Under the pieces are notes generated by a model, which was given only the letters and a program-made list of their open reading frames with translations, searched no databases and had not been told where the DNA came from. Shown here piece by piece: positions 1 to 64,000 of a stretch of DNA of 64,000 nucleotides; the first letter of the stretch is position 1; each line of letters opens with the position of its first letter. The stretch lies in contig NZ_QGMP01000001.1 in assembly GCF_003259185.1 (NCBI RefSeq), positions 930,001 through 994,000 on the forward strand, given 5' to 3'. The translations under genes and the position numbers were made by a program. This DNA is from Isoalcanivorax indicus (GTDB taxonomy: Bacteria; Pseudomonadota; Gammaproteobacteria; Pseudomonadales; Alcanivoracaceae).

Positions 1-1706
1 TCGTGATCAATCTGGCCATGGGCCTGACGCCGATCCGCACCTGGACCTTCTTCTGGGTCAGCCAGCTCGGCATGCTCGCCGGCACGGTGGTGTACGTCAA
101 CGCGGGTACCCAGCTTGCGCTGATCGAATCGCCCGGGGATCTGTTGTCACCGCCGTTGATCGGTGCCTTCGTGTTGCTGGGGCTGTTCCCCTGGCTGGCG
201 CGTGCCGTGCTGGGTCGGGTGCAGGCGCTGCGTGTCTACCGGGGCTGGAAAAAGCCGAAGCGGTTTGACGCCAATATCGCTGTGATTGGTGCGGGGTCTG
301 CCGGGCTGGTGACCGCCTACATCGCGGCGGCGGTCAAGGCGAAGGCGATCCTGGTCGAACGGGATCGCATGGGCGGGGATTGCCTGAATACCGGGTGCGT
401 GCCGTCGAAAACACTGATCAAGAGTGCACGCGTGCGTCACCTGCAGGGGCTGGCGCCTGATTTTGGTATTGCCGGTGTGCCCGGTGACGTGGATTTTCCT
501 GCCGTCATGGCCCGCGTCCAGTCGGTGATTGGCAAGATTGAACCGCACGACTCTGTCGAGCGTTATACGGAGCTGGGCGTGGACTGCCGCCAGGGGCAGG
601 CGCGGCTGGTGTCACCCTGGGAAATCGAGATCAGCAATGAACAGGGCAGTGAACGTATCAGCGCGCGGCATATCGTGATTGCGTCCGGTGGCGAGCCGTG
701 GGTGCCGCCCATTCCCGGCCTGATGGAGATGTCGTTCCTGACCTCTGACAGCCTTTGGTCGCTTCAGGTCTTGCCGCCGAGGCTGCTGGTGCTGGGTGGC
801 GGGCCCATCGGCTGTGAGCTGGCTCAGAGTTTTGCCCGTCTTGGCTCCCGGGTAACGGTGGTGGAAATGGCCCCTCGGCTGTTGCCTCGGGAAGATGAAG
901 AGGCTTCCGCGCTGGTGGCGGCGTCACTGGCGGCCGATGGGGTTACCGTGCTGACCGGCTTCCGTGCCAGCCGTTTCGAGCGTATCGATGGCCAGCAGTG
1001 GTTGCTGGCAGCGGGCGCCGACGGGGAGCAGCGGGTGGCCTTTGATCAGGTGCTGGTGGCACTGGGGCGCCGCGCGCGCACCGAAGGTCTGGGGCTGGAG
1101 GAACTGGGTATCGAGCGCACGGACAGTGGCACCCTGGCGGTGGACGATTACCTGCGCACGCGGGTGCCGAATATTCTGGCCTGTGGCGATGTGGTGGGGC
1201 CTTACCAGTTTACCCATGTGGCCTCGCACCAGGCCTGGTACGCCGCCGTGAACGCGCTGTTTGGTCGCCTGAAGCGATTCCGGGTCGATTACCGTGTGAT
1301 TCCCTGGTGTACTTTTACCTCGCCGGAAGTGGCGCGCGTGGGCCTGAGCGAGGCCGAGGCCCGGGAGCGGGGTGTGGCCTTCGAGGTGACCCGCTACGGC
1401 ATTGATGATCTGGATCGTGCCATCGCTGACGGCACCGATTATGGCTTCGTCAAGGTGCTGACGCCGCCGGGCAGCGATCGCATTCTGGGTGTGACCATTG
1501 TTGGCGAGCACGCCGGTGATCTGATTGCCGAGTATGTCCTGGCCATGAAACACGGCCTGGGCCTGAACAAGATCCTGGGCACCATTCATATCTACCCGAC
1601 GCTGGCCGAGGCCAACAAGTTTGCGGCGGGCGCCTGGAAAAAGGCGCACGCGCCGCAGCGCGTGCTGGCATGGCTGGGCCGCTATCACCGCTGGATGCGC
1701 GGGTGA
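1..1706 (+). CDS. TVP38/DedA-like membrane domain fused to FAD-dependent NAD(P)-disulfide oxidoreductase (5' partial)
   Basis: The gene runs off the left edge, so its true start is not visible. The first ~75 visible residues are hydrophobic with two membrane segments and look like the end of a TVP38/TMEM64 (VTT) domain. From about residue 90 there is a class I pyridine nucleotide-disulfide oxidoreductase: FAD motif GAGSAG (96-101), redox-active disulfide in GDCLNTGCVPSK (Cys127, Cys132), a second Rossmann site GGGPIGCE for NAD(P), and the C-terminal dimerisation domain with the HIYPTLAEA active-site segment. It resembles mercuric reductase or lipoamide dehydrogenase, but no C-terminal Cys pair or HMA domain for mercury is visible. 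It is probably a membrane-anchored flavoprotein reductase; the substrate is unknown. Fold assignment is firm, function is not. Confidence 0.85.
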   Translation, partial: VINLAMGLTPIRTWTFFWVSQLGMLAGTVVYVNAGTQLALIESPGDLLSPPLIGAFVLLGLFPWLARAVLGRVQALRVYRGWKKPKRFDANIAVIGAGSAGLVTAYIAAAVKAKAILVERDRMGGDCLNTGCVPSKTLIKSARVRHLQGLAPDFGIAGVPGDVDFPAVMARVQSVIGKIEPHDSVERYTELGVDCRQGQARLVSPWEIEISNEQGSERISARHIVIASGGEPWVPPIPGLMEMSFLTSDSLWSLQVLPPRLLVLGGGPIGCELAQSFARLGSRVTVVEMAPRLLPREDEEASALVAASLAADGVTVLTGFRASRFERIDGQQWLLAAGADGEQRVAFDQVLVALGRRARTEGLGLEELGIERTDSGTLAVDDYLRTRVPNILACGDVVGPYQFTHVASHQAWYAAVNALFGRLKRFRVDYRVIPWCTFTSPEVARVGLSEAEARERGVAFEVTRYGIDDLDRAIADGTDYGFVKVLTPPGSDRILGVTIVGEHAGDLIAEYVLAMKHGLGLNKILGTIHIYPTLAEANKFAAGAWKKAHAPQRVLAWLGRYHRWMRG

Positions 1707-1724
1707 GCGGGGAGGTCGTGGTGT

Positions 1725-2969
1725 TCAGGCGCGCAGGCGTGTACTGACACCACGGCTGGTCATGACCGCGAGCACTTCCAGCAACGAGAGAAAGCCCCTG
1801 TCATGCTGCCGGGGTGCCTTGCCCTGACCCATGCGCGCCAGTTGGCGTGCATACCAGCTGACTTCCATCAGGGCCATTTTGTCGATGGCCTTGATGCCCA
1901 CCTTGATTGGCCGTACCTGGCTGACCACGTCTTCACCATCGAAAATGCGTTGCGGCAGATCGGGTTCAATGGCCAGGGGTCTGGCCAGACCGACAAGGTC
2001 CGTGGCGCCTGAGGCCAGGGCAGCCTGCATCCCCGAGGCACTGCGGAAACCGCCGGTGACCATCAGCGGCGTGCTGACGCGCTCGCGCACTTTTTCCGCA
2101 AAGGTGAGGAAGTAGGCTTCGCGCTCCAGCGTGCTCTGTTTGACACTGGCGCCGGTGGCCATGGCCGGGCTTTCGTAGTTGCCACCGGAAATCTCCACCA
2201 GGTCGATGCCCAGATCGGCCAGGGTTTCAATCACGGCCAGGGACTCTTCTTCGGTAAAGCCGCCGCGCTGGAAATCCGCCGAGTTGAGCTTGATGCCGAT
2301 GCTGAAGTCGGGCGCCGTGGCGGCGCGCATGGCCTTGTAGATTTCAACCACAAACCGCATGCGATTCTCTGCGTTGCCACCCCACTGATCGTCGCGCTGG
2401 TTGTGATGCGGCGACAGGAACTGGCTGACCAGATAGCCGTGCGCGCCGTGAATCTGCACGCCATCAAAGCCAGCCTCACGGGCCAGCGCGGCGCTGCGTG
2501 CAAAGCGGGCGATGATGTCGCGGATTTCGTGGTCGGTCAGGGCGCGCGGTGTGGCGAACATCCGGTTCAGCGGCGCACGGAAGGGAATGGCGCTGGGCGA
2601 TACCGTATTCGGATTGATCATCTTCGGGCTCTGCTTGCCCGGATGATTCAGCTGCATCCAGTGCTGATTGCCGCGCACCTTGCCGGCAGCGGCCCATTCG
2701 CGCAGCAGCGCCATGTCACGATCGTCTTCCAGTGCCACATTGCCGGGCTCGCCGATCTGCTGCCGGTCCACCATGACGTTGCCGGTAATCAGCAGCCCGG
2801 TGCCGCCCTCGGCCCAGGTGCGGTACAGGCGGGCCAGAGCCCGTGTCGGACGGCGGTCGTGGGTGCCCAGGGCTTCGCTCATGGCGGATTTGGCAAAGCG
2901 GTTGGGAATGACACTGCCGTTGGGTAACGTCAGGGGTTGATCCAGTGCGGGGCGTACAGGTTCGGACAT
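1725..2969 (-). CDS. NADH:flavin oxidoreductase, old yellow enzyme family
   Basis: The 414-residue protein is a FMN-binding TIM barrel. It opens with LTLPNGSVIPNRFAKSAMSE, the usual first strand of the family, and carries QIHGAHGYLVSQFLSP at about residue 170, which includes the His-x-x-His pair that binds the carbonyl of the substrate, followed by a DDQWGG segment. The C-terminal FMN-phosphate strand (MVTGGFRS ... LVGLARPLA) is intact. Such enzymes reduce activated C=C bonds of enones, nitroesters or related compounds with NAD(P)H; the substrate cannot be read from sequence. The gene is convergent with the flavoprotein gene to its left, with an 18-bp gap, and is transcribed alone. Length suits the single-domain form without the 4Fe-4S/diflavin extension of 2,4-dienoyl-CoA reductase. 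Confidence 0.9.
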   Translation of the reverse strand: MSEPVRPALDQPLTLPNGSVIPNRFAKSAMSEALGTHDRRPTRALARLYRTWAEGGTGLLITGNVMVDRQQIGEPGNVALEDDRDMALLREWAAAGKVRGNQHWMQLNHPGKQSPKMINPNTVSPSAIPFRAPLNRMFATPRALTDHEIRDIIARFARSAALAREAGFDGVQIHGAHGYLVSQFLSPHHNQRDDQWGGNAENRMRFVVEIYKAMRAATAPDFSIGIKLNSADFQRGGFTEEESLAVIETLADLGIDLVEISGGNYESPAMATGASVKQSTLEREAYFLTFAEKVRERVSTPLMVTGGFRSASGMQAALASGATDLVGLARPLAIEPDLPQRIFDGEDVVSQVRPIKVGIKAIDKMALMEVSWYARQLARMGQGKAPRQHDRGFLSLLEVLAVMTSRGVSTRLRA

Positions 2970-3065
2970 GAGGGAACTCGTCGGGCTGCCGTAGTGAGCG
3001 CCACCATAGCAGCCCGCCCGTGACGAACAAGCGCCGTTCGGGCCAAAGGTCTCAGCCCGGACCGA

Positions 3066-3428
3066 TCAACGCAGTATCAGCAGCAGAATGATGACCACCA
3101 GCAGCACGGTGGTGGCGCCGGCGCCTGCCGGTAACTCGTCCATCTGTTCGGACAACAGGGCAAGTTCCTGCTCAGACAGCCGCTCGATGCGCTCGGCCGC
3201 TTGCTCCGGGTTCACGCCACGGGCGACCAGTGCATCGCGCATGGCGTCCCGCTCCAGTGCTGTGAGCAGCTGGGCGCGGTGATCCGCCACGCGTGCCTCC
3301 GCCAATGCGGTATCGGTGCCCAGCATGCCTGCGTCCAGTTCAGCGCGGGCGAAGGCCGAGGTGCTGGCCAGCAGGGCGGCAATCAGGCCCAGGTGCAAGG
3401 CGCGGCGGCCAGGCATGTGTCGGATCAT
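3066..3428 (-). CDS. PA2779-like small exported protein
   Basis: This 120-residue protein starts with a short basic segment and a hydrophobic signal sequence (LHLGLIAALLASTSAFARA), has a charged helical middle, and ends in a second hydrophobic helix (TTVLLVVIILLLILR). The middle section with VARGVNPEQAAERIERLSEQE matches the pattern I associate with PA2779-family proteins (inference from memory of the family). An ATG lies 12 nt upstream at 3440, but GGAGG sits inside that extension, 5 nt before the ATG at 3428, so 3428 is preferred. In Pseudomonas the PA2779 gene sits next to a cysteine-peptidase-like gene; no such partner is present here. Function is unknown. It is divergent from the TetR gene. 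Confidence 0.7.
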   Translation of the reverse strand: MIRHMPGRRALHLGLIAALLASTSAFARAELDAGMLGTDTALAEARVADHRAQLLTALERDAMRDALVARGVNPEQAAERIERLSEQELALLSEQMDELPAGAGATTVLLVVIILLLILR

Positions 3429-3575
3429 GGTGTCCTCCATCCCATCACGGTGCGGGTAGTGTCCTCCAGCCTAGAAGGTTGTCATGGGGGCGGGAACCAC
3501 TAACAGATTGTTTTTACGCAATTTTGCGGCGAGTGTTGCGCGAAGGCCGGAATTGGGGTTCACTTGTTTAAGATA

Positions 3576-3589
3576 TGAATACGGATTCA
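3576..3589. promoter_or_regulatory. Inverted repeat before the tetR start, candidate operator
   Basis: TGAAT-acgg-ATTCA is a perfect 5-bp inverted repeat ending 4 nt before the ATG of the TetR-type gene. It could be an autoregulatory operator. It occupies the place where a Shine-Dalgarno sequence would be, and none is obvious, so it may instead affect translation. The half-sites are short, so a chance match is possible. Confidence 0.3.
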
Positions 3590-3593
3590 GGTT

Positions 3594-4235
3594 ATGGCCT
3601 ATCGAGAGACAGCCAGGGTCAGGGAGCGCAAGGCGGCGCAACGCGAGCGCCTGCTGGCCGCCGCAGAGCAACTGGTCCGCGAGGGCGGCTTTGCCGGTCT
3701 GACCATTCAGGCGCTGGCGGAGCGTGCCGGTGTGGGGGTGGGCACGGTGTACCGCTACTTTCGCGCCAAGGAGGTGCTGGCGGCGGAGGTCTTCCGTCTG
3801 GCCACCGAGCGGGAAGTGGCGGCGGTGCGCAAGGCGCTGGCCGGTGATGCCCCGGTGGCGGTGCGTCTGCCCCGTGCCAGCCGCGTCTTCTGCCTGCGGG
3901 CATTGCGGGCGCCGCGCCTTGCCTGGGCCTTGATTGCCGAGCCTGTGGACCCGGCGGTGGACGAAGCGCGGCTGATCTACCGTGACACCTACAGTGACGT
4001 TTTCGCCGGGCTGATTGATGCCGGGGTGGTGAGCGGCGAACTGCCTCCCCAGCCGGCCCGGCTGGTGGCGGCTGCCCTGGTGGGCGCCATGGCAGAAGCC
4101 CTGATCGGCCCGTTGGCCGCCGACAGCGGCGATCACGCCACCATCGATGCCATTACCGACTTCTGCCTGCGTGCCGTCGGCGCCACGGCAGCGGACAAGA
4201 CAACCTGGTCCCGCGCCCCCGATGGTGTGGCCTGA
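3594..4235 (+). CDS. TetR/AcrR family transcriptional regulator
   Basis: The 213-residue protein has the N-terminal TetR helix-turn-helix at about residues 15-60 (RLLAAAEQLVREGGFAGLT, then ALAERAGVGVGTVYRYF), followed by an all-helical ligand-binding/dimer domain that I cannot place in a named subfamily. The stop codon lies 13 nt before the start of the AidB-like acyl-CoA dehydrogenase gene on the same strand, so it most likely controls itself and that dehydrogenase. TetR regulators of acyl-CoA dehydrogenases often sense acyl-CoAs (family knowledge); the ligand here is unknown. It is divergent from the PA2779-like gene across 165 bp that must hold both promoters. Confidence 0.9.
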   Translation: MAYRETARVRERKAAQRERLLAAAEQLVREGGFAGLTIQALAERAGVGVGTVYRYFRAKEVLAAEVFRLATEREVAAVRKALAGDAPVAVRLPRASRVFCLRALRAPRLAWALIAEPVDPAVDEARLIYRDTYSDVFAGLIDAGVVSGELPPQPARLVAAALVGAMAEALIGPLAADSGDHATIDAITDFCLRAVGATAADKTTWSRAPDGVA

Positions 4236-4248
4236 GAGGAGAGATGAC

Positions 4249-5949
4249 ATGAACCGACCGATCGACGCCATCAATACCGGACCCCTCAATGCCGAGACGC
4301 TGGCCTCCACCCATGAGGTGTTCAATCAGGCCCCCGCACTGGAAGATTACAACGCCTACGAGACCGACACGGCGCTGCGCGAGGGCGTGCGGCGTCATGG
4401 TGCGGCCTGGGCCGAACCCATGCTGCTGGCCCATGGCGCGCGCACCGGCAGTGCCGAGGTGATTCGCTGGGGTTTCGAGGCCAATGAATTCAAACCGCAG
4501 TTCCACCCGCATGACCGTCAGGGCTACCGGGTGGACGAGGTGCGTTACCACGAGTCCTACCACAAGCTGATGGCGCTGGGGCTGGAAGCGGGCCTGCATT
4601 CCCGCGCCTGGGCCGAGCCGAAGCCCGGGGCCCATGTGGCGCGCGCAGCCATGGGCTACCTGCAGGCTCAGGCCGAAGCCGGTCATGGTTGCCCGCTGAC
4701 CATGACCTTTGCGTCGGTGCCGTCGCTGCGCCTGACCCCGTCCCTTGCCAGGGAATGGCTGCCCAAGGTGCTGGCCAACGCCTATGACCCGCGCAATGTG
4801 CCACACACCGAAAAGCAGGCGCTGACCATCGGCATGGGCATGACCGAAAAACAGGGCGGTTCCGATGTACGCGCCAACACCACCCGCGCCACCCCGGTGG
4901 GTGCCAGCGGTTCTGGCGAAGCCTACGAACTGATCGGCCACAAGTGGTTTACCTCGGCGCCGATGTGTGACGCCTTCCTGATGCTGGCCCAGTCAGCGGG
5001 TGGCCTGAGCTGCTTCCTGGTGCCACGCTGGCGCCCGGATGGCAGCAAGAATCCGATTCAGGTGCAGCGCCTGAAAAACAAGGTCGGCAACGTCGCCAAT
5101 GCGTCATCGGAAATCGAGATGCGTGGCGCGCTGGGCTGGATGGTCGGTGAAGAAGGCCGTGGTGTGCCAGCGATTATCGAGATGGTCGCCATGACCCGCT
5201 TCGATTGCATGATGGGCTCCTCGGCGGGCCAGCGTCAGGCGGTGGCCCAGGCCATCAACCACGCCGCCGGGCGAGTGGCGTTCGGCAAGACGCTGATCGA
5301 TCAGCCACTGATGCGCAACGTGCTGGCTGATCTGCAACTGGAAGTCGAAGGCTCACTGGCCATCACCCTGCGGATGGCGGAAGCGCTCGACAAGAGCCTC
5401 GCCGATGCTGGCAATGAACATGAAAAACTGCTGCTGCGTCTGGGCCTGCCCGCAGGCAAGTACTGGATCTGCAAGCGCACCCCCTTCCACGCCTATGAAG
5501 CCATGGAGTGCCTGGGCGGCAACGGCGTGACGGAAGACTTCATCATGGCGCGGCTATACCGCGAAGCGCCGATCAATGCCATCTGGGAAGGCTCGGGCAA
5601 CGTCCAGGCGCTGGACATGCTGCGTGCCCTGGGCAAGACCCCGGCGGTGCTGGAGGTCTGGTTTGCTGAACTGGCCCGAAGCGCCGGCGCCGACGCCGTC
5701 CTGGACCGCGCAGTGGCGAACCTCAAGGGTGAGTTCAGCGACTTGTCCAATGCCGAGTACCGCGCCCGCCACGTGGTCGATCAACTGGCGCTGACCCTGC
5801 AGGCGAGCCTGCTGGTGCAAGCGGGCAACACGGCGGTAGCCGAAGCCTTCATTGCGTCACGTCTTGGCGAGCACGGCGATCGTAACTACGGCACCCTGCC
5901 GCAGGGGCTGGATGTCGATACGATCATTGCCCGCGGGCGGGCACGCTGA
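4249..5949 (+). CDS. aidB: AidB-type acyl-CoA dehydrogenase
   Basis: The 566-residue flavoprotein follows E. coli AidB through its length: the opening THEVFNQAPALEDYNAYE, the flavin/substrate stretch GMGMTEKQGGSDVRANTTRA, GHKWFTSAPMCDAFLMLAQ, MTRFDCMMGSSAGQRQA, and the C-terminal LGGNGVTEDFIMARLYREAP-INAIWEGSGN. AidB of E. coli belongs to the adaptive response to alkylation damage and binds DNA, with only weak dehydrogenase activity; many AidB-like proteins in non-enteric bacteria may act in fatty-acid metabolism. The start was put at 4249 because AGGAG lies 8 nt upstream and homology begins right after it; an in-frame upstream extension to 4147 overlaps tetR and is not supported. No ada or alkA gene is nearby. 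Coupling to a TetR gene suggests a metabolic rather than DNA-repair role (inference). Confidence 0.88.
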   Translation: MNRPIDAINTGPLNAETLASTHEVFNQAPALEDYNAYETDTALREGVRRHGAAWAEPMLLAHGARTGSAEVIRWGFEANEFKPQFHPHDRQGYRVDEVRYHESYHKLMALGLEAGLHSRAWAEPKPGAHVARAAMGYLQAQAEAGHGCPLTMTFASVPSLRLTPSLAREWLPKVLANAYDPRNVPHTEKQALTIGMGMTEKQGGSDVRANTTRATPVGASGSGEAYELIGHKWFTSAPMCDAFLMLAQSAGGLSCFLVPRWRPDGSKNPIQVQRLKNKVGNVANASSEIEMRGALGWMVGEEGRGVPAIIEMVAMTRFDCMMGSSAGQRQAVAQAINHAAGRVAFGKTLIDQPLMRNVLADLQLEVEGSLAITLRMAEALDKSLADAGNEHEKLLLRLGLPAGKYWICKRTPFHAYEAMECLGGNGVTEDFIMARLYREAPINAIWEGSGNVQALDMLRALGKTPAVLEVWFAELARSAGADAVLDRAVANLKGEFSDLSNAEYRARHVVDQLALTLQASLLVQAGNTAVAEAFIASRLGEHGDRNYGTLPQGLDVDTIIARGRAR

Positions 5950-6026
5950 ATAACCGTTTGCTGCTGGTAGAGTCCCGGGCACATTGGTAAGGTTCATGTC
6001 CTTACGAGCCAGGGGAGTCGACCAGG

Positions 6027-6896
6027 GTGAGCAGCTTTCAGCCGGGTATTTTTGACAAGCGTTTTCGCGAGCAGGTATTTCTGGAATACGGGCTGGCGCG
6101 CGGCACCTCCGAGCGCGCCGTGCGTGAAGCGTTGCGGGCCGTTCTGGCCCTGAACAACGAAGAGCACACCGTCATTACCGTGGCCTTCGGGCCGCATCTG
6201 TGGTCCATGCTGGATGGCCATTTCGATTTCCCGCCTTTCTCCCTGGAAGGGCAGGTGGCCGCGACCCAGGGCGACCTGCTGGTCTGGGTACAATCGCCGG
6301 ATCGCAGCCATGCCTTCGACGGCGCCCTGGCCGTGCATCGCGCCCTGGGTGACCGCTTCAGCACGCAACTGGAAGTGAACGCCTTCGTCTACCACGACCT
6401 GCGCGACCTGACCGGCTTTGTTGACGGCATTGGCAATCCGCAGGGCGACAAGGCGAAACAGGCCGCACTGATTGGTGAAGGCCACCCGGGTGTGGGCGGG
6501 AGTTTTGTGCTGACCCAGAAATGGGTGCATGACCTGGACGCCTTCGAAGCCCTGTCCGTGGCAGAACAGGAGCGCGTGATCGGTCGCACCAAGGCCGACG
6601 CGGTGGAATTTTCCGACGACGAGATGCCGGTGGATGCCCACGTCGGCCGCACCGACGTGGACCGTGACGGCGTACCACAGAAAATCTGGCGCCGCAGCGT
6701 GCCCTATGGCACCACCACCGAGCACGGCAGCTACTTTGTGGCGTTCAGCTGCGAGCTGGATCGCTTCGATTATCTGCTGCGGCGCATGTACGGTATGGTG
6801 GATGACGGCGTGCGGGATCGTCTGACGACCTTCTCCACACCCTTGATGAGTTCGTGGTGGTATGCCCCCACCCGCGACTTTCTCCAGGCGATTTAG
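6027..6896 (+). CDS. Dyp-type haem peroxidase
   Basis: The 289-residue protein is a dye-decolourising peroxidase of the short bacterial type. It has the diagnostic GFVDG motif at 130-134 (catalytic Asp133), a proximal haem ligand candidate His205 in DAHVGRTD, and a distal arginine in IWRRSVPYG (about 222-223). The C-terminal part with FVAFSCELDRFDYLLRRMYG is typical. No Tat signal is present, so the protein is probably cytoplasmic or carried by an encapsulin; no encapsulin gene occurs in the window. A GTG start at 6027 is used because GGGGAG lies about 10 nt upstream. Upstream, GTAAGG-ttcatgt-CCTTAC (5987-6005) forms a small inverted repeat. The DUF2058 gene follows after 18 bp, probably in one transcript. 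Confidence 0.92.
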   Translation: MSSFQPGIFDKRFREQVFLEYGLARGTSERAVREALRAVLALNNEEHTVITVAFGPHLWSMLDGHFDFPPFSLEGQVAATQGDLLVWVQSPDRSHAFDGALAVHRALGDRFSTQLEVNAFVYHDLRDLTGFVDGIGNPQGDKAKQAALIGEGHPGVGGSFVLTQKWVHDLDAFEALSVAEQERVIGRTKADAVEFSDDEMPVDAHVGRTDVDRDGVPQKIWRRSVPYGTTTEHGSYFVAFSCELDRFDYLLRRMYGMVDDGVRDRLTTFSTPLMSSWWYAPTRDFLQAI

Positions 6897-6914
6897 CTGA
6901 AGGCGCGATAAACC

Positions 6915-7448
6915 ATGGCATCCCTCAAGGATCAGTTGCTCAAGGCCGGTCTGGCGGACAAGAAACAGGCGCGTCGGGCCGAACATGAAAAACGCCAGGC
7001 GCAGCAGCGCAAGGCGAAAGGCCAGGCCGTGGACGATCAGGTCGATGTGCGCGCCGCGCGCGAAGCCCAGGCGGAACGCTCCCGGGCCTTGAACGCCGAA
7101 CGCGAGGCCCAGACCAGGGCGCGCGCCCTGGCGGCAGAAGTAGCGCAGATTATTGCGACCAACAAGTTGCCCCGTGAAGGCGGCGAAGCCCCCTATCAGT
7201 TTGCCGACCAGCGCAAGGTGCAGAAAATCTACGTGCCCCAGGCCATGATCGAACCGCTGGCCCGAGGCCAGTTGGGCGTGGTGCGCCAGGACGATCGCTA
7301 CGAAGTCGTGCCACGGGAAACGGCCTTGCGTCTGCGCGAGCGCTCACCGGAAGTCGTCGTGGCTCTGCACGAGAAAACGGCATCGTCCGCAGACGGCGAC
7401 GATGATCCTTATGCCGATTTCCCGATCCCCGACGACCTGATGTGGTAA
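6915..7448 (+). CDS. DUF2058 (YaiL-like) family protein
   Basis: This 177-residue protein opens with MASLKDQLLKAGLADKKQ, the signature start of the DUF2058 family. It then has a long highly charged helix rich in Lys, Arg, Gln and Glu (about residues 15-80), which is a likely coiled coil or nucleic-acid-binding arm. The C-terminal part (about 95-155) is a compact domain containing KVQKIYVPQAMIEPLARGQL. The family has been described as nucleoprotein or polynucleotide-associated, but no activity is established. It lies 18 bp behind the Dyp peroxidase gene, and convergent with the next gene, whose stop codon begins only 4 nt after its own. Confidence 0.85.
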   Translation: MASLKDQLLKAGLADKKQARRAEHEKRQAQQRKAKGQAVDDQVDVRAAREAQAERSRALNAEREAQTRARALAAEVAQIIATNKLPREGGEAPYQFADQRKVQKIYVPQAMIEPLARGQLGVVRQDDRYEVVPRETALRLRERSPEVVVALHEKTASSADGDDDPYADFPIPDDLMW

Positions 7449-7451
7449 GAC

Positions 7452-7853
7452 TCAGCTGCTGATGACACGTCCGCGATAGACGCGGGTATGACGCTTGTCA
7501 GTGACCACGGGCGGCGGTTCCTCCCGGGGCAGCGGCGGCAGGCCGTCTTCCTCGTCGGCATCCTCTCGCATCACTTGTCCCCGATAGCGTTTCAACTGTG
7601 GTGTCGGGGGCGGCGTGACCAGCAAGGCATCCGGTCCTTCAAAATCGATCAGGGCCAGACGCAGTTCGGCATAGACCCGTTGCAAGGATTGGGAACGGGT
7701 GCGCCCGGCATGTTCGGCCAGACGTTCGCGCAGGTCGGTGTCGGTGAGGTGCAGCTTTACTCCGAACTCGGACTGGATCAGCCGGCGGCACTGGTTTACC
7801 AGGCGCAGCAGGCGATACTGCATCAGCCAGTTGGTGTCTTTGGCGGTCTCCAT
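7452..7853 (-). CDS. Conserved hypothetical protein
   Basis: I do not recognise this 133-residue protein. The first ~70 residues are helical (WLMQYRLLRLVNQCRRLIQ and LTDTDLRERLAEHAGRTRSQ). The rest is proline- and acid-rich (VTPPPTPQLKRYRGQVMR, DADEEDGLPPLPREEPPP) and ends in two related basic segments, LKRYRGQVM and HTRVYRGRVIS, each with a YRGxV core, so the C-terminal half may carry a short duplicated motif on a disordered linker. No signal peptide or membrane helix is visible. Codon use resembles that of its neighbours, and the convergent gene stops 3 nt away, which argues that it is real. Its 5' side faces a 630-bp region with the first composite hairpin element. Confidence 0.6.
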   Translation of the reverse strand: METAKDTNWLMQYRLLRLVNQCRRLIQSEFGVKLHLTDTDLRERLAEHAGRTRSQSLQRVYAELRLALIDFEGPDALLVTPPPTPQLKRYRGQVMREDADEEDGLPPLPREEPPPVVTDKRHTRVYRGRVISS

Positions 7854-8068
7854 GGTCTTACCCCGTCTGCGTGGGAGCCCATACTACACAGGCTCCTGTG
7901 AACAGGCAGAGGCAGAAACCGTGCCAGTTTCACATTTTTCCCGGGAAAACGCCGTAGTGGCCCCTCGTGCGAAAATCTCATGGGTGAAGGTGTTGGCCCA
8001 TGCGGCGTTATTGCGCAATTTTGGTGCGCTCTAATGATGCCGCTGCACCAACATGGGAGCGGGCTGCG
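7854..8068. other. Intergenic stretch without recognised gene
   Basis: This is the part of the 633-bp gap 7854-8486 that precedes the hairpin elements. It must hold the promoter of the hypothetical gene ending at 7452. A TAGTAT hexamer on the minus strand near 7884 could be a -10 box, but no convincing -35 matches it. I see no open frame with a ribosome binding site. The rest of the gap is occupied by elements A1 and B1 and their flanks. Confidence 0.4.
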
Positions 8069-8086
8069 GTCACCCTCCAGCAGAGA

Positions 8087-8199
8087 GGCGTTGAGGCGGG
8101 GTGCGCCCTTCCGGGACCGCTCAAGCCGTCCCTGGGCGCTCTTTCTTTGGCCATCCCTGGCCAAAGATGTCCCTCCAGGGCGCACCCCGCCTCAACGCC
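8087..8199. repeat. Intergenic hairpin element A, copy 1
   Basis: Two perfectly complementary 23-nt arms (8087-8109 and 8177-8199) enclose 67 nt. Inside, CTTTGGCCA-tccc-TGGCCAAAG (8145-8166) makes a second perfect hairpin. On the minus strand its centre reads GGCC-AGGGAT-GGCC, a GGA-containing hexaloop. The left flank GGTCACCCTCCAGCAGAGA (from 8069) is shared with copy 2 at 14970. Compared with copy 2, the arms differ by one base pair that is changed on both sides (GTGCGC/GCGCAC here, GTACGC/GCGTAC there). Confidence 0.9.
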
Positions 8200-8290
8200 G
8201 GTGGATGATTCAGAGTCAGGCGGCTATCGGATTTTCTGGAGGAACAAAACCGTCAGTTGGCTGAACGTTTTTAGCCAGGCTGTGCGTGAC

Positions 8291-8409
8291 GGCCCTCGGG
8301 GGGTGGGTAAGGGTTTTCTGGACCTTCGAGAGGCATGGATGCCGAACGAGAGCCTACATGGATGTACTTGCGGCGTGTCCAGAAAACCCTTACCCACCCC
8401 CCGAGGGCC
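8291..8409 (+). repeat. Intergenic hairpin element B, copy 1 (33-nt arms, 53-nt conserved centre)
   Basis: Arms 8291-8323 and 8377-8409 are perfectly complementary over 33 nt, beginning GGCCCTCGGGGGGTGGG and ending at the loop with GGAC/GTCC. The centre holds two mini-hairpins: GGC-ATGGAT-GCC (8332-8343) and TAC-ATGGAT-GTA (8355-8366), each with a GGA hexaloop when read on the plus strand. The flank before it (GCGTGAC) and after it (ATAACCACC) are shared with other copies. It lies 3' of the minus-strand amidase gene. There is no T-tract on either side, so it is not a standard terminator. Confidence 0.92.
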
Positions 8410-8486
8410 ATAACCACCTCACCAGACAGAATGAAAAAAAACGCCGACGCTCCCACGTCGACGTTCTTCATGTTGCGATGGTGTTA

Positions 8487-10193
8487 TTACTGGTCTTCTT
8501 CCTCAGCAACCAGCTCCGGGTAGTGCACCGGGGCCTGGCGCGGTTTCGCCGTTTCCTGGAAGGCGTAGGCGATACGGATCAGCGTGGCTTCGTCGAATTC
8601 GCGGGCCAGCATTTCCATGCCCACCGGCAGTGCCGGATCAACACCATGGTCCGCACCGGCCATGCCAGCTGGCAGGGTGAGTGTCGGAAAGCCCGAGAAG
8701 GGTGAAAGACGGTTGGCGCTGCCCGCACTCGGGTTGCCGCCCAGGCTGCCCGCCAGGTTCTGCAAGGTTGGATAGAGCAGCACATCGTAGGGTTCGCCCG
8801 CAGGACGACCGGCATTGTCGATGTTGTCCAGCGTCTGCATCAGACGTGGGCGTACATAGGCCGGGCGCTCGACCGTGTTGCGAAGGTAGGTCGCGTTCTC
8901 TGACAGATCCTCGCCGATGTTGTTGCGGTTGCGAATCGTGTTGGTGTTGTTGCTCAGGTAGCCGCCGCTGTCCTGGAATGCCTGGTAAGTGCGCAGGTGG
9001 CCATCCATATCGCTGGTCCAGGATTGCAGATACTCCTGCAGATCGCGGGCGAACTCCAGGCCGGACAGGCTGGCATAGCGACTGAGGATGGTGCTCTGAT
9101 CCGGAATCACCACGTCTTCCACGACCGCGCCTGCTTCACGCATCTTGTCGAGCGCCTCGTTCAGGACGGCCTGCATGATGCCGTTGTCGCCATTGCCGTT
9201 GCCGAACAGACTGCGCACCACGCCGATGCGTGCGCCCTTCAGGCCGTCCTTGTCAAGGAAAGCGGTGTAGGTGGCGGGGATGCCGGTCACGGCCTGATAT
9301 TCGCCGCCGGTGCTGATCAGTGGCGCGTCGATATCAAAGCGGCTGCGCTGGTTGGAGTAGGCGCCCGGATCAAAGCCGACCATGGCGTCCATGGCCAGCG
9401 CGCAGTCTTCCACGGTACGGCACATGGGACCGGCGGTATCCTGGAAGGTAGCCAGTGGCATGACACCGTCCAGGCTCAGCAGGCGCAGGCTGGGGCGGAT
9501 GCCGACCAGGCCGCCGAGGGACGAGGGGACGCGGATCGAGCCGCCGGTGTCGGTGCCCAGACCGAACACCGCCAGGCTGGCGCCGATGGCGGCACCCGTG
9601 CCAGAGGACGAGCCCCCGGCGCCTTTGCTGTGATCGTAGGCGTTTTTCACCAGACCGCGTACTGAGCTGCGACCGACGAAGCCGAAAGCCAGCTCATCCT
9701 GGTTGGCCTTGCCGATGACGATGGCGCCCGCATTGCGCAGGCCGTTGATGATGTAGGCATCGCTGGTGGGCTGGTTGAACTCGAAAGCGGTCGCGCCGCC
9801 GGTGGTGGGCATTTCTGCAGTGTTGATGTTGTCTTTCGGCAGTATCGGAATGCAGGACAGGGGCTTGTCGATACCGGTGACCGGGAAGTTGAGATCGAAT
9901 TCGATGGCCTGGTTGATGGCGTCGGGGTTGATGGCGACCACGGAGGTCAGTTCCGGGCCTTCGATGCTGAAGTCATAGGCTTCAATACGGTCGATATACC
10001 CCTGCACGATGTCTTCGCAGGTTTTCTCTCCGGACAGGATGGCGGCGTGAACGCTGGCCACTGTGGCTTCAGAAAACGAGAAGGGTTGAGGGGTGGGTTC
10101 GGAGGGTGAGGAACTGCTGGATGATGAGCCCCCACATCCGGTCAGCGCCGTGGCAAGCATGGCGGTGCTGACGATCAGCTTCATGTTGAACAT
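8487..10193 (-). CDS. Amidase-signature family hydrolase, predicted lipoprotein
   Basis: The 568-residue protein starts with a lipoprotein signal (MKLIVSTAMLATALTGC) followed by a glycine/serine run (CGGSSSSSSSPSEPTP), a spacer usual in exported lipoproteins. The body is an amidase-signature enzyme: catalytic Lys in CIPILPKDNINT, and the Gly/Ser-rich core GGSSSGTGAAIGAS plus GLGTDTGGSIRVPSSLGGLV holding the cis-Ser and Ser nucleophile. A secreted amidase of this type could act on amides, nitrile-derived amides or peptides; the substrate is unknown. The start at 10193 has AGGA 8-9 nt upstream; an ATG three codons later is the alternative. An upstream in-frame extension to 10352 would bury the signal peptide and is rejected. 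It is a single-gene unit. Confidence 0.88.
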   Translation of the reverse strand: MFNMKLIVSTAMLATALTGCGGSSSSSSSPSEPTPQPFSFSEATVASVHAAILSGEKTCEDIVQGYIDRIEAYDFSIEGPELTSVVAINPDAINQAIEFDLNFPVTGIDKPLSCIPILPKDNINTAEMPTTGGATAFEFNQPTSDAYIINGLRNAGAIVIGKANQDELAFGFVGRSSVRGLVKNAYDHSKGAGGSSSGTGAAIGASLAVFGLGTDTGGSIRVPSSLGGLVGIRPSLRLLSLDGVMPLATFQDTAGPMCRTVEDCALAMDAMVGFDPGAYSNQRSRFDIDAPLISTGGEYQAVTGIPATYTAFLDKDGLKGARIGVVRSLFGNGNGDNGIMQAVLNEALDKMREAGAVVEDVVIPDQSTILSRYASLSGLEFARDLQEYLQSWTSDMDGHLRTYQAFQDSGGYLSNNTNTIRNRNNIGEDLSENATYLRNTVERPAYVRPRLMQTLDNIDNAGRPAGEPYDVLLYPTLQNLAGSLGGNPSAGSANRLSPFSGFPTLTLPAGMAGADHGVDPALPVGMEMLAREFDEATLIRIAYAFQETAKPRQAPVHYPELVAEEEDQ

Positions 10194-10573
10194 AACTGCG
10201 GTCCTGATACGACGTCGTGCGGCGGTCAGCGCAAAAGTGCCGAGCACGACAGAGGTGGTTGCCTCCCTACGTTCGATGGATTGACCAGGGGCCTTCCCGG
10301 TCACGGGCAGGTGAAAGCAGGGGACGTGCCAGAGCTGGCATGTCGCCATCATGCGAAGGTATGTGTATGTTTTATAAGAATGTATACCTAGTGTTTATAG
10401 GGGATTGTCGGGAGTATCTGATGGGGAATGGCAGGATGATGGTGCAGGATCACAGTGCACGGAGTGCCAGAATGGTGCACTAAGTTATTGTTTTAAATGA
10501 TATTTATTGATGGGTGTCCAATTAATAATGGACGTCCATGTTATGACTGGCTGGTCATTTTTGCTGTGCATCA
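10194..10573. other. AT-rich intergenic region upstream of the amidase gene
   Basis: About 380 bp without a supported gene. The part from 10361 to 10405 is clearly AT-rich against the surrounding GC-rich DNA and contains TTTATAAG and TGTATAC, so the amidase promoter probably lies here on the minus strand, but no hexamer pair with proper spacing stands out. A perfect 12-bp palindrome, ATGGACGTCCAT, lies at 10529-10540 in a second AT-rich patch and may be a regulator site. The low GC could mark older insertion or transfer (inference). Confidence 0.4.
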
Positions 10574-10600
10574 TCCCGAAAGCCCGGCGTATGCCGGGCT
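10574..10600 (-). terminator. Hairpin terminator after the aldehyde dehydrogenase gene
   Basis: AGCCCGGC-gtat-GCCGGGCT (10581-10600) is a perfect 8-bp stem. Read on the minus strand it is followed by TTTCGGG, a short T-run. It begins 14 nt past the stop codon of the gene ending at 10614, so it fits a weak intrinsic terminator. Confidence 0.65.
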
Positions 10601-10613
10601 GTACCAGGACGAT

Positions 10614-12203
10614 TTACTGGTCGGTTTTCCAGCCGGTGAACATCTTCTTCAGCAGGAAGGGAGTGAGCTTGAGGCTGCTGCCGAGCCACTCGCCGGCAGA
10701 GCGGGGGAACACGAAGCGCAGCGCGTTGAGCAGCCCCTGCCAGGTGGTCTCGTCAAACGGATACCACCAGAGATTGCGCTTGGCGGGGAGCAGATCCCAG
10801 TTGATGACTTTCGGTTGCGTCATTTCCAGCAGGCCTTCGGGGCCGTGGGTGCGGCCGATACCGGATTGCTTCCAGCCGCCCCAGGGCGTTTCCGACAGCC
10901 CGTGGGTATAGAGGTGGTCGTTGATGGTGGTGACGCCGGATTCCAGCCGTGAGGCAATGGCCCGACCGCGCCGGTTGTTGCGGGTCCAGACGGAAGAGGT
11001 GAGGGCCAGGTAGGAATCGTTGGCGCGGCGGATGGCTTCTTCCTCGTCGGCCACGCGAACGACCGCCAGCACCGGGCCGAAGGTTTCGTCACGCAGGGTG
11101 ATCATGTCGTCGGTGACATCGGTCAGCAATGTGGCCGGGTGGAACAGGCCCCCCTCGGTGCCGCTGGACTGGGCGGCGATTTTCGCGCCCTTGCCCAGGG
11201 CGTCCTCCACATGGTGCTGCACCGTGCGCAACTGGCCGGCGGTGGTGAGGCAGCCGATGTCCACGTCAAAGCGCTGGTGGCCGGGTCCATGCCGGAGGGC
11301 GCGGGTCTTGCTGGCCAGCAGGCGGACGAAGTCGTCGTACACGCTGGCGACGACATAAATGCGTTCGACCCCGCCACAGGATTGCCCGGCATTCTGGTAA
11401 CCCGCCCAGGCGGCGCCGTTGGTGGCACGTTCCAGGTCGGCATCCTCCAGCACGATCATCGGATCATTGCCGCCCAGCTCCAGGGAGACGGGGGTCAGGG
11501 TTTCCGCCGCCTGGGCCATCAGCACCTTGCCGGCATTTACCGAGCCGGTGAAGAACAGCTTGTTGATGCCATGCTCGAAAAAGCCGGTGGCCACCTTGCT
11601 GCCCGAGCCGACGATATGCTGGAACAGCCCGGGCGGCAGATCGCCAGCGGCGACGATATCCTCGATCACCTTGCCCACGGCGGGGGTGGCAGCAGCCACT
11701 TTCAGCAATACGGCGTTGCCCGCCATCAGGGCCATGACGATTTCCCCGAACGGGATCGACAGGGGGTAGTTCCACGGGCTGATGATGCCCACCACGCCCA
11801 GCGGCACATGCTCCATGCGGCTGCGCTTGTTGAAGAACAGGATGCTGCCGCTGGGGCGGCTGCGCGGCTTGAGTACCTTGCCAGCATTGCCAGCGTACCA
11901 CTTGCACGCCAGGGCGCAGGGCAGCACTTCGGTAGCCAGTGCATCGACACGGGTCTTGCCGTTGCTCTGGCTGACCACGCCGGCAATGTGCTCGGCGTTA
12001 TCCACGATATAGCGGCGCATCAGGGTGATGTGACGGGCGCGTTCGGCGAATGACCGGGCGGCCCACTGCGCCTGGGCCTGGCGGGCGCGGACCATGAGGT
12101 CCGGCAGGGTGGAGAGATCGGTTTCCGAGAGCTGGAAAAAGGCGTCGCCGGTGGCCGGATTGACATCCTCCACCTGCGGCAAGCCGGGCGCGGCGATGTT
12201 CAT
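10614..12203 (-). CDS. NAD(P)-dependent aldehyde dehydrogenase
   Basis: This 529-residue enzyme belongs to the aldehyde dehydrogenase superfamily. Key sites are GNAVLLK (162-168; Lys for the cofactor), FTGS (218-221), general base Glu242 in LELGGNDP, and nucleophile Cys276 in NAGQSCGGVERIYV. It oxidises an aldehyde to the acid. The C-terminus extends ~40 residues beyond the usual end and contains amphipathic hydrophobic segments (WYPFDETTWQGLLNALRFVF, SSLKLTPFLLKKMF), as in fatty-aldehyde dehydrogenases that associate with membranes, so a long-chain aldehyde is a reasonable substrate (inference). It stands alone between a terminator and the small gene at 12293. No dedicated regulator is adjacent. 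Confidence 0.9.
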   Translation of the reverse strand: MNIAAPGLPQVEDVNPATGDAFFQLSETDLSTLPDLMVRARQAQAQWAARSFAERARHITLMRRYIVDNAEHIAGVVSQSNGKTRVDALATEVLPCALACKWYAGNAGKVLKPRSRPSGSILFFNKRSRMEHVPLGVVGIISPWNYPLSIPFGEIVMALMAGNAVLLKVAAATPAVGKVIEDIVAAGDLPPGLFQHIVGSGSKVATGFFEHGINKLFFTGSVNAGKVLMAQAAETLTPVSLELGGNDPMIVLEDADLERATNGAAWAGYQNAGQSCGGVERIYVVASVYDDFVRLLASKTRALRHGPGHQRFDVDIGCLTTAGQLRTVQHHVEDALGKGAKIAAQSSGTEGGLFHPATLLTDVTDDMITLRDETFGPVLAVVRVADEEEAIRRANDSYLALTSSVWTRNNRRGRAIASRLESGVTTINDHLYTHGLSETPWGGWKQSGIGRTHGPEGLLEMTQPKVINWDLLPAKRNLWWYPFDETTWQGLLNALRFVFPRSAGEWLGSSLKLTPFLLKKMFTGWKTDQ

Positions 12204-12292
12204 GCGCGGTTCCTCGTTATTGTGTCGGGCGTGTTGTCTGGCACGGTTTCAGTGCATGGGTGTGAACAGGAGTGATGTGAACACAAGTAGGT

Positions 12293-12643
12293 CTATTCGT
12301 CGACCCACTGCCAGCGCAGCGGCTCACCGAAATCGTCGTACAGCAGCTTGCGGCGTGGCTGGCGGCGCTGCAGTCGCACCCGGTTCTTGCGGCGTTGCTG
12401 CTGCTTGCGCGCATCGATGGTGGCCATGACCCGCGTCAGCGGTGTGCGGTCGACCTCCGGCTTGCGCGGGCTGCCCGGTGTGAAACCGGCACGGCGTGCC
12501 GGGCGCTGCCAGTCACCGCCGGTGGGCGCGCCGGAAACCCCCGGCGGCACCGTCTCGATGCGCCCCCCCTTGGCCAGGTAGGCGTCGATCTTGCGCTGCA
12601 GGGCTTCACGTTGCTGGGCTTTGAACGACAAATCCTTGCTCAT
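12293..12643 (-). CDS. Small basic protein with a SutA-like segment
   Basis: The 116-residue protein has an N-terminal helix, FKAQQREALQRKIDAYLAKG (7-26), followed by GRIETVPPGVSG. This resembles the conserved part of Pseudomonas SutA (a small RNA-polymerase-binding protein active in slow growth), which has a similar RDAL...FLSRGGKVQEI stretch; the match is from memory and short. The C-terminal half is strongly basic (ARKQQQRRKNRVRLQRRQPR, 78-97) and ends in DFGEPLRWQWVDE. The acidic N-terminal tail of SutA is missing. The start at 12643 was chosen over upstream in-frame starts because those lie inside dapE. It begins 25 nt after the dapE stop and is probably co-transcribed with it. Confidence 0.6.
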   Translation of the reverse strand: MSKDLSFKAQQREALQRKIDAYLAKGGRIETVPPGVSGAPTGGDWQRPARRAGFTPGSPRKPEVDRTPLTRVMATIDARKQQQRRKNRVRLQRRQPRRKLLYDDFGEPLRWQWVDE

Positions 12644-12668
12644 GACAGAAAGTCTAGGGGAGCAGGCG

Positions 12669-14869
<2,201 letters not shown>

Positions 14870-14969
14870 GATAATCCTTTGTCGGTCTGTCGATAGCAGA
14901 GGCCGTTATTATGCCCGAGCGTGGGCGGGATTTCAGTGTTTGGCGGAGTGGGTCACCCTCCAGCAGAGA

Positions 14970-15158
14970 GGCGTTGAGGCGGGGTACGCCCTTCCGGGAC
15001 CGCTCAAGCCATCCCTGGGCGCTCTTTCTTTGGCCCTCCGGGTCCGGCCCGCCATCACAGATGGCGTGCGTTCGGCGGCGCGCAAAGCATGCTTTGCAAA
15101 ACGCTTGCCTCACCCATGGCCAAAGATGTCCCTACAGGGCGTACCCCGCCTCAACGCC
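14970..15158. repeat. Intergenic hairpin element A, copy 2 (expanded loop)
   Basis: Arms 14970-14992 and 15136-15158 are perfectly complementary over 23 nt and differ from copy 1 by a compensated base pair. The loop matches copy 1 up to CTTTGGCC (15028-15035) and again from TGGCCAAAG (15117-15125); between these lies about 80 nt not found in copy 1. That insert carries two more hairpins: GCCATC-aca-GATGGC (15051-15065) and the perfect 16-nt palindrome GCAAAGCATGCTTTGC (15082-15097). So one hairpin appears to have been inserted into, or lost from, the apical loop of another. Confidence 0.9.
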
Positions 15159-15250
15159 GCAGCGAGATTTGAAGTCTGGTGGTTATAGAACGGTCTGGAG
15201 GAACAAAACCAACGGCCTCCTGCCAGCTTGAAGATCGGGCTGCGCGTGAC

Positions 15251-15369
15251 GGCCCTCGGGGGGCGGGTAAAGGGTTTCTGGACCTTCGAGAGGCATGGAT
15301 GCCGAACGAGAGCCCCCATGGACGGGTTCACGGCGTGTCCAGAAACCCTTTACCCGCCCCCCGAGGGCC
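15251..15369 (+). repeat. Intergenic hairpin element B, copy 2
   Basis: Arms 15251-15283 and 15337-15369 pair perfectly over 33 nt. They differ from copy 1 at several positions (GCGGGTAAAGGG for GTGGGTAAGGGT), each matched by the opposite change in the other arm. The centre has GGC-ATGGAT-GCC (15292-15303) and CCC-ATGGAC-GGG (15315-15326); the second closing stem is CCC/GGG instead of TAC/GTA, again a paired change. Between elements A2 and B2 (15159-15250) the string CTGGAGGAACAAAACC is shared with the A1-B1 gap. Confidence 0.92.
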
Positions 15370-15399
15370 ATGCCTCCCAATCAGCAAAAAAGCACAGAG

Positions 15400-15747
15400 T
15401 TACTTCAGCGCCTCAGCCCAGTCGTCAGGAGAAAAACCGACCAGCAACCCGCCGGGATACTCCACCACGGGCCGCTTGATAAGCGAGGGATTCTCGACGG
15501 CAGCGTCCACGGCAGAGGCCGCATCCATGTCAGCGCGCACGTCCTCGGGCAGCTTGCGCCAGGTGGTGCCACGCCGGTTGATGATGACTTCCCAGCCTTC
15601 GCGCTTGATCCACGCCGCGACCTTTGATTTCGGCGCGCCCGCTTTCTTGTAATCGTGGAAGGTGTAGTCGATACCGGCTTCGTCCAGCCAGGTAAACGCC
15701 TTCTTCATGGTGTCACACGCTTTGATGCCGTAGATCGTGACCGTCAT
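15400..15747 (-). CDS. yffB: ArsC/Spx-family reductase-like protein YffB
   Basis: This 115-residue protein has the thioredoxin-like fold of the ArsC/Spx family: N-terminal MTVTIYGIKACDTMKKA with a single Cys at the ArsC position, the DYKKAGAPKSKVAAWIKREG helix, INRRGTTWRKL, and the late NPSLIKRPVVE motif. YffB proteins bind glutathione, but no arsenate reductase activity is expected since the second Cys is absent. The start at 15747 matches the family start. It follows dapC by 14 nt, and this dapC-yffB-dapD order occurs in pseudomonads. Its link to diaminopimelate synthesis is unknown. Confidence 0.9.
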   Translation of the reverse strand: MTVTIYGIKACDTMKKAFTWLDEAGIDYTFHDYKKAGAPKSKVAAWIKREGWEVIINRRGTTWRKLPEDVRADMDAASAVDAAVENPSLIKRPVVEYPGGLLVGFSPDDWAEALK

Positions 15748-15761
15748 CAGTTGCTGTTCCC

Positions 15762-16946
15762 TCAATAAGTATGTTCGATAAAGCGGCGGATGCGGCGTGC
15801 GCCTTCCTCGCATTCCTCCAGCGTGGCCACGAGTGCCATGCGCACGCGGCCGGCGCCGGGATTCAGGCCGCCCACGTCGCGGGACAGGTAGCGGCCCGGC
15901 AGCACCGTGACGTTTTCAGTGCGCTTGAGCTCGCGGGCAAAGTGTTCGTCATCACCAGCGGGGACTTCCGGCCACAGGTAAAAACCGGCTTCGGGAGCAC
16001 TGACGTTCATGAGCGGCTGGAGAATCTCCAGTACGGCGCGGAATTTTTCCCGGTACAGTCGCCGGTTTTCCCGCACATGCGCCTCGTCGTTCCAGGCAGC
16101 CATGCTGGCCAGTTGATGGTGCGGGGGCATGGCGCAGCCGTGGTAGGTACGGTAGCGCAGGAACTGCTTCAGCACGGCGGCGTCGCCTGCGGCGAAGCCC
16201 GAGCGCAGGCCGGGCAGGTTCGAGCGTTTTGACAGGGAGTGGAAGACGACGCAGCGGGCGTAGTCGTGGCGGCCCATGTCGGCGCAGGCTTGCAGCAGCC
16301 CCGGGGGAGGCGTCTGGTCGTAAATCTCTGAGTAGCATTCGTCCGAGGCGATGATGAAGTCGTGCTCGTCGGCCAGGCGAATCAGTGACTGGAGTTGTTC
16401 GAGGCTCATCACGGCGCCGGTGGGGTTGCCCGGTGAGCAGATATACAGCAGCTGGCAGCGCTGCCAGGTGTCGACGCTGACGGCGTCGTAATCCGGCTGC
16501 AGGCCGTGTTCGGGGGTGCAGGGCAGGTATTCCGGTTCGCCGCCGGCCAGCAGGGTGGCGCCTTCATAGATCTGGTAGAACGGGTTCGGCATCAGCACCT
16601 TCGGTCGGGTGCTGCGGTCCAGCACGGCCTGGGCGAAGGCGAACAGGGCTTCGCGGGTGCCGGTGACGGGCAGCACCTGTTCCACCGCCAGGCGATTCAG
16701 GTCGAAGCGCCGTTTCAGCCAGCCAGCGATGGTCTCGCGCAGGGCGGGCAGGCCGAGGGTGGTGGGGTAGCGGGCCAGTTCGGCGCTGTGGGCGCGCAGG
16801 GCGTCCTGCACCAGGGCCGGGGCCGGGTGCTGGGGTTCGCCGATGGACAGGGCGATCGGCGGTTTGCTGGCCGGGCTCAGGCCGTCGAACAGCTGTGCCA
16901 GTTTTTCAAAGGGGTAGGGATGCAACAGGTCCAGATCAGGATTCAT
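15762..16946 (-). CDS. dapC: Succinyldiaminopimelate transaminase
   Basis: The 394-residue protein is a fold-type I, class I/II aminotransferase that converts N-succinyl-2-amino-6-oxopimelate to N-succinyl-LL-diaminopimelate with glutamate. Visible motifs are IGEPQHPAP near the N-terminus, the PLP ring-stacking region, YICSPGNPTGAVM, IASDECYSEIYD, the Schiff-base Lys in HSLSKRSNLPGLRSG, and the substrate-carboxylate Arg in GRVRMALV. The start MNPDLDLLHPYPFEKLAQL at 16946 matches DapC proteins and lies 11 nt from the glnD stop, so glnD-dapC-yffB form one minus-strand run. Direct linkage to dapD and dapE supports DapC rather than another aminotransferase. Confidence 0.93.
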   Translation of the reverse strand: MNPDLDLLHPYPFEKLAQLFDGLSPASKPPIALSIGEPQHPAPALVQDALRAHSAELARYPTTLGLPALRETIAGWLKRRFDLNRLAVEQVLPVTGTREALFAFAQAVLDRSTRPKVLMPNPFYQIYEGATLLAGGEPEYLPCTPEHGLQPDYDAVSVDTWQRCQLLYICSPGNPTGAVMSLEQLQSLIRLADEHDFIIASDECYSEIYDQTPPPGLLQACADMGRHDYARCVVFHSLSKRSNLPGLRSGFAAGDAAVLKQFLRYRTYHGCAMPPHHQLASMAAWNDEAHVRENRRLYREKFRAVLEILQPLMNVSAPEAGFYLWPEVPAGDDEHFARELKRTENVTVLPGRYLSRDVGGLNPGAGRVRMALVATLEECEEGARRIRRFIEHTY

Positions 16947-16957
16947 GGGTCTCGTGC

Positions 16958-19666
16958 TCAGATGGACAGGCCGTTGGCAGGCAGGGTGGCGTCGCTGGTG
17001 GTGTCGTCCAGTTCTTCGATCAGGCGCTGCTGCAGGCGTTCGCACAGGGCCGGGTCGGAGATCGGGGTGCCGTCTTTCTGGGTCACGAAGAACACGTCTT
17101 CGGCGCGCTCACCCAGGGTGGCGATGCGGGCATTCTGCAACAGCAGGCCGAACTCCATGAACAGGCGGCCGACGCGGGCCAGAAGGCCGGGGCGGTCCAG
17201 GGTGAGGATATCCACCACCGTGTGATCGTTGACGATGTCGTTGCTGATGATGACCCGTGTCGGCACCTTGAAGTGGCGGTGGCGACGGGGCATGCGGCGC
17301 TGGACGATATCGCCGAAGTTGCCCGGGTCCGAGAGGGCCTCGGTCAGGGTTTCGCGGATGGCATCCAGGCGCGGGCGGTCGTTGCCGATGGGGGTGCCGT
17401 GTTCATCCAGCACGATATAGCTGTCCAGGCTGAAGCCATCGGCCGAGGTGATGATGCGTGCGTCCATGATGGTCAGGTTGAGCTGGTCCAGCGCGTTTAC
17501 CGTGGCGGCGAACAGGTTCTCGGTGTCCGGGGTATAGACAAAAATCTGGGTGCCGCCTTCATGCTGGCTGCTGCTGGTTTCGCGAATCAGTACCAGGGGC
17601 GCACCGGGATTGTCCCGGGCCAGCATGGCTTCGGTATGCCAGGCGATGTCCACGGCGTTTTCGCGCAGGAAATATTCATCGCCGATGCCGGCCCACAGCT
17701 GTTCGACTTGCTGCACGGGCAGCTGTCGCTGTTGCAGGATGCGCAGGGCTTCGTCGCGGGTTTCGTCGATCCAGTCCTGCTTGTCCACCGGGTTGTTCAG
17801 GCCGCGGCGCAGGGCGCGTTTGGTTTCCAGATACAGCTGGCGCAGCAATGAATCGCGCCAGGTGTTCCACAGGGCCGGGTTGGTGGCGTTGATGTCCGAG
17901 ACGGTCAGCACATAGAGGTAATCCAGATGCACCAGGTCGCCCACCTGGCGGGCGAAATCGTACACCACTTCCGGGTCGGCGATGTCCTTGCGCTGGGCGG
18001 TCACCGACATGACCAGATGGCTGCGCACCAGCCAGGCCACCAGTTTGGCATCCCAGCTGCTCAGGCCATGGCGCTGGCAGAAGGCGATGGCGTCGTCGGC
18101 GCCGAGTTCGGAGTGGTCGCCGCCGCGCCCTTTGGCGATGTCGTGATAGAGCCCGGCGACATACAAGAGCTCCGGTTTCGGCAGGCGGTAGAACACATCG
18201 CAGGCGAGGGGGAATTTTTCCCGGGTTTCCTCGTGCCGCAGGCGGCGCATGTTCTTCACCACCAGCAGGGTGTGTGCATCCACGGTGTAGATATGAAACA
18301 GGTCGTACTGCATCAGGCCGATGATGTTGCCGAATTCCGGCAGGTACTGGCCCAGAATGCCGTAGCGTTTCATGCGCCGCAGTTGCGTGAACAGGGCATG
18401 GGGTGAGCGCAGCAACTGCATGAACAGGGCCGTGTTGCGCGGGTCGGCCCGGAAGGCATCGTCGATCAGCTTGCGATGTGCGATCACTTCCCGGATGGTG
18501 CTGGCGCGCACGCCTTTCAGGTCCGGGTGCTGGGCCATCACCACGAACAGTTCCAGCAGTGTCGAGGGTTGTTCCTCGAACACCTTCGGGCCGGTCACTT
18601 CCAGGTAATCGTTGTGGATGCGGAAGCGCCGGTTCAGTGGCAGCACGCGCTGCGGCTGATCGTGCTGGACAATGGCTTCATCGAACAGCTGCAGCAGCAT
18701 TTCATTGAGCACCGACAGGGCCAGCGACACGCGGTAGAAACGTTTCATGAACACTTCCACCGCCAGGTTGGAGCTGGAGTCTTCATGGCCGAGCAGGGCG
18801 GCGACCTGGCGCTGGTGATCGAACAACAGGCGGTTTTCGTTGCGGCCGCTGACCTGGTGCAGGGCCCAGCGGATTTCGAACAGCACTTCCTGGCAGCGTT
18901 CCAGCATGGAGAATTCGCGGGCCGTGAGAAAACCCAGGTCCACCAGCTGGTCGAGCCGGTCCACGTCGAAATGGCGCTTCGCCACCCAGCCGACCATCTG
19001 CAGGTCGCGCAGGCCGCCGGGGGCGTTCTTCATGTCCGGTTCAAGGTTGTATTCAGTGTCGTTGTGCTTGCGGTGACGGGCCACCTGCTCGGCGCACTTG
19101 GCGGCATAGAAGTCGGCGGTGGGCCAGATATGCGTGGGGCCGGTGCGTTCGGCCAGCCGGGCGCGCAGGGTGTCGTCGCCAGCCAGGGTACGCGCTTCCA
19201 TGATATTGGTGGCCACGGTGATGTCTTCGCGGGCCAGGTCCACACATTCGTCCAGCGTGCGCACGCTGTGGCCGATTTCCAGGCCAGTGTCCCAGAGGAA
19301 GGCAACGAACTGTTCCAGTTTGCCGCACAGGGCATCGCCCGGCGCGCTGGCCAGCAGGATCAGCACATCGACATCCGAGTGCGGGTGCAGTTCGCCACGG
19401 CCATAGCCGCCCACGGCCACCAGGGCGATGTCGGGGAAGCCGTCGCAACCGCCCTCCAGGGCGAACAGGTCCCAGCCCGCTTGCAGGATGCGGTCCACCA
19501 GCAGGGCGCGGCCACCGACGAGGTCGCGGATGGGGGTGTCCATGAAGGCGGCGTCGAGACGGGCCTGGCCCTCGCTCAGCAGGGTGCGGGCCGCCTTGCC
19601 CGGGCTGCGGTGCTCGCCCAGGGCGGCGGTGATCTGTTCGCGTGTCAGGGCCGGTTCAAATGTCAT
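16958..19666 (-). CDS. glnD: [Protein-PII] uridylyltransferase/uridylyl-removing enzyme
   Basis: The 902-residue protein is the nitrogen sensor GlnD, which uridylylates PII proteins at low glutamine and removes UMP at high glutamine. The nucleotidyltransferase domain carries GGYGRGELHPHSDVDVLIL (about residue 95). A GlnD-type helical domain follows, then the HD hydrolase domain with LYHDIAKGRGGDHSELG (about 530) and SHLVMSVTAQRKDI. Two C-terminal ACT domains bind glutamine: one around IFVYTPDTENLFAATV and one around VDILTLDRPGLLARVGRLF. All catalytic residues look intact. The start at 19666 is used because the upstream in-frame extension is low-complexity and lacks homology. It lies 84 nt behind map. 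Confidence 0.97.
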   Translation of the reverse strand: MTFEPALTREQITAALGEHRSPGKAARTLLSEGQARLDAAFMDTPIRDLVGGRALLVDRILQAGWDLFALEGGCDGFPDIALVAVGGYGRGELHPHSDVDVLILLASAPGDALCGKLEQFVAFLWDTGLEIGHSVRTLDECVDLAREDITVATNIMEARTLAGDDTLRARLAERTGPTHIWPTADFYAAKCAEQVARHRKHNDTEYNLEPDMKNAPGGLRDLQMVGWVAKRHFDVDRLDQLVDLGFLTAREFSMLERCQEVLFEIRWALHQVSGRNENRLLFDHQRQVAALLGHEDSSSNLAVEVFMKRFYRVSLALSVLNEMLLQLFDEAIVQHDQPQRVLPLNRRFRIHNDYLEVTGPKVFEEQPSTLLELFVVMAQHPDLKGVRASTIREVIAHRKLIDDAFRADPRNTALFMQLLRSPHALFTQLRRMKRYGILGQYLPEFGNIIGLMQYDLFHIYTVDAHTLLVVKNMRRLRHEETREKFPLACDVFYRLPKPELLYVAGLYHDIAKGRGGDHSELGADDAIAFCQRHGLSSWDAKLVAWLVRSHLVMSVTAQRKDIADPEVVYDFARQVGDLVHLDYLYVLTVSDINATNPALWNTWRDSLLRQLYLETKRALRRGLNNPVDKQDWIDETRDEALRILQQRQLPVQQVEQLWAGIGDEYFLRENAVDIAWHTEAMLARDNPGAPLVLIRETSSSQHEGGTQIFVYTPDTENLFAATVNALDQLNLTIMDARIITSADGFSLDSYIVLDEHGTPIGNDRPRLDAIRETLTEALSDPGNFGDIVQRRMPRRHRHFKVPTRVIISNDIVNDHTVVDILTLDRPGLLARVGRLFMEFGLLLQNARIATLGERAEDVFFVTQKDGTPISDPALCERLQQRLIEELDDTTSDATLPANGLSI

Positions 19667-19750
19667 GCAGGTCGGGCTCGGCAATGTGTGAGCAGGGCGG
19701 TGTGAGCAGGGCGGCGCACGGTGCGCCGGGCTACCAGTGCCCGGCAAGCA

Positions 19751-20527
19751 TCATGCCAGGTCGGTTTCTTCCTGCCGCCGGGTCAGCACCTCGAAGCCAT
19801 CGCGGGTCACGGCGATGGTGTGCTCCCACTGGGCAGAGAGCTTGTGATCCTTGGTGACCACCGTCCAGCCGTCGGGCAGCAGTTTGGTGTGCTGTTTGCC
19901 CGCGTTGATCATCGGCTCGATGGTGAACACCATACCTTCTTCCAGCACCAGACCGGTGCCGGGCTTGCCATAGTGCAGCACCTGCGGCTCTTCATGGAAG
20001 ACCTTGCCGATGCCGTGGCCGCAGTATTCACGCACCACCGAGAAGCGGTGTGACTCGGCATGCTGCTGGATGGCGTGGCCGATATCGCCGAGCCGGGTGC
20101 CCGGGCGGACCAGTTCGATGCCCTTCATCATGCATTCCCGGGTCACTTCCACCAGGCGTTTCGCCAGCACCGAGGGTTCGCCGACAAAGAACATCTTGCT
20201 GGTGTCGCCATGCCAGCCATCGCGGATGACGGTCACGTCGATATTGATGATGTCGCCTTTCTTGAGCACCTTGCGGTCGCTGGGGATGCCATGGCAGATG
20301 ACATGGTTGACCGAGGTGCACACGGATTTGGGGAAGCCCCGGTAGCCCAGGCAGGCGGGGATGACTTGCTGGGTGTTGACCATATAGTCGTGGCAGAGGC
20401 GGTCCAGTTCCTCGGTGGTGACGCCGGGCTGGACGTGTTCACCGATCATGTCCAGGACCTCGCCGGCCAGGCGGCCGGCCTCGCGCATGGCTGCGATGTC
20501 CTCGGGGCTCTTCAGGCTGATGCTCAT
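19751..20527 (-). CDS. map: Type I methionine aminopeptidase
   Basis: The 258-residue enzyme removes the initiator methionine from nascent proteins. The start [19 protein letters not shown] at 20527 aligns with E. coli Map; a GTG 15 nt upstream is possible but less likely. Metal ligands are visible in [17 protein letters not shown] (two Asp), [14 protein letters not shown] (His), MVFTIEPMI (Glu) and [10 protein letters not shown] (Glu). It is divergent from rpsB across 300 bp, the classic gammaproteobacterial map-rpsB arrangement, and is the first gene of the map-glnD-dapC-yffB run. Confidence 0.97.
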
Positions 20528-20606
20528 GGGGCGATTTTTCACCTTGATTCAGTGGCTTATCCAGGGGCTTACCCAATGGTCTGGCTGGCCGACAGCCGCT
20601 TGGCGA

Positions 20607-20635
20607 TTGTTGTCAGGGGGCGATCGTGGTATAAA
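20607..20635 (+). promoter_or_regulatory. Predicted sigma-70 promoter of rpsB-tsf
   Basis: TTGTTG (20607-20612) and TATAAA (20630-20635) are separated by 17 bp. Transcription would start near 20642 and give a leader of about 185 nt before rpsB. A GC-rich discriminator (GCGCGCCCC) follows the -10, typical of stringently controlled ribosomal promoters. Confidence 0.6.
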
Positions 20636-20641
20636 GCGCGC

Positions 20642-20827
20642 CCCTGTCCGGCCCGCAGGGGTACGCATTGTACCTGTCGGGACCGGGACAAGGGAAATCC
20701 ACACATGCTCCGTCACATGGCCCTGGGTGCCCCCCTGGCGCGGATTGCCTTCACAGATTACAGGCGCCGTCCGGAGGGTTGGGTAATGCGGGAGCATGGA
20801 GGCCCAACCCAAACTGGAGATTCACCA
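20642..20827 (+). promoter_or_regulatory. rpsB mRNA leader, candidate S2-responsive regulatory element
   Basis: A long leader precedes rpsB. Its 3' half contains GGGTTGGG (20777-20784) that can pair with CCCAACCC (20803-20810) around TAATGCGGGAGCATGGAGG, in which ATGC and GCAT can pair again. In gammaproteobacteria, ribosomal protein S2 represses rpsB-tsf through a conserved structured leader (established), and this segment sits at the matching place just before the ribosome binding site (TGGAG, 20814-20818). I infer the same role; no alignment was done. Confidence 0.55.
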
Positions 20828-21586
20828 ATGCCTAGCGTAACCATGCGCGACATGCTCAAAGCGGGCGTTCACTTTGGCCACCAGACCCGTTTCTGGAACC
20901 CGAAGATGAAGCCGTTCATTTTTGGCGCGCGCAACAAGATCCACATCGTCAATCTGGAAAAGACCCTGCCGCTGTTCAACGATGCCCTGAGCTTCGTCAA
21001 CAAGCTGGCGTCCAGCAACAACAAGATTCTGTTCGTGGGCACCAAGCGTGCGGCGCAGAAAGCGGTAGCTGAAGAAGCGACCCGCTGCGGCATGCCGTAC
21101 GTCGACCACCGCTGGCTCGGCGGCATGCTCACCAACTGGAAGACCATTCGTCAGTCGATCAAACGGTTCCGTGACCTGGAAGCCCAGGCCAACGACGGCA
21201 CCTTCGACAAGCTGACCAAGAAAGAAGCGCTGATGCGCCGTCGCGAGATGGAGAAGCTGGAACGCTCCATCGGCGGTATCAAGGACATGGGCGGCCTGCC
21301 GGATGCCCTGTTCGTGATCGACGTGGACCACGAAGACATCGCTGTCCAGGAAGCCCGCAAGCTGGGTATTCCGGTGATTGCCGTGGTGGACACCAACAGC
21401 AACCCGGACGGTGTCGACTACATCATCCCGGGCAACGATGACGCCATTCGCGCCATCCAGCTGTATGTCAGCGCCGTGGCCGACGCCATCATCGAAGGCC
21501 GTCAGTACGCTGCGACCCAGGCACCGGGTGGCGACAGCGACGGTTTCGTCGAGGTCGAGGAAGCTGCTGGCGAAGCCCAGGGCTGA
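20828..21586 (+). CDS. rpsB: 30S ribosomal protein S2
   Basis: The 252-residue protein is S2, needed for S1 binding and initiation on the small subunit. It opens with [20 protein letters not shown] and contains the family stretches [50 protein letters not shown] and [19 protein letters not shown], with an acidic tail. ATG at 20828 is supported by TGGAG 10 nt upstream; an open in-frame extension reaches back to 20060 but crosses the divergent map gene and the promoter. It is followed by tsf after 93 bp containing a strong palindrome. Confidence 0.98.
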
Positions 21587-21617
21587 TCGGCGACCTGCCG
21601 CAAGATATGCCGTACGT

Positions 21618-21642
21618 CATGCGGGGGCCAGGCCCCCGCATG
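21618..21642. promoter_or_regulatory. Palindrome between rpsB and tsf
   Basis: CATGCGGGGGCC-A-GGCCCCCGCATG is a 12-bp perfect inverted repeat around one base. No T-tract follows, so it is more likely an RNA-processing, stability or partial attenuation site that sets the S2:EF-Ts ratio than a full terminator. Confidence 0.55.
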
Positions 21643-21679
21643 CACAACTGACAACCGGATTCCGCAAGAGAGGTGAATC

Positions 21680-22561
21680 ATGGCTGCTGTAACTGCTGCT
21701 CTGGTGAAAGAACTGCGTGAACGCACCGGCCTGGGCATGATGGAGTGCAAGAAAGCACTCGTTGAAGCCGAGGGCGATATCGAACGGGCCATCGACGACC
21801 TGCGCAAGTCAGGTCAGGCCAAGGCGGCCAAGAAAGCTGGCCGTACCGCTGCTGAAGGCGCCATTGCCGTGGCCGTGAGCGACGACGGCAAGACCGCCAT
21901 CATGGTGGAAATCAACTCCGAGACCGATTTCGTTGCTCGCGACGAGAACTTCCTGGGCTTTGCCAACAAGGTGGCCGCTGCAGCACTGGCCGCTGGCAAG
22001 ACCGAGGCGGCTGATATCGCTGCTGTCACGCTGGCCGATGGCAGCACCGTGGAGCAGGCGCGTGAAGCCCTGATCCAGAAGATCGGTGAAAACATCCAGG
22101 TGCGCCGCGCTGCCATCCTGAGCGCTGAAACCGCACTGGGGGCTTACGTGCACGGCGGCAAGATCGGTGTGCTGGTGGCCCTGAAAGGGGGCGACGAGGC
22201 ACTGGGCAAAGACGTGGCCATGCACGTGGCGGCCGTGGCGCCGCAGGTGGTCAACCCGTCTGAAGTGCCGGAAGCCGAACTGGAGCGCGAGAAGGAAATC
22301 ATCCGTGCCCAGCCGGATATGGCAGGCAAGCCGGAAGAAATCGTTGAGAAGATGCTGGGTGGTCGTATCCAGAAGTTCCTCAAGGAAATCAGCCTGGTCG
22401 AGCAGCCGTTCGTGAAAGACCCGAACACCACCGTCGGCAAGCTGGTGAAGGATGCCGGTGCTGAAATCCTGGCGTTCAACCGCCTGGTGGTTGGCGAGGG
22501 TATCGAGAAAGAAGAAACCGATTTTGCCGCCGAGGTGATGGCCCAGGTCAACAAGGGTTGA
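21680..22561 (+). CDS. tsf: Elongation factor Ts
   Basis: The 293-residue protein is EF-Ts, the GDP/GTP exchange factor of EF-Tu. The N-terminal UBA-like domain ([39 protein letters not shown]) and the [10 protein letters not shown] motif that inserts next to the EF-Tu nucleotide site are intact; the C-terminal coiled region ends in VMAQVNKG. The ribosome binding site AGAGAGGTG lies just upstream. It is co-transcribed with rpsB and ends in a clear intrinsic terminator. Confidence 0.98.
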
Positions 22562-22589
22562 TCCATCGCCACGCGGTAATGTCATGCAG

Positions 22590-22622
22590 ACGCCTTGTCG
22601 GGTTTCCCGGCAAGGCGTTTTT
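22590..22622 (+). terminator. Intrinsic terminator of rpsB-tsf
   Basis: ACGCCTTGTCGGG-TTT-CCCGGCAAGGCGT forms a stem of about 12 bp with one mismatch, followed by TTTTT. It lies 29 nt past the tsf stop and separates tsf from pyrH. Confidence 0.85.
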
Positions 22623-22761
22623 GCAGGTGGGGTCCCGCCAGGGCGTGGCACTCTGCCAGTGAATGGCGCATCATCACAGGCGCTGAACCTGTCGCGACAT
22701 GCGACGTCTTATCAGGCAATCGGTAACTGGCTGGTATCTTATGAGCGGTGGAGAGTTGGAT

Positions 22762-23514
22762 ATGCCCAGTGCAAGCAAGGACCGGTCGCCGCGCTATAAC
22801 CGCATTCTGCTGAAGTTGAGCGGTGAAGCGCTGGCGGGAGAGGAAGGCTTCGGTATCGACCCCAAGGTACTGGACGCCATGGCCCTGGAGATAGGGCAAC
22901 TGGTCGGTATCGGGGTGCAGGTGGGCCTGGTGATTGGTGGTGGCAACCTGTTCCGGGGCGCAGCCTTGCAGGCCGCCGGGCTGGACCGGGTCGCCGGTGA
23001 TCATATGGGCATGCTGGCCACGGTGATGAATGCACTGGCCCTGCGTGACGCGCTCGAGCGCTCGAATATCCGCACCCGGCTCATGTCGGCCATCCCCATG
23101 AGCGGGGTGGTGGAGCACTATGATCATCGTCATGCGATCCGTTATCTGAAGAACGGGGAAGTGGTGATCTTCTGTGCCGGCACCGGCAATCCGTTCTTCA
23201 CCACGGATTCGGCCGCCTGTCTGCGCGGTATCGAGATCAACGCCGACGTGGTGCTCAAGGCAACCAAGGTCGATGGCGTGTATGATTCAGATCCGGTCAA
23301 GAACCCGGAAGCGGTAAAATATGAACGTCTGACCTACGATGATGTGCTGGCCAACAAGCTGGGCGTGATGGACCTGACCGCCATCTGCCTGTGCCAGGAT
23401 CACAGCATGCCGTTGCGGGTGTTCAACATGAACAAGAAGGGTGCCTTGCTGAACCTGATGCTGGGTGGCAGTGAAGGCACGCTGGTGGAAGCGGGCCGCC
23501 CGCCCGCCGAGTGA
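22762..23514 (+). CDS. pyrH: UMP kinase
   Basis: The 250-residue protein is the bacterial UMP kinase (amino-acid-kinase fold), making UDP from UMP and regulated by GTP and UTP. Motifs: [65 protein letters not shown] and [13 protein letters not shown]. The start at 22762 ([14 protein letters not shown]) follows GGAGAG and matches the Pseudomonas start; an ATG at 22741 is the alternative. It is the first gene after the tsf terminator, so its own promoter should lie within 22623-22761. It probably leads the long pyrH-to-lpx envelope run; frr begins 29 nt after its stop. Confidence 0.97.
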
Positions 23515-23543
23515 CAAGAGCACGTGAAGAAGGGGATCTGCAG

Positions 23544-24101
23544 GTGATCGACGATATCAGGAAAGATGCCGAAACACGCATGAAGAAAAGCCTGGAGGCA
23601 CTGGAGACGGCACTCAAGCGGGTGCGTACCGGCCGGGCTCATCCAAGCCTGCTGGACACCATCTCGGTGTCCTACTACGGCGCAGACACGCCGCTGTCGC
23701 AGCTGGCCAATATTGGCGTCGAGGAAGGCCGCACGCTGATCGTGTCGCCGTTCGACAAGCAGCTGGTGCCGGACATCGAGCGTGCCATCATGAAATCCGA
23801 TCTGGGGCTGAACCCGTCCACGGCGGGTACCGTCATCCGTCTGCCCCTGCCGCCGCTGACCGAGGAAACCCGCCGTGATCTGGTCAAGGTGGTGCGCGGT
23901 GAGGCCGAGCAGGCGCGGGTGTCGATCCGTAACATTCGCCGTGATGCCAACAGTGATTTGAAAGAGCTGCTCAAGGAGAAGGAAATCTCCGAAGACGAGG
24001 AGCGCCGGGGCGAAGAACAGATCCAGCAACTGACCGACCGCATGGTGGGTGAGGTGGAAAAGCGCCTCAAGGGTAAAGAAGACGAACTCATGTCGATCTG
24101 A
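23544..24101 (+). CDS. frr: Ribosome recycling factor
   Basis: The 185-residue protein splits post-termination ribosomes together with EF-G. I use a GTG start at 23544 ([13 protein letters not shown]...): AGGGG precedes it, and it gives exactly the usual 185 residues. A longer frame from 23511 would overlap pyrH and has no homology. The three-helix tail domain and the hinge ([34 protein letters not shown]) are standard. It is co-directional with pyrH and followed by a hairpin terminator before uppS. Confidence 0.96.
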
Positions 24102-24138
24102 GCCGGATCGGGCGGCACGCCGCCCGGCACCGACAAGA

Positions 24139-24167
24139 GCCGGGCTGCCTGTCAGCCCGGTTTTGTT
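24139..24167 (+). terminator. Intrinsic terminator after frr
   Basis: CCGGGCTG-cctgt-CAGCCCGG is a perfect 8-bp stem followed by TTTTGTT. It lies about 38 nt past the frr stop and would separate pyrH-frr from uppS and the genes behind it, fully or partly. Confidence 0.75.
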
Positions 24168-24211
24168 ATACAGGTTTGTTATAAAGGTTGTTATGCAGCT
24201 ACGGGTTCGTC

Positions 24212-24958
24212 ATGCAGGACAGTGAGGCCACCAGGGGCGGCGACGCACTGCCCCGACATGTCGCTATTATCATGGACGGCAACAACCGCTGGGCCAAGGC
24301 CCGCGGCCTGCCTGGCGCGGAAGGCCACCGGGCCGGAGAGCAGGCCGTTCAGGTCGTGATACGCGGCTGTGCCGCGCGCGGTATCGAGGCGTTGACCCTG
24401 TTTGCCTTCAGTTCCGAGAACTGGACGCGTCCGGAGGACGAGGTGCAGCATCTTATGCAGCTGTTCCTGCGGGCCCTGGCGGAGCGGGTGGCCGAGCTGC
24501 ACGATAACGGTATTCGCCTGTGTTTCATCGGCGAACGGGAAGCATTCAGCGAGGACCTGCAGCGCGGCATGGCCGAGGCCGAGGCGCTGACGGCCGCCAA
24601 TCAGGCCATGACGGTCGCCGTGGCGGTCAACTATGGCGGACAATGGGACATGGCCCGCGCCGCACGCCGATTGGCACAGCGGGTGGCGGCGGGTGAACTG
24701 GCCCCGGCGCAGATCGACGAGCAGGCCGTGGCCGCGCAGTTGTGTCTGGCCGAGCTGCCGCCCCCGGATCTGCTGATCCGCACCGGCGGTGAACACCGTA
24801 TCAGCAATTTCCTGCTTTGGCAGGCGGCCTATAGCGAACTGTATTTTTCGCCGGTGCTGTGGCCGGACTTCGATGACCGGGCCCTGGCGATGGCCTTGCA
24901 GGATTACGCCGGGCGTCAGCGCCGCTTTGGCGGCCGGGTGGAGGACTCCTCATGCTGA
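24212..24958 (+). CDS. uppS: Undecaprenyl diphosphate synthase
   Basis: The 248-residue cis-prenyltransferase adds eight isopentenyl units to farnesyl diphosphate to give C55-PP, the lipid carrier for peptidoglycan and O-antigen. Catalytic Asp22 lies in MDGNNRWAK; FAFSSENW, and the C-terminal DLLIRTGGEHRISNFLLWQA and YSELYF motifs are intact. The start at 24212 (MQDSEATRGG) is preferred over a TTG at 24188; the ribosome binding site is weak. Upstream, an imperfect 12-13-nt unit (GGTTTTGTTATAC, GGTTTGTTATAAA, GGTTGTTATGC) occurs three times at 24159-24196. uppS overlaps cdsA by 7 nt. Confidence 0.96.
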   Translation: MQDSEATRGGDALPRHVAIIMDGNNRWAKARGLPGAEGHRAGEQAVQVVIRGCAARGIEALTLFAFSSENWTRPEDEVQHLMQLFLRALAERVAELHDNGIRLCFIGEREAFSEDLQRGMAEAEALTAANQAMTVAVAVNYGGQWDMARAARRLAQRVAAGELAPAQIDEQAVAAQLCLAELPPPDLLIRTGGEHRISNFLLWQAAYSELYFSPVLWPDFDDRALAMALQDYAGRQRRFGGRVEDSSC

Positions 24959-25773
24959 AACAGCGCGTCATTACGGCGCTTGTACTGTTGCCGATCGTGC
25001 TCGGCGCTCTGTTCTTTCTGGAGCGCACGGGCTTTGCCTGGGTCGCTGGCGCCTTCTTTCTGGTGGCGGGCTGGGAATGGTCGGCCCTGATGGGGCGCCT
25101 GGCGCTGCCCACGCGTCTGCTCTGGGTGGCCAGCCTGGCCGTGCTGATGTGTCTGGCGGAGTGGGCCACCCCGGGCTGGCTCTACACCCTGCTGCCGCTG
25201 TGGTGGCTGCTTGCGCTGGTGCTGGTGATGACCTACCCGGCCACGGCGGCCAAATGGGCTCGCCTGCCGATCATGGTGCTGCTGGGCTGGCTGCTGCTGG
25301 TGCCCTCCTGGGCCGCCGTGGTGCATATCCAGAGCAGTGGCGCGCTGGGCCTGGCCGGGCCCTGGGCGCTGCTGTTCATCCTGGTCTGGGTATGGGCGGC
25401 GGACACCGGTGCCTATTTCGCCGGACGTGCCTTTGGCCGTCGCAAGCTGGCACCGGCGGTGAGCCCGGGCAAGACCCTGGAAGGCCTGTTCGGCGGTATC
25501 GCCCTGGCCCTGGCCGTGGCGGCGCTGGTGCCCTTTGTTGCCCCGGTAACCGGGGCGCTGCCGCTGATTCTGGTGGTGGCGGTGCTGACGGTGCTGGCCT
25601 CGGTGCTGGGCGATCTGTTTGAAAGCATGGTCAAGCGCCAGCGTGGTGTGAAGGACAGCGGCACCATCCTGCCCGGCCATGGCGGCATGCTGGACCGCAT
25701 CGACAGCGTCACGGCGGCATTGCCGGTGGCACTGGCCGGTCTGAGCTGGTTCGGCCTGCCGGGAGGCATCTGA
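24952..25773 (+). CDS. cdsA: Phosphatidate cytidylyltransferase
   Basis: The 273-residue integral membrane enzyme makes CDP-diacylglycerol from phosphatidate and CTP, the entry to phospholipid synthesis. It has about seven to eight hydrophobic segments and the CdsA signature near the C-terminus: [20 protein letters not shown] followed by [14 protein letters not shown]. The ATG overlaps the uppS stop (ATGCTGA), indicating coupling, and dxr follows after 2 nt. Confidence 0.96.
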
Positions 25774-25775
25774 GC

Positions 25776-26956
<1,181 letters not shown>

Positions 26957-26963
<7 letters not shown>

Positions 26964-28279
26964 GTACGCTGTTGGCGTTTGCGGTCACTATCCTGATCAT
27001 CGTGGCCATCCACGAGTACGGGCATTACCTGGCCATGCGCGCCTTTGGCGTGCGGGTGCTCACCTTTTCCATCGGCTTCGGCCCGCGCCTGTTGTCCTGG
27101 CGCAGCAAGCGCACCGGCACCGATTTCGTGATCAGCGCCATTCCTCTGGGGGGCTACGTCAAGCCGCTGGATCGCCGTGATTGCGAGATTGCACCCGGTG
27201 AGGAGCGCGAGGAATTCTCCGCCAAGCCGCCCTGGCAACGCATCGTCACCTATGCCGCCGGGCCGGCGGCCAACCTGATTCTGGCGGTGTTCCTGTACTG
27301 GATCATCCTGATGGGTGGGCAGACCGGCATGGCGCCGGTGGTGGGTGAGGTGGCCCCGGACTCCGCGGCCGCCAGCGCGGGCCTGCGCGCCGATGACGAG
27401 CTGCTGCGGGTCGGCAGCCGGGATATCCAGACCTGGGAGCAGTTCGGCATGGCCATGCTGCACCATGTCGGCGAGCGCGGCACCGTGGACATCGGTGTGC
27501 GTGGCGAGGACGGTGTGGAGCGCGCCGTGGCGCTGCCCGTAGCGGACTGGTCCCGGGACCCGGAACGGCCGTTGCTGGAGGCGCTGGGTGTCACGCCGCG
27601 CTCCCTGCAGGCGCGCGTCGGTGACGTGTTGCCTGGCGGGGCGGCCGAGCGGGCCGGGTTGCAGGCCGGTGACCGGGTGCTGAGTGTCAATGGCGAGCCG
27701 GTCGCTGACTGGAGTGCCTGGGTGGCGATGGTCAGCGCGGCGCCGGAACAGACGCTGGAACTTGAAGTGCGTCGTGGCACTCGAACCCTGGGTCTGACGC
27801 TGGTGCCGGAATCCGTTGAGGTGGATGGCCGGACACTGGGTCGCGCGGGCGTCATGCTGGGCGGTTTGCGCGAGATTCGCTATGGGCCGGTGGAAGCGAT
27901 TCCGGCCGCTGTCTCGCGTCTGGGCCAGCAGACCAGTATGATCCTCGGCGCGATAGGCAAAATGATAACGGGTGATCTGTCGGTGAAAACCCTCGGTGGA
28001 CCGATCACCATTGCCCAGGCAGCGGGGGAGACCGCCGCTATCGGGATATTGACCTTCCTGATGTTTCTGGCCTTTTTCAGCGTCAGCCTCGGCATTATCA
28101 ATCTGCTTCCGATTCCGATGCTGGACGGTGGCTGGATTGTGTTTTCGCTGGTTGAAATGATTCGCGGCAAGGCCCTGTCGGAGCGCTTTCTGGCGACCGC
28201 ACAGGGACTGGGCATGATGGTCGTCTTCGGCCTCATGAGCCTCGCCATCTACAACGACCTGATGCGGCAGTTTGCATGA
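26957..28279 (+). CDS. rseP: Site-2 zinc protease RseP
   Basis: The 440-residue inner-membrane metalloprotease cleaves anti-sigma factor RseA and remnant signal peptides. The zinc site HEYGH is at 19-23 in the first membrane helix, and the third zinc ligand lies in the late [12 protein letters not shown] motif. Two periplasmic PDZ domains are visible: around [20 protein letters not shown] and around [20 protein letters not shown]. Four membrane helices are expected. The bamA start overlaps its stop (ATGA), a common arrangement that ties sigma-E signalling to outer-membrane assembly. Confidence 0.96.
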
Positions 28280-30624
28280 GATTTGTGTTAGTAATTCTGG
28301 CTTGCGCCTGGTTGGCGGGGACAGCGATTTTTCAGGCGGCGGTAGCCAGCGAACGGTTCCGTGTCAGTGATGTCCGCATCGAGGGGCTGCAACGCCTGCC
28401 GGTGGATCGCGTGTTCTCGGCGTTGCCTATCCAGTCCGGCGACATGGTCGGCACGGCCGAAGTGGCCGAGGCTGTCCGCCGTTTGTACGCTTCCGGCGAT
28501 TTCGAGGATGTGCAGATCGGTCGCGACGGCGATCAGCTGGTGGTTTTGGTGTCGGAACGGCCCTCTGTGGCGCGCCTCGAGATCAAGGGCAATCGCTCGA
28601 TTGACGAGAATGCCCTGCGCCAGGGTCTGCGTGACGCGGGCCTGGCAGAGGGGGAAGTGTTCCGCCGGGCGACGCTGGAAATGATTTCCGGCGAGTTGCA
28701 GCGTCAGTACGTGGCTCAGGGCCGGTACGACGCCCAGATTGAAACCGAAGCCGTGCCGTTGCCGCGTAACCGGGTGGCACTGAATATCGATATTTACGAA
28801 GGCAGCCCGGCGCGTATTCGCGATATCAATATTGTCGGCAATGAAGTCTTCAGCGACCGCGAGCTGCGCGGCATTTTCGAGTTGCGTCCTCGCCGCCCGT
28901 TCTGGCCGTTTGGCAGCCGTCACCGCTATTCCCGCGAGCGCCTGTCCGGTGATCTGGAGCGGTTGCGCTCCTATTACCTCGACCGGGGCTATATCAACTT
29001 TTCCATGGAATCCACCCAGGTGGGCGTGACCCCGGATCGCAGCGAGGTGTACATCACCATCAATGTGGACGAGGGCAAGCGCTATCGTGTCGGCAATGTG
29101 GAGCTGGCCGGTGATATTCCCATTGATGAAGATCAATTGACGCCATTGCTGGTGATCCAGGAAGGCCAGGTGTTCTCCCAGCAACTGGCGACCTATACCG
29201 CAGACCTGCTGACGCGGCGGCTGGGCAATGAGGGGTATTCCTTCGCCCAGGTTAATGATTTCCCTGAAGTGAACGAAGACGACGAGACGGTGAACATCAC
29301 CTTCTACGTGGATCCGGGTCGCAAGGTGTATGTGCGCCGCGTGAACTTCAGTGGCAACGTCAAGACCCAGGACGAAGTGCTGCGCCGCGAGCTGCGTCAG
29401 TTCGAGGGGGCGCCCGCCAATACGGCGCTGATCGACCTGTCACGCCAGCGACTGCAACGGCTCGGTTACTTCGGCCTGGTGGATGCCGACACGCCGCGGG
29501 TGGTGGGTGCCGAGGATCTGGTGGATGTGGACTTTACGGTGGAAGAGCAGCCGTCCGGCTCCATTGGCGCCAATATCGGTTATTCCGAGGCCAGCGGGGC
29601 CATCTTCGGTGCCAGCGTCAGCCAGAACAACTTCATGGGTACCGGTAACCGGGTCTCTTTCGCCATCAGCCGCAGTGATATTCGTGAGAGTTACAGCTTC
29701 TCGCACTTCAACCCCTACTACACACTGGACGGGGTCAGTCGCGGCTTCAATCTCTACTATTCGAAGATCGACTTCGGCCGTGCGGTGGTGGCGTCGTATG
29801 CCGCAGACCGACTGGGCGGCGCGGTCAATTTCGGCTATCCGATTTCGGAAACATCACGGCTTGATTTCGGTGTGGGCGTCGACAATATCGATATCACGGT
29901 GGGTGATTTCGTTGCCATCGATATCCTGCGTTTCCTCGAGGCAAAGGGCTATGAGTTCAACTTCCTGAAGGCCAATGCCTCCTGGCAGAAGAGCACGCTG
30001 AACCGGGGTATTCTGCCGGATCGCGGCTGGTCACAGCGCGCCGGTATCGAGGCCTCGGTGCCGGGCAGTGACTATCTGTTCTACAAGCTGACCTGGTCTG
30101 GCCAGCGCTACTTCCCGATGGCCCGTAACTGGACACTGCGCGCGCGCAGCGATATCGGGTATGGTGACGGTTATGGCGACGAGCGGGTGCTGCCGTTCTT
30201 CGAGAACTTCTATGCCGGTGGCATCGGCTCGGTGCGCGGTTATCGGTCGCGCAGTCTCGGGGTCAGATCTCCGGCGGCGATCTTCGAGTTCCAGAATCCG
30301 CCGGTTCAGGATCCGGATCCGGATCCCCTGGGCGGTAACTTCCTGGTGGAAGGAAGCCTGGAGCTGATCTTCCCGACGCCGTTTGCGCCGGACAGTCGCA
30401 ATGTGCGCACCTTCCTGTTCCTTGATGGTGGGCAGGTATTTGAAACCGAGGTGCAAAACGCACGCTTTGACTTTGATGCCGATGAAATCCGCTATGCTGC
30501 GGGTGTCGGCCTCACCTGGCTGACGGCCATCGGGCCGCTCAGCTTCAACTTTGCCCGGCCGCTGAACAAGCAGTCCGGTGATGACACCGAGTTCTTCCAG
30601 TTCTCGCTGGGGCAGGTGTTCTGA
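28276..30624 (+). CDS. bamA: Outer-membrane protein assembly factor BamA
   Basis: The 782-residue protein is the core of the BAM complex. A signal peptide occupies about residues 1-25 ([20 protein letters not shown], then AAVAS). Five POTRA domains follow to about residue 350 (first: RFRVSDVRIEGLQRLPVDRV), then a 16-strand beta barrel with SVRGYRSRSLG, the loop-6 motif conserved in Omp85 proteins, and a C-terminal strand ending FFQFSLGQVF with the terminal Phe. Length is in the usual range. A PDPDPDP-type segment near residue 680 gives the local repeat ggatccggatccggatcc (30310-30327). skp follows after 24 nt. Confidence 0.97.
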   Translation: MRFVLVILACAWLAGTAIFQAAVASERFRVSDVRIEGLQRLPVDRVFSALPIQSGDMVGTAEVAEAVRRLYASGDFEDVQIGRDGDQLVVLVSERPSVARLEIKGNRSIDENALRQGLRDAGLAEGEVFRRATLEMISGELQRQYVAQGRYDAQIETEAVPLPRNRVALNIDIYEGSPARIRDINIVGNEVFSDRELRGIFELRPRRPFWPFGSRHRYSRERLSGDLERLRSYYLDRGYINFSMESTQVGVTPDRSEVYITINVDEGKRYRVGNVELAGDIPIDEDQLTPLLVIQEGQVFSQQLATYTADLLTRRLGNEGYSFAQVNDFPEVNEDDETVNITFYVDPGRKVYVRRVNFSGNVKTQDEVLRRELRQFEGAPANTALIDLSRQRLQRLGYFGLVDADTPRVVGAEDLVDVDFTVEEQPSGSIGANIGYSEASGAIFGASVSQNNFMGTGNRVSFAISRSDIRESYSFSHFNPYYTLDGVSRGFNLYYSKIDFGRAVVASYAADRLGGAVNFGYPISETSRLDFGVGVDNIDITVGDFVAIDILRFLEAKGYEFNFLKANASWQKSTLNRGILPDRGWSQRAGIEASVPGSDYLFYKLTWSGQRYFPMARNWTLRARSDIGYGDGYGDERVLPFFENFYAGGIGSVRGYRSRSLGVRSPAAIFEFQNPPVQDPDPDPLGGNFLVEGSLELIFPTPFAPDSRNVRTFLFLDGGQVFETEVQNARFDFDADEIRYAAGVGLTWLTAIGPLSFNFARPLNKQSGDDTEFFQFSLGQVF

Positions 30625-30648
30625 GGCAGGCTATTGCAGGAGACGATG

Positions 30649-31149
30649 ATGAAAACAATGAAGGCACTTATTTTTCTGGCACTGATGTTGCCACTGGCGG
30701 GGATGGCACAGGACAAGATTGCGGTCATCGACCCGATGCAGGCCCTGATCGAAACGGATGAAGTGAAGGCGCGCAATGCGCGACTGGAATCTTCTCTGGA
30801 AACCGAGAGCCGTCGCCTGCGTACGCTGCGCGAGGATATTGGCAAGATCGAGGAACGTCTGCAGCGCGATGGCATGACCATGTCGCGTCAGGAGCGTGAG
30901 AACCTGACCGATCAGCGCGAGGCCAAGGGCCTGGAGTTCCAGACATTGCAGCAGAGCCTGCAGCGCCGCGTGAACAATGACCGTCAGGAGCTGCTGGAAA
31001 GCATGGAGCCGAAACTGCTCCAGGCCATTGAAGCGGTGGCCAAGGACAAGGGGCTGGATATGGTCATCAGTGCTCAGGCCATGGTCTACGTGAAACCGGA
31101 GCTGGATATCACCCGTGAGGTGACCCAGCGCCTGAACCGGATGAAGTGA
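30649..31149 (+). CDS. skp: Periplasmic chaperone Skp/OmpH
   Basis: The 166-residue protein has a cleavable signal peptide (MKALIFLALMLPLAGMAQ) and a long charged helical region (about 45-125), the two-helix tentacle arms of Skp, which carries unfolded outer-membrane proteins to BAM. The start at 30649 has AGGAG 6 nt upstream; the ATG at 30646 leaves only 3 nt. It lies between bamA and lpxD, as in most gammaproteobacteria. Sequence identity in this family is low, so the call rests on signal peptide, helix pattern and location. Confidence 0.9.
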   Translation: MKTMKALIFLALMLPLAGMAQDKIAVIDPMQALIETDEVKARNARLESSLETESRRLRTLREDIGKIEERLQRDGMTMSRQERENLTDQREAKGLEFQTLQQSLQRRVNNDRQELLESMEPKLLQAIEAVAKDKGLDMVISAQAMVYVKPELDITREVTQRLNRMK

Positions 31150-31153
31150 CACC

Positions 31154-32164
31154 GTGATCACGCTTGCACAGCTTGCCGACGAGCTGGGCGCTACGCTGCA
31201 CGGAGACGGGGCCACGCCAGTGCGTGGCCTCGGTACGTTGAAGTCAGCGGGCCCTGATCAGCTCACGTTTCTCGCCAATCCCCGTTACCGCGCTCAACTG
31301 GGCGCCACCCGCGCTGCAGCGGTGCTGTGCACCGAGGCCGCTGTGGAGGCGTGTCCGGTGGCAGCACTGGTGGTGAAGGATCCGTATTTCGCCTTTGCGC
31401 GGGTCAGTCACCATTTCGATCCCACGCCGGTGATGGCACCCGGTGTACATCCGTCCTCTGTAATCGCGTCCGATGCGCAGCTGGAAGACAATGTGTCCGT
31501 GGGGCCGAATGTGGTGGTGGAAGCGGGCGCTGTTATCCGCGCAGGCGCGACCTTGATGGCCAACGTGGTGATCGGGGCAGGCAGCGAGATCGGCGAGCAG
31601 GCGCGTCTTTACCCTAATGTTACAATCTACCATGGCGTGACAGTGGGTCCGCGCACTATCATACACGCGGGTTCGGTAATCGGGGCTGATGGCTTTGGCT
31701 ACGCCTTCGCCGAGGGCCGCTGGCACAGCGTTGCCCAGGTCGGCGGCGTGCGCATTGGCGCCGATGTCGAAATCGGGGCCAATGTGACGATTGATCGGGG
31801 TGCCATTGAGGACACCGCGATCGGCAATGGCGTCATCCTCGACGATCAGGTTCATCTCGGCCACAACGTGGTGATCGGCGAGCACACGGCGCTGGCCGGC
31901 AAGGTCGGTGTGTCCGGCAGTACACGGATCGGACGTTACTGCATGATCGGTGGGGCCGCGGGCCTCGCAGGGCATCTCGAGATCGGTGATCAGGTGGTCA
32001 TACTGGGTATGACACTGGTATCCCGGTCCATCAGCGAGCCCGGCACTTATGGTTCCAGCCTGGCGGTCGATCGTCAGGATCGCTGGCGCAAGAATGCGGC
32101 CAGATTCCGGCAACTTGATGATCTGTTCCGGCGTGTGAAACGCCTGGAAAAGGGCGACGGTTGA
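31154..32164 (+). CDS. lpxD: UDP-3-O-(3-hydroxyacyl)glucosamine N-acyltransferase
   Basis: The 336-residue enzyme adds the second 3-hydroxyacyl chain (to N2) in lipid A synthesis. The N-terminal uridine-binding domain (to about 100) precedes hexapeptide repeats of a left-handed beta helix; the catalytic His is in DDQVHLGHNVVIGEHT. A C-terminal helix (RFRQLDDLFRRVKRLEKG) is normal. It uses a GTG start at 31154, 5 nt after skp. A GC hairpin after the stop (32179-32202) lies before fabZ. Confidence 0.96.
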   Translation: MITLAQLADELGATLHGDGATPVRGLGTLKSAGPDQLTFLANPRYRAQLGATRAAAVLCTEAAVEACPVAALVVKDPYFAFARVSHHFDPTPVMAPGVHPSSVIASDAQLEDNVSVGPNVVVEAGAVIRAGATLMANVVIGAGSEIGEQARLYPNVTIYHGVTVGPRTIIHAGSVIGADGFGYAFAEGRWHSVAQVGGVRIGADVEIGANVTIDRGAIEDTAIGNGVILDDQVHLGHNVVIGEHTALAGKVGVSGSTRIGRYCMIGGAAGLAGHLEIGDQVVILGMTLVSRSISEPGTYGSSLAVDRQDRWRKNAARFRQLDDLFRRVKRLEKGDG

Positions 32165-32178
32165 CCGGGTGTTTTCAC

Positions 32179-32209
32179 GAAGCGGCGCATTGGCGCCGCT
32201 TCTTCCGTT
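32179..32209 (+). terminator. Hairpin between lpxD and fabZ
   Basis: GAAGCGGCGC-attg-GCGCCGCTTC is a perfect 10-bp stem followed by TTCCGTTT. The T-run is interrupted, so it may only reduce read-through or protect the 3' end of the upstream message within the envelope operon. Confidence 0.5.
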
Positions 32210-32270
32210 TGCCCATGAAGACGGTTCCGCAGTGGTTCGGCCTGCCGCCACACCACCGGTATAGATGCTT

Positions 32271-32711
32271 ATGATGACGATCAATGAAATCAAGGAATAC
32301 CTCCCGCAACGTTACCCTTTCCTGCTGGTGGATCGGGTCATCGAGCTGGTGCCAGGAGAGCGTGTGGTGGCGATCAAGAACGTCACCTGCAATGAGCCCC
32401 ATTTCAATGGCCATTTTCCGCACGAGCCGGTGATGCCGGGTGTGCTGATCATTGAAGCCATGACCCAGGCTGCGGGCGTGCTGGGCTTCATCACTGCGGG
32501 CAAGCGTCCGGCGGACGGCTACAACTACTTGCTGGTGGGTACTGACAAGGCGCGCTTCAAACGCCCTGTGGTGCCGGGGGATCAGCTCGAGTTACGTGCT
32601 ACCCTGTTGGCAGTGCGTCGTAATATTCTCAAATTCGGCTGTGAAGCGTGGGTGGACGGCAAGCTGGTCGCCAGCGCTGAAACGCTGGTGGCAGAGCAGA
32701 AAATCGGGTAG
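32271..32711 (+). CDS. fabZ: 3-hydroxyacyl-[ACP] dehydratase FabZ
   Basis: The 146-residue hotdog-fold enzyme dehydrates 3-hydroxyacyl-ACP in fatty-acid elongation. Catalytic His48 lies in [13 protein letters not shown] and Glu62 in [11 protein letters not shown]. The start at 32271 ([17 protein letters not shown]) matches the Pseudomonas form; an ATG at 32265 is equally open, and neither has a good Shine-Dalgarno. It sits between lpxD and lpxA, where competition for 3-hydroxyacyl-ACP balances phospholipid and lipid A synthesis. Confidence 0.96.
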
Positions 32712-32720
32712 CCCATAACA

Positions 32721-33488
32721 ATGATACATCAGACCGCGATAATTGATTCCGGCGCCGAGTTGGCGGCCGATGTCCAGGTAGGCCCTTACAGCGTTATCGG
32801 CCCGGACGTGAAGATTGGTGCCGGCACGGTGATCGGTCCCCATGTGGTGGTACAGGGGCCGACGACCATTGGCCGGGACAATCGTATTTTCCAGTTTGCT
32901 TCGGTGGGGGAAGCCTGCCAGGACAAGAAGTACCGGGGCGAACCCACGGCGCTGGAGATTGGCGACAACAACGTGATTCGCGAGCACGTCACGATTCATC
33001 GCGGGACCATTCAGGATCAGGGTCTGACCCGCATCGGCAACAATAACCTGCTGATGGTCGGTGTGCATGTGGCGCACGATTGCATGATCGGCAACGACAA
33101 TATCTTTGCCAATACCTGCGGCATTGCCGGGCACGCGCATATCGGTGATGGCGTCATCCTTGGCGGTATGACCGGCATTCACCAGTTCTGCCGTATCGGC
33201 TCCTATGCCATGACAGCGGGTTGCAGCCTGGTACTCAAGGACATCCCGGCCTATGTGATGGTGGGTGGCAACCCGGCCGCTGCGCGCAGCATGAACTTCG
33301 AAGGCATGCGTCGCCGGGGCTGGTCTGCCGAGGTGATCGCGCTGCTGCGCAAGGCCTACAAGATCGTCTATCGCCAGGGTAATACCCTGGAACAGGCGCT
33401 GGCTGAGCTGGACACCTTGCCGGAAGGCCCCGAGTTGCGTCTGTTTGTCGACTCGCTGCGCCATTCAGAGCGCGGCATTACCCGCTGA
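32721..33488 (+). CDS. lpxA: UDP-N-acetylglucosamine O-acyltransferase
   Basis: The 255-residue acyltransferase starts lipid A synthesis by moving a 3-hydroxyacyl chain from ACP to the 3-OH of UDP-GlcNAc. Hexapeptide repeats begin at once (IIDSGAELAADVQVGPYSVI), with the catalytic His in GVHVAHDCMIGNDN and GIAGHAHIGDGVILGG, and a C-terminal helical domain. Its stop overlaps the lpxB start by one base (TGATG). Confidence 0.97.
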   Translation: MIHQTAIIDSGAELAADVQVGPYSVIGPDVKIGAGTVIGPHVVVQGPTTIGRDNRIFQFASVGEACQDKKYRGEPTALEIGDNNVIREHVTIHRGTIQDQGLTRIGNNNLLMVGVHVAHDCMIGNDNIFANTCGIAGHAHIGDGVILGGMTGIHQFCRIGSYAMTAGCSLVLKDIPAYVMVGGNPAAARSMNFEGMRRRGWSAEVIALLRKAYKIVYRQGNTLEQALAELDTLPEGPELRLFVDSLRHSERGITR

Positions 33489-34642
33489 TGGCCGCCGGGC
33501 CACTGTTTGCCATCATCGCCGGCGAGATGTCCGGCGATATTCTTGGTGCAGGCCTGATCCGGGCGCTGCGCGAGCGCTACCCCGGGGCGCGCTTCATCGG
33601 TGTCTGTGGCCCCGAGATGCAGGCGGCCGGGGGCGAATCCCTGTTTCCCATGGAGCGCCTGTCGGTGATGGGGCTGACCGAGGTGCTGCCGCGCCTGCGT
33701 GAGCTGTTTCGCCTGCGCCGTTTGCTGGTGGATACGCTGCTGCGTGAGCGACCTGCGGTGGTCATCACCATCGACTCTCCCGATTTTACCCTGCGCGTGG
33801 CGCGGCCTCTGCACGATCAGGGGCTGCGCACGGTGCATTACGTCAGCCCCTCCGTGTGGGCCTGGCGCAAGGGGCGCATCAAGGGCATCAAGGCAGCGAT
33901 CGATCATATGCTGACCCTGCTGCCGTTCGAGGCACGCTTCTACGAAGAGCATGACCTGCCGGTGACCTTTGTCGGTCATCCGCTGGCGGACATGATCCCG
34001 ATGCATCCGGATATCGCTGGTGCGCGGGCCAGCCTGGGGCTGCCCGAAACCGGCCGGGTACTGGCCGTCCTGCCGGGCAGTCGCGGCGGCGAAGTGCGCA
34101 AGCTGTTGCCGGACTTTCTGGCGGCGGTGTCCCTGTTGCGTGCCGACGACCCGGCCCTGACGGTCGTGATTCCGGCAGCGACAGCGGAGCGCGAGGCGGA
34201 GATCAGCGCGGCCTTGCAGCAGGCCGGGCTGAGCGATCAGGTGCGACTGGTGGCCGGCCAGAGCCGCACCGTGATGGCCGCAGCCGATGCGGTGTTGATG
34301 GCCTCCGGCACGGCGACCCTGGAAGGCACCCTGCTGAAGAAACCCATGGTGGTGGGCTATCGGGTCGGGGGCATCACCTACGCCATTGCCCGCCGTCTGG
34401 TGTCGCTGGAAAACATCGCGCTGCCTAACCTGTTGTCCTCCACGCCCCTGATTCCCGAGTTGCTGCAGAACGACATGACGCCGCAGGCGCTGGCGGACGC
34501 GGTGCGTGGCTGGTTCGATGCGCCGCAACGCATCGCGGCGCTGGAAGCCGAATTCACCCGTATTCATGAGCAGTTGCGGCAGAACGCCAGCCAGCGTGCG
34601 GCGGCAGCGGTGGCGGCGCTGGTGAACGAGGAGTCGGCATGA
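33488..34642 (+). CDS. lpxB: Lipid-A-disaccharide synthase
   Basis: The 384-residue GT19 glycosyltransferase joins UDP-2,3-diacylglucosamine and lipid X. It opens with [20 protein letters not shown] and has the conserved [31 protein letters not shown] and [20 protein letters not shown] stretches. It acts at the inner membrane. The rnhB ATG overlaps its stop (ATGA). LpxC and LpxH are not in the window. Confidence 0.97.
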
Positions 34643-35289
34643 CGCACCCGTTTGCCGAATACGTGCTGGCCGAGGTCTGGCAGCCGACCCGGTTCGCCTG
34701 GCACCCGCAGATGCGACTGGCCGGTGTGGATGAGGTGGGGCGTGGCCCCTTGGTGGGCGCCGTGGTGACGGCGGCCGTCATCCTTGACCCGGCCCGGCCG
34801 ATTGCCGGTCTGGCGGACAGCAAACGGTTGACCGCAAAGCGCCGCACCGTGCTGGCGGCCGAGATCCGGGCACAGGCGCTGGCCTGGAGCCTGGGTCGGG
34901 CGGAAGCGGCAGAGATTGATGACCTGAATATCTTCCAGGCCACGCTGGTGGCCATGCAGCGTGCCGTGGCCGGGCTTGGCCTGAGACCCGATGCCGTGCT
35001 GGTGGACGGCAATCGGGCGCCGGAATTCGGCCTGCCTGCCGAGCCGGTGGTCAAGGGGGATGGTCGTATTCCGGCCATCAGCGCGGCGTCCATTCTTGCC
35101 AAGGTGGCCCGTGACGACGAGATGGCCGTATTGCATACCCGGCATCCGGAATACGGCTTTGATCGTCACAAGGGTTACCCCACAGCGGTGCATCTGGCAG
35201 CATTGAAACGATTCGGGCCGCTGCCGGAACACCGGCGTTCCTTTGGCCCGGTAAGCCGCTGTCTGAGCGAGGATCGCACTCTTGTCTGA
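34639..35289 (+). CDS. rnhB: Ribonuclease HII
   Basis: The 216-residue enzyme cuts RNA in RNA-DNA hybrids and at single ribonucleotides. The catalytic Asp-Glu pair is in [13 protein letters not shown]; further motifs are [19 protein letters not shown] and [11 protein letters not shown], and [10 protein letters not shown]. The N-terminus has ~25 residues before the first strand, slightly longer than in E. coli. It overlaps dnaE by 8 nt. Confidence 0.96.
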
Positions 35290-38200
35290 ACCGGCATTCA
35301 TCCATCTGCGTCTGCACACTGACTATTCCCTGGTGGACGGCGTGGTGCGGGTCAAACCGCTGATCAGGCAGTGCGTCGCGGACGGGATGCCCGCCGTGGC
35401 CGTGACGGACGACTCCAATCTGTTCGGCCTGATCAAGTTCTACAAGGCGGCCCAGGGCGCTGGCATCAAACCCATTGCCGGTGCCGACCTGTGGCTGGAG
35501 AGCCGATATCTGGAGGAGCCGGCGCGTATCAGCGTGCTGGTGATGAACAGCGAGGGCTACCACCATCTGCGCCTGCTGATTTCCCGCGCCTGGCAACACA
35601 ATCAGTCGCGCGGCCGCGCCATCGTCAAGCGTGAGTGGCTGGAGGAACTGCACCCGGGCCTGATCCTGTTGTCCTGTGCCCGTCATGGTGAGCTGGGGCA
35701 GTTATTGCTGGGCGGCAAGCAGGAGGAGGCGCGTGCGCTGGCCCGGGACTACCAGCAGCGCTGCGGTGATCGCTTTTACGTGGAAGTGCAGCGCACCAGC
35801 CGCCCCGGTGATGAAGATTGCCTGCATGAAAGTGTGGCGCTGGCGGCCGAGCTGGGTCTGCCGGTGGTGGCCACCAATGACGTGCGTTTTCTCAAGGCCT
35901 CGGACTTCGAAGCGCATGAAGCGCGCGTCTGTATTCACGACGGGGATGCCCTGGATGATCCGCGTCGCGGACGCAAGTACAGCGACCAGCAGTATCTGAA
36001 AACGGCAGCGGAAATGGCCGAGCTGTTCAGTGACCTGCCTGAGGCGCTGGAGAATACCGTTGAAATCGCGCGCCGTTGTTCGCTGGATATCGAGCTGGGC
36101 AAGAATTACCTGCCGGACTTTCCGATTCCCGATGGCCAGACCATCGAGCAGTACATCGAACAGGTGTCGCGCGAAGGGCTGGAAAAACGACTGGCCAGCA
36201 TTCTGGATGCGCAGGCGCCGGACTATGCCGAGCGCCGTCGCGAGTATGATGAACGTTTGCAGTTCGAGCTCGACATCATCAATCAGATGGGGTTTCCCGG
36301 TTACTTCCTGATCGTTTCGGACTTTATCCGCTGGGCCAAGGAGAACGAAGTGCCGGTGGGGCCGGGTCGGGGTTCCGGTGCCGGCTCGCTGGTGGCGTAC
36401 GCGCTGGAAATTACCGATCTCGATCCGATTGAATACGATCTGCTGTTCGAACGCTTCCTGAATCCCGAACGGGTTTCCATGCCCGACTTCGATGTCGATT
36501 TCTGCATGGACAAGCGCGATCGCGTGATCGCCTATGTGGCCGACAAGTATGGCCGCGAGGCCGTCGGGCAGATCATTACCTTCGGCACCATGGCCGCCAA
36601 GGCGGTGGTGCGTGACGTCGCCCGGGTGCAGGGCAAGCCCTATGGTCTGGCTGACCGTCTGTCGAAGATGATTCCGCCCACACCGGGCATGACGCTGGAA
36701 AAGGCGCTGGAACAGGAAGACGTGCTGCGTGACTTCCTGCAGGACAGTGGCAACAGCGATCAGGAATCGGCCAACGAAATCTGGGAGATGGCCCTCAAGC
36801 TGGAAGGCCTGACCCGGAACGTGGGCAAGCATGCGGGCGGCGTGGTTATCGCCCCCGGCAAGCTGACGGATTTTGCGCCGCTGCATTGCGATGATGAAGG
36901 CGAGAGCCTGGTCACCCAGTACGACAAGGACGATGTCGAATCCGCGGGCCTGGTGAAGTTCGACTTCCTCGGGCTGAAGACGCTGACCATCATCGACTGG
37001 GCAGTGAAAGCCGCCAACGTCAAGCGTGCCCGCAGCGGTGAAGGGCCGCTGCGCATTGAAGATATTCCGCTGGAAGACCCGCCTTCCTTCGAGCTGTTGA
37101 AGAAAGGGGAAACCACCGCCGTCTTCCAGCTTGAATCCCAGGGCATGAAAGAGCTGATCAAGAAGCTCAGGCCCGATGTCTTCGAAGACATCATCGCTCT
37201 GGTGGCCTTGTACCGCCCCGGCCCGCTGGAATCGGGCATGGTGGACAACTTCATCAACCGGAAGCATGGCCGTGAGCCGATGGCCTACCCGGACCCGCAA
37301 TACCAGCATGAGTGGCTCAAGCCGATCCTGGAACCTACCTACGGGGTCATCCTGTACCAGGAACAGGTGATGCAGATTGCCCAGGTGCTGGCGGGCTATT
37401 CGCTCGGCGGCGCTGACCTGCTGCGCCGCGCTATGGGCAAGAAAAAGCCCGAGGAGATGGCCAAGCAGCGCGAGATTTTCGAGTCTGGCGCGCGCGACAA
37501 GGGCGTGGATGGCGATCTGGCCATCAAGATTTTCGATCTGGTGGAAAAGTTTGCCGGGTACGGCTTCAACAAGTCGCACTCGGCGGCCTATGCGCTGGTG
37601 GCCTACCAGACCGCCTGGCTGAAAGCGCATTACCCGGCCGAGTTCATGGCCGCCGTGATTTCGGCGGAAATGCACAACACCGACAAAGTGGTGACCTTCA
37701 TCGATGAATGTCATGCCATGGGGTTGAAGGTGTTGCCGCCGGATGTGAACAGTTGCGGCTACCGGTTTACCGTCAATGAGGCGGGCGACATCGTTTACGG
37801 GCTGGGTGCCATCAAGGGACTGGGTGAAGGGCCGATCGAGGCCATCGTCAGTGCCCGCGAGCAAGGCGTGATCTTCGACGACCTGTTCGACTTCTGTCGC
37901 CGCGTGGACATGAAACGCATGAACCGGCGTTCCATGGAGGCGCTGGTGCGCGCCGGGGCGCTGGACAAGCTGGGGCCGACGGGCGACTTCCGTGACCGGG
38001 CCATACTGATGGCGTCGCTGGCAGATGCCAGCCAGGCAGCGGAGCAGGTGGCGCGCAATGCCGAAGCTGGCATGGGGGATCTGTTCGGAGGGGGCGGTGA
38101 TCCGGCGGAGAGTGCGCCGCCGGTGGCCTGGAAGCAGGCACGCCCGTGGAATGACGACCTGCGGCTGAACGGCGAAAAAGACACGCTGGGCCTGTTTCTG

Positions 38201-38788
38201 ACCGGGCACCCGATTGATCAGTTTGAAGGCGAGGTGAACCGTTTTGTCACGGCGCGCCTGAACGCCCTGACCCCCACCGGCAAGGGCGAGGCGGCCACGG
38301 TGGCCGGTCTGGTGGTGGCCATGCGCATTACCCGCAGCAAGAAGAGCGGCGACCGCATGGCTTTCCTGACGCTGGATGACAAGACCGGCCGGGTCGAAGT
38401 GTCGGTGTTCGGCCGCACCTTTGCCGAATTCGGTGACATGGTGCAGAAGGATGTACTGCTGGTGATCAAGGGCGCGGTGCGCAACGATGACTACACCGGC
38501 GGTTTCAGCGTGGTGGCCGATGAGATCATGGATATTGCCCAGGCCCGGGCGGCCTATGCCCGCCGCCTGACCCTGGATGCCGAGGTGCAGGCGCGCTTGC
38601 CGGAGTTGCTGCGTGGCGCCCTGTCGCCGTTCCGGGGCGGGGGTTGCCCGGTGGCGGTGCGCCTCAAGCACCCGCGTGGCAGCGGCCTGCTGTGGCTGGG
38701 CGAAGAGTGGAAAATCCGGCCCGAACAGGCCTTGCTGGAAGACCTGCGCAACCGTTTCGGTGAGCAGGCGGTACGCATAGAGTACTGA
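35282..38788 (+). CDS. dnaE: DNA polymerase III alpha subunit
   Basis: The 1168-residue replicative polymerase has the N-terminal PHP domain ([20 protein letters not shown]), the C-family palm with [16 protein letters not shown] and the Asp pair in [14 protein letters not shown], then helix-hairpin-helix, an OB fold near residue 1000 ([20 protein letters not shown]) and the C-terminal tau-binding part. Length matches the type found in E. coli and Pseudomonas. The start is TTG at 35282, inside rnhB; no better-placed ATG exists because the conserved FIHLRLH begins only five codons later. The rare start may hold expression low. No strong terminator follows. Confidence 0.97.
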
Positions 38789-38841
38789 TGGCCACAGGGC
38801 TGTCAGAAACAAGTTGAAACCAGCCGCTGCGACCCGGCGGT

Positions 38842-38870
38842 CGACGTTTGCCGGGTGTTCCCGCTAAACT
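38842..38870 (+). promoter_or_regulatory. Possible promoter of accA
   Basis: TCGACG (38842-38847) and TAAACT (38865-38870) are 17-18 bp apart within the 112-bp gap between dnaE and accA. The -35 box is poor, so this is only a candidate. ACCCGGC (38832-38838) and GCCGGGT (38850-38856) can pair across it. Confidence 0.3.
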
Positions 38871-38900
38871 CCGGGGTCTGCGCTGACAAGAGGTCCAGGA

Positions 38901-39872
38901 ATGAACCCCAGTTTCCTCGAATTCGAACAACCTATCGCCGATCTTGAGGCGAAAATCGAGGATCTCCGCCTCGTGGGCAATGGTGCCGAGGTCAATATCT
39001 CCGAGGAGATCAGCAAGCTCCAGGAAAAGAGCATCGCTCTGACCGAGAGCATCTTCAAGAATCTCAGCTCGTGGCAGATTTCCCAGCTGTCGCGGCACCC
39101 GCGTCGCCCCTACACGCTGGACTACGTCAAACGCATCTTCGATGAGTTCGATGAGCTGCATGGTGATCGGACCTTTGCCGACGACGCCGCCATTGTCGGT
39201 GGCATCGGTCGTCTGGAAGGGCGCCCGGTGATGATCATCGGCCACCAGAAAGGCCGCGATGTGAAGGAAAAGGTGCGCCGCAATTTCGGTATGCCGAAAC
39301 CGGAAGGTTACCGCAAGGCGTTGCGGCTGATGGAGATGGCCGAGCGTTTCCGCATGCCGATCCTGACGTTTATTGATACGCCCGGAGCGTTCCCCGGCAT
39401 TGATGCCGAAGAGCGCGGCCAGAGCGAGGCTATCGCCCGCAACCTGCTGGTGATGTCCAGCCTCAAGGTGCCGATCATTGCCACGGTGGTGGGCGAGGGC
39501 GGTTCCGGCGGCGCGCTGGCCATTGGCGTCTGCGACCACTTGCAGATGATGCAGTACAGCACCTATTCCGTGATTTCCCCCGAAGGCTGTGCCTCGATCC
39601 TGTGGCGCAGCGCCGACAAGGCGCCGGAAGCCGCCGAGGCCATGGGTCTGACGGCGGAGCGTCTGCACGAACTGGGCATCGTGGATGAAGTCATCCCGGA
39701 ACCCCTGGGTGGCGCCCACCGCGACCATGATCTGGCCGCAGACCGGTTGCGCCGCAGCCTGTTGACGCAGCTGGAAGCCCTGAGTGCCTACGATGCCGAC
39801 AGCCTGATCAGTCGCCGCTACGAGCGGCTGGTGTCCTACGGCAACTTCAGCACCTCGCCGGCGGACGAATAA
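38901..39872 (+). CDS. accA: Acetyl-CoA carboxylase carboxyltransferase subunit alpha
   Basis: The 323-residue protein pairs with AccD to carboxylate acetyl-CoA to malonyl-CoA, the first step of fatty-acid synthesis. The opening [55 protein letters not shown] and the oxyanion-hole region [12 protein letters not shown] are all family standard. AGG(tcc)AGGA precedes the ATG. It lies between dnaE and tilS as in many gammaproteobacteria; tilS begins 17 nt later. Confidence 0.97.
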
Positions 39873-39889
39873 GCCGCCGGCCCCCTCCC

Positions 39890-41227
39890 ATGACGGTTGA
39901 CCTCGCCGAACTGCTGCGCCGTCACCTGGCTGACGTGCCGGGCAAGCTGGTGCTTGGCTTCAGCGGCGGTCTCGATTCCACGGTGCTGTTACATGGCCTG
40001 GTGCGTGCCGGTTTCGGTGCACGCCTGCGGGCCGTGCATGTGGCGCATGGTCTGCAGGCTGCGGCGCAGGACTGGCCGGCACACTGTGCCCGCGAATGTA
40101 CTGCCCTGGGCGTACGCTTCGAGCTGGTCATGCTGGCGGTGGCGTCCGGCTCGAATCTGGAAGACCGGGCCCGTGAGGTGCGCCGGGACGTCTTGATCAG
40201 GAACACCCCGGAAGACGGTGCCCTGCTGCTGGCACATCACGCTGACGATCAGGCAGAAACCCTGTTGCTGCGTCTGTTGCGCGGCGCTGGTCCGGCGGGG
40301 CTGGCGGCCATGTCGGCGGACAGTCAGTTTGCCGGGCGCCGCCTGCTGCGCCCCCTGCTGGAGGTCAGTCGGGCCGAACTGGCCGCTGTGGCCGCCGACT
40401 GGGAGCTGAACTGGGTGGAGGATCCCACCAATGCCGAGCAGATCGCTGATCGCAACTTCCTGCGCCACACGGTGATGCCCGTATTGCACCAGCGCTGGCC
40501 CGCGCTGGTGGAGACCCTGTGTCGCAATGCCCGTCGGCAGGGCGACGCTGCGGTGATGCTGGATCACCTGGCCAGTACCGACCGGGCGGCGCTGAGGCGC
40601 CCGGATGGCAGCCTGGACCTGTCCGGCTTCGCCCGGCTGCCCGCAGAGCGTCAACGTAACCTGCTGCACGGCTGGCTGCGCGCGGAGGGCCTGCAGGTGC
40701 CCGCAGAGCGTTTCCTGCAGCGGGTGATCGATGAACTGCCGGGGGCGGCAGAAGACCGCATGCCGGAAGTCGTCTGGCCGCAGGCGGCGTTCCTGCGTTT
40801 CCGGGACGGGCTTTACCTGTTGCCCACGGCAGCGCGTGTGCCGATCTGCGGGCCGTTACCCCTGGTGCTGGCGGACGCCTCGGCGGCCTCGCTGGGTCCG
40901 GTGACGGTGCGGGTCAGCGCGGGCACGGCTGCGGCAGCCGAGACCGCGGGCCGTCCTGACTCGAAGACCCTGTACCTGCCGCGCCATCTGAGGCGGGTGC
41001 TGGTGGGCCCGGCACCCCGTGGCGCTCGCCTGTATCAGGGCGGCATGCACCGTGATCTGCGCGAGCTCTGGCGGGTCGCTGGCATTCCTCCGTGGGAACG
41101 CTGTCGTCTGCCGGTGGTATTGGCCGATGCGGCGGGCCCGCCGGAAGTGCTGGCGGCGCCCGGCGCCGGACTGGCTGATGGTCTGTCACTGGCCCCCGGC
41201 GAGCCCGCCTGGTGTCTCTCCTGGTAG
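39890..41227 (+). CDS. tilS: tRNA(Ile)-lysidine synthase
   Basis: The 445-residue enzyme attaches lysine to C34 of tRNA-Ile2 (CAU anticodon), making it read AUA. The PP-loop SGGLDS is at 25-30; HHADDQAETLLLRLLRGAG and LRPLLEVSR follow, with LNWVEDPTN and the RNFLRHTVMPVL helix, then the substrate-binding and C-terminal domains. The start at 39890 has little Shine-Dalgarno, suggesting coupling to accA. After the stop comes a 255-bp gap that holds the pyrG promoter region. Confidence 0.94.
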   Translation: MTVDLAELLRRHLADVPGKLVLGFSGGLDSTVLLHGLVRAGFGARLRAVHVAHGLQAAAQDWPAHCARECTALGVRFELVMLAVASGSNLEDRAREVRRDVLIRNTPEDGALLLAHHADDQAETLLLRLLRGAGPAGLAAMSADSQFAGRRLLRPLLEVSRAELAAVAADWELNWVEDPTNAEQIADRNFLRHTVMPVLHQRWPALVETLCRNARRQGDAAVMLDHLASTDRAALRRPDGSLDLSGFARLPAERQRNLLHGWLRAEGLQVPAERFLQRVIDELPGAAEDRMPEVVWPQAAFLRFRDGLYLLPTAARVPICGPLPLVLADASAASLGPVTVRVSAGTAAAAETAGRPDSKTLYLPRHLRRVLVGPAPRGARLYQGGMHRDLRELWRVAGIPPWERCRLPVVLADAAGPPEVLAAPGAGLADGLSLAPGEPAWCLSW

Positions 41228-41271
41228 GGCGCCCGGCTGCCCCCGGAGCCGCCCGAGCGGCGCATTCCTGA

Positions 41272-41339
41272 TTGTGACCGTCGGGGTGTTCTGTTAGCAT
41301 TTACTCCCGTCCTGACCCAGTGCAATCCTCTGACATAAT
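41272..41339 (+). promoter_or_regulatory. Candidate promoters of pyrG
   Basis: TTGTGA (41272-41277) and TAGCAT (41295-41300) have 17-bp spacing. A second pair, CTGACC (41312-41317) and CATAAT (41334-41339), has 16-bp spacing. Either would give a leader of 140-180 nt before pyrG, which contains CCGGG-tttttaattttttg-CCCGG near 41393-41418, a small stem with a T-rich loop. Confidence 0.4.
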
Positions 41340-41404
41340 CCGGTGAAAAGGCCGCAGTTTTCCGCCGCCCGGTCGTATTTCAGTGGATGGCGCCGGGTTT
41401 TTAA

Positions 41405-45611
<4,207 letters not shown>

Positions 45612-45625
<14 letters not shown>

Positions 45626-46316
45626 TGCTCGGGTCTTTGCACTGGTGCCTGCCGCCGGCAGCGGCACGCGCATGGCCGCTGCCCTGCCGAAACAGTACCT
45701 GTCCCTGGATGGCCGCACCCTGGCTGAGCACACTGTCAATCGATTGCTGGCCTGCGCCCGTATCGAGCGCGTCATGGTAGCCGTGGCGGCGGATGACCCC
45801 TGGTGGTCGGCGCTGCCAGTGGCGCGCCAGCGGCGCGTCAGCACCACCATCGGCGGCGCCGAACGGGCCGACTCCGTGCTGCGTGGCGTGCAGGCCCTGG
45901 CCGACTGGGCGCGGGATGACGACTGGGTGCTGGTGCATGACATGGCGCGACCGTGCCTGCGGGTCTCCGATATTCACCGGCTGCTGGACGCCTGCGGCGA
46001 GCAGGGGGCCATACTGGCGTCGCCGGTCACCGACACCGTCAAGCAGGCGGACGCCGAGGGCCGCATCAGCGCCACCTTGCCGCGCAGCTGCATCTGGCGT
46101 GCCCTGACCCCGCAACTGTTCCCGCTGGGCGCCCTGCGTGAGGCGCTGCAGGCTGCCCTGGCAAACGGCTTGCAGGTCACCGACGAGGCCTCGGCCATGG
46201 AGGCCCGGGGCTGGCAGCCTGTGCTGGTGCTGGGACGGGCTGACAATATCAAGGTGACGGTGCCGGAAGATCTGGCGCTGGCCGCTTTCTATCTGGCGCA
46301 ACAGGAGGACGCATGA
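45612..46316 (+). CDS. ispD: 2-C-methyl-D-erythritol 4-phosphate cytidylyltransferase
   Basis: The 234-residue enzyme joins CTP and methylerythritol phosphate in the MEP pathway. The CTP-binding loop [19 protein letters not shown] is at the N-terminus; [27 protein letters not shown] and the late [11 protein letters not shown] complete the pattern. In the usual VHDAARP motif this copy has VHDMARP. Start 45612 has GAGG 9 nt upstream; the ATG at 45603 abuts that GAGG and is less likely. The gene overlaps ftsB (14 nt) and ispF (ATGA). Confidence 0.95.
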
Positions 46317-46807
46317 GCCTGCGTATCGGCCAGGGCTTTGATGTGCATGCCTTCGGCCCGGGCGATCATGTGATGCTCGGTGGCGTGCGTATCCCCCACG
46401 ATCATGGCCTCAAGGCGCATTCCGATGGCGACGTGGCGCTGCACGCGCTGGCGGATGCCTTGCTGGGTGCGCTGGCCCTGGGCGATATCGGCCATTTCTT
46501 TCCGGACACGGATGACCGCTGGGCGGGCGCGGATTCCGGCGTGTTGCTGCGCGAGGTGTACCGGCAGATCCAGGCCCGTGGCTACCGCCTCGGCAATGCC
46601 GACATCACCATCATTGCCCAGCGTCCGAAGATGGCGCCGCATATCCAGCCCATGCGCGAGCGTATTGCCGGGCTGCTGCACTGTGCCCCGGGTGCCGTAT
46701 CGGTGAAGGCCACGACCAGCGAAAAGCTCGGGTTTACCGGCCGCGAGGAGGGCATTGCCGTGATGGCGGTGGTGCTGTTGCAGGCGACGACGGCGGCCGC
46801 ACCGTGA
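46313..46807 (+). CDS. ispF: 2-C-methyl-D-erythritol 2,4-cyclodiphosphate synthase
   Basis: The 164-residue trimeric enzyme cyclises CDP-methylerythritol 2-phosphate. Zinc ligands are in GFDVHAF (Asp, His) and in the [22 protein letters not shown] stretch, with the DG-H-S-DGDV loop ([16 protein letters not shown]) and the [19 protein letters not shown] end. Both flanking junctions are 4-nt overlaps, tying ispD, ispF and truD into one translationally coupled unit. Confidence 0.97.
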
Positions 46808-47832
46808 GCACCTTGCCGCGTGCCCATGGCGGCCCGGTGGGGCAGGGCCGGTTGCGGGCCAGCCCCGAGGATTTCCATGTCAGCGAAGTGATGGCGGTGG
46901 CGCCGGACGGGCAGGGCGAGCACCTGTGGCTGCATCTGCGCAAACGTGGCCTGAATACGGCGGATCTGGCGCTGTCCCTGGCGCGCCTGGCGGGCCTGCC
47001 CCTGCGCGCCGTGGGTTACAGCGGCCTCAAGGACCGTGTGGCGGTGACCGAACAGTGGTTCAGCCTGCACCTGCCGGGCAAGCCCGACCCCGCCCTGGAT
47101 GCCTTGCCCGAGGGCGTGACATTGCTGGGCGCCGCACGGCACAGCCGCAAACTCAATCGCGGTACCCACCGGGCCAACCGCTTCGAACTCGTGATCCGCG
47201 ATCTGGAAGCCGACCCCGCGACTCTGCTGCAACGCCTTGAGGCGGTGGCCGCCCAGGGCGTGCCCAACTATTTCGGCGAGCAACGCTTCGGCCGTCATGG
47301 CGACAACTTCAGCCGCGCCCGGGACTGGCTCCTGGGCGACGGCGAGGCCCCGCGCAAACCCGCCCTGCGCAGCCTGTGGCTGTCGGCGGTGCGTAGCGAG
47401 CTGTTCAATCAGGTGCTGGCGGAACGGGTGCGTCAGGGCTGCTGGAACCAGTTGCTGACGGGCGATATCCTGCAGCCCGACGGGCGACGTGGCCTGTTCC
47501 TGGCGGATGAGGACAGCGATGCCGCCGCGCGCCTGACCGCTGGTGAAGTGCATCCGACAGCGCCTATGCCCGGTGCCGACGGCATGGCATCATCAGGCGC
47601 CTGTGCCGCACTGGAGGCCGCCGTGCTGGCAGAGCACGCCCCCCTGATCGATGCCCTGGCCGCGCATCGGGTGGAAGGCGCGCGCCGCGCCACACGTCTG
47701 CCGGTGCAGGATTTCAGCTGGCAACTGCCAGAGGAGGCCGTGGCGGGCATACTGCGTCTGGGGATGACGCTGCCCGCCGGTGCCTTTGCGACCACGGTGC
47801 TGGCGGAGCTGCTGACGTTCGGGAATACATGA
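46804..47832 (+). CDS. truD: tRNA pseudouridine(13) synthase TruD
   Basis: The 342-residue enzyme makes pseudouridine 13 in tRNA-Glu. It opens with [20 protein letters not shown]; the catalytic Asp77 lies in [17 protein letters not shown]. Further family stretches are [33 protein letters not shown] and the TruD insertion. The start is GTG at 46804, overlapping ispF. In many relatives surE follows; here pcm follows directly with an ATGA overlap. Confidence 0.95.
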
Positions 47833-48512
47833 GGGTGGGGAACAACGTGACGGAAGTGAATCGTTCCGGAATTGGTATGACTTCAGCACGCACACGCGAG
47901 CGACTGGTCAGCCGCTTGCGCGAAAAGGGCATCAGCGACGTGCGGGTGCTGGACCTGATCCGCAGCACCCCCCGTCATCTGTTCATCGAAGAGGCCCTGG
48001 CACACCAGGCCTATGACGATACCGCCTTGCCCATCGGCCACGGGCAGACCATCTCCCAGCCCTGGGTGGTGGCGCGCATGACGGAACTCCTGATTGAACC
48101 CGGCGTGCCGCGCAAGGTCCTTGAAGTGGGCACCGGCAGTGGCTACCAGACCGCTATCCTGGCCGCGCTGTGCACGGACGTCTATTCCGTAGAGCGGATT
48201 CGCCCGCTGCAGGAGCAGGCACGTCGACGTTTGCTGTCGCTGGGGCTGGCCCGCGTCCAGTTGCGCCACGCGGACGGTGGTCTGGGCTGGACCTCCGAAG
48301 CGCCGTTCGACGGCATTCTGGCGGCCTGTGGCCGGGCGGATATCCCCGATGACCTGCTGGCGCAGCTGGCCGATGGCGGGCGACTGGTGATGCCGGTGGG
48401 AGAACAGGACCAGCAGTGGCTGACCGTGGTGGACCGCCACGGCGATGATTTTCGTGTCACGCGCCTGGATGCGGTGCGATTTGTGCCCTTCCAGCGTGGC
48501 ATTCTGCGCTGA
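47829..48512 (+). CDS. pcm: Protein-L-isoaspartate O-methyltransferase
   Basis: The 227-residue protein methylates isoaspartyl residues in damaged proteins. The SAM-binding motif EVGTGSGYQTAILAAL, the active-site loop DDTALPIGHGQTISQPWVVARMTELL and the C-terminal LDAVRFVPFQRGIL are intact. An ATG at 47877 (MTSARTRERL) would give the shorter start found in Pseudomonas; 47829 is used because of the overlap with truD. In the usual GDGWxGW motif this copy has ADGGLGW. Confidence 0.93.
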   Translation: MRVGNNVTEVNRSGIGMTSARTRERLVSRLREKGISDVRVLDLIRSTPRHLFIEEALAHQAYDDTALPIGHGQTISQPWVVARMTELLIEPGVPRKVLEVGTGSGYQTAILAALCTDVYSVERIRPLQEQARRRLLSLGLARVQLRHADGGLGWTSEAPFDGILAACGRADIPDDLLAQLADGGRLVMPVGEQDQQWLTVVDRHGDDFRVTRLDAVRFVPFQRGILR

Positions 48513-48530
48513 CCGTCGGGAGACAAGGCA

Positions 48531-49460
48531 GTGAAACGATATTCAGGGGTCTGGCTGCGCGGCATGGCCATGGGCGCCGCCGATATAGTGCCTGGCGTGT
48601 CCGGCGGCACCATGGCGCTGATCACCGGGATCTACGCCGAACTGATCAACACCCTGGCCGGTATCCGGCCGCGCCTGCTGGGCATCTGGCGCCGTGAAGG
48701 TCTGGCCGCCGCCTGGCGCGCCGGTAACCTGACCTTCCTGTTTACGCTGCTGGGCGGCATGCTCACCAGCATCCTGCTGCTGGCACGGCTGATCATCTGG
48801 GTCATGGCCCATTACCCCGTGCCCCTGTGGGCCTTTTTCTGCGGCCTGATTGTGGCCAGCATCATCATCGTTCTGCGGCCGCTCAAGCAGTTTGGTTTCG
48901 GCACCTGGCTGGCCCTGGTGGTGGGCGTGCTGTTTGCCGGCTGGGTGGCGACCCGCCCCGGGCTGGATGCCTTCGGCCTGTCGCCGATGGTGTTCTTCGT
49001 CTCCGGCGCGATCGCCATCTGCGCCATGATCCTTCCGGGCATTTCCGGCAGCTTCATCCTGTTGCTGCTGGGCATGTACGCCCCGGTGCTGGCCGCCGTG
49101 AATGACAGCCATCTGCTGCTGCTTGCCGCCTTCGCCGGGGGCTGTGCCTGTGGTCTGCTGACGTTTGTGCATTTTTTACGATGGGCCCTGGTCCGCTTCC
49201 ACGACCTGGTCATGGCGCTGCTGGCGGGCTTCATGGCCGGGTCGCTGGTGCGCCTGTGGCCCTGGCGCATCGCCGCAGAGCCGGGCGCTGTGCTGGAACG
49301 CACAGTGTTGCCCGCCCGCTACACGGCGGAGACCGGCCTGCCCGCGATGGTCGTTCCCGCGCTGCTGGCGCTGCTGGGCGGCCTGCTGCTGGTCTGGCTA
49401 CTGTCGCGCCCCGGCAGGCATAATGAGGCGAACCCGGCAGCAGAGAACAGGACGCCTTGA
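48531..49460 (+). CDS. DUF368 (PopT-type) membrane protein, probable undecaprenyl-phosphate transporter
   Basis: The 309-residue membrane protein has about eight hydrophobic helices and two inverted copies of the DUF368 signature: MGAADIVPGVSGGTMALITG near the start and ICAMILPGISGSFILLLLG in the middle. DUF368 proteins (PopT) have been shown in other bacteria to return undecaprenyl phosphate across the membrane for reuse. The start is GTG at 48531 with GGGAG upstream. Its stop overlaps the TTG start of nlpD. Placement between pcm and nlpD links lipid-carrier recycling to wall hydrolysis control (inference). The tail is polar and Asn/Glu-rich. Confidence 0.88.
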   Translation: MKRYSGVWLRGMAMGAADIVPGVSGGTMALITGIYAELINTLAGIRPRLLGIWRREGLAAAWRAGNLTFLFTLLGGMLTSILLLARLIIWVMAHYPVPLWAFFCGLIVASIIIVLRPLKQFGFGTWLALVVGVLFAGWVATRPGLDAFGLSPMVFFVSGAIAICAMILPGISGSFILLLLGMYAPVLAAVNDSHLLLLAAFAGGCACGLLTFVHFLRWALVRFHDLVMALLAGFMAGSLVRLWPWRIAAEPGAVLERTVLPARYTAETGLPAMVVPALLALLGGLLLVWLLSRPGRHNEANPAAENRTP

Positions 49461-50374
49461 GGCCCGATCGCCGCACTCTGATTCATTGGCCCCGCGAGTG
49501 GCACAGACTCCGCCAGGGCCGTGTGTTGCGCCGCCTGGCGGGGCTGGCCTTGCTGGTGCTGTGCTCGGCGGGCTGTGCCGCCAATCAGGCGCCCGTGGTC
49601 GAGTATGATGCCTCCGGCGCCCGCAGCGGCACCGGCACCCTGAGCAGTCGCCCCTCCCAGGTCACCCAGGGCAGCCATACGGTGGTACGCGGCGATACGC
49701 TGTTTTCCATCGCCTGGCGATACGGGTGGGATTACCGCGAACTGGCGGCCGCCAACAACATCAGCGCCCCCTTCACGATTCGCCCGGGCCAGGAAATCCG
49801 CCTGGACCGCCGAGCACCGGCCACCGCAGGACGTCCGGCATCGCCGCCTGCCAGCACAGCGCAGCGCCCGCCGCAACCGCAGACACCGGCACCCACCCCG
49901 CAACAGCCGCCCCGGCAAACCCCGGCGTCACCACCGCAGGCCTCCTCCCCACCGGCAGCCTCCACACCCTCGACGCCACCGCGCGTGGCCGGCACCGGGG
50001 ACGTGCAATGGCGCTGGCCCGCCAGCGGCGACCTGCTGTCCCGCTTCTCGGCCCAGCAGGCCGGGCAGACCGGCATCCGCATCGCTGGCCGCGACGGTGA
50101 TCCTGTGGTCGCGGCGGCGGCGGGCGTGGTGGTCTATCGCGGCAACGGTCTCACCGGCTACGGCAACCTGCTGATCGTCAAGCACAATGATCGCTGGCTC
50201 TCGGCCTATGCCCACAACGACAGCATGCTGGTCCGTGAAGGCGATAGCGTGGATGCGGGCCAGCGTATTGCGACCATGGGCGCGACGGGCACTTTCCGCA
50301 CCCAGCTGCACTTCGAGATTCGCCGCGACGGCCAGCCGGTCGACCCGCTGACCCTGTTGCCGCGCCGGTCCTGA
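49457..50374 (+). CDS. nlpD: Murein hydrolase activator NlpD (LysM and degenerate M23 lipoprotein)
   Basis: The 305-residue lipoprotein has a lipobox LCSAGC (about residue 40), a LysM domain (SHTVVRGDTLFSIAWRYGWD...), a Pro/Ala/Gln-rich linker (about 120-180) and a C-terminal M23/LytM domain. The first zinc His is absent (GIRIAGRDGD) as in E. coli NlpD, so it should not cut peptidoglycan but activate an AmiC-type amidase at the septum. The late AYAHNDSMLVREGD, ATMGATG and LHFEIRRDGQPVDP motifs are present. TTG start at 49457 overlaps the DUF368 stop. rpoS, usually the next gene, is not here. Confidence 0.92.
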   Translation: MRPDRRTLIHWPREWHRLRQGRVLRRLAGLALLVLCSAGCAANQAPVVEYDASGARSGTGTLSSRPSQVTQGSHTVVRGDTLFSIAWRYGWDYRELAAANNISAPFTIRPGQEIRLDRRAPATAGRPASPPASTAQRPPQPQTPAPTPQQPPRQTPASPPQASSPPAASTPSTPPRVAGTGDVQWRWPASGDLLSRFSAQQAGQTGIRIAGRDGDPVVAAAAGVVVYRGNGLTGYGNLLIVKHNDRWLSAYAHNDSMLVREGDSVDAGQRIATMGATGTFRTQLHFEIRRDGQPVDPLTLLPRRS

Positions 50375-50378
50375 GCCG

Positions 50379-51296
50379 ATGCCTGCGCACAAGGCGTCCT
50401 CCCTGACTGTGGCCCAACAGGCCCGTTTGCTGCGCCGCGTCACGCTGGCCTCGGTATGCGTGGCCCTGATCCTGATTGTGGCCAAGGCGGTGGCCTGGTG
50501 GCTGAGTGGCTCGGTGGCCCTGCTGGCGTCACTGCTGGATTCGCTCATGGATGCCGCCGCCTCACTGGTCACGCTGGTGGCGGTGCGCTACTCCCTGGTG
50601 CCCGCTGATGCCGAGCATCGTTTCGGCCACGGCAAGGCAGAAGCCCTGGCCGGACTGGGCCAGGCGGCCTTCATTACCCTGTCGGCACTGTTCCTGCTCA
50701 GCGAAGGCGTGCGCCGCCTGATCGACCCGGCACCGGTGGCGGCCACGGGTCTGGCTCTGGGGGTCATGGTGCTGTCCATCGTGCTGACGGTGCTGCTGGT
50801 GCAGTTTCAGCATCGGGTGGTGCGCCACACCGGCTCGACCGCTGTGGCGGGTGATGCGCTGCATTACGCGTCGGACCTGGCCATGAACATCGCCATCATC
50901 GGTGCCATTGTGGCGGCGCATTACGGTTATCTGCGGGTGGACAGTCTGGTGGCGTTGGCGGTGGGGGCTTATATCCTGGTGGCCGCCTGGCGCATCGGCA
51001 ACCAGGCGGTGCAATTGCTGCTGGATCGCGAATTACCGGACGAGGAGCGCCAGCATATCGCGGCGGTGATCGGCGCCCAGCCGGGCGTGCTGGGCTTCCA
51101 TGACCTGCGCACGCGTCAGTCCGGCCGCACGCGCTTTGTCCAGGTGCATGTGGAGCTGGACGAAACCCTGTCCCTGCGCGAGGCCCATGCGCGCATTGTC
51201 GAGATTGGCGCGGCGATAGGTGCTGCGGTGCCGGGCGCCGAGGTGATCATTCATGCGGACCCAGTGACGCCCGGGGCGGCTGACGGTGTGCGCTGA
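50379..51296 (+). CDS. Cation diffusion facilitator family transporter (FieF-like)
   Basis: The 305-residue protein has six membrane helices and a C-terminal metal-binding cytoplasmic domain. The two transport-site motifs are DSLMDAAASL (helix 2) and HYASDLAMN (helix 5), i.e. DxxxD and HxxxD; the DxxxD form with Asp instead of His in helix 2 is the FieF/YiiP kind, which exports zinc or iron by proton antiport. Also typical is HRFGHGKAEALAGL. It begins 4 nt after nlpD, so it is likely read from the same transcript, in the place usual for rpoS. Confidence 0.92.
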   Translation: MPAHKASSLTVAQQARLLRRVTLASVCVALILIVAKAVAWWLSGSVALLASLLDSLMDAAASLVTLVAVRYSLVPADAEHRFGHGKAEALAGLGQAAFITLSALFLLSEGVRRLIDPAPVAATGLALGVMVLSIVLTVLLVQFQHRVVRHTGSTAVAGDALHYASDLAMNIAIIGAIVAAHYGYLRVDSLVALAVGAYILVAAWRIGNQAVQLLLDRELPDEERQHIAAVIGAQPGVLGFHDLRTRQSGRTRFVQVHVELDETLSLREAHARIVEIGAAIGAAVPGAEVIIHADPVTPGAADGVR

Positions 51297-51342
51297 CTTT
51301 CTGTTTTGGCTTGGGTCCATTCTGTTGGGTTGTGGTGGTTAT

Positions 51343-51461
51343 GGCCCTCGGGGGGCGGGTACAGGGTTTCTGGACACGCCGTGAATACATCCATGTAGGC
51401 TCTCGTTCGGCATCCATGCCTCTCGAAGGTCCAGAAACCCTGTACCCGCCCCCCGAGGGCC
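51343..51461 (-). repeat. Intergenic hairpin element B, copy 3 (reverse orientation)
   Basis: Arms 51343-51375 and 51429-51461 pair perfectly over 33 nt. The 53-nt centre, read on the minus strand, matches copy 1 almost base for base, with GGC-ATGGAT-GCC and TAC-ATGGAT-GTA. The arms have GTACAGGG against CCCTGTAC where copies 1 and 2 have other, likewise paired, bases. The minus-strand upstream flank CAGGCTGCGCGTGAC is shared with copies 1 and 2. It lies 46 nt past the stop of the cation transporter gene. Confidence 0.92.
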
Positions 51462-51551
51462 GTCACGCGCAGCCTGGTTAACAACTTCCAGCCTACAGCT
51501 GCAACTGAGCAAGCGGTTGGCGCAGAGTGTGTGATGGCCTCTGAACGTGAC

Positions 51552-51670
51552 GGCCAGCGGGGGTGGGGGACTGCTTTTCAGGACTGTCGAGAGGCATGGA
51601 TGCCGAACGCAAGCCTACAGGGACGTATTCACGGCGTGTCCTGAAAAGCAGTCCCCCACCCCCGCTGGCC
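51552..51670 (+). repeat. Intergenic hairpin element B, copy 4 (divergent arms)
   Basis: Arms 51552-51584 and 51638-51670 pair perfectly over 33 nt but are far from the other copies (GGCCAGCGGGGGTGGGGGAC inward to TTTTCAGGAC). Only the outer GGCC and inner GGAC ends persist. The centre keeps GGC-ATGGAT-GCC (51599-51603 and around) and has TAC-AGGGAC-GTA (51615-51626). It faces copy 3 across 90 nt, and lies 41 nt past the 3' end of rnt. Flanks CGTGAC before and ACAACCACC after are shared with copy 1. Confidence 0.92.
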
Positions 51671-51711
51671 ACAACCACCGAGCCAACCAGAATGGACCCC
51701 AGCCAGAAGAA

Positions 51712-52386
51712 TCAGAAGTCGCCGCTTTTGCTGGCCAGGGTCGGGGGCATTTCGCCCGCAGGCGGGGGCGGCCAGCCGCCCAGGTCGCGCCAGCGGTTGA
51801 CCATGGTGCAGAACAGCTCGGCGGTGCGGGTGGCATCGTAGAGGGCGGAATGCGCCTGGCTCTGGCTGAACGGGATGCCGGCCATCTCGCAGGCTTTGGC
51901 CAGTACCGTCTGGCCGAACACCAGCCCGGCCAGGCTGGCCGTGTCGAAGCAGGAAAACGGATGGAACGGATCGCGCTTCAGGTCCGTGCGGCTGACCGCC
52001 GCCTTGACGAAGTCATGATCGAAGAACGCATTGTGACCGACCAGAATGGCCCGCTTGCAATGATTCGCCTTGACCGCCTTGCGGACCGCCTCGAAGACAC
52101 CGCGCAGCGCCATTTCCTCAGGCACCGCACCGCGCAACGGATTGGACGGATCAATTCCGGTGAAATCCAGCGCCGCCTGCTCGATGTTGGCGCCCTCGAA
52201 CGGGTCCACATGGTAGTGCACCCGCTGGGCAGGACGCAGCTTGCCCTCGTGGTCCATGTCCAGGGTGACGGCAGCGATTTCCAGCAAGGCGTCCGTATGG
52301 GCGTTGAAACCGCCGGTTTCCACATCCACGACCACCGGCAGGAAGCCGCGGAAGCGCAAGGCCAGCGAAGGGTGCTGCTCAGACAT
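51712..52386 (-). CDS. rnt: Ribonuclease T
   Basis: The 224-residue DEDDh exonuclease trims tRNA and stable RNA 3' ends. Exo I is in [21 protein letters not shown] (Asp, Glu), Exo II in [14 protein letters not shown], and Exo III in [15 protein letters not shown] (His, Asp). The start at 52386 is supported by GAGAGGAG 7 nt upstream; an in-frame upstream extension lacks homology. It is convergent with the cation transporter across 415 bp that hold elements B3 and B4. Confidence 0.95.
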
Positions 52387-52457
52387 GAAATCTCCTCTCA
52401 GGGTCGGCAATGCTACCGGAAAGCCATGCCGAGCAACAGGCGCCCGCCGTGCTGGCG

Positions 52458-52486
52458 TTTTCGTGGCGCCCCGGGGCAGGTACAAT
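52458..52486 (+). promoter_or_regulatory. Predicted promoter of argG
   Basis: TACAAT (52481-52486) is a good -10 box; TTTTCG (52458-52463) with 17-bp spacing is a weak -35. The start would lie near 52493, giving a ~54-nt leader. It faces away from rnt. Confidence 0.5.
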
Positions 52487-52546
52487 GACGCCCCCGGCAG
52501 CGGCAGTCGCCGCCCGGCCTACTCAAACTGAACGCGCGGAGTACCC

Positions 52547-53767
52547 ATGTCGGACATCAAGAAGGTTGTGCTGGCCTATTCCGGAGGCCTGGACACTTCC
52601 GTCATCGCCAAGTGGCTGCAGCAGACCTATGACTGCGAGGTTGTCACCTTCACTGCTGATATCGGCCAGGGTGAAGAGGTGGAACCGGCGCGGGCCAAGG
52701 CCAAGGCCATGGGCATCCAGGAAATCTATATCGAGGACCTGCGTGAAGAGTTCGTCCGCGATTACGTGTTCCCGATGTTCCGCGCCAACACCATCTATGA
52801 AGGCGAGTACCTGCTGGGGACCTCCATTGCGCGACCGTTGATTGCCAAGCGGCTGATCGAGATTGCCAATGAAACCGGTGCCGATGCGATCTCCCATGGC
52901 GCTACGGGCAAGGGCAATGACCAGGTGCGTTTCGAGCTGGGCGCCTACGCACTCAAGCCCGGTGTGAAAGTGATTGCGCCCTGGCGTGAGTGGGATCTGA
53001 ATTCCCGCGAGAAGCTGATGGCCTATTGCGAGCAGCACGAGATCCCGGTGGATTTTTCCAGCAAGAAGAAAAAATCACCGTATTCCATGGACGCCAACCT
53101 GCTGCACATTTCCTATGAAGGTGGCGTGCTGGAAGACCCCTGGGCAGAAGCCGAAGATGACATGTGGCGCTGGTCGGTCAGCCCGGAAGCGGCACCGGAC
53201 AAGCCCGAATATGTCGATGTGACCTATGCGGGCGGCGACATCGTGGCCATCAACGGCAAGACCCTGAGCCCCGCCGAGGTGCTGGCGGAGCTGAACCGTC
53301 TGGGCGGTCAGCACGGCATCGGCCGCCTGGATATCGTCGAGAACCGCTATGTCGGCATGAAATCCCGTGGCTGCTACGAGACCCCGGGCGGCACCATCAT
53401 GCTGCGTGCGCATCGCGCCATCGAGTCGATCACACTGGATCGTGAATCCGCGCACCTCAAAGACAGCATCATGCCGAAGTATGCCGAGCTGATTTACAAC
53501 GGCTACTGGTGGTCGCCGGAGCGTCTGGCGCTGCAGAAGCTGATTGACGCCACCCAGGAGTGCGTCAACGGCGAGGTGCGGCTGAAGCTGTACAAGGGCA
53601 ATGTCATCGTGGTGGGCCGTCGTTCCGAGGACAGCCTGTTCGATGCCAGCATTGCTACCTTTGACGACGATGCCGGCGCCTATGACCAGAAGGATGCCGA
53701 GGGCTTCATCAAGCTCAATGCCCTGCGTCTGCGCATCGCAGCCCGGGCGGGGCGCAAGCTCTCCTGA
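52547..53767 (+). CDS. argG: Argininosuccinate synthase
   Basis: The 406-residue enzyme condenses citrulline and aspartate in arginine synthesis. The ATP PP-loop [11 protein letters not shown] is at 10-20; [17 protein letters not shown], the citrulline/aspartate sites and the C-terminal oligomer helix with [12 protein letters not shown] are standard. It is a single-gene unit with its own promoter and a very strong terminator. Confidence 0.98.
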
Positions 53768-53791
53768 GGCCTGGCATCAGGCGGTAGACAG

Positions 53792-53828
53792 AAAAATGCC
53801 CGGCACAGTGTGCCGGGCATTTTTGTTT
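53792..53828 (+). terminator. Intrinsic terminator of argG
   Basis: AAAAATGCCCGGCACA-g-TGTGCCGGGCATTTTT is a 16-bp perfect inverted repeat with A- and T-tracts, so it can work in both directions. It lies 24 nt after the argG stop. Confidence 0.95.
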
Positions 53829-53875
53829 CTGCGTCTGTCTGCGATACTGCGGGCAGGCAACAGGGACACAGGTCG

Positions 53876-54355
53876 ATGACCCGAGCGATGCACGAGAAAC
53901 GGATACTGGGCTGGCGTGAATGGGCCAGCCTGCCAGAGCTGGGCATTGAGGCCATCAAGGTCAAGGTGGATACCGGTGCACGCACCTCGGCGTTGCACGC
54001 GTTCGAGGTGAAGGCTTTCGAGCGTGACGGGGAGGAATGGGTGCGCTTTCGTCTGCACCCGCGCCAGGGCGATAGCGACTACGAGATCACCTGTGAAAGC
54101 CGGGTGCTGGATCGGCGTCATGTGTCGGATTCCGGTGGCCATCGGGAAGAGCGAATCGTCATCGTTACGCCCATCGTCATGGGCGGCGAGCGCTGGCCTA
54201 TCGAGATTACCCTGACAGACAGGGATACCATGAAATTCAGGATGCTGCTGGGTCGCACGGCAATGAAAGCATTGCAGGTGGACCCGTCGGCTTCGTTTTT
54301 GCTGGGCGGCACGGTGGCCGCGCCAGCCGATGCAGAGAGCGGAGAGACTGCATGA
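53876..54355 (+). CDS. rimB: RimB-like retropepsin-fold protease
   Basis: The 159-residue protein has the ATP-dependent zinc protease (DUF785) domain, a retropepsin-like fold. Its DTGA motif is at 32-35 ([14 protein letters not shown]), followed by [19 protein letters not shown] and the [10 protein letters not shown] end. In Pseudomonas, RimB is a protease that works with RimK on glutamylated ribosomal protein S6 (family knowledge). ATG at 53876 is used; one at 53888 is possible. Its stop overlaps the rimK start (ATGA). It probably depends on a promoter in the 50 bp after the argG terminator. Confidence 0.85.
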
Positions 54356-55260
54356 AAATCGCGATTCTGTCGCGTAACGCCCGGTTGTACTCGACGCGGC
54401 GCCTGGTTGAGGCGGGCGAGGCGGCGGGCCATGAAATGCATGTGATCGATACCTTGCGTTGCTACATGAGCATGGCGTCGCACAAGCCGGAAATTCATTA
54501 CAAGGGCCGCACGCTGGAGGGCTTCGATGCCGTGATCCCGCGTATCGGTGCATCGATTACCTTCTACGGTACGGCGGTACTGCGGCAGTTCGAGATGCTG
54601 GGCGTGTTTCCGGTGAACGAGTCTGTCGCCATTACCCGAGCCCGCGACAAGCTGCGTTCGCTGCAGCTGCTGTCGCGGCGGGGCGTGGGGTTGCCGGTCA
54701 CCGGCTTTGCCAGCGCGCCGGATGACATTCCCGATCTGATCAACATGGTGGGCGGTGCGCCGCTGGTCATCAAGCTGCTGGAAGGCACCCAGGGTATCGG
54801 TGTGGTGCTGGCGGAAACGCGCAAGGCGGCGGAGTCCGTGATCGAGGCCTTCATGGGCCTGCGCGCGGATATCATGGTGCAGGAATACATCAAGGAAGCC
54901 GGTGGCGCCGATATTCGTTGCTTTGTGGTGGATGGCAAGGTGGTGGCGGCGATGAAGCGTCAGGCAAAAGAAGGCGAGTTCCGCTCGAACCTGCATCGCG
55001 GTGGCAGTGCCTCGCTGATCCGTATCACGCCGGAAGAGCGGGCTACCGCCGTGCGGGCTGCGCGTATCATGGGGCTGAACGTGGCGGGCGTGGACATTCT
55101 CCGTTCCCATCACGGGCCGCTGGTGATGGAGGTCAATTCGTCGCCGGGTCTGGAAGGCATCGAGGCCGCAACCAGCAAGGATGTGGCGGCGCTGATCATC
55201 CGTTTCGTGGAAAAATCGGCGCGCCCGAACCGTACGGCCACCAAGGGGACCAAGGGATGA
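54352..55260 (+). CDS. rimK: Ribosomal protein S6 glutamate ligase RimK
   Basis: The 302-residue ATP-grasp ligase adds glutamates to the C-terminus of ribosomal protein S6. N-terminal [33 protein letters not shown], the ATP-binding [36 protein letters not shown], and the metal-binding [12 protein letters not shown] are intact. The start overlaps rimB by 4 nt and its stop overlaps the next gene by 4 nt, so the three proteins are made in step. RimK alters ribosome composition in Pseudomonas during adaptation (known). Confidence 0.95.
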
Positions 55261-56306
55261 GTGCGTCGACCTTTGAATTCGGCGGTGTCAGTGTCGCGCC
55301 GGGGCAGCGGACCATTGTCGAGATGCCGGCGGCGCAGCTGTACACCCAGACTCAGCTGAATATTCCTGTGCATGTGGTACACGGTCGTCAGGCGGGGCCG
55401 GTATTGCTGGTCTGTGCCGCGATTCATGGCGACGAGCTCAACGGTGTGGAAATCATTCGTCGTGTGCTGCGCCTGGCGGCGCTGAAGCGGATGCGCGGGA
55501 CGCTGATCGCGGTGCCGGTGGTGAATGTCTTCGGGTTCATTCACAAGTCACGTTATCTGCCAGACCGGCGTGACCTGAACCGCTGCTTTCCGGGTTCGGA
55601 AACCGGCAGTCTGGGGGCGCGCATGGCCTGGTTGTTCAAGACCCAGATCATGGATCGGGCCACGCATGCCGTGGATCTGCACACGGGGGCGATCTACCGT
55701 TCCAACCTGCCACAGATCCGGGCCAATCTGGCCAGTCCCGACACCGCCGCGATGGCGGAGGCGTTCGGGGTGCCGGTGGTGCTGAATTCGGTCTTGCGAG
55801 ATGGGACCTTGCGCGAGGTGGCCGAGGCGCAGGATATTCCCGTAATCACCTATGAAGCGGGAGAGGCGCTGCGCTTCGAGGAGGCGTCTATTCGCGCCGG
55901 GGTGCGTGGGGTCACCAATGTCATGCGTCATCTGGGCATGCTGACTGAGCGGCGGACGTCTCCGGTGCCGGTGAAGCCGGCGGTATCCAGCAGTTCGACC
56001 TGGGTGCGCGCCGAGGTGGACGGTGTCTTCCGGACGCTGGTGGGCCTGGGGGATCGGGTACGCAAGGATCAGGTGCTGGGGCGTATCAGCAGTCCGTTTA
56101 CGGCAGATGAAGTGGATATTCTGTCACCCTGTGCGGGCATTCTGGTGGGGCGTAACAATCTGCCTTTGGTCAACGAGGGCGAGGCGCTGTTTCATATTGC
56201 GCGCTTTGACGAGGTCAAGCAGGTGGCGCAGCAACTGGAAGCGTTCAACAACAATCTGCTGGATGAAGTGCCTGCGGCGGACCATGATGCGCCGATCGCG
56301 CCCTGA
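55257..56306 (+). CDS. M14-family succinylglutamate desuccinylase/aspartoacylase-like zinc hydrolase
   Basis: The 349-residue protein carries the AstE/AspA zinc site: His57 and Glu60 in [12 protein letters not shown], a second His in [31 protein letters not shown], and a catalytic Glu in [13 protein letters not shown]. The C-terminal ~90 residues form a biotinyl/lipoyl-like barrel ([40 protein letters not shown]). Its ATGA overlap with rimK suggests a role in the same system, perhaps trimming glutamate tails or freeing glutamate; this is inference. The gene after it is on the opposite strand, and CTGACGCA-ggtcga-TGCGTCAG (56303-56324) spans both stop codons. Confidence 0.88.
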
Positions 56307-56320
56307 CGCAGGTCGATGCG

Positions 56321-56443
56321 TCAGTCTTCGAGCAGTTCGTGGCTGCTGACGCCACCGTCCGCAAATTCCGCAAAGCAGTCTTCAAAGACCTCCGTCAATG
56401 AGGCGGGAATCCAGTCGAATTCCTGTCGGTCAGCATCGCTCAT
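56321..56443 (-). CDS. Small acidic protein, 40 residues, unrecognised
   Basis: A 41-codon frame on the minus strand begins MSDADRQEFDWIPASLTEVF and ends in SSHELLED. GGAGG lies 5 nt before the ATG (GGAGGACACC-ATG), one of the best ribosome binding sites in the window and identical to the one before the gene at 3428. The product is strongly acidic (13 Asp/Glu, one Arg) with a hydrophobic centre and one Cys, and predicted mostly helical. It is convergent with the M14 hydrolase gene and lies in the gap before nth's 3' end, in the same direction as nth. No function can be given. Confidence 0.6.
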   Translation of the reverse strand: MSDADRQEFDWIPASLTEVFEDCFAEFADGGVSSHELLED

Positions 56444-56537
56444 GGTGTCCTCCACAATACGGGATCAGTCTCTTGATCGAGTCTGCCGCGTGACGGGGGA
56501 GGCGTCCGTTACTGCTGCGTAGCGATTTGTATGCGCT

Positions 56538-57179
56538 TCAGTAATCCGGTCGTTGGCGCAGCGGCATTTCGCACAGGTCTTCGATGATGCAACTGCCGCA
56601 TTTCGGCTTGCGGGCGATGCAGGTGTAGCGGCCATGCAGGATCAGCCAGTGGTGGGCGTCGCGTTTGAATTCCTCCGGCACAACGCGCTCCAGGCGCTTT
56701 TCCACTTCCACGACATTCTTGCCGGGGGCAATCCGGGTACGGTTGCTGACGCGGAAGATATGGGTGTCGACGGCAATGGTGGGTTCGCCAAAGGCGGTAT
56801 TGAGGACGACGTTGGCGGTCTTGCGGCCGACGCCAGGCAGGGCTTCGAGGGCTTCGCGGTCGCGCGGCACTTCGCCGCCGTGCTGTTCGACCAGGATGCG
56901 GCAGGTCTTTATCGTGTTCTCGGCCTTGCTGTTGAACAGGCCGATGGTCTTGATGTGTTCTTTCAGGCCATCGACGCCAAGGGCGAGCATGGCTTCGGGG
57001 GTATTGGCGACGGGGAACAGGCGGGCGGTGGCCTTGTTGACGCCGACGTCGGTGGCCTGGGCGGACAGCAAGACGGCAATCAGCAGTTCGAAGGGGCTGC
57101 TGTAATGGAGTTCGGTGGTCGGGTTGGGCCGTTGGGCGCGCAGGCGGGCAAAGATTTCGGTGCGTTTTGCGTTATTCAT
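56538..57179 (-). CDS. nth: Endonuclease III
   Basis: The 213-residue DNA glycosylase/AP lyase removes oxidised pyrimidines. The helix-hairpin-helix with catalytic Lys is LEALPGVGRKTANVVLN, the catalytic Asp is in IAVDTHIFRVSNR, and a 4Fe-4S loop is C-x6-C-x2-C-x5-C in CIARKPKCGSCIIEDLC. The start MNNAKRTEIFARL at 57179 matches E. coli; the longer frame upstream lacks homology. A TAGAAT box on the minus strand near 57249 may be its -10. In many gammaproteobacteria nth directly follows rsxE; here 3 kb separate them. Confidence 0.95.
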   Translation of the reverse strand: MNNAKRTEIFARLRAQRPNPTTELHYSSPFELLIAVLLSAQATDVGVNKATARLFPVANTPEAMLALGVDGLKEHIKTIGLFNSKAENTIKTCRILVEQHGGEVPRDREALEALPGVGRKTANVVLNTAFGEPTIAVDTHIFRVSNRTRIAPGKNVVEVEKRLERVVPEEFKRDAHHWLILHGRYTCIARKPKCGSCIIEDLCEMPLRQRPDY

Positions 57180-57409
57180 GCTTCGGTGTGTTCTGCAAGG
57201 GGCCCGGCGGGGGTGGGGCCGAGCGAGATTTGGAGTTTGCTGCATTCTAGCGGTCCTGCCGGATGCCCGCATCCTTCTGTGCCTGCGGTGGTATACCCTG
57301 ATTCTGGCGGGGCTTTTTACTCCGGCGACGATTCCGGTGAGCCCCCATCGTTCTGCCCAGCATCGGGCAGAATCTGCCACCAGCAAGACGGAAAGCGTGC
57401 CGGGCTGGT

Positions 57410-57441
57410 GCGCCAGTCCGATTCGCTGCGCTCAACCCAGC
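57410..57441 (-). repeat. Possible REP-like intergenic motif
   Basis: Read on the minus strand, the 30 nt after the BrnTA stop give GTAGGCTGGGTTGAGCGCAG then CGAATCGG. Strings of the form GTAGG.TGGG.TGAGCG.AGCG are, as far as I recall, dispersed intergenic repeats in several gammaproteobacteria. Only one copy is in the window, so repeat status cannot be shown here. The stop codon TAG of the preceding gene is part of the motif. Confidence 0.35.
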
Positions 57442-57972
57442 CTACTCGCCTGGTGGGGGCTCGTCGTCCTGCCAGTGCAGGGCCAGTTTCCGCTGCTTTT
57501 CCGCGCAATCACGCAAGTACAGGTTGATCAGGCTCTGGTAGGGCATACCCATTTCGTCGGCCATGGCCCTGAAGTACTCGATGGTCGCGGCTTCCAGGCG
57601 GATGGTGATCTGCTTGCGCTCGCGCTTGCTGTAAGGGCTGGGCCGGGCCTTGCTGAAGTCGTATTCGCTACGCATATCCATTACCCCTGTGGGCTTCCGC
57701 TGACTGAAATACTGATTTCCCTCGCCGGGGCTGGCTCGGCGGGCGGAAATCAGCCGGATGACATCGTCGCTGCGCCAAGTGTGGCATACCACCAGCAGGT
57801 TCATACGCCGGCTCAGGCCGAGCAAGACGAAACGGTCCTCGTGAGGGTGATCCGGGTCGCAGATCACAAGCCCCGTGTCATCATCAAACACCGTGGCGGC
57901 TTCCTTGAAGCTGACGCGGTGCTTGCGCTGGTTGGTGCTGGCTTTGCTGTCATCCCACTCGAACGTGATCAT
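57442..57972 (-). CDS. BrnT toxin and BrnA antitoxin in one uninterrupted reading frame
   Basis: The 176-codon frame begins MITFEWDDSKASTNQRKHRV, a clear BrnT start (RNase toxin; DUF497), with the usual FKEAATVFDDD and DVIRLISARRASPGE stretches to about residue 90. With no stop, it continues through SQRKPTGV into MDMRSEYDFSKARPSPYSKR (98-117) and a BrnA antitoxin with the ribbon-helix-helix stretch KQITIRLEAATIEYFRA and INLYLRDCA. BrnA normally has its own frame. Here AGGGG lies 3 and 9 nt before two internal ATG codons (57681, 57675), so free BrnA (79 residues, 57442-57681) can be made as well. Either BrnT lost its stop, or a fusion is normal in this copy. No good ribosome binding site precedes the first ATG. 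Confidence 0.85.
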   Translation of the reverse strand: MITFEWDDSKASTNQRKHRVSFKEAATVFDDDTGLVICDPDHPHEDRFVLLGLSRRMNLLVVCHTWRSDDVIRLISARRASPGEGNQYFSQRKPTGVMDMRSEYDFSKARPSPYSKRERKQITIRLEAATIEYFRAMADEMGMPYQSLINLYLRDCAEKQRKLALHWQDDEPPPGE

Positions 57973-57975
57973 AAT

Positions 57976-57983
57976 GTAATTAC
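57976..57983. promoter_or_regulatory. Palindrome before brnTA, candidate operator
   Basis: GTAATTAC is a perfect 8-bp palindrome 4 nt before the BrnT start codon, in an AT-rich patch (57966-57990). BrnA represses its own promoter through its ribbon-helix-helix domain (known), and this is the best-looking site. Its shortness leaves room for chance. Confidence 0.35.
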
Positions 57984-58096
57984 TTTGTAGTTTCTCAGGG
58001 CGGAGGTGCGCCGTCAAGTATGGACCGTTGGTTGACTGGCTGTTGTCAGCGGTTGCTGATAGAAGAGGTAGGAGATCCGCCATTCGGGAGAGATGG

Positions 58097-58954
58097 ATGA
58101 GCATACTGGCACTGCCGCATGCGCAGCCGGACGTCATACTGATTGATTGGCATGCGACGCTGGTGAATACCCACGATGCCATGTATCACGCGGTGGACGA
58201 TGTGTTGCCGCGTTTACGCGAGTTGGGGTTGCTGGAGCGGTTGTTGACGGCGGAGCAGTCGAAGACGGTAGAGGATGCGAAGCTGGTGAAGTACGTGCGA
58301 GACCATCAGCGTTTGCATCCGAAGGTGGTGGCGGCGCGCAAGATTTCGCGTACGGATATCTTCGAGGTGCTGTTTGGTGATGACGAGGACGCCAAGCGGC
58401 GCGCGCATCAGGCGTTCGACAGCGCCTATCGCCAGCATGTCGGGGAGGTGGAACCACTGGAGGCGGATGCGCGGGTGCAGTTGATGAAGCTGCGGGAACT
58501 GGGCGTTGCGCTGGGGCTGATCTCCAATCGCAGCCGCGAGTTCATGGAACAGGAAGTCGCGCGCGTGGAGGAAGGCGGTTGGGCGGATCTGTTCGATGTC
58601 ATGGTGTGCGGCAATGATGTGCCGCGCCGCAAGCCGGCGCCGGATATGTTGCTGGAGGCGCTGTCACGGCTCGGCCGGTCGCCGTCGGAGGCGTGCTGGT
58701 ATCTGGGCGACAGCACCACGGATGTGATTGCGGCCAAGGCAGCGGGGGTCACGTCGATTTTCTATAACGGTGCGCACTGGGATCAGGCGTGGCTGGACAA
58801 GATCTTTCCCGGTACCCAGCGTCATCCGTCACGGCCCGACGCGGTGGTTACGGATTTGCCGGCGCTGGTGGCGATGGCCCGGCATCTGCGGGCGCAGAAT
58901 ATCCGGGTCACGCGCCACCGGGAGGGTGGGCCACTGGGAGGGTTCAGCGAGTGA
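58097..58954 (+). CDS. HAD-superfamily hydrolase with an altered motif I
   Basis: The 285-residue protein has the HAD fold: motif I ILIDWHATLVN (about 14-24), motif II LGLISNRSREF, motif III Lys in RRKPAPDMLLEAL, and motif IV YLGDSTTDVIAAKAAG. The nucleophile Asp is present, but the general acid/base Asp two residues later is His (DWH for DxD). Phosphonatases have Ala there and dehalogenases another residue, so this is probably not a simple phosphatase (inference). GGGAGAG lies 5 nt before the ATG at 58097. Divergent from brnTA. Its 3' end overlaps the convergent glycine-zipper gene by 11 nt. Confidence 0.85.
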   Translation: MSILALPHAQPDVILIDWHATLVNTHDAMYHAVDDVLPRLRELGLLERLLTAEQSKTVEDAKLVKYVRDHQRLHPKVVAARKISRTDIFEVLFGDDEDAKRRAHQAFDSAYRQHVGEVEPLEADARVQLMKLRELGVALGLISNRSREFMEQEVARVEEGGWADLFDVMVCGNDVPRRKPAPDMLLEALSRLGRSPSEACWYLGDSTTDVIAAKAAGVTSIFYNGAHWDQAWLDKIFPGTQRHPSRPDAVVTDLPALVAMARHLRAQNIRVTRHREGGPLGGFSE

Positions 58955-59573
58955 CGACCTGGCCATCGCGCACCGGCAGGGTGTCGCCGGGGCGGTGGTC
59001 CATGCGCACGCTGCCGCGTTCATCGCCCAGCAGGTAGGTCACGGTATAACCGGTGGTCTCGCTGCGGGTGTCGTAGACGGTGCTGCATTGCAGTTCGGTG
59101 GTGGTGTAGGTGCGGCTGCGCTGCTGGTTGTCCTGGATGCGGTTGCCGGCATAGCCGCCTGCCAGGATCCCTGCGGCGGTGGCCACTTTCTTGCCATTGC
59201 CGCCACCCACCTGGTTACCCAGCACCCCGCCGACCACGGCGCCGAGCAGTGTGCCGGTGGTGTTGTGTTCGCTGGTGATCGGCGCCTGGCGCTGCACTTC
59301 CACCACATGACAGTCCTCACGGGGTACCTGCCAGCTGCGGGTAATAGGCTCGACCTTGAGGACATGGGCCAGCGTTGGCGCCGGGGGCGCTACCGGTTCG
59401 ATGACGATATCGTCGACAAAGACGTCGTCGTTCAGGCCGTCGTAGTGGGCATCATCAACAGTCGCGACGGGACGGTCGGCCTGGCGTGCGCCGGCCTGGT
59501 AGGCGCCGAAACCGACGCCGGAAAGGCCGATGATGCCGGCGGCAGACAGAGCGATCAGGCTGGTCTTGTCCAT
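58944..59573 (-). CDS. Glycine-zipper 2TM domain protein
   Basis: The 209-residue envelope protein has an uncleaved or cleavable N-terminal hydrophobic segment (LIALSAAGIIGLSGVGFGAY), a linker, and a central glycine zipper GTLLGAVVGGVLGNQVGGG plus ATAAGILAGGYAGNRIQ, as in rickettsial 17-kDa antigen/SlyB-type proteins. Two Cys flank the zipper (DCHVVEV and ELQCSTVYD). The C-terminal part (TTGYTVTYLLGDERGSVRM) forms a small beta domain. A role in envelope integrity is usual for the family but not proven here. It overlaps the HAD gene end by 11 nt, convergently. Confidence 0.82.
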   Translation of the reverse strand: MDKTSLIALSAAGIIGLSGVGFGAYQAGARQADRPVATVDDAHYDGLNDDVFVDDIVIEPVAPPAPTLAHVLKVEPITRSWQVPREDCHVVEVQRQAPITSEHNTTGTLLGAVVGGVLGNQVGGGNGKKVATAAGILAGGYAGNRIQDNQQRSRTYTTTELQCSTVYDTRSETTGYTVTYLLGDERGSVRMDHRPGDTLPVRDGQVVTR

Positions 59574-59795
59574 GTCATGTCTCCTTCAATGGACCGGTAG
59601 GTCGTGCAGGCTCATTAGGGCAGCAAATCGTGGTGCAAATGGGGCAGGAAATGTGGAAAAAGCGGGGAAGCACGCTGGCCGTGCAGCGGGCGGCCATCCA
59701 GGTCAGGGGCGGTCAGTTCCTGTCATTGTGTAGTCCGGCGGCGCTGGCGAGACTGGGGGGCGCTATTCAGAACCCCATTCACAGGAGAGACGGCC

Positions 59796-60197
59796 ATGCC
59801 GACGATTGATCCGGACCCGAAGCGCCTTCCCGAACTGCTGGCGAGCCTGCCGCAGGACACCCCTGTCGTGATGCTCAACCTGCTGCGCTTTCGTGATCAG
59901 GCACGCTATGGGGAGGGCGCCTCCGAGCCAGCGCGCAGCGGCCGGCAGGCCTACGGGGAATATTCGAAGACCGCGCTGCGCAAGGTGCAGGGCGTTGGCG
60001 GTGAACTGGTGTGGATGGGGCGCACGCGGGCGTCGCTGATTGCGCCGGAAGGGGAGCAGTGGGACGAGGTGTTGCTGGTGCGCTACCCCTCGGCCGCCGC
60101 CTTTGCCAGTATGCTGGCCGACCCCGAGTACCAGGCGGCGACGCGCCACCGCACCGCTGCGCTGGAGGAGGCGCGGTTGATAGCTAATGTGGAGTAG
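59796..60197 (+). CDS. DUF1330 family protein
   Basis: The 133-residue protein has a ferredoxin-like alpha/beta barrel fold typical of DUF1330/EthD-type dimeric domains: DTPVVMLNLLRFRDQARY, a middle GELVWMGRTRASLIAP and DEVLLVRYPSAAAFASMLADPEYQAATRHR. Such proteins are small monooxygenase- or isomerase-like, mostly with no known reaction. AGGAGA precedes the ATG. It is convergent with rsxE, 3 nt apart at the stops, and is one of the genes lying between nth and the rsx operon. Confidence 0.82.
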   Translation: MPTIDPDPKRLPELLASLPQDTPVVMLNLLRFRDQARYGEGASEPARSGRQAYGEYSKTALRKVQGVGGELVWMGRTRASLIAPEGEQWDEVLLVRYPSAAAFASMLADPEYQAATRHRTAALEEARLIANVE

Positions 60198-60200
60198 CGG

Positions 60201-60926
60201 TTAGCTGACACTGCCGGTAGTGCGCACGCGGCGGCTGCCTTTTTCCAGCGGCGCCTTGAGGCGTTTTGCCCGCTCGCTGGCCCAGCGGTCGATCACGTTC
60301 TTGCCGGCGATGATCAATCCGAGCCCGATAAAGGCCCCCGGCGGCAGGATGGCGACCAGGAAGCCGCGGTAGTCGCTCACCAGCGTCAGGGTCCAGTCGC
60401 GGGCCACGTCGCCGAACAGCAGGTGCATATTGGCAAACAGGGTGCCTTCGCCCAGCGCTTCGCGCATCCCGCCCAGCAGTACCAGCACCAGCAGGAAACC
60501 CAGGCCCATGACAAAGCCGTCGTAGGCGGCGGGCGCCGGCGCATTCTTCGAGGCGAAGGCGTCTGCGCGGCCGAGAATGGCGCAGTTGGTCACGATCAAC
60601 GGGATGAAGATGCCGAGGATTTCGTACAGCTCGAAGGTAAAGGCCTGCATGACCATCTCGATGACCGTGACCACGGCGGCAATGATCATCACGAAGGCGG
60701 GCAGGCGCACCGCCGGGGTGACGACGTTGCGGATCACCGAGACGGTCATGTTCGAGGCCATCAGCACGGCCATGGTGGCCAGCCCCAGCCCCAGGGCATT
60801 GACCACGGTGCCGGTGACCGCCAGCAACGGGCACAACCCCAGCAGTTGCACTGTGGCGGCATTGTTCTTCCACAACCCGTTCCGGGTCAGGGTGCTGTAA
60901 TCAACGGTGCTGGCGGTATCGCTCAT
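60201..60926 (-). CDS. rsxE: Electron transport complex subunit RsxE/RnfE
   Basis: The 241-residue integral membrane protein has six membrane helices and family stretches [40 protein letters not shown] (with the Cys that helps bind the shared Fe-S cluster with RsxA), and [18 protein letters not shown]. The Rnf/Rsx complex couples NADH-ferredoxin electron transfer to ion transport; in E. coli it keeps SoxR reduced. It overlaps rsxG by 4 nt and ends the operon here. The basic tail ([17 protein letters not shown]) is longer than in E. coli. Confidence 0.96.
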
Positions 60927-61600
60927 GCCTCCCTCCCGTGGTCGGCCGCGCAGTGGCTGACCGTGTCGGCGTCGCTGTCCGCGCTGAACAGCGCCTCGCG
61001 CTGGTCTTCGTAGAAGGTCAGTGCCCGGTAGACCGCCGAGACAACGGCGCGCGGGGTGATGGTGGCGCCGGTAAAGCTGTCGAAGTCGCCACCGTCCTTG
61101 CGCACCGCCCAGCCTGAAGCCGGCGTGCTGTCCAGTGAGTGGCCGTCAAAGCTCAGTATCCAGTCCGACTTGCGGGTTTCAATATCATCGCCCAGGCCCG
61201 GGGTTTCATTATGGGGCGGCACGACCCGTACGCCAGTGACTTCGCCGTCGTAGGTGACCCCTACCAGCAGGGCGATGGCACCGCCGTAGCCGTCGGGGGC
61301 TTCGGCCTCCAGCACTGCGCCCACCGGCTCGCCATCGCGGCGGGCGCGGTACACCGTGTAGCTGTGGCGGCCCAGGCGGCGGTCAGTGACCCGGAGGCGG
61401 TCTTCGAGCAGATTGTTGTCGGCCAGTCCGGCGGGCATCACCTCGGCCAGTGAGTGTTGCAGGGCCATTTCACGGTTGCAGGCGACGCGTTCGCGGGTCT
61501 GGTCGTTGGTCCAGGCCAGCAGGGCCGCCGTGGCCATGGCAAACAGGCCGAGGATCACGGCATTGCGGCTGATGGCTTTGCCCATGGGTGCTGGTTGCAT
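60923..61600 (-). CDS. rsxG: Electron transport complex subunit RsxG/RnfG
   Basis: The 225-residue protein has one N-terminal membrane helix ([18 protein letters not shown]) and a periplasmic FMN-binding domain. The covalent FMN site is the Thr in [17 protein letters not shown] (S/T-GAT-T motif). [20 protein letters not shown] and [19 protein letters not shown] are typical. It overlaps rsxE by 4 nt and rsxD by 1 nt. Confidence 0.96.
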
Positions 61601-62619
61601 CAGCCGGTCCCCCGCTTCGGTTTGTCATGGCCGTAAGTGCGCGGCTGGGTGTAGTAGTCGATGGTCGGCGCCGCCAGATTGAGCAGCAGTACGGCGAAGG
61701 CCACCGCATCCGGGTAGCCGCCGAGGCTGCGGATCACCCAGATCAGCACGCCGATCAGGGCGGCGTAGATCAGTCGGCCCCAGCGGCTGGTCGCGGCGGA
61801 TACCGGGTCGGTGGCAATGAAGAAGGCCCCGAACATGGCGGCGCCGCTGAACAGGTGGAACAGCGGGCTGGCGAAGCGCACCGGGTCATACAGCCAGAAG
61901 GGCAGGGCGCAGAGGCCCAGCCCGGCCAGGAAAGCCACGGGAATATGCCAGGTGATGATGCGCCGCCCGAGCAGGTAAAGACCGCCAGCCAGGAACGCCA
62001 CATTGACCCATTCCCAGCCCAGGCCGGCAAAGTGGCCTTGCAGGATCGGTTCCGCCGCCAGGGCGCTGGCGTCACCGGCCCAGGTGCGGAAGCTGTCCAG
62101 CGGCGTGGCCCCGGTCAGTGCATCGGCGCCCGGGTGGCGGTCCAGGAACAGCTGCCAGGACGTGGCCAGATCGGGGGCGGCGCCGGGGGCCAGCCAGCGG
62201 GTCATTTCCACCGGGAAGGAGATCAGCAGCAGCACATAGCCGACCATGGCCGGGTTGAACGGGTTCATGCCCAGGCCGCCGTACAACTGCTTGGCGATGA
62301 TGATGGCGCTGCCGACGCCGATCAGCGTCAGCCACCAGGGGGCGGTGGGTGGGATCGCCAGCGCCAGCAGCACGGCGGTGACCAGTGCGCTGTTGTCGCG
62401 CAGATACAGCCCCACCGGCTTGCCGCGCGCTTTCAGTACGGCGGCTTCCGCGGCCAGAGCGATCAGCATGGCCCAGAGGACATTGATGACCGTGCCCCAG
62501 CCGAACAGCCAGGTGAGCACCGCCAGGCCGGGCAGGGTGGCCAGCATGACCTGGCGCATCAGGGCGCCGGTGCGCTGGCTGCTGGTGGCATGGGGTGAGG
62601 TGACGTGCAGCAAGGCCAT
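61600..62619 (-). CDS. rsxD: Electron transport complex subunit RsxD/RnfD
   Basis: The 339-residue membrane protein has about nine to ten helices. The covalent FMN site is the Thr in DALTGATPLDSFRTW (about residue 185). NPAMVGYVLLLISFPVEMTR and FFIATDPVSAATSRWGRLIY are family standard. It overlaps the rsxC stop by one base and rsxG by one base. Confidence 0.96.
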   Translation of the reverse strand: MALLHVTSPHATSSQRTGALMRQVMLATLPGLAVLTWLFGWGTVINVLWAMLIALAAEAAVLKARGKPVGLYLRDNSALVTAVLLALAIPPTAPWWLTLIGVGSAIIIAKQLYGGLGMNPFNPAMVGYVLLLISFPVEMTRWLAPGAAPDLATSWQLFLDRHPGADALTGATPLDSFRTWAGDASALAAEPILQGHFAGLGWEWVNVAFLAGGLYLLGRRIITWHIPVAFLAGLGLCALPFWLYDPVRFASPLFHLFSGAAMFGAFFIATDPVSAATSRWGRLIYAALIGVLIWVIRSLGGYPDAVAFAVLLLNLAAPTIDYYTQPRTYGHDKPKRGTG

Positions 62620-64000
62620 CAGGCGTCGTCTCCATCGCTCAGGCCCTGGTCGGCCACCGCCTGCTTCAGGGTGCGGGCCGTTTCCAGCGCCTCGTGTTCG
62701 GCGGCGGCCAGTTCCTCTTGCAGTACATTGATGCGCTCTTCGTCACCGGCCTCGCGGGCGGTGGCCAGGGCGGCGGTTTTCTCGCGCACCGTGCTTTCCG
62801 CGCGCGCGGCCCGCAGCTTCAGCGTCTTGAGATCGCTGCCGGTGCTGGCTTTCATGTCAGCCTTGGCGGCTTCCACCAGTTCATTGAGCTGGGTTTTCGC
62901 CAGATCCGCTTTTTTCTTCAGCTTGTCCACGCGGGCGCGATGCGTGTCGATATCCGGCAAGCCGTCACGCTCGGCGCGCTCCAGTGCGGCGCCCGCTTCT
63001 TTCCATTGCTTGTGGGCCATGTTGAAGGCGGTCTTCAGTGCCTTCATGCGTTGCGCACGCTTGGCCCGTTCGGCCTCGGCGCGGGCGTCATCGTCGGCGC
63101 TGACCTGCGCGGTCGGGCTTTCCGGCGCTGTGCTCAGGGCCACCGCCGGGGATGCCGCCGGCGCCGGGCGGGTTTCGGGGGGCGTAGCCCGTGCGGCCGG
63201 GGCGGGTGCATTGGTCTTGGCGTCGCGCAGGGCAATCTTGAGTTCATCGGCGCGGGCCTTGAGCTGGTCGGCCTCGGCGCGCAGGTCGGCGGCGTTGTCC
63301 GCGCCTTGCTCTTCGGCCTCCTTCGCGGCCTTGACGGCGGCCTTGTAGGCCGATGACGCCTCGCCCACGGCTTTCTTCAGATCGGCCACCGGATCCGCGG
63401 CGGCCGGAGTGGCCTCGGCGCCGCTGGCCTTGCCATCGCGGACCGCCGCCTTGGCGGCATCGGCGGCAGCCTTGAGGCGATCAACGTCGGCGCGCAGGGT
63501 GTCCACGTCGTCACGCTCGGCCGCTTCCGCTTCGCGCAGGGCTTTTACGGCGCTCTTGTAGGCCGACGAGGCGGCCAGGGAGGCCTGCTTCAGGGCGGCC
63601 ATGTCTACAGCGGGCGCGGCGGCGTTGCCCGGTGCGCTCTTCTGGCGATTGGCTTCCAGGCGGGCCTGGCGCTTGGCGTCCTTCTCTGCCTTCTCGCGTT
63701 CCATGCGTGCTGTGCGTGCCTCGAAGCGCTCCCGTGCGCGGTCGGCTTTCTGATGTTCTGCCGCCTGCTGGCGGATGGCGCCCTTGGCATAGCGGTAATA
63801 CTGGACCAGCGGAATATGGCTGGGGCACACATAGGCGCAGGCGCCGCACTCGATGCAGTCCATCAGGTTGTAGTGCTGGGCACGGTCGAATTCGCTGGCC
63901 TTGCTGTACCAGTAGAGTTGCTGCGGCAGCAGATCGGCCGGGCAGACCTCGGCACAGGCACCGCAGCGAATGCAGGGCTGTTCCGGCTCGGGTTCCGGCA
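62619..64000 (-). CDS. rsxC: Electron transport complex subunit RsxC/RnfC (N-terminal part outside the window)
   Basis: Only the C-terminal ~460 residues are visible. Two 4Fe-4S motifs, [12 protein letters not shown] (near 63960) and [16 protein letters not shown] (near 63840), end the Fe-S domain. A very long Ala/Lys/Glu-rich helical tail of about 390 residues follows, with a charged first part ([20 protein letters not shown]) and then three related ~60-residue repeats, each with the pattern ASSAYK-x-AVKAxxEAE or [17 protein letters not shown], then a DxxRAxxDxLKxxADxxK helix. E. coli RsxC also has a repetitive Ala-rich tail; its role is not settled. The NADH/FMN domain lies beyond the right edge. 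Confidence 0.95.

Follow-up and report, generated by a model that had tools for sequence, protein, structure and literature searches.

What keeps long intergenic hairpins paired while their arms change in sequence, and does that pairing matter as RNA or as DNA? The question is raised by the window analysed here, a stretch of 64,000 nucleotides from Isoalcanivorax indicus, in which an earlier note had described four 119-nt hairpins whose arms differ between copies. It proposed that pairing is maintained, either by selection on an RNA or single-stranded DNA structure, or by a process that rebuilds one arm from the other.

The hairpins of the window and their copies

All four copies were confirmed, each 119 nt long with 33-nt arms and 0 arm mismatches. 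Copy 1 (type A, 8291..8409, plus strand), in which the arms enclose a core with two ANGGA hairpins, matched the search model R1 at 8312-8389 with 92.0 bits; copies 2 (type A, 15251..15369, plus strand) and 3 (type A, 51343..51461, minus strand) matched at 15272-15349 (90.8 bits) and 51363-51440 (92.1 bits), and copy 4 (type D, 51552..51670, plus strand) at 51573-51650 (89.3 bits). The four copies are real, but each is one half of an inverted pair; there are three such pairs, and two partners had been overlooked. Copy 1 is separated by a spacer (8200..8290, onto which both 5' ends face) from a type C element on the minus strand at 8087..8199 (R1 8104-8181, 52.2 bits; outer ends set by eye). The partner of copy 2, also type C and on the minus strand (14969..15159), was recognized as a split match to the type C sequence, with a weak R1 match (14987-15058, 18.3 bits, E 0.026), and has an insert of about 73 nt within the loop of its first hairpin. 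Copies 3 and 4 are partners of one another across a spacer at 51462..51551. Fixed bases among the four copies are not restricted to the outer GGCC and inner GGAC/GTCC ends, as had been stated; further positions are also fixed. The predicted single-strand folding of copies 1 and 4 is far above chance, with z-scores of -10.8 and -12.2 for copy 1 folded as RNA from either strand and -12.1 for copy 4 folded as DNA (0 of 200 shuffles equally stable).

Searches of this genome and its relatives returned many more copies. The searched stretches of the I. indicus genome contained 67 R1 matches, 56 of which, in the fetched loci, form inverted pairs with facing 5' ends; copies in this genome are single or paired at many places, with no cassette array. 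A row of six elements was seen in one relative, G008. Elsewhere, 79 of 139 elements from other bacteria are in inverted pairs, 51 are unpaired, and 9 are too close to a sequence edge. In the order, 74 of 194 genomes carried elements, as did 46 of 274 in the class (Gammaproteobacteria). In one set of 120 stretches, R1 was run on 80; the row set A2 was built from 27 diverse rows minus two chance matches (L019 and L073). The core is conserved across Gammaproteobacteria, and the arms vary strongly between copies but remain paired. Dozens of copies of a long, near-perfect hairpin are found beside gene ends in the source genome and in many relatives.

Two features claimed for the hairpins hold within narrower bounds than the earlier note implied. 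Constant length is true of the window's own group of copies and is limited to it, because arm length ranges from 8 to 35 (mode 28) in 139 of 142 matches from other bacteria and is below 8 in the remaining three (G-U was treated as paired while extending, in a count used for lengths and flanks only). Perfect arms are a property of the four window copies, but other copies have some unpaired positions: among 34 source-genome copies, preselected for A/D-type ends and at most three arm mismatches, 6 of 1122 arm pairs depart from Watson-Crick pairing (2 GT, 2 CA, 1 AA, 1 CT).

Core structure and the strand on which pairing is kept

In 131 distinct rows, aligned by fitting to the model, 92.3% of core helix cells are paired versus 68.1% after shuffling, and 19 of 21 core pairs are altered on both sides. 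The core covariation score of 0.597 is far above the shuffled (0.170; 0 of 500 shuffles) and slid (0.06-0.11) controls. Of 127 elements, 114 have exactly two ANGGA motifs on one strand of the core, 9 have more, and 4 have fewer, and the opposite strand has none in 122 of the 127; all of 40 further elements have exactly two. Nearly every core presents two small hairpins with ANGGA loops on this strand, a loop of the CsrA/RsmA type, and at least two such loops per RNA are looked for in CsrA/RsmA-binding RNAs. In the GGA sense, the RNA can form a long, near-perfect basal stem of about 28-33 bp, closed by what is predicted to be a three-way junction, from which two short hairpins each present ANGGA.

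Mismatches in the arms indicate on which strand this pairing matters. Isolated mismatches read on the GGA strand of 127 elements are G-U rather than A-C at a ratio of 151:16 in the raw count, 48:10 with one per site per cluster, and 27:5 with one per arm cluster; the count is symmetric for the two kinds, and 15 of 142 elements were dropped because under 17 of their 25 pairs were Watson-Crick. Mismatches of neither kind were not rare (64 of 231 isolated mismatches). The excess is present both in Xanthomonadaceae and their kin (121:13) and in the other groups (30:3). It recurred in 40 further elements from five genomes fetched as a test (24:3, or 6:1 with one per cluster of 10), which are high-scoring places, one of them (L347) coinciding with L051, which is among the rows of A2. 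A third set, comprising 36 elements from 36 genomes, gave 17:3, and 15:1 outside the model-covered part; here 36 of 38 loci from 38 different genomes were counted, oriented by their two ANGGA motifs, and L094 and L320 were left out because the match lies elsewhere in the locus. G-U is favored over A-C on the GGA strand, and therefore pairing appears to be kept in GGA-sense RNA. A mutational strand bias could contribute to the G-U excess but is hardly enough for 24:3. Selection on pairing at the RNA level is well supported by these counts, which bear out selection on an RNA among the options in the earlier note, and comparison of the elements shows arm and core pairing to be under selection with an RNA wobble signature in the GGA sense.

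Relatives among known RNAs and repeats

The closest known family is the TwoAYGGAY RNA (RF01731). Window elements did not reach its gathering cut-off (43 bits); the best two scores in the source genome were 39.6 and 33.5 bits, and L050 scored 31.8 bits. Matches at or above the cut-off were present in 7 of the order's 95 genomes searched, including G127, whose RF01731 elements R1 recovers (20-33 bits). The likeness lies in an outer stem bearing two hairpins, each with an AYGGAY-like loop, in the poor conservation of that stem, as the available part of PMC4333381 describes for TwoAYGGAY, and in RF01731 matches of relatives that also occur as minus/plus pairs, e.g., in G117. That part of the paper also reports tandem G-A pairs in a stem. 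By alignment inspection, G-A-rich positions (GA-GGC...GCC-GA) stand beside the first hairpin in many of our copies; this hairpin is faced by GA/GA or AGA/GAA in many rows and by other bases in some. CsrA binding has been proposed for TwoAYGGAY, whose function is called unknown (PMC4333381, same part); unlike here, that text describes neither a dispersed inverted-pair repeat nor long, locus-specific perfect stems. At gathering thresholds, Rfam returned t44 alone for the whole window, and matches to animal and plant microRNA families at low thresholds were read as long-stem look-alikes.

The Csr/Rsm decoy RNAs are small RNAs with several GGA motifs each. CsrB, CsrC, RsmX, RsmY, and RsmZ, the fourth of which shares Rfam clan CL00106 with TwoAYGGAY, resemble our elements in presenting GGA in hairpin loops and, in the partial accounts at hand, are thought to titrate CsrA. 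They differ in that the elements occupy dozens of loci with two GGA each, with no recognized promoter in the one pair scanned. One lead is a long intergenic palindrome, downstream of PP_3547 in P. putida KT2440, that Rsm proteins pulled down (available part of PMC7937890) and that may or may not be such an element. REP/BIME sequences, REPINs, and the R0, R2, and R178 repeats of P. fluorescens resemble the elements in being, in the portion of PMC2718517 at hand, many-copy extragenic palindromes that occur in inverted pairs and favor tail-to-tail gene ends; the present elements are far longer than REPs, branched, marked by the RNA wobble pattern, and have no R1 match near a RAYT-like gene. An origin from RAYT/REP systems was dropped, since no element lies close to the only Y1_Tnp gene that this genome yielded (no R1 match at E up to 0.1 in the 3.3 kb around it). 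The Rfam matches listed in the accessible part of an Alcanivorax small RNA paper (PMC9788540), which describes dRNA-seq data for A. dieselolei B-5, do not include TwoAYGGAY. No description of the dispersed-repeat nature was found in the part of the open literature covered, and a literature search with the hairpin sequences gave unrelated papers only.

Placement, turnover, and probable role

An unpaired copy mostly has a gene of its own direction upstream: among 51 such copies, the upstream gene is co-directional for 39 and opposite for 12 (p 2e-4), and 17 of the 39 are at most 80 nt from its stop codon. For all 139 elements examined, overlap with a predicted gene stays at or below 60 nt. Where elements are paired, the one closest to a gene end lies antisense to this gene, and therefore its mRNA must pass one hairpin before meeting the sense copy; comparison shows that a transcript from either side of an inverted pair would run through one copy in antisense and one in sense orientation. 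At L015 and L021, gene and element are separated by a canonical terminator-like hairpin that carries a T-run.

A position close to stop codons or between convergent genes, together with the very stable stem, would also suit a simple 3'-end stem, acting as RNA stabilizer, processing site, or read-through block, in which the loops serve folding only and CsrA is uninvolved. We regard this as rather unlikely. It leaves unexplained why two ANGGA loops are kept on one strand despite changes in the stem, and there is on average no U-tract (in 139 elements, the 12 nt beyond the 3' arm contain 12% T), although the G127 copies, unlike the average, have a T-rich stretch there (AATTTTTCGC). The sole region scanned for such signals (51200-51800) held no sigma-70-like promoter and no intrinsic terminator (stem-loop plus T-run).

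It is unlikely, too, that the elements are purely DNA-level mobile palindromes of the REP/MITE type, spread by transposition or recombination, with arms matched by replication template switching and no RNA function. Much of the turnover would fit: the relative G003 is empty at 12 of 14 comparable sites, where its flanks are 78-92% identical, and the pair geometry is BIME-like. The empty-site call rests on BLAST against four element types plus R1, with matches in only 2 of the 14 fetched G003 stretches; MAFFT alignments were reliable at L015 and L032 only, and alignments across the empty sites are too diverged to show exact ends (target site duplication). At orthologous gene ends, element types often differ from those of a closer relative, and units have been exchanged and apparently inverted between close relatives; the draft assembly of one relative, G005, comprises about 200 contigs, which often terminate in these repeats. 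Arm differences among seven copies of one genome (G094), picked from 11 for near-identical cores, were one-sided in 11 cases versus 211 two-sided. The contrast of units at orthologous sites and the scarcity of one-sided differences indicate that a DNA-level process also acts on the elements, so that copying may help to keep the arms matched. A DNA process would not, however, favor G-U over A-C on one strand; the co-directional placing of single copies is left unexplained, and the sole Y1_Tnp gene lacks a neighboring element. Nor did a window element match any of 72,556 plasmid or 50,697 phage records; one G127 element likewise had no match in these collections, and one core pattern was absent from viral contigs. 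By inspection for a transposase, ORFs inside a widely spaced G095 pair and inside the 1-kb pair of L172 read as ordinary genes; the transposase family searched for in the genome was Y1_Tnp. Very improbable is a single-stranded DNA hairpin read by a recombinase, as in integron attC sites with their strand-specific loop bases: conserved strand-specific loops on a long stem and the exchange and inversion of units would agree with it, but tolerance of G-U is of the RNA type, and the source genome has no cassette array, the row in G008 notwithstanding.

The best explanation, to which we give a probability of about 0.5, is a mobile, recombining repeat with a functional GGA-sense transcript, which would place CsrA-type docking hairpins at transcript ends. 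The mutation pattern suggests that the elements work as RNA and offer two CsrA-type sites; CsrA binding and its effect we infer. The gene csrA was found in 73 of 74 element-positive versus 109 of 120 other genomes of the order (Fisher p 0.03, taking both lists as the same 194); it is near-universal there (182 of 194), and therefore its presence says little. In one element-positive genome, G215 (an 88% complete draft), no csrA was found. Under the docking-hairpin explanation, a sense copy would sit in 3'-untranslated or intercistronic RNA, a CsrA/RsmA dimer would clamp both of its hairpins, and the stem would hold the site nuclease-resistant at the transcript end. Copies would spread as inverted pair units that recombine among themselves, with recombination and selection together keeping the arms matched during sequence drift, and the many copies would jointly serve as docking or decoy sites for CsrA spread over the genome and, locally, would control 3' ends.

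More tentatively, a selfish-looking, recombining repeat may have become an antenna for Csr across the genome: in each genome, tens of transcript ends would carry CsrA clamps, with stems constantly rewritten by arm or unit copying yet hardly ever unpaired, and the number and arrangement of CsrA sites would evolve by repeat turnover and not at one small RNA gene. With the strand-specific wobble signature, the directional placing of single copies, and the layout in inverted pairs, the proposed link between TwoAYGGAY and CsrA becomes directly testable in common laboratory strains, and the family offers many natural experiments in which long perfect stems stay paired while their sequence changes. 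If the link is true, global regulation by CsrA in many Gammaproteobacteria would depend in part on a dispersed repeat that is easily dismissed as intergenic filler.

Facing pairs of hairpin elements in I. indicus

The four hairpin elements reported in the earlier note, each with long paired arms around a conserved core, were present as described at 8291-8409, 15251-15369, 51343-51461 and 51552-51670 (copies 1 to 4), and folding of two of them indicated a stability far beyond chance. BLAST placed these four among about 40 sites in the genome (3.44 Mb, 9 contigs), many of the 100 BLAST rows being one hairpin matched again on the opposite strand. Twenty-five diverse elements were used to build a covariance model of the core (R1), which gave 67 matches (E ≤ 0.05) within 34 stretches fetched from I. 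indicus. Fifty-six of them had an inverted partner within 450 nt with 5' ends facing; the other 11 lacked one, some lying at contig ends or having an interrupted partner. Three such pairs fall inside the window, each with a minus-strand followed by a plus-strand copy: 8087-8199 with 8291-8409, 14969-15159 (interrupted) with 15251-15369, and 51343-51461 with 51552-51670.

Sub-types A, B, C and D (our own labels) recurred among the elements, and at 8 of 12 A-B loci the A and B matches were 87 nt apart. An insert of approximately 73-84 nt, which has small inverted repeats of its own and starts GTGAGRCAAGCG, splits a GGA loop after CAKGG at window positions ~15040-15112 and in two further fetched loci (L041, ~2010-2093; L010, ~2280-2357). 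Observed in types A, B and C, and also in the relative G005 (locus L296), it resembles a second small element targeting such loops. Separately, a t44 RNA (RF00127) scored above the gathering score at 20682-20808.

Core structure and the strand under selection

On the strand showing two ANGGA loop motifs (the GGA strand), the core is a predicted three-way junction closed by the long arms. The first predicted branch is a helix that carries a G-A rich internal loop and ends in a hairpin (e.g., GGC-AUGGAU-GCC), and the second is a hairpin such as UAC-AUGGAC-GUA or CCC-AUGGAU-GGG, with ANGGA in both loops. Of 127 cores, 114 contained this motif exactly twice and 122 lacked it on the opposite strand; all 40 further elements likewise contained it exactly twice. 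Across 142 R1 matches (131 distinct rows) from 80 named contig stretches, themselves taken from at least 120, two-sided change was found at 19 of the 21 modelled core pairs. The covariation measures exceeded those of shuffled and slid controls; 1 of 500 shuffles equalled the two-sided-pair count and none of 500 equalled the other measures.

G-U pairs are tolerated in an RNA helix and A-C mismatches are not, and the two swap when the opposite strand is read. Isolated arm mismatches in 127 of the 142 elements, read on the GGA strand, comprised 151 G-U, 16 A-C and 64 others. The G-U to A-C ratio was 121:13 in Xanthomonadaceae and kin and 30:3 in the remaining bacteria, 27:5 when each arm cluster contributed one element, and 17:3 (p = 0.003) with one element per genome across 36 genomes. 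In 40 later-fetched elements from five genomes it was 24:3 (p = 5e-5), or 6:1 with one per cluster. We read this excess as selection on GGA-sense RNA, and the case for RNA-level selection in that sense is strong.

Distribution and turnover of copies

Within the order, R1 matches were present in 74 of 194 genomes and 42 of 96 genera, frequently at 24 or more places per carrier genome; within the class, they were present in 46 of 274 genomes and 41 of 222 genera. Carriers among the matches listed included Marinobacter, Halopseudomonas, Alcanivorax, Microbulbifer, Haliea, Xanthomonas, Stenotrophomonas and Aquisalimonas. Plasmid and phage collections gave no match to the two elements tried, nor did viral contigs to one pattern. 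Pattern matches outside the usual carrier groups, on metagenome-assembled contigs labelled Nitratireductor (L145) and Klebsiella pneumoniae (L222), may reflect misbinning. Genome G008 carries six same-strand elements in a row (L083, C1:94431-95644; period 226-229 nt), a tandem array that contrasts with the inverted pairs elsewhere. In G127 (L241-L269), palindromes resembling TTTTTCGCYTARGCGAAAAA and a common CCGGATG stretch come after many of the copies, as if the elements sat within a larger conserved unit. Near-identical elements also occur in opposite contig orientation in genomes G159 and G132 (L104 and L105).

Arms diverged while remaining paired. Among seven copies with near-identical cores, chosen from 11 in genome G094, the mean divergence of the 5' arms was 42%. 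The 21 comparisons yielded 211 two-sided and 11 one-sided differences, and 4 of 175 arm pairs were non-Watson-Crick; 34 selected I. indicus copies gave 1,487 two-sided and 197 one-sided differences and 6 of 1,122 such pairs, the pairwise comparisons in both sets being non-independent events. The scarcity of intermediates suggests that copying of arms or of whole units operates alongside selection.

Changes of unit relative to G005, the closer of two relatives, are consistent with such copying. At orthologous gene ends the nearest element was of the same type on 12, changed on 12 and unclear on 3 of 27 sides (hand tally; 27 of 38 sides comparable, with flanks 88-100% identical). Apparent flips were seen at the pair formed by copies 3 (-) and 4 (+), and at loci L009 and L027. 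As G005 is a draft broken at element repeats, some type changes are possibly assembly faults; those at the copy 3-copy 4 pair and L016 lie inside contigs. The other relative, G003, had no element at 12 of 14 comparable loci, with R1 matching the other two only, so that many sites were either gained after the split or lost in G003. Together, these comparisons support a mobile and recombining history.

Likeness to TwoAYGGAY and position at gene ends

The closest known RNA, TwoAYGGAY (RF01731), shares with the elements two loops and a weakly conserved outer stem, and its Rfam clan also holds RsmY. PMC2864571 classes it as a probable RNA that is probably not cis-regulatory, with occurrences in human gut, gamma-Proteobacteria and Clostridiales; CsrA binding was proposed in PMC4333381. 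The window elements score under the RF01731 cut-off, which 7 of 95 genomes of the order attain; in G127, one of these seven, 18 of 40 matches (E ≤ 0.001) exceed it. We therefore call the elements TwoAYGGAY-like rather than members.

According to sections of PMC7937890, CsrA/RsmA prefers such motifs within hairpin loops, and P. putida Rsm proteins bind intergenic RNAs, including a long palindromic region. Judged from loop anatomy, the elements are likely, though putative, docking sites for CsrA/RsmA. Of the 194 genomes sampled from the order, 182 had CsrA, as did 73 of the 74 carriers, a weak association with carriage. CsrA-family matches numbered 19 in G218 (a 5.0-Mb genome), 11 in G102, 9 each in G050 and G173, and at most 6 in others.

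No overlap exceeding 60 nt with a predicted gene was seen for any of 139 elements of other bacteria, the genes being called by a codon-based finder trained on the window and applied to other species. The upstream gene was co-directional for 39 of 51 single copies (p = 2e-4), its stop codon lying within 80 nt for 17; nine also lay at most 70 nt from the next co-directional start. Convergent predicted genes flanked 26 of 56 core matches in the I. indicus genome, and at 19 loci the copy closest to each gene end was antisense reading out from the gene, so that a transcript from either side would pass through an antisense copy and a sense copy. We infer that the elements may have a role at transcript ends and may act as decoys.
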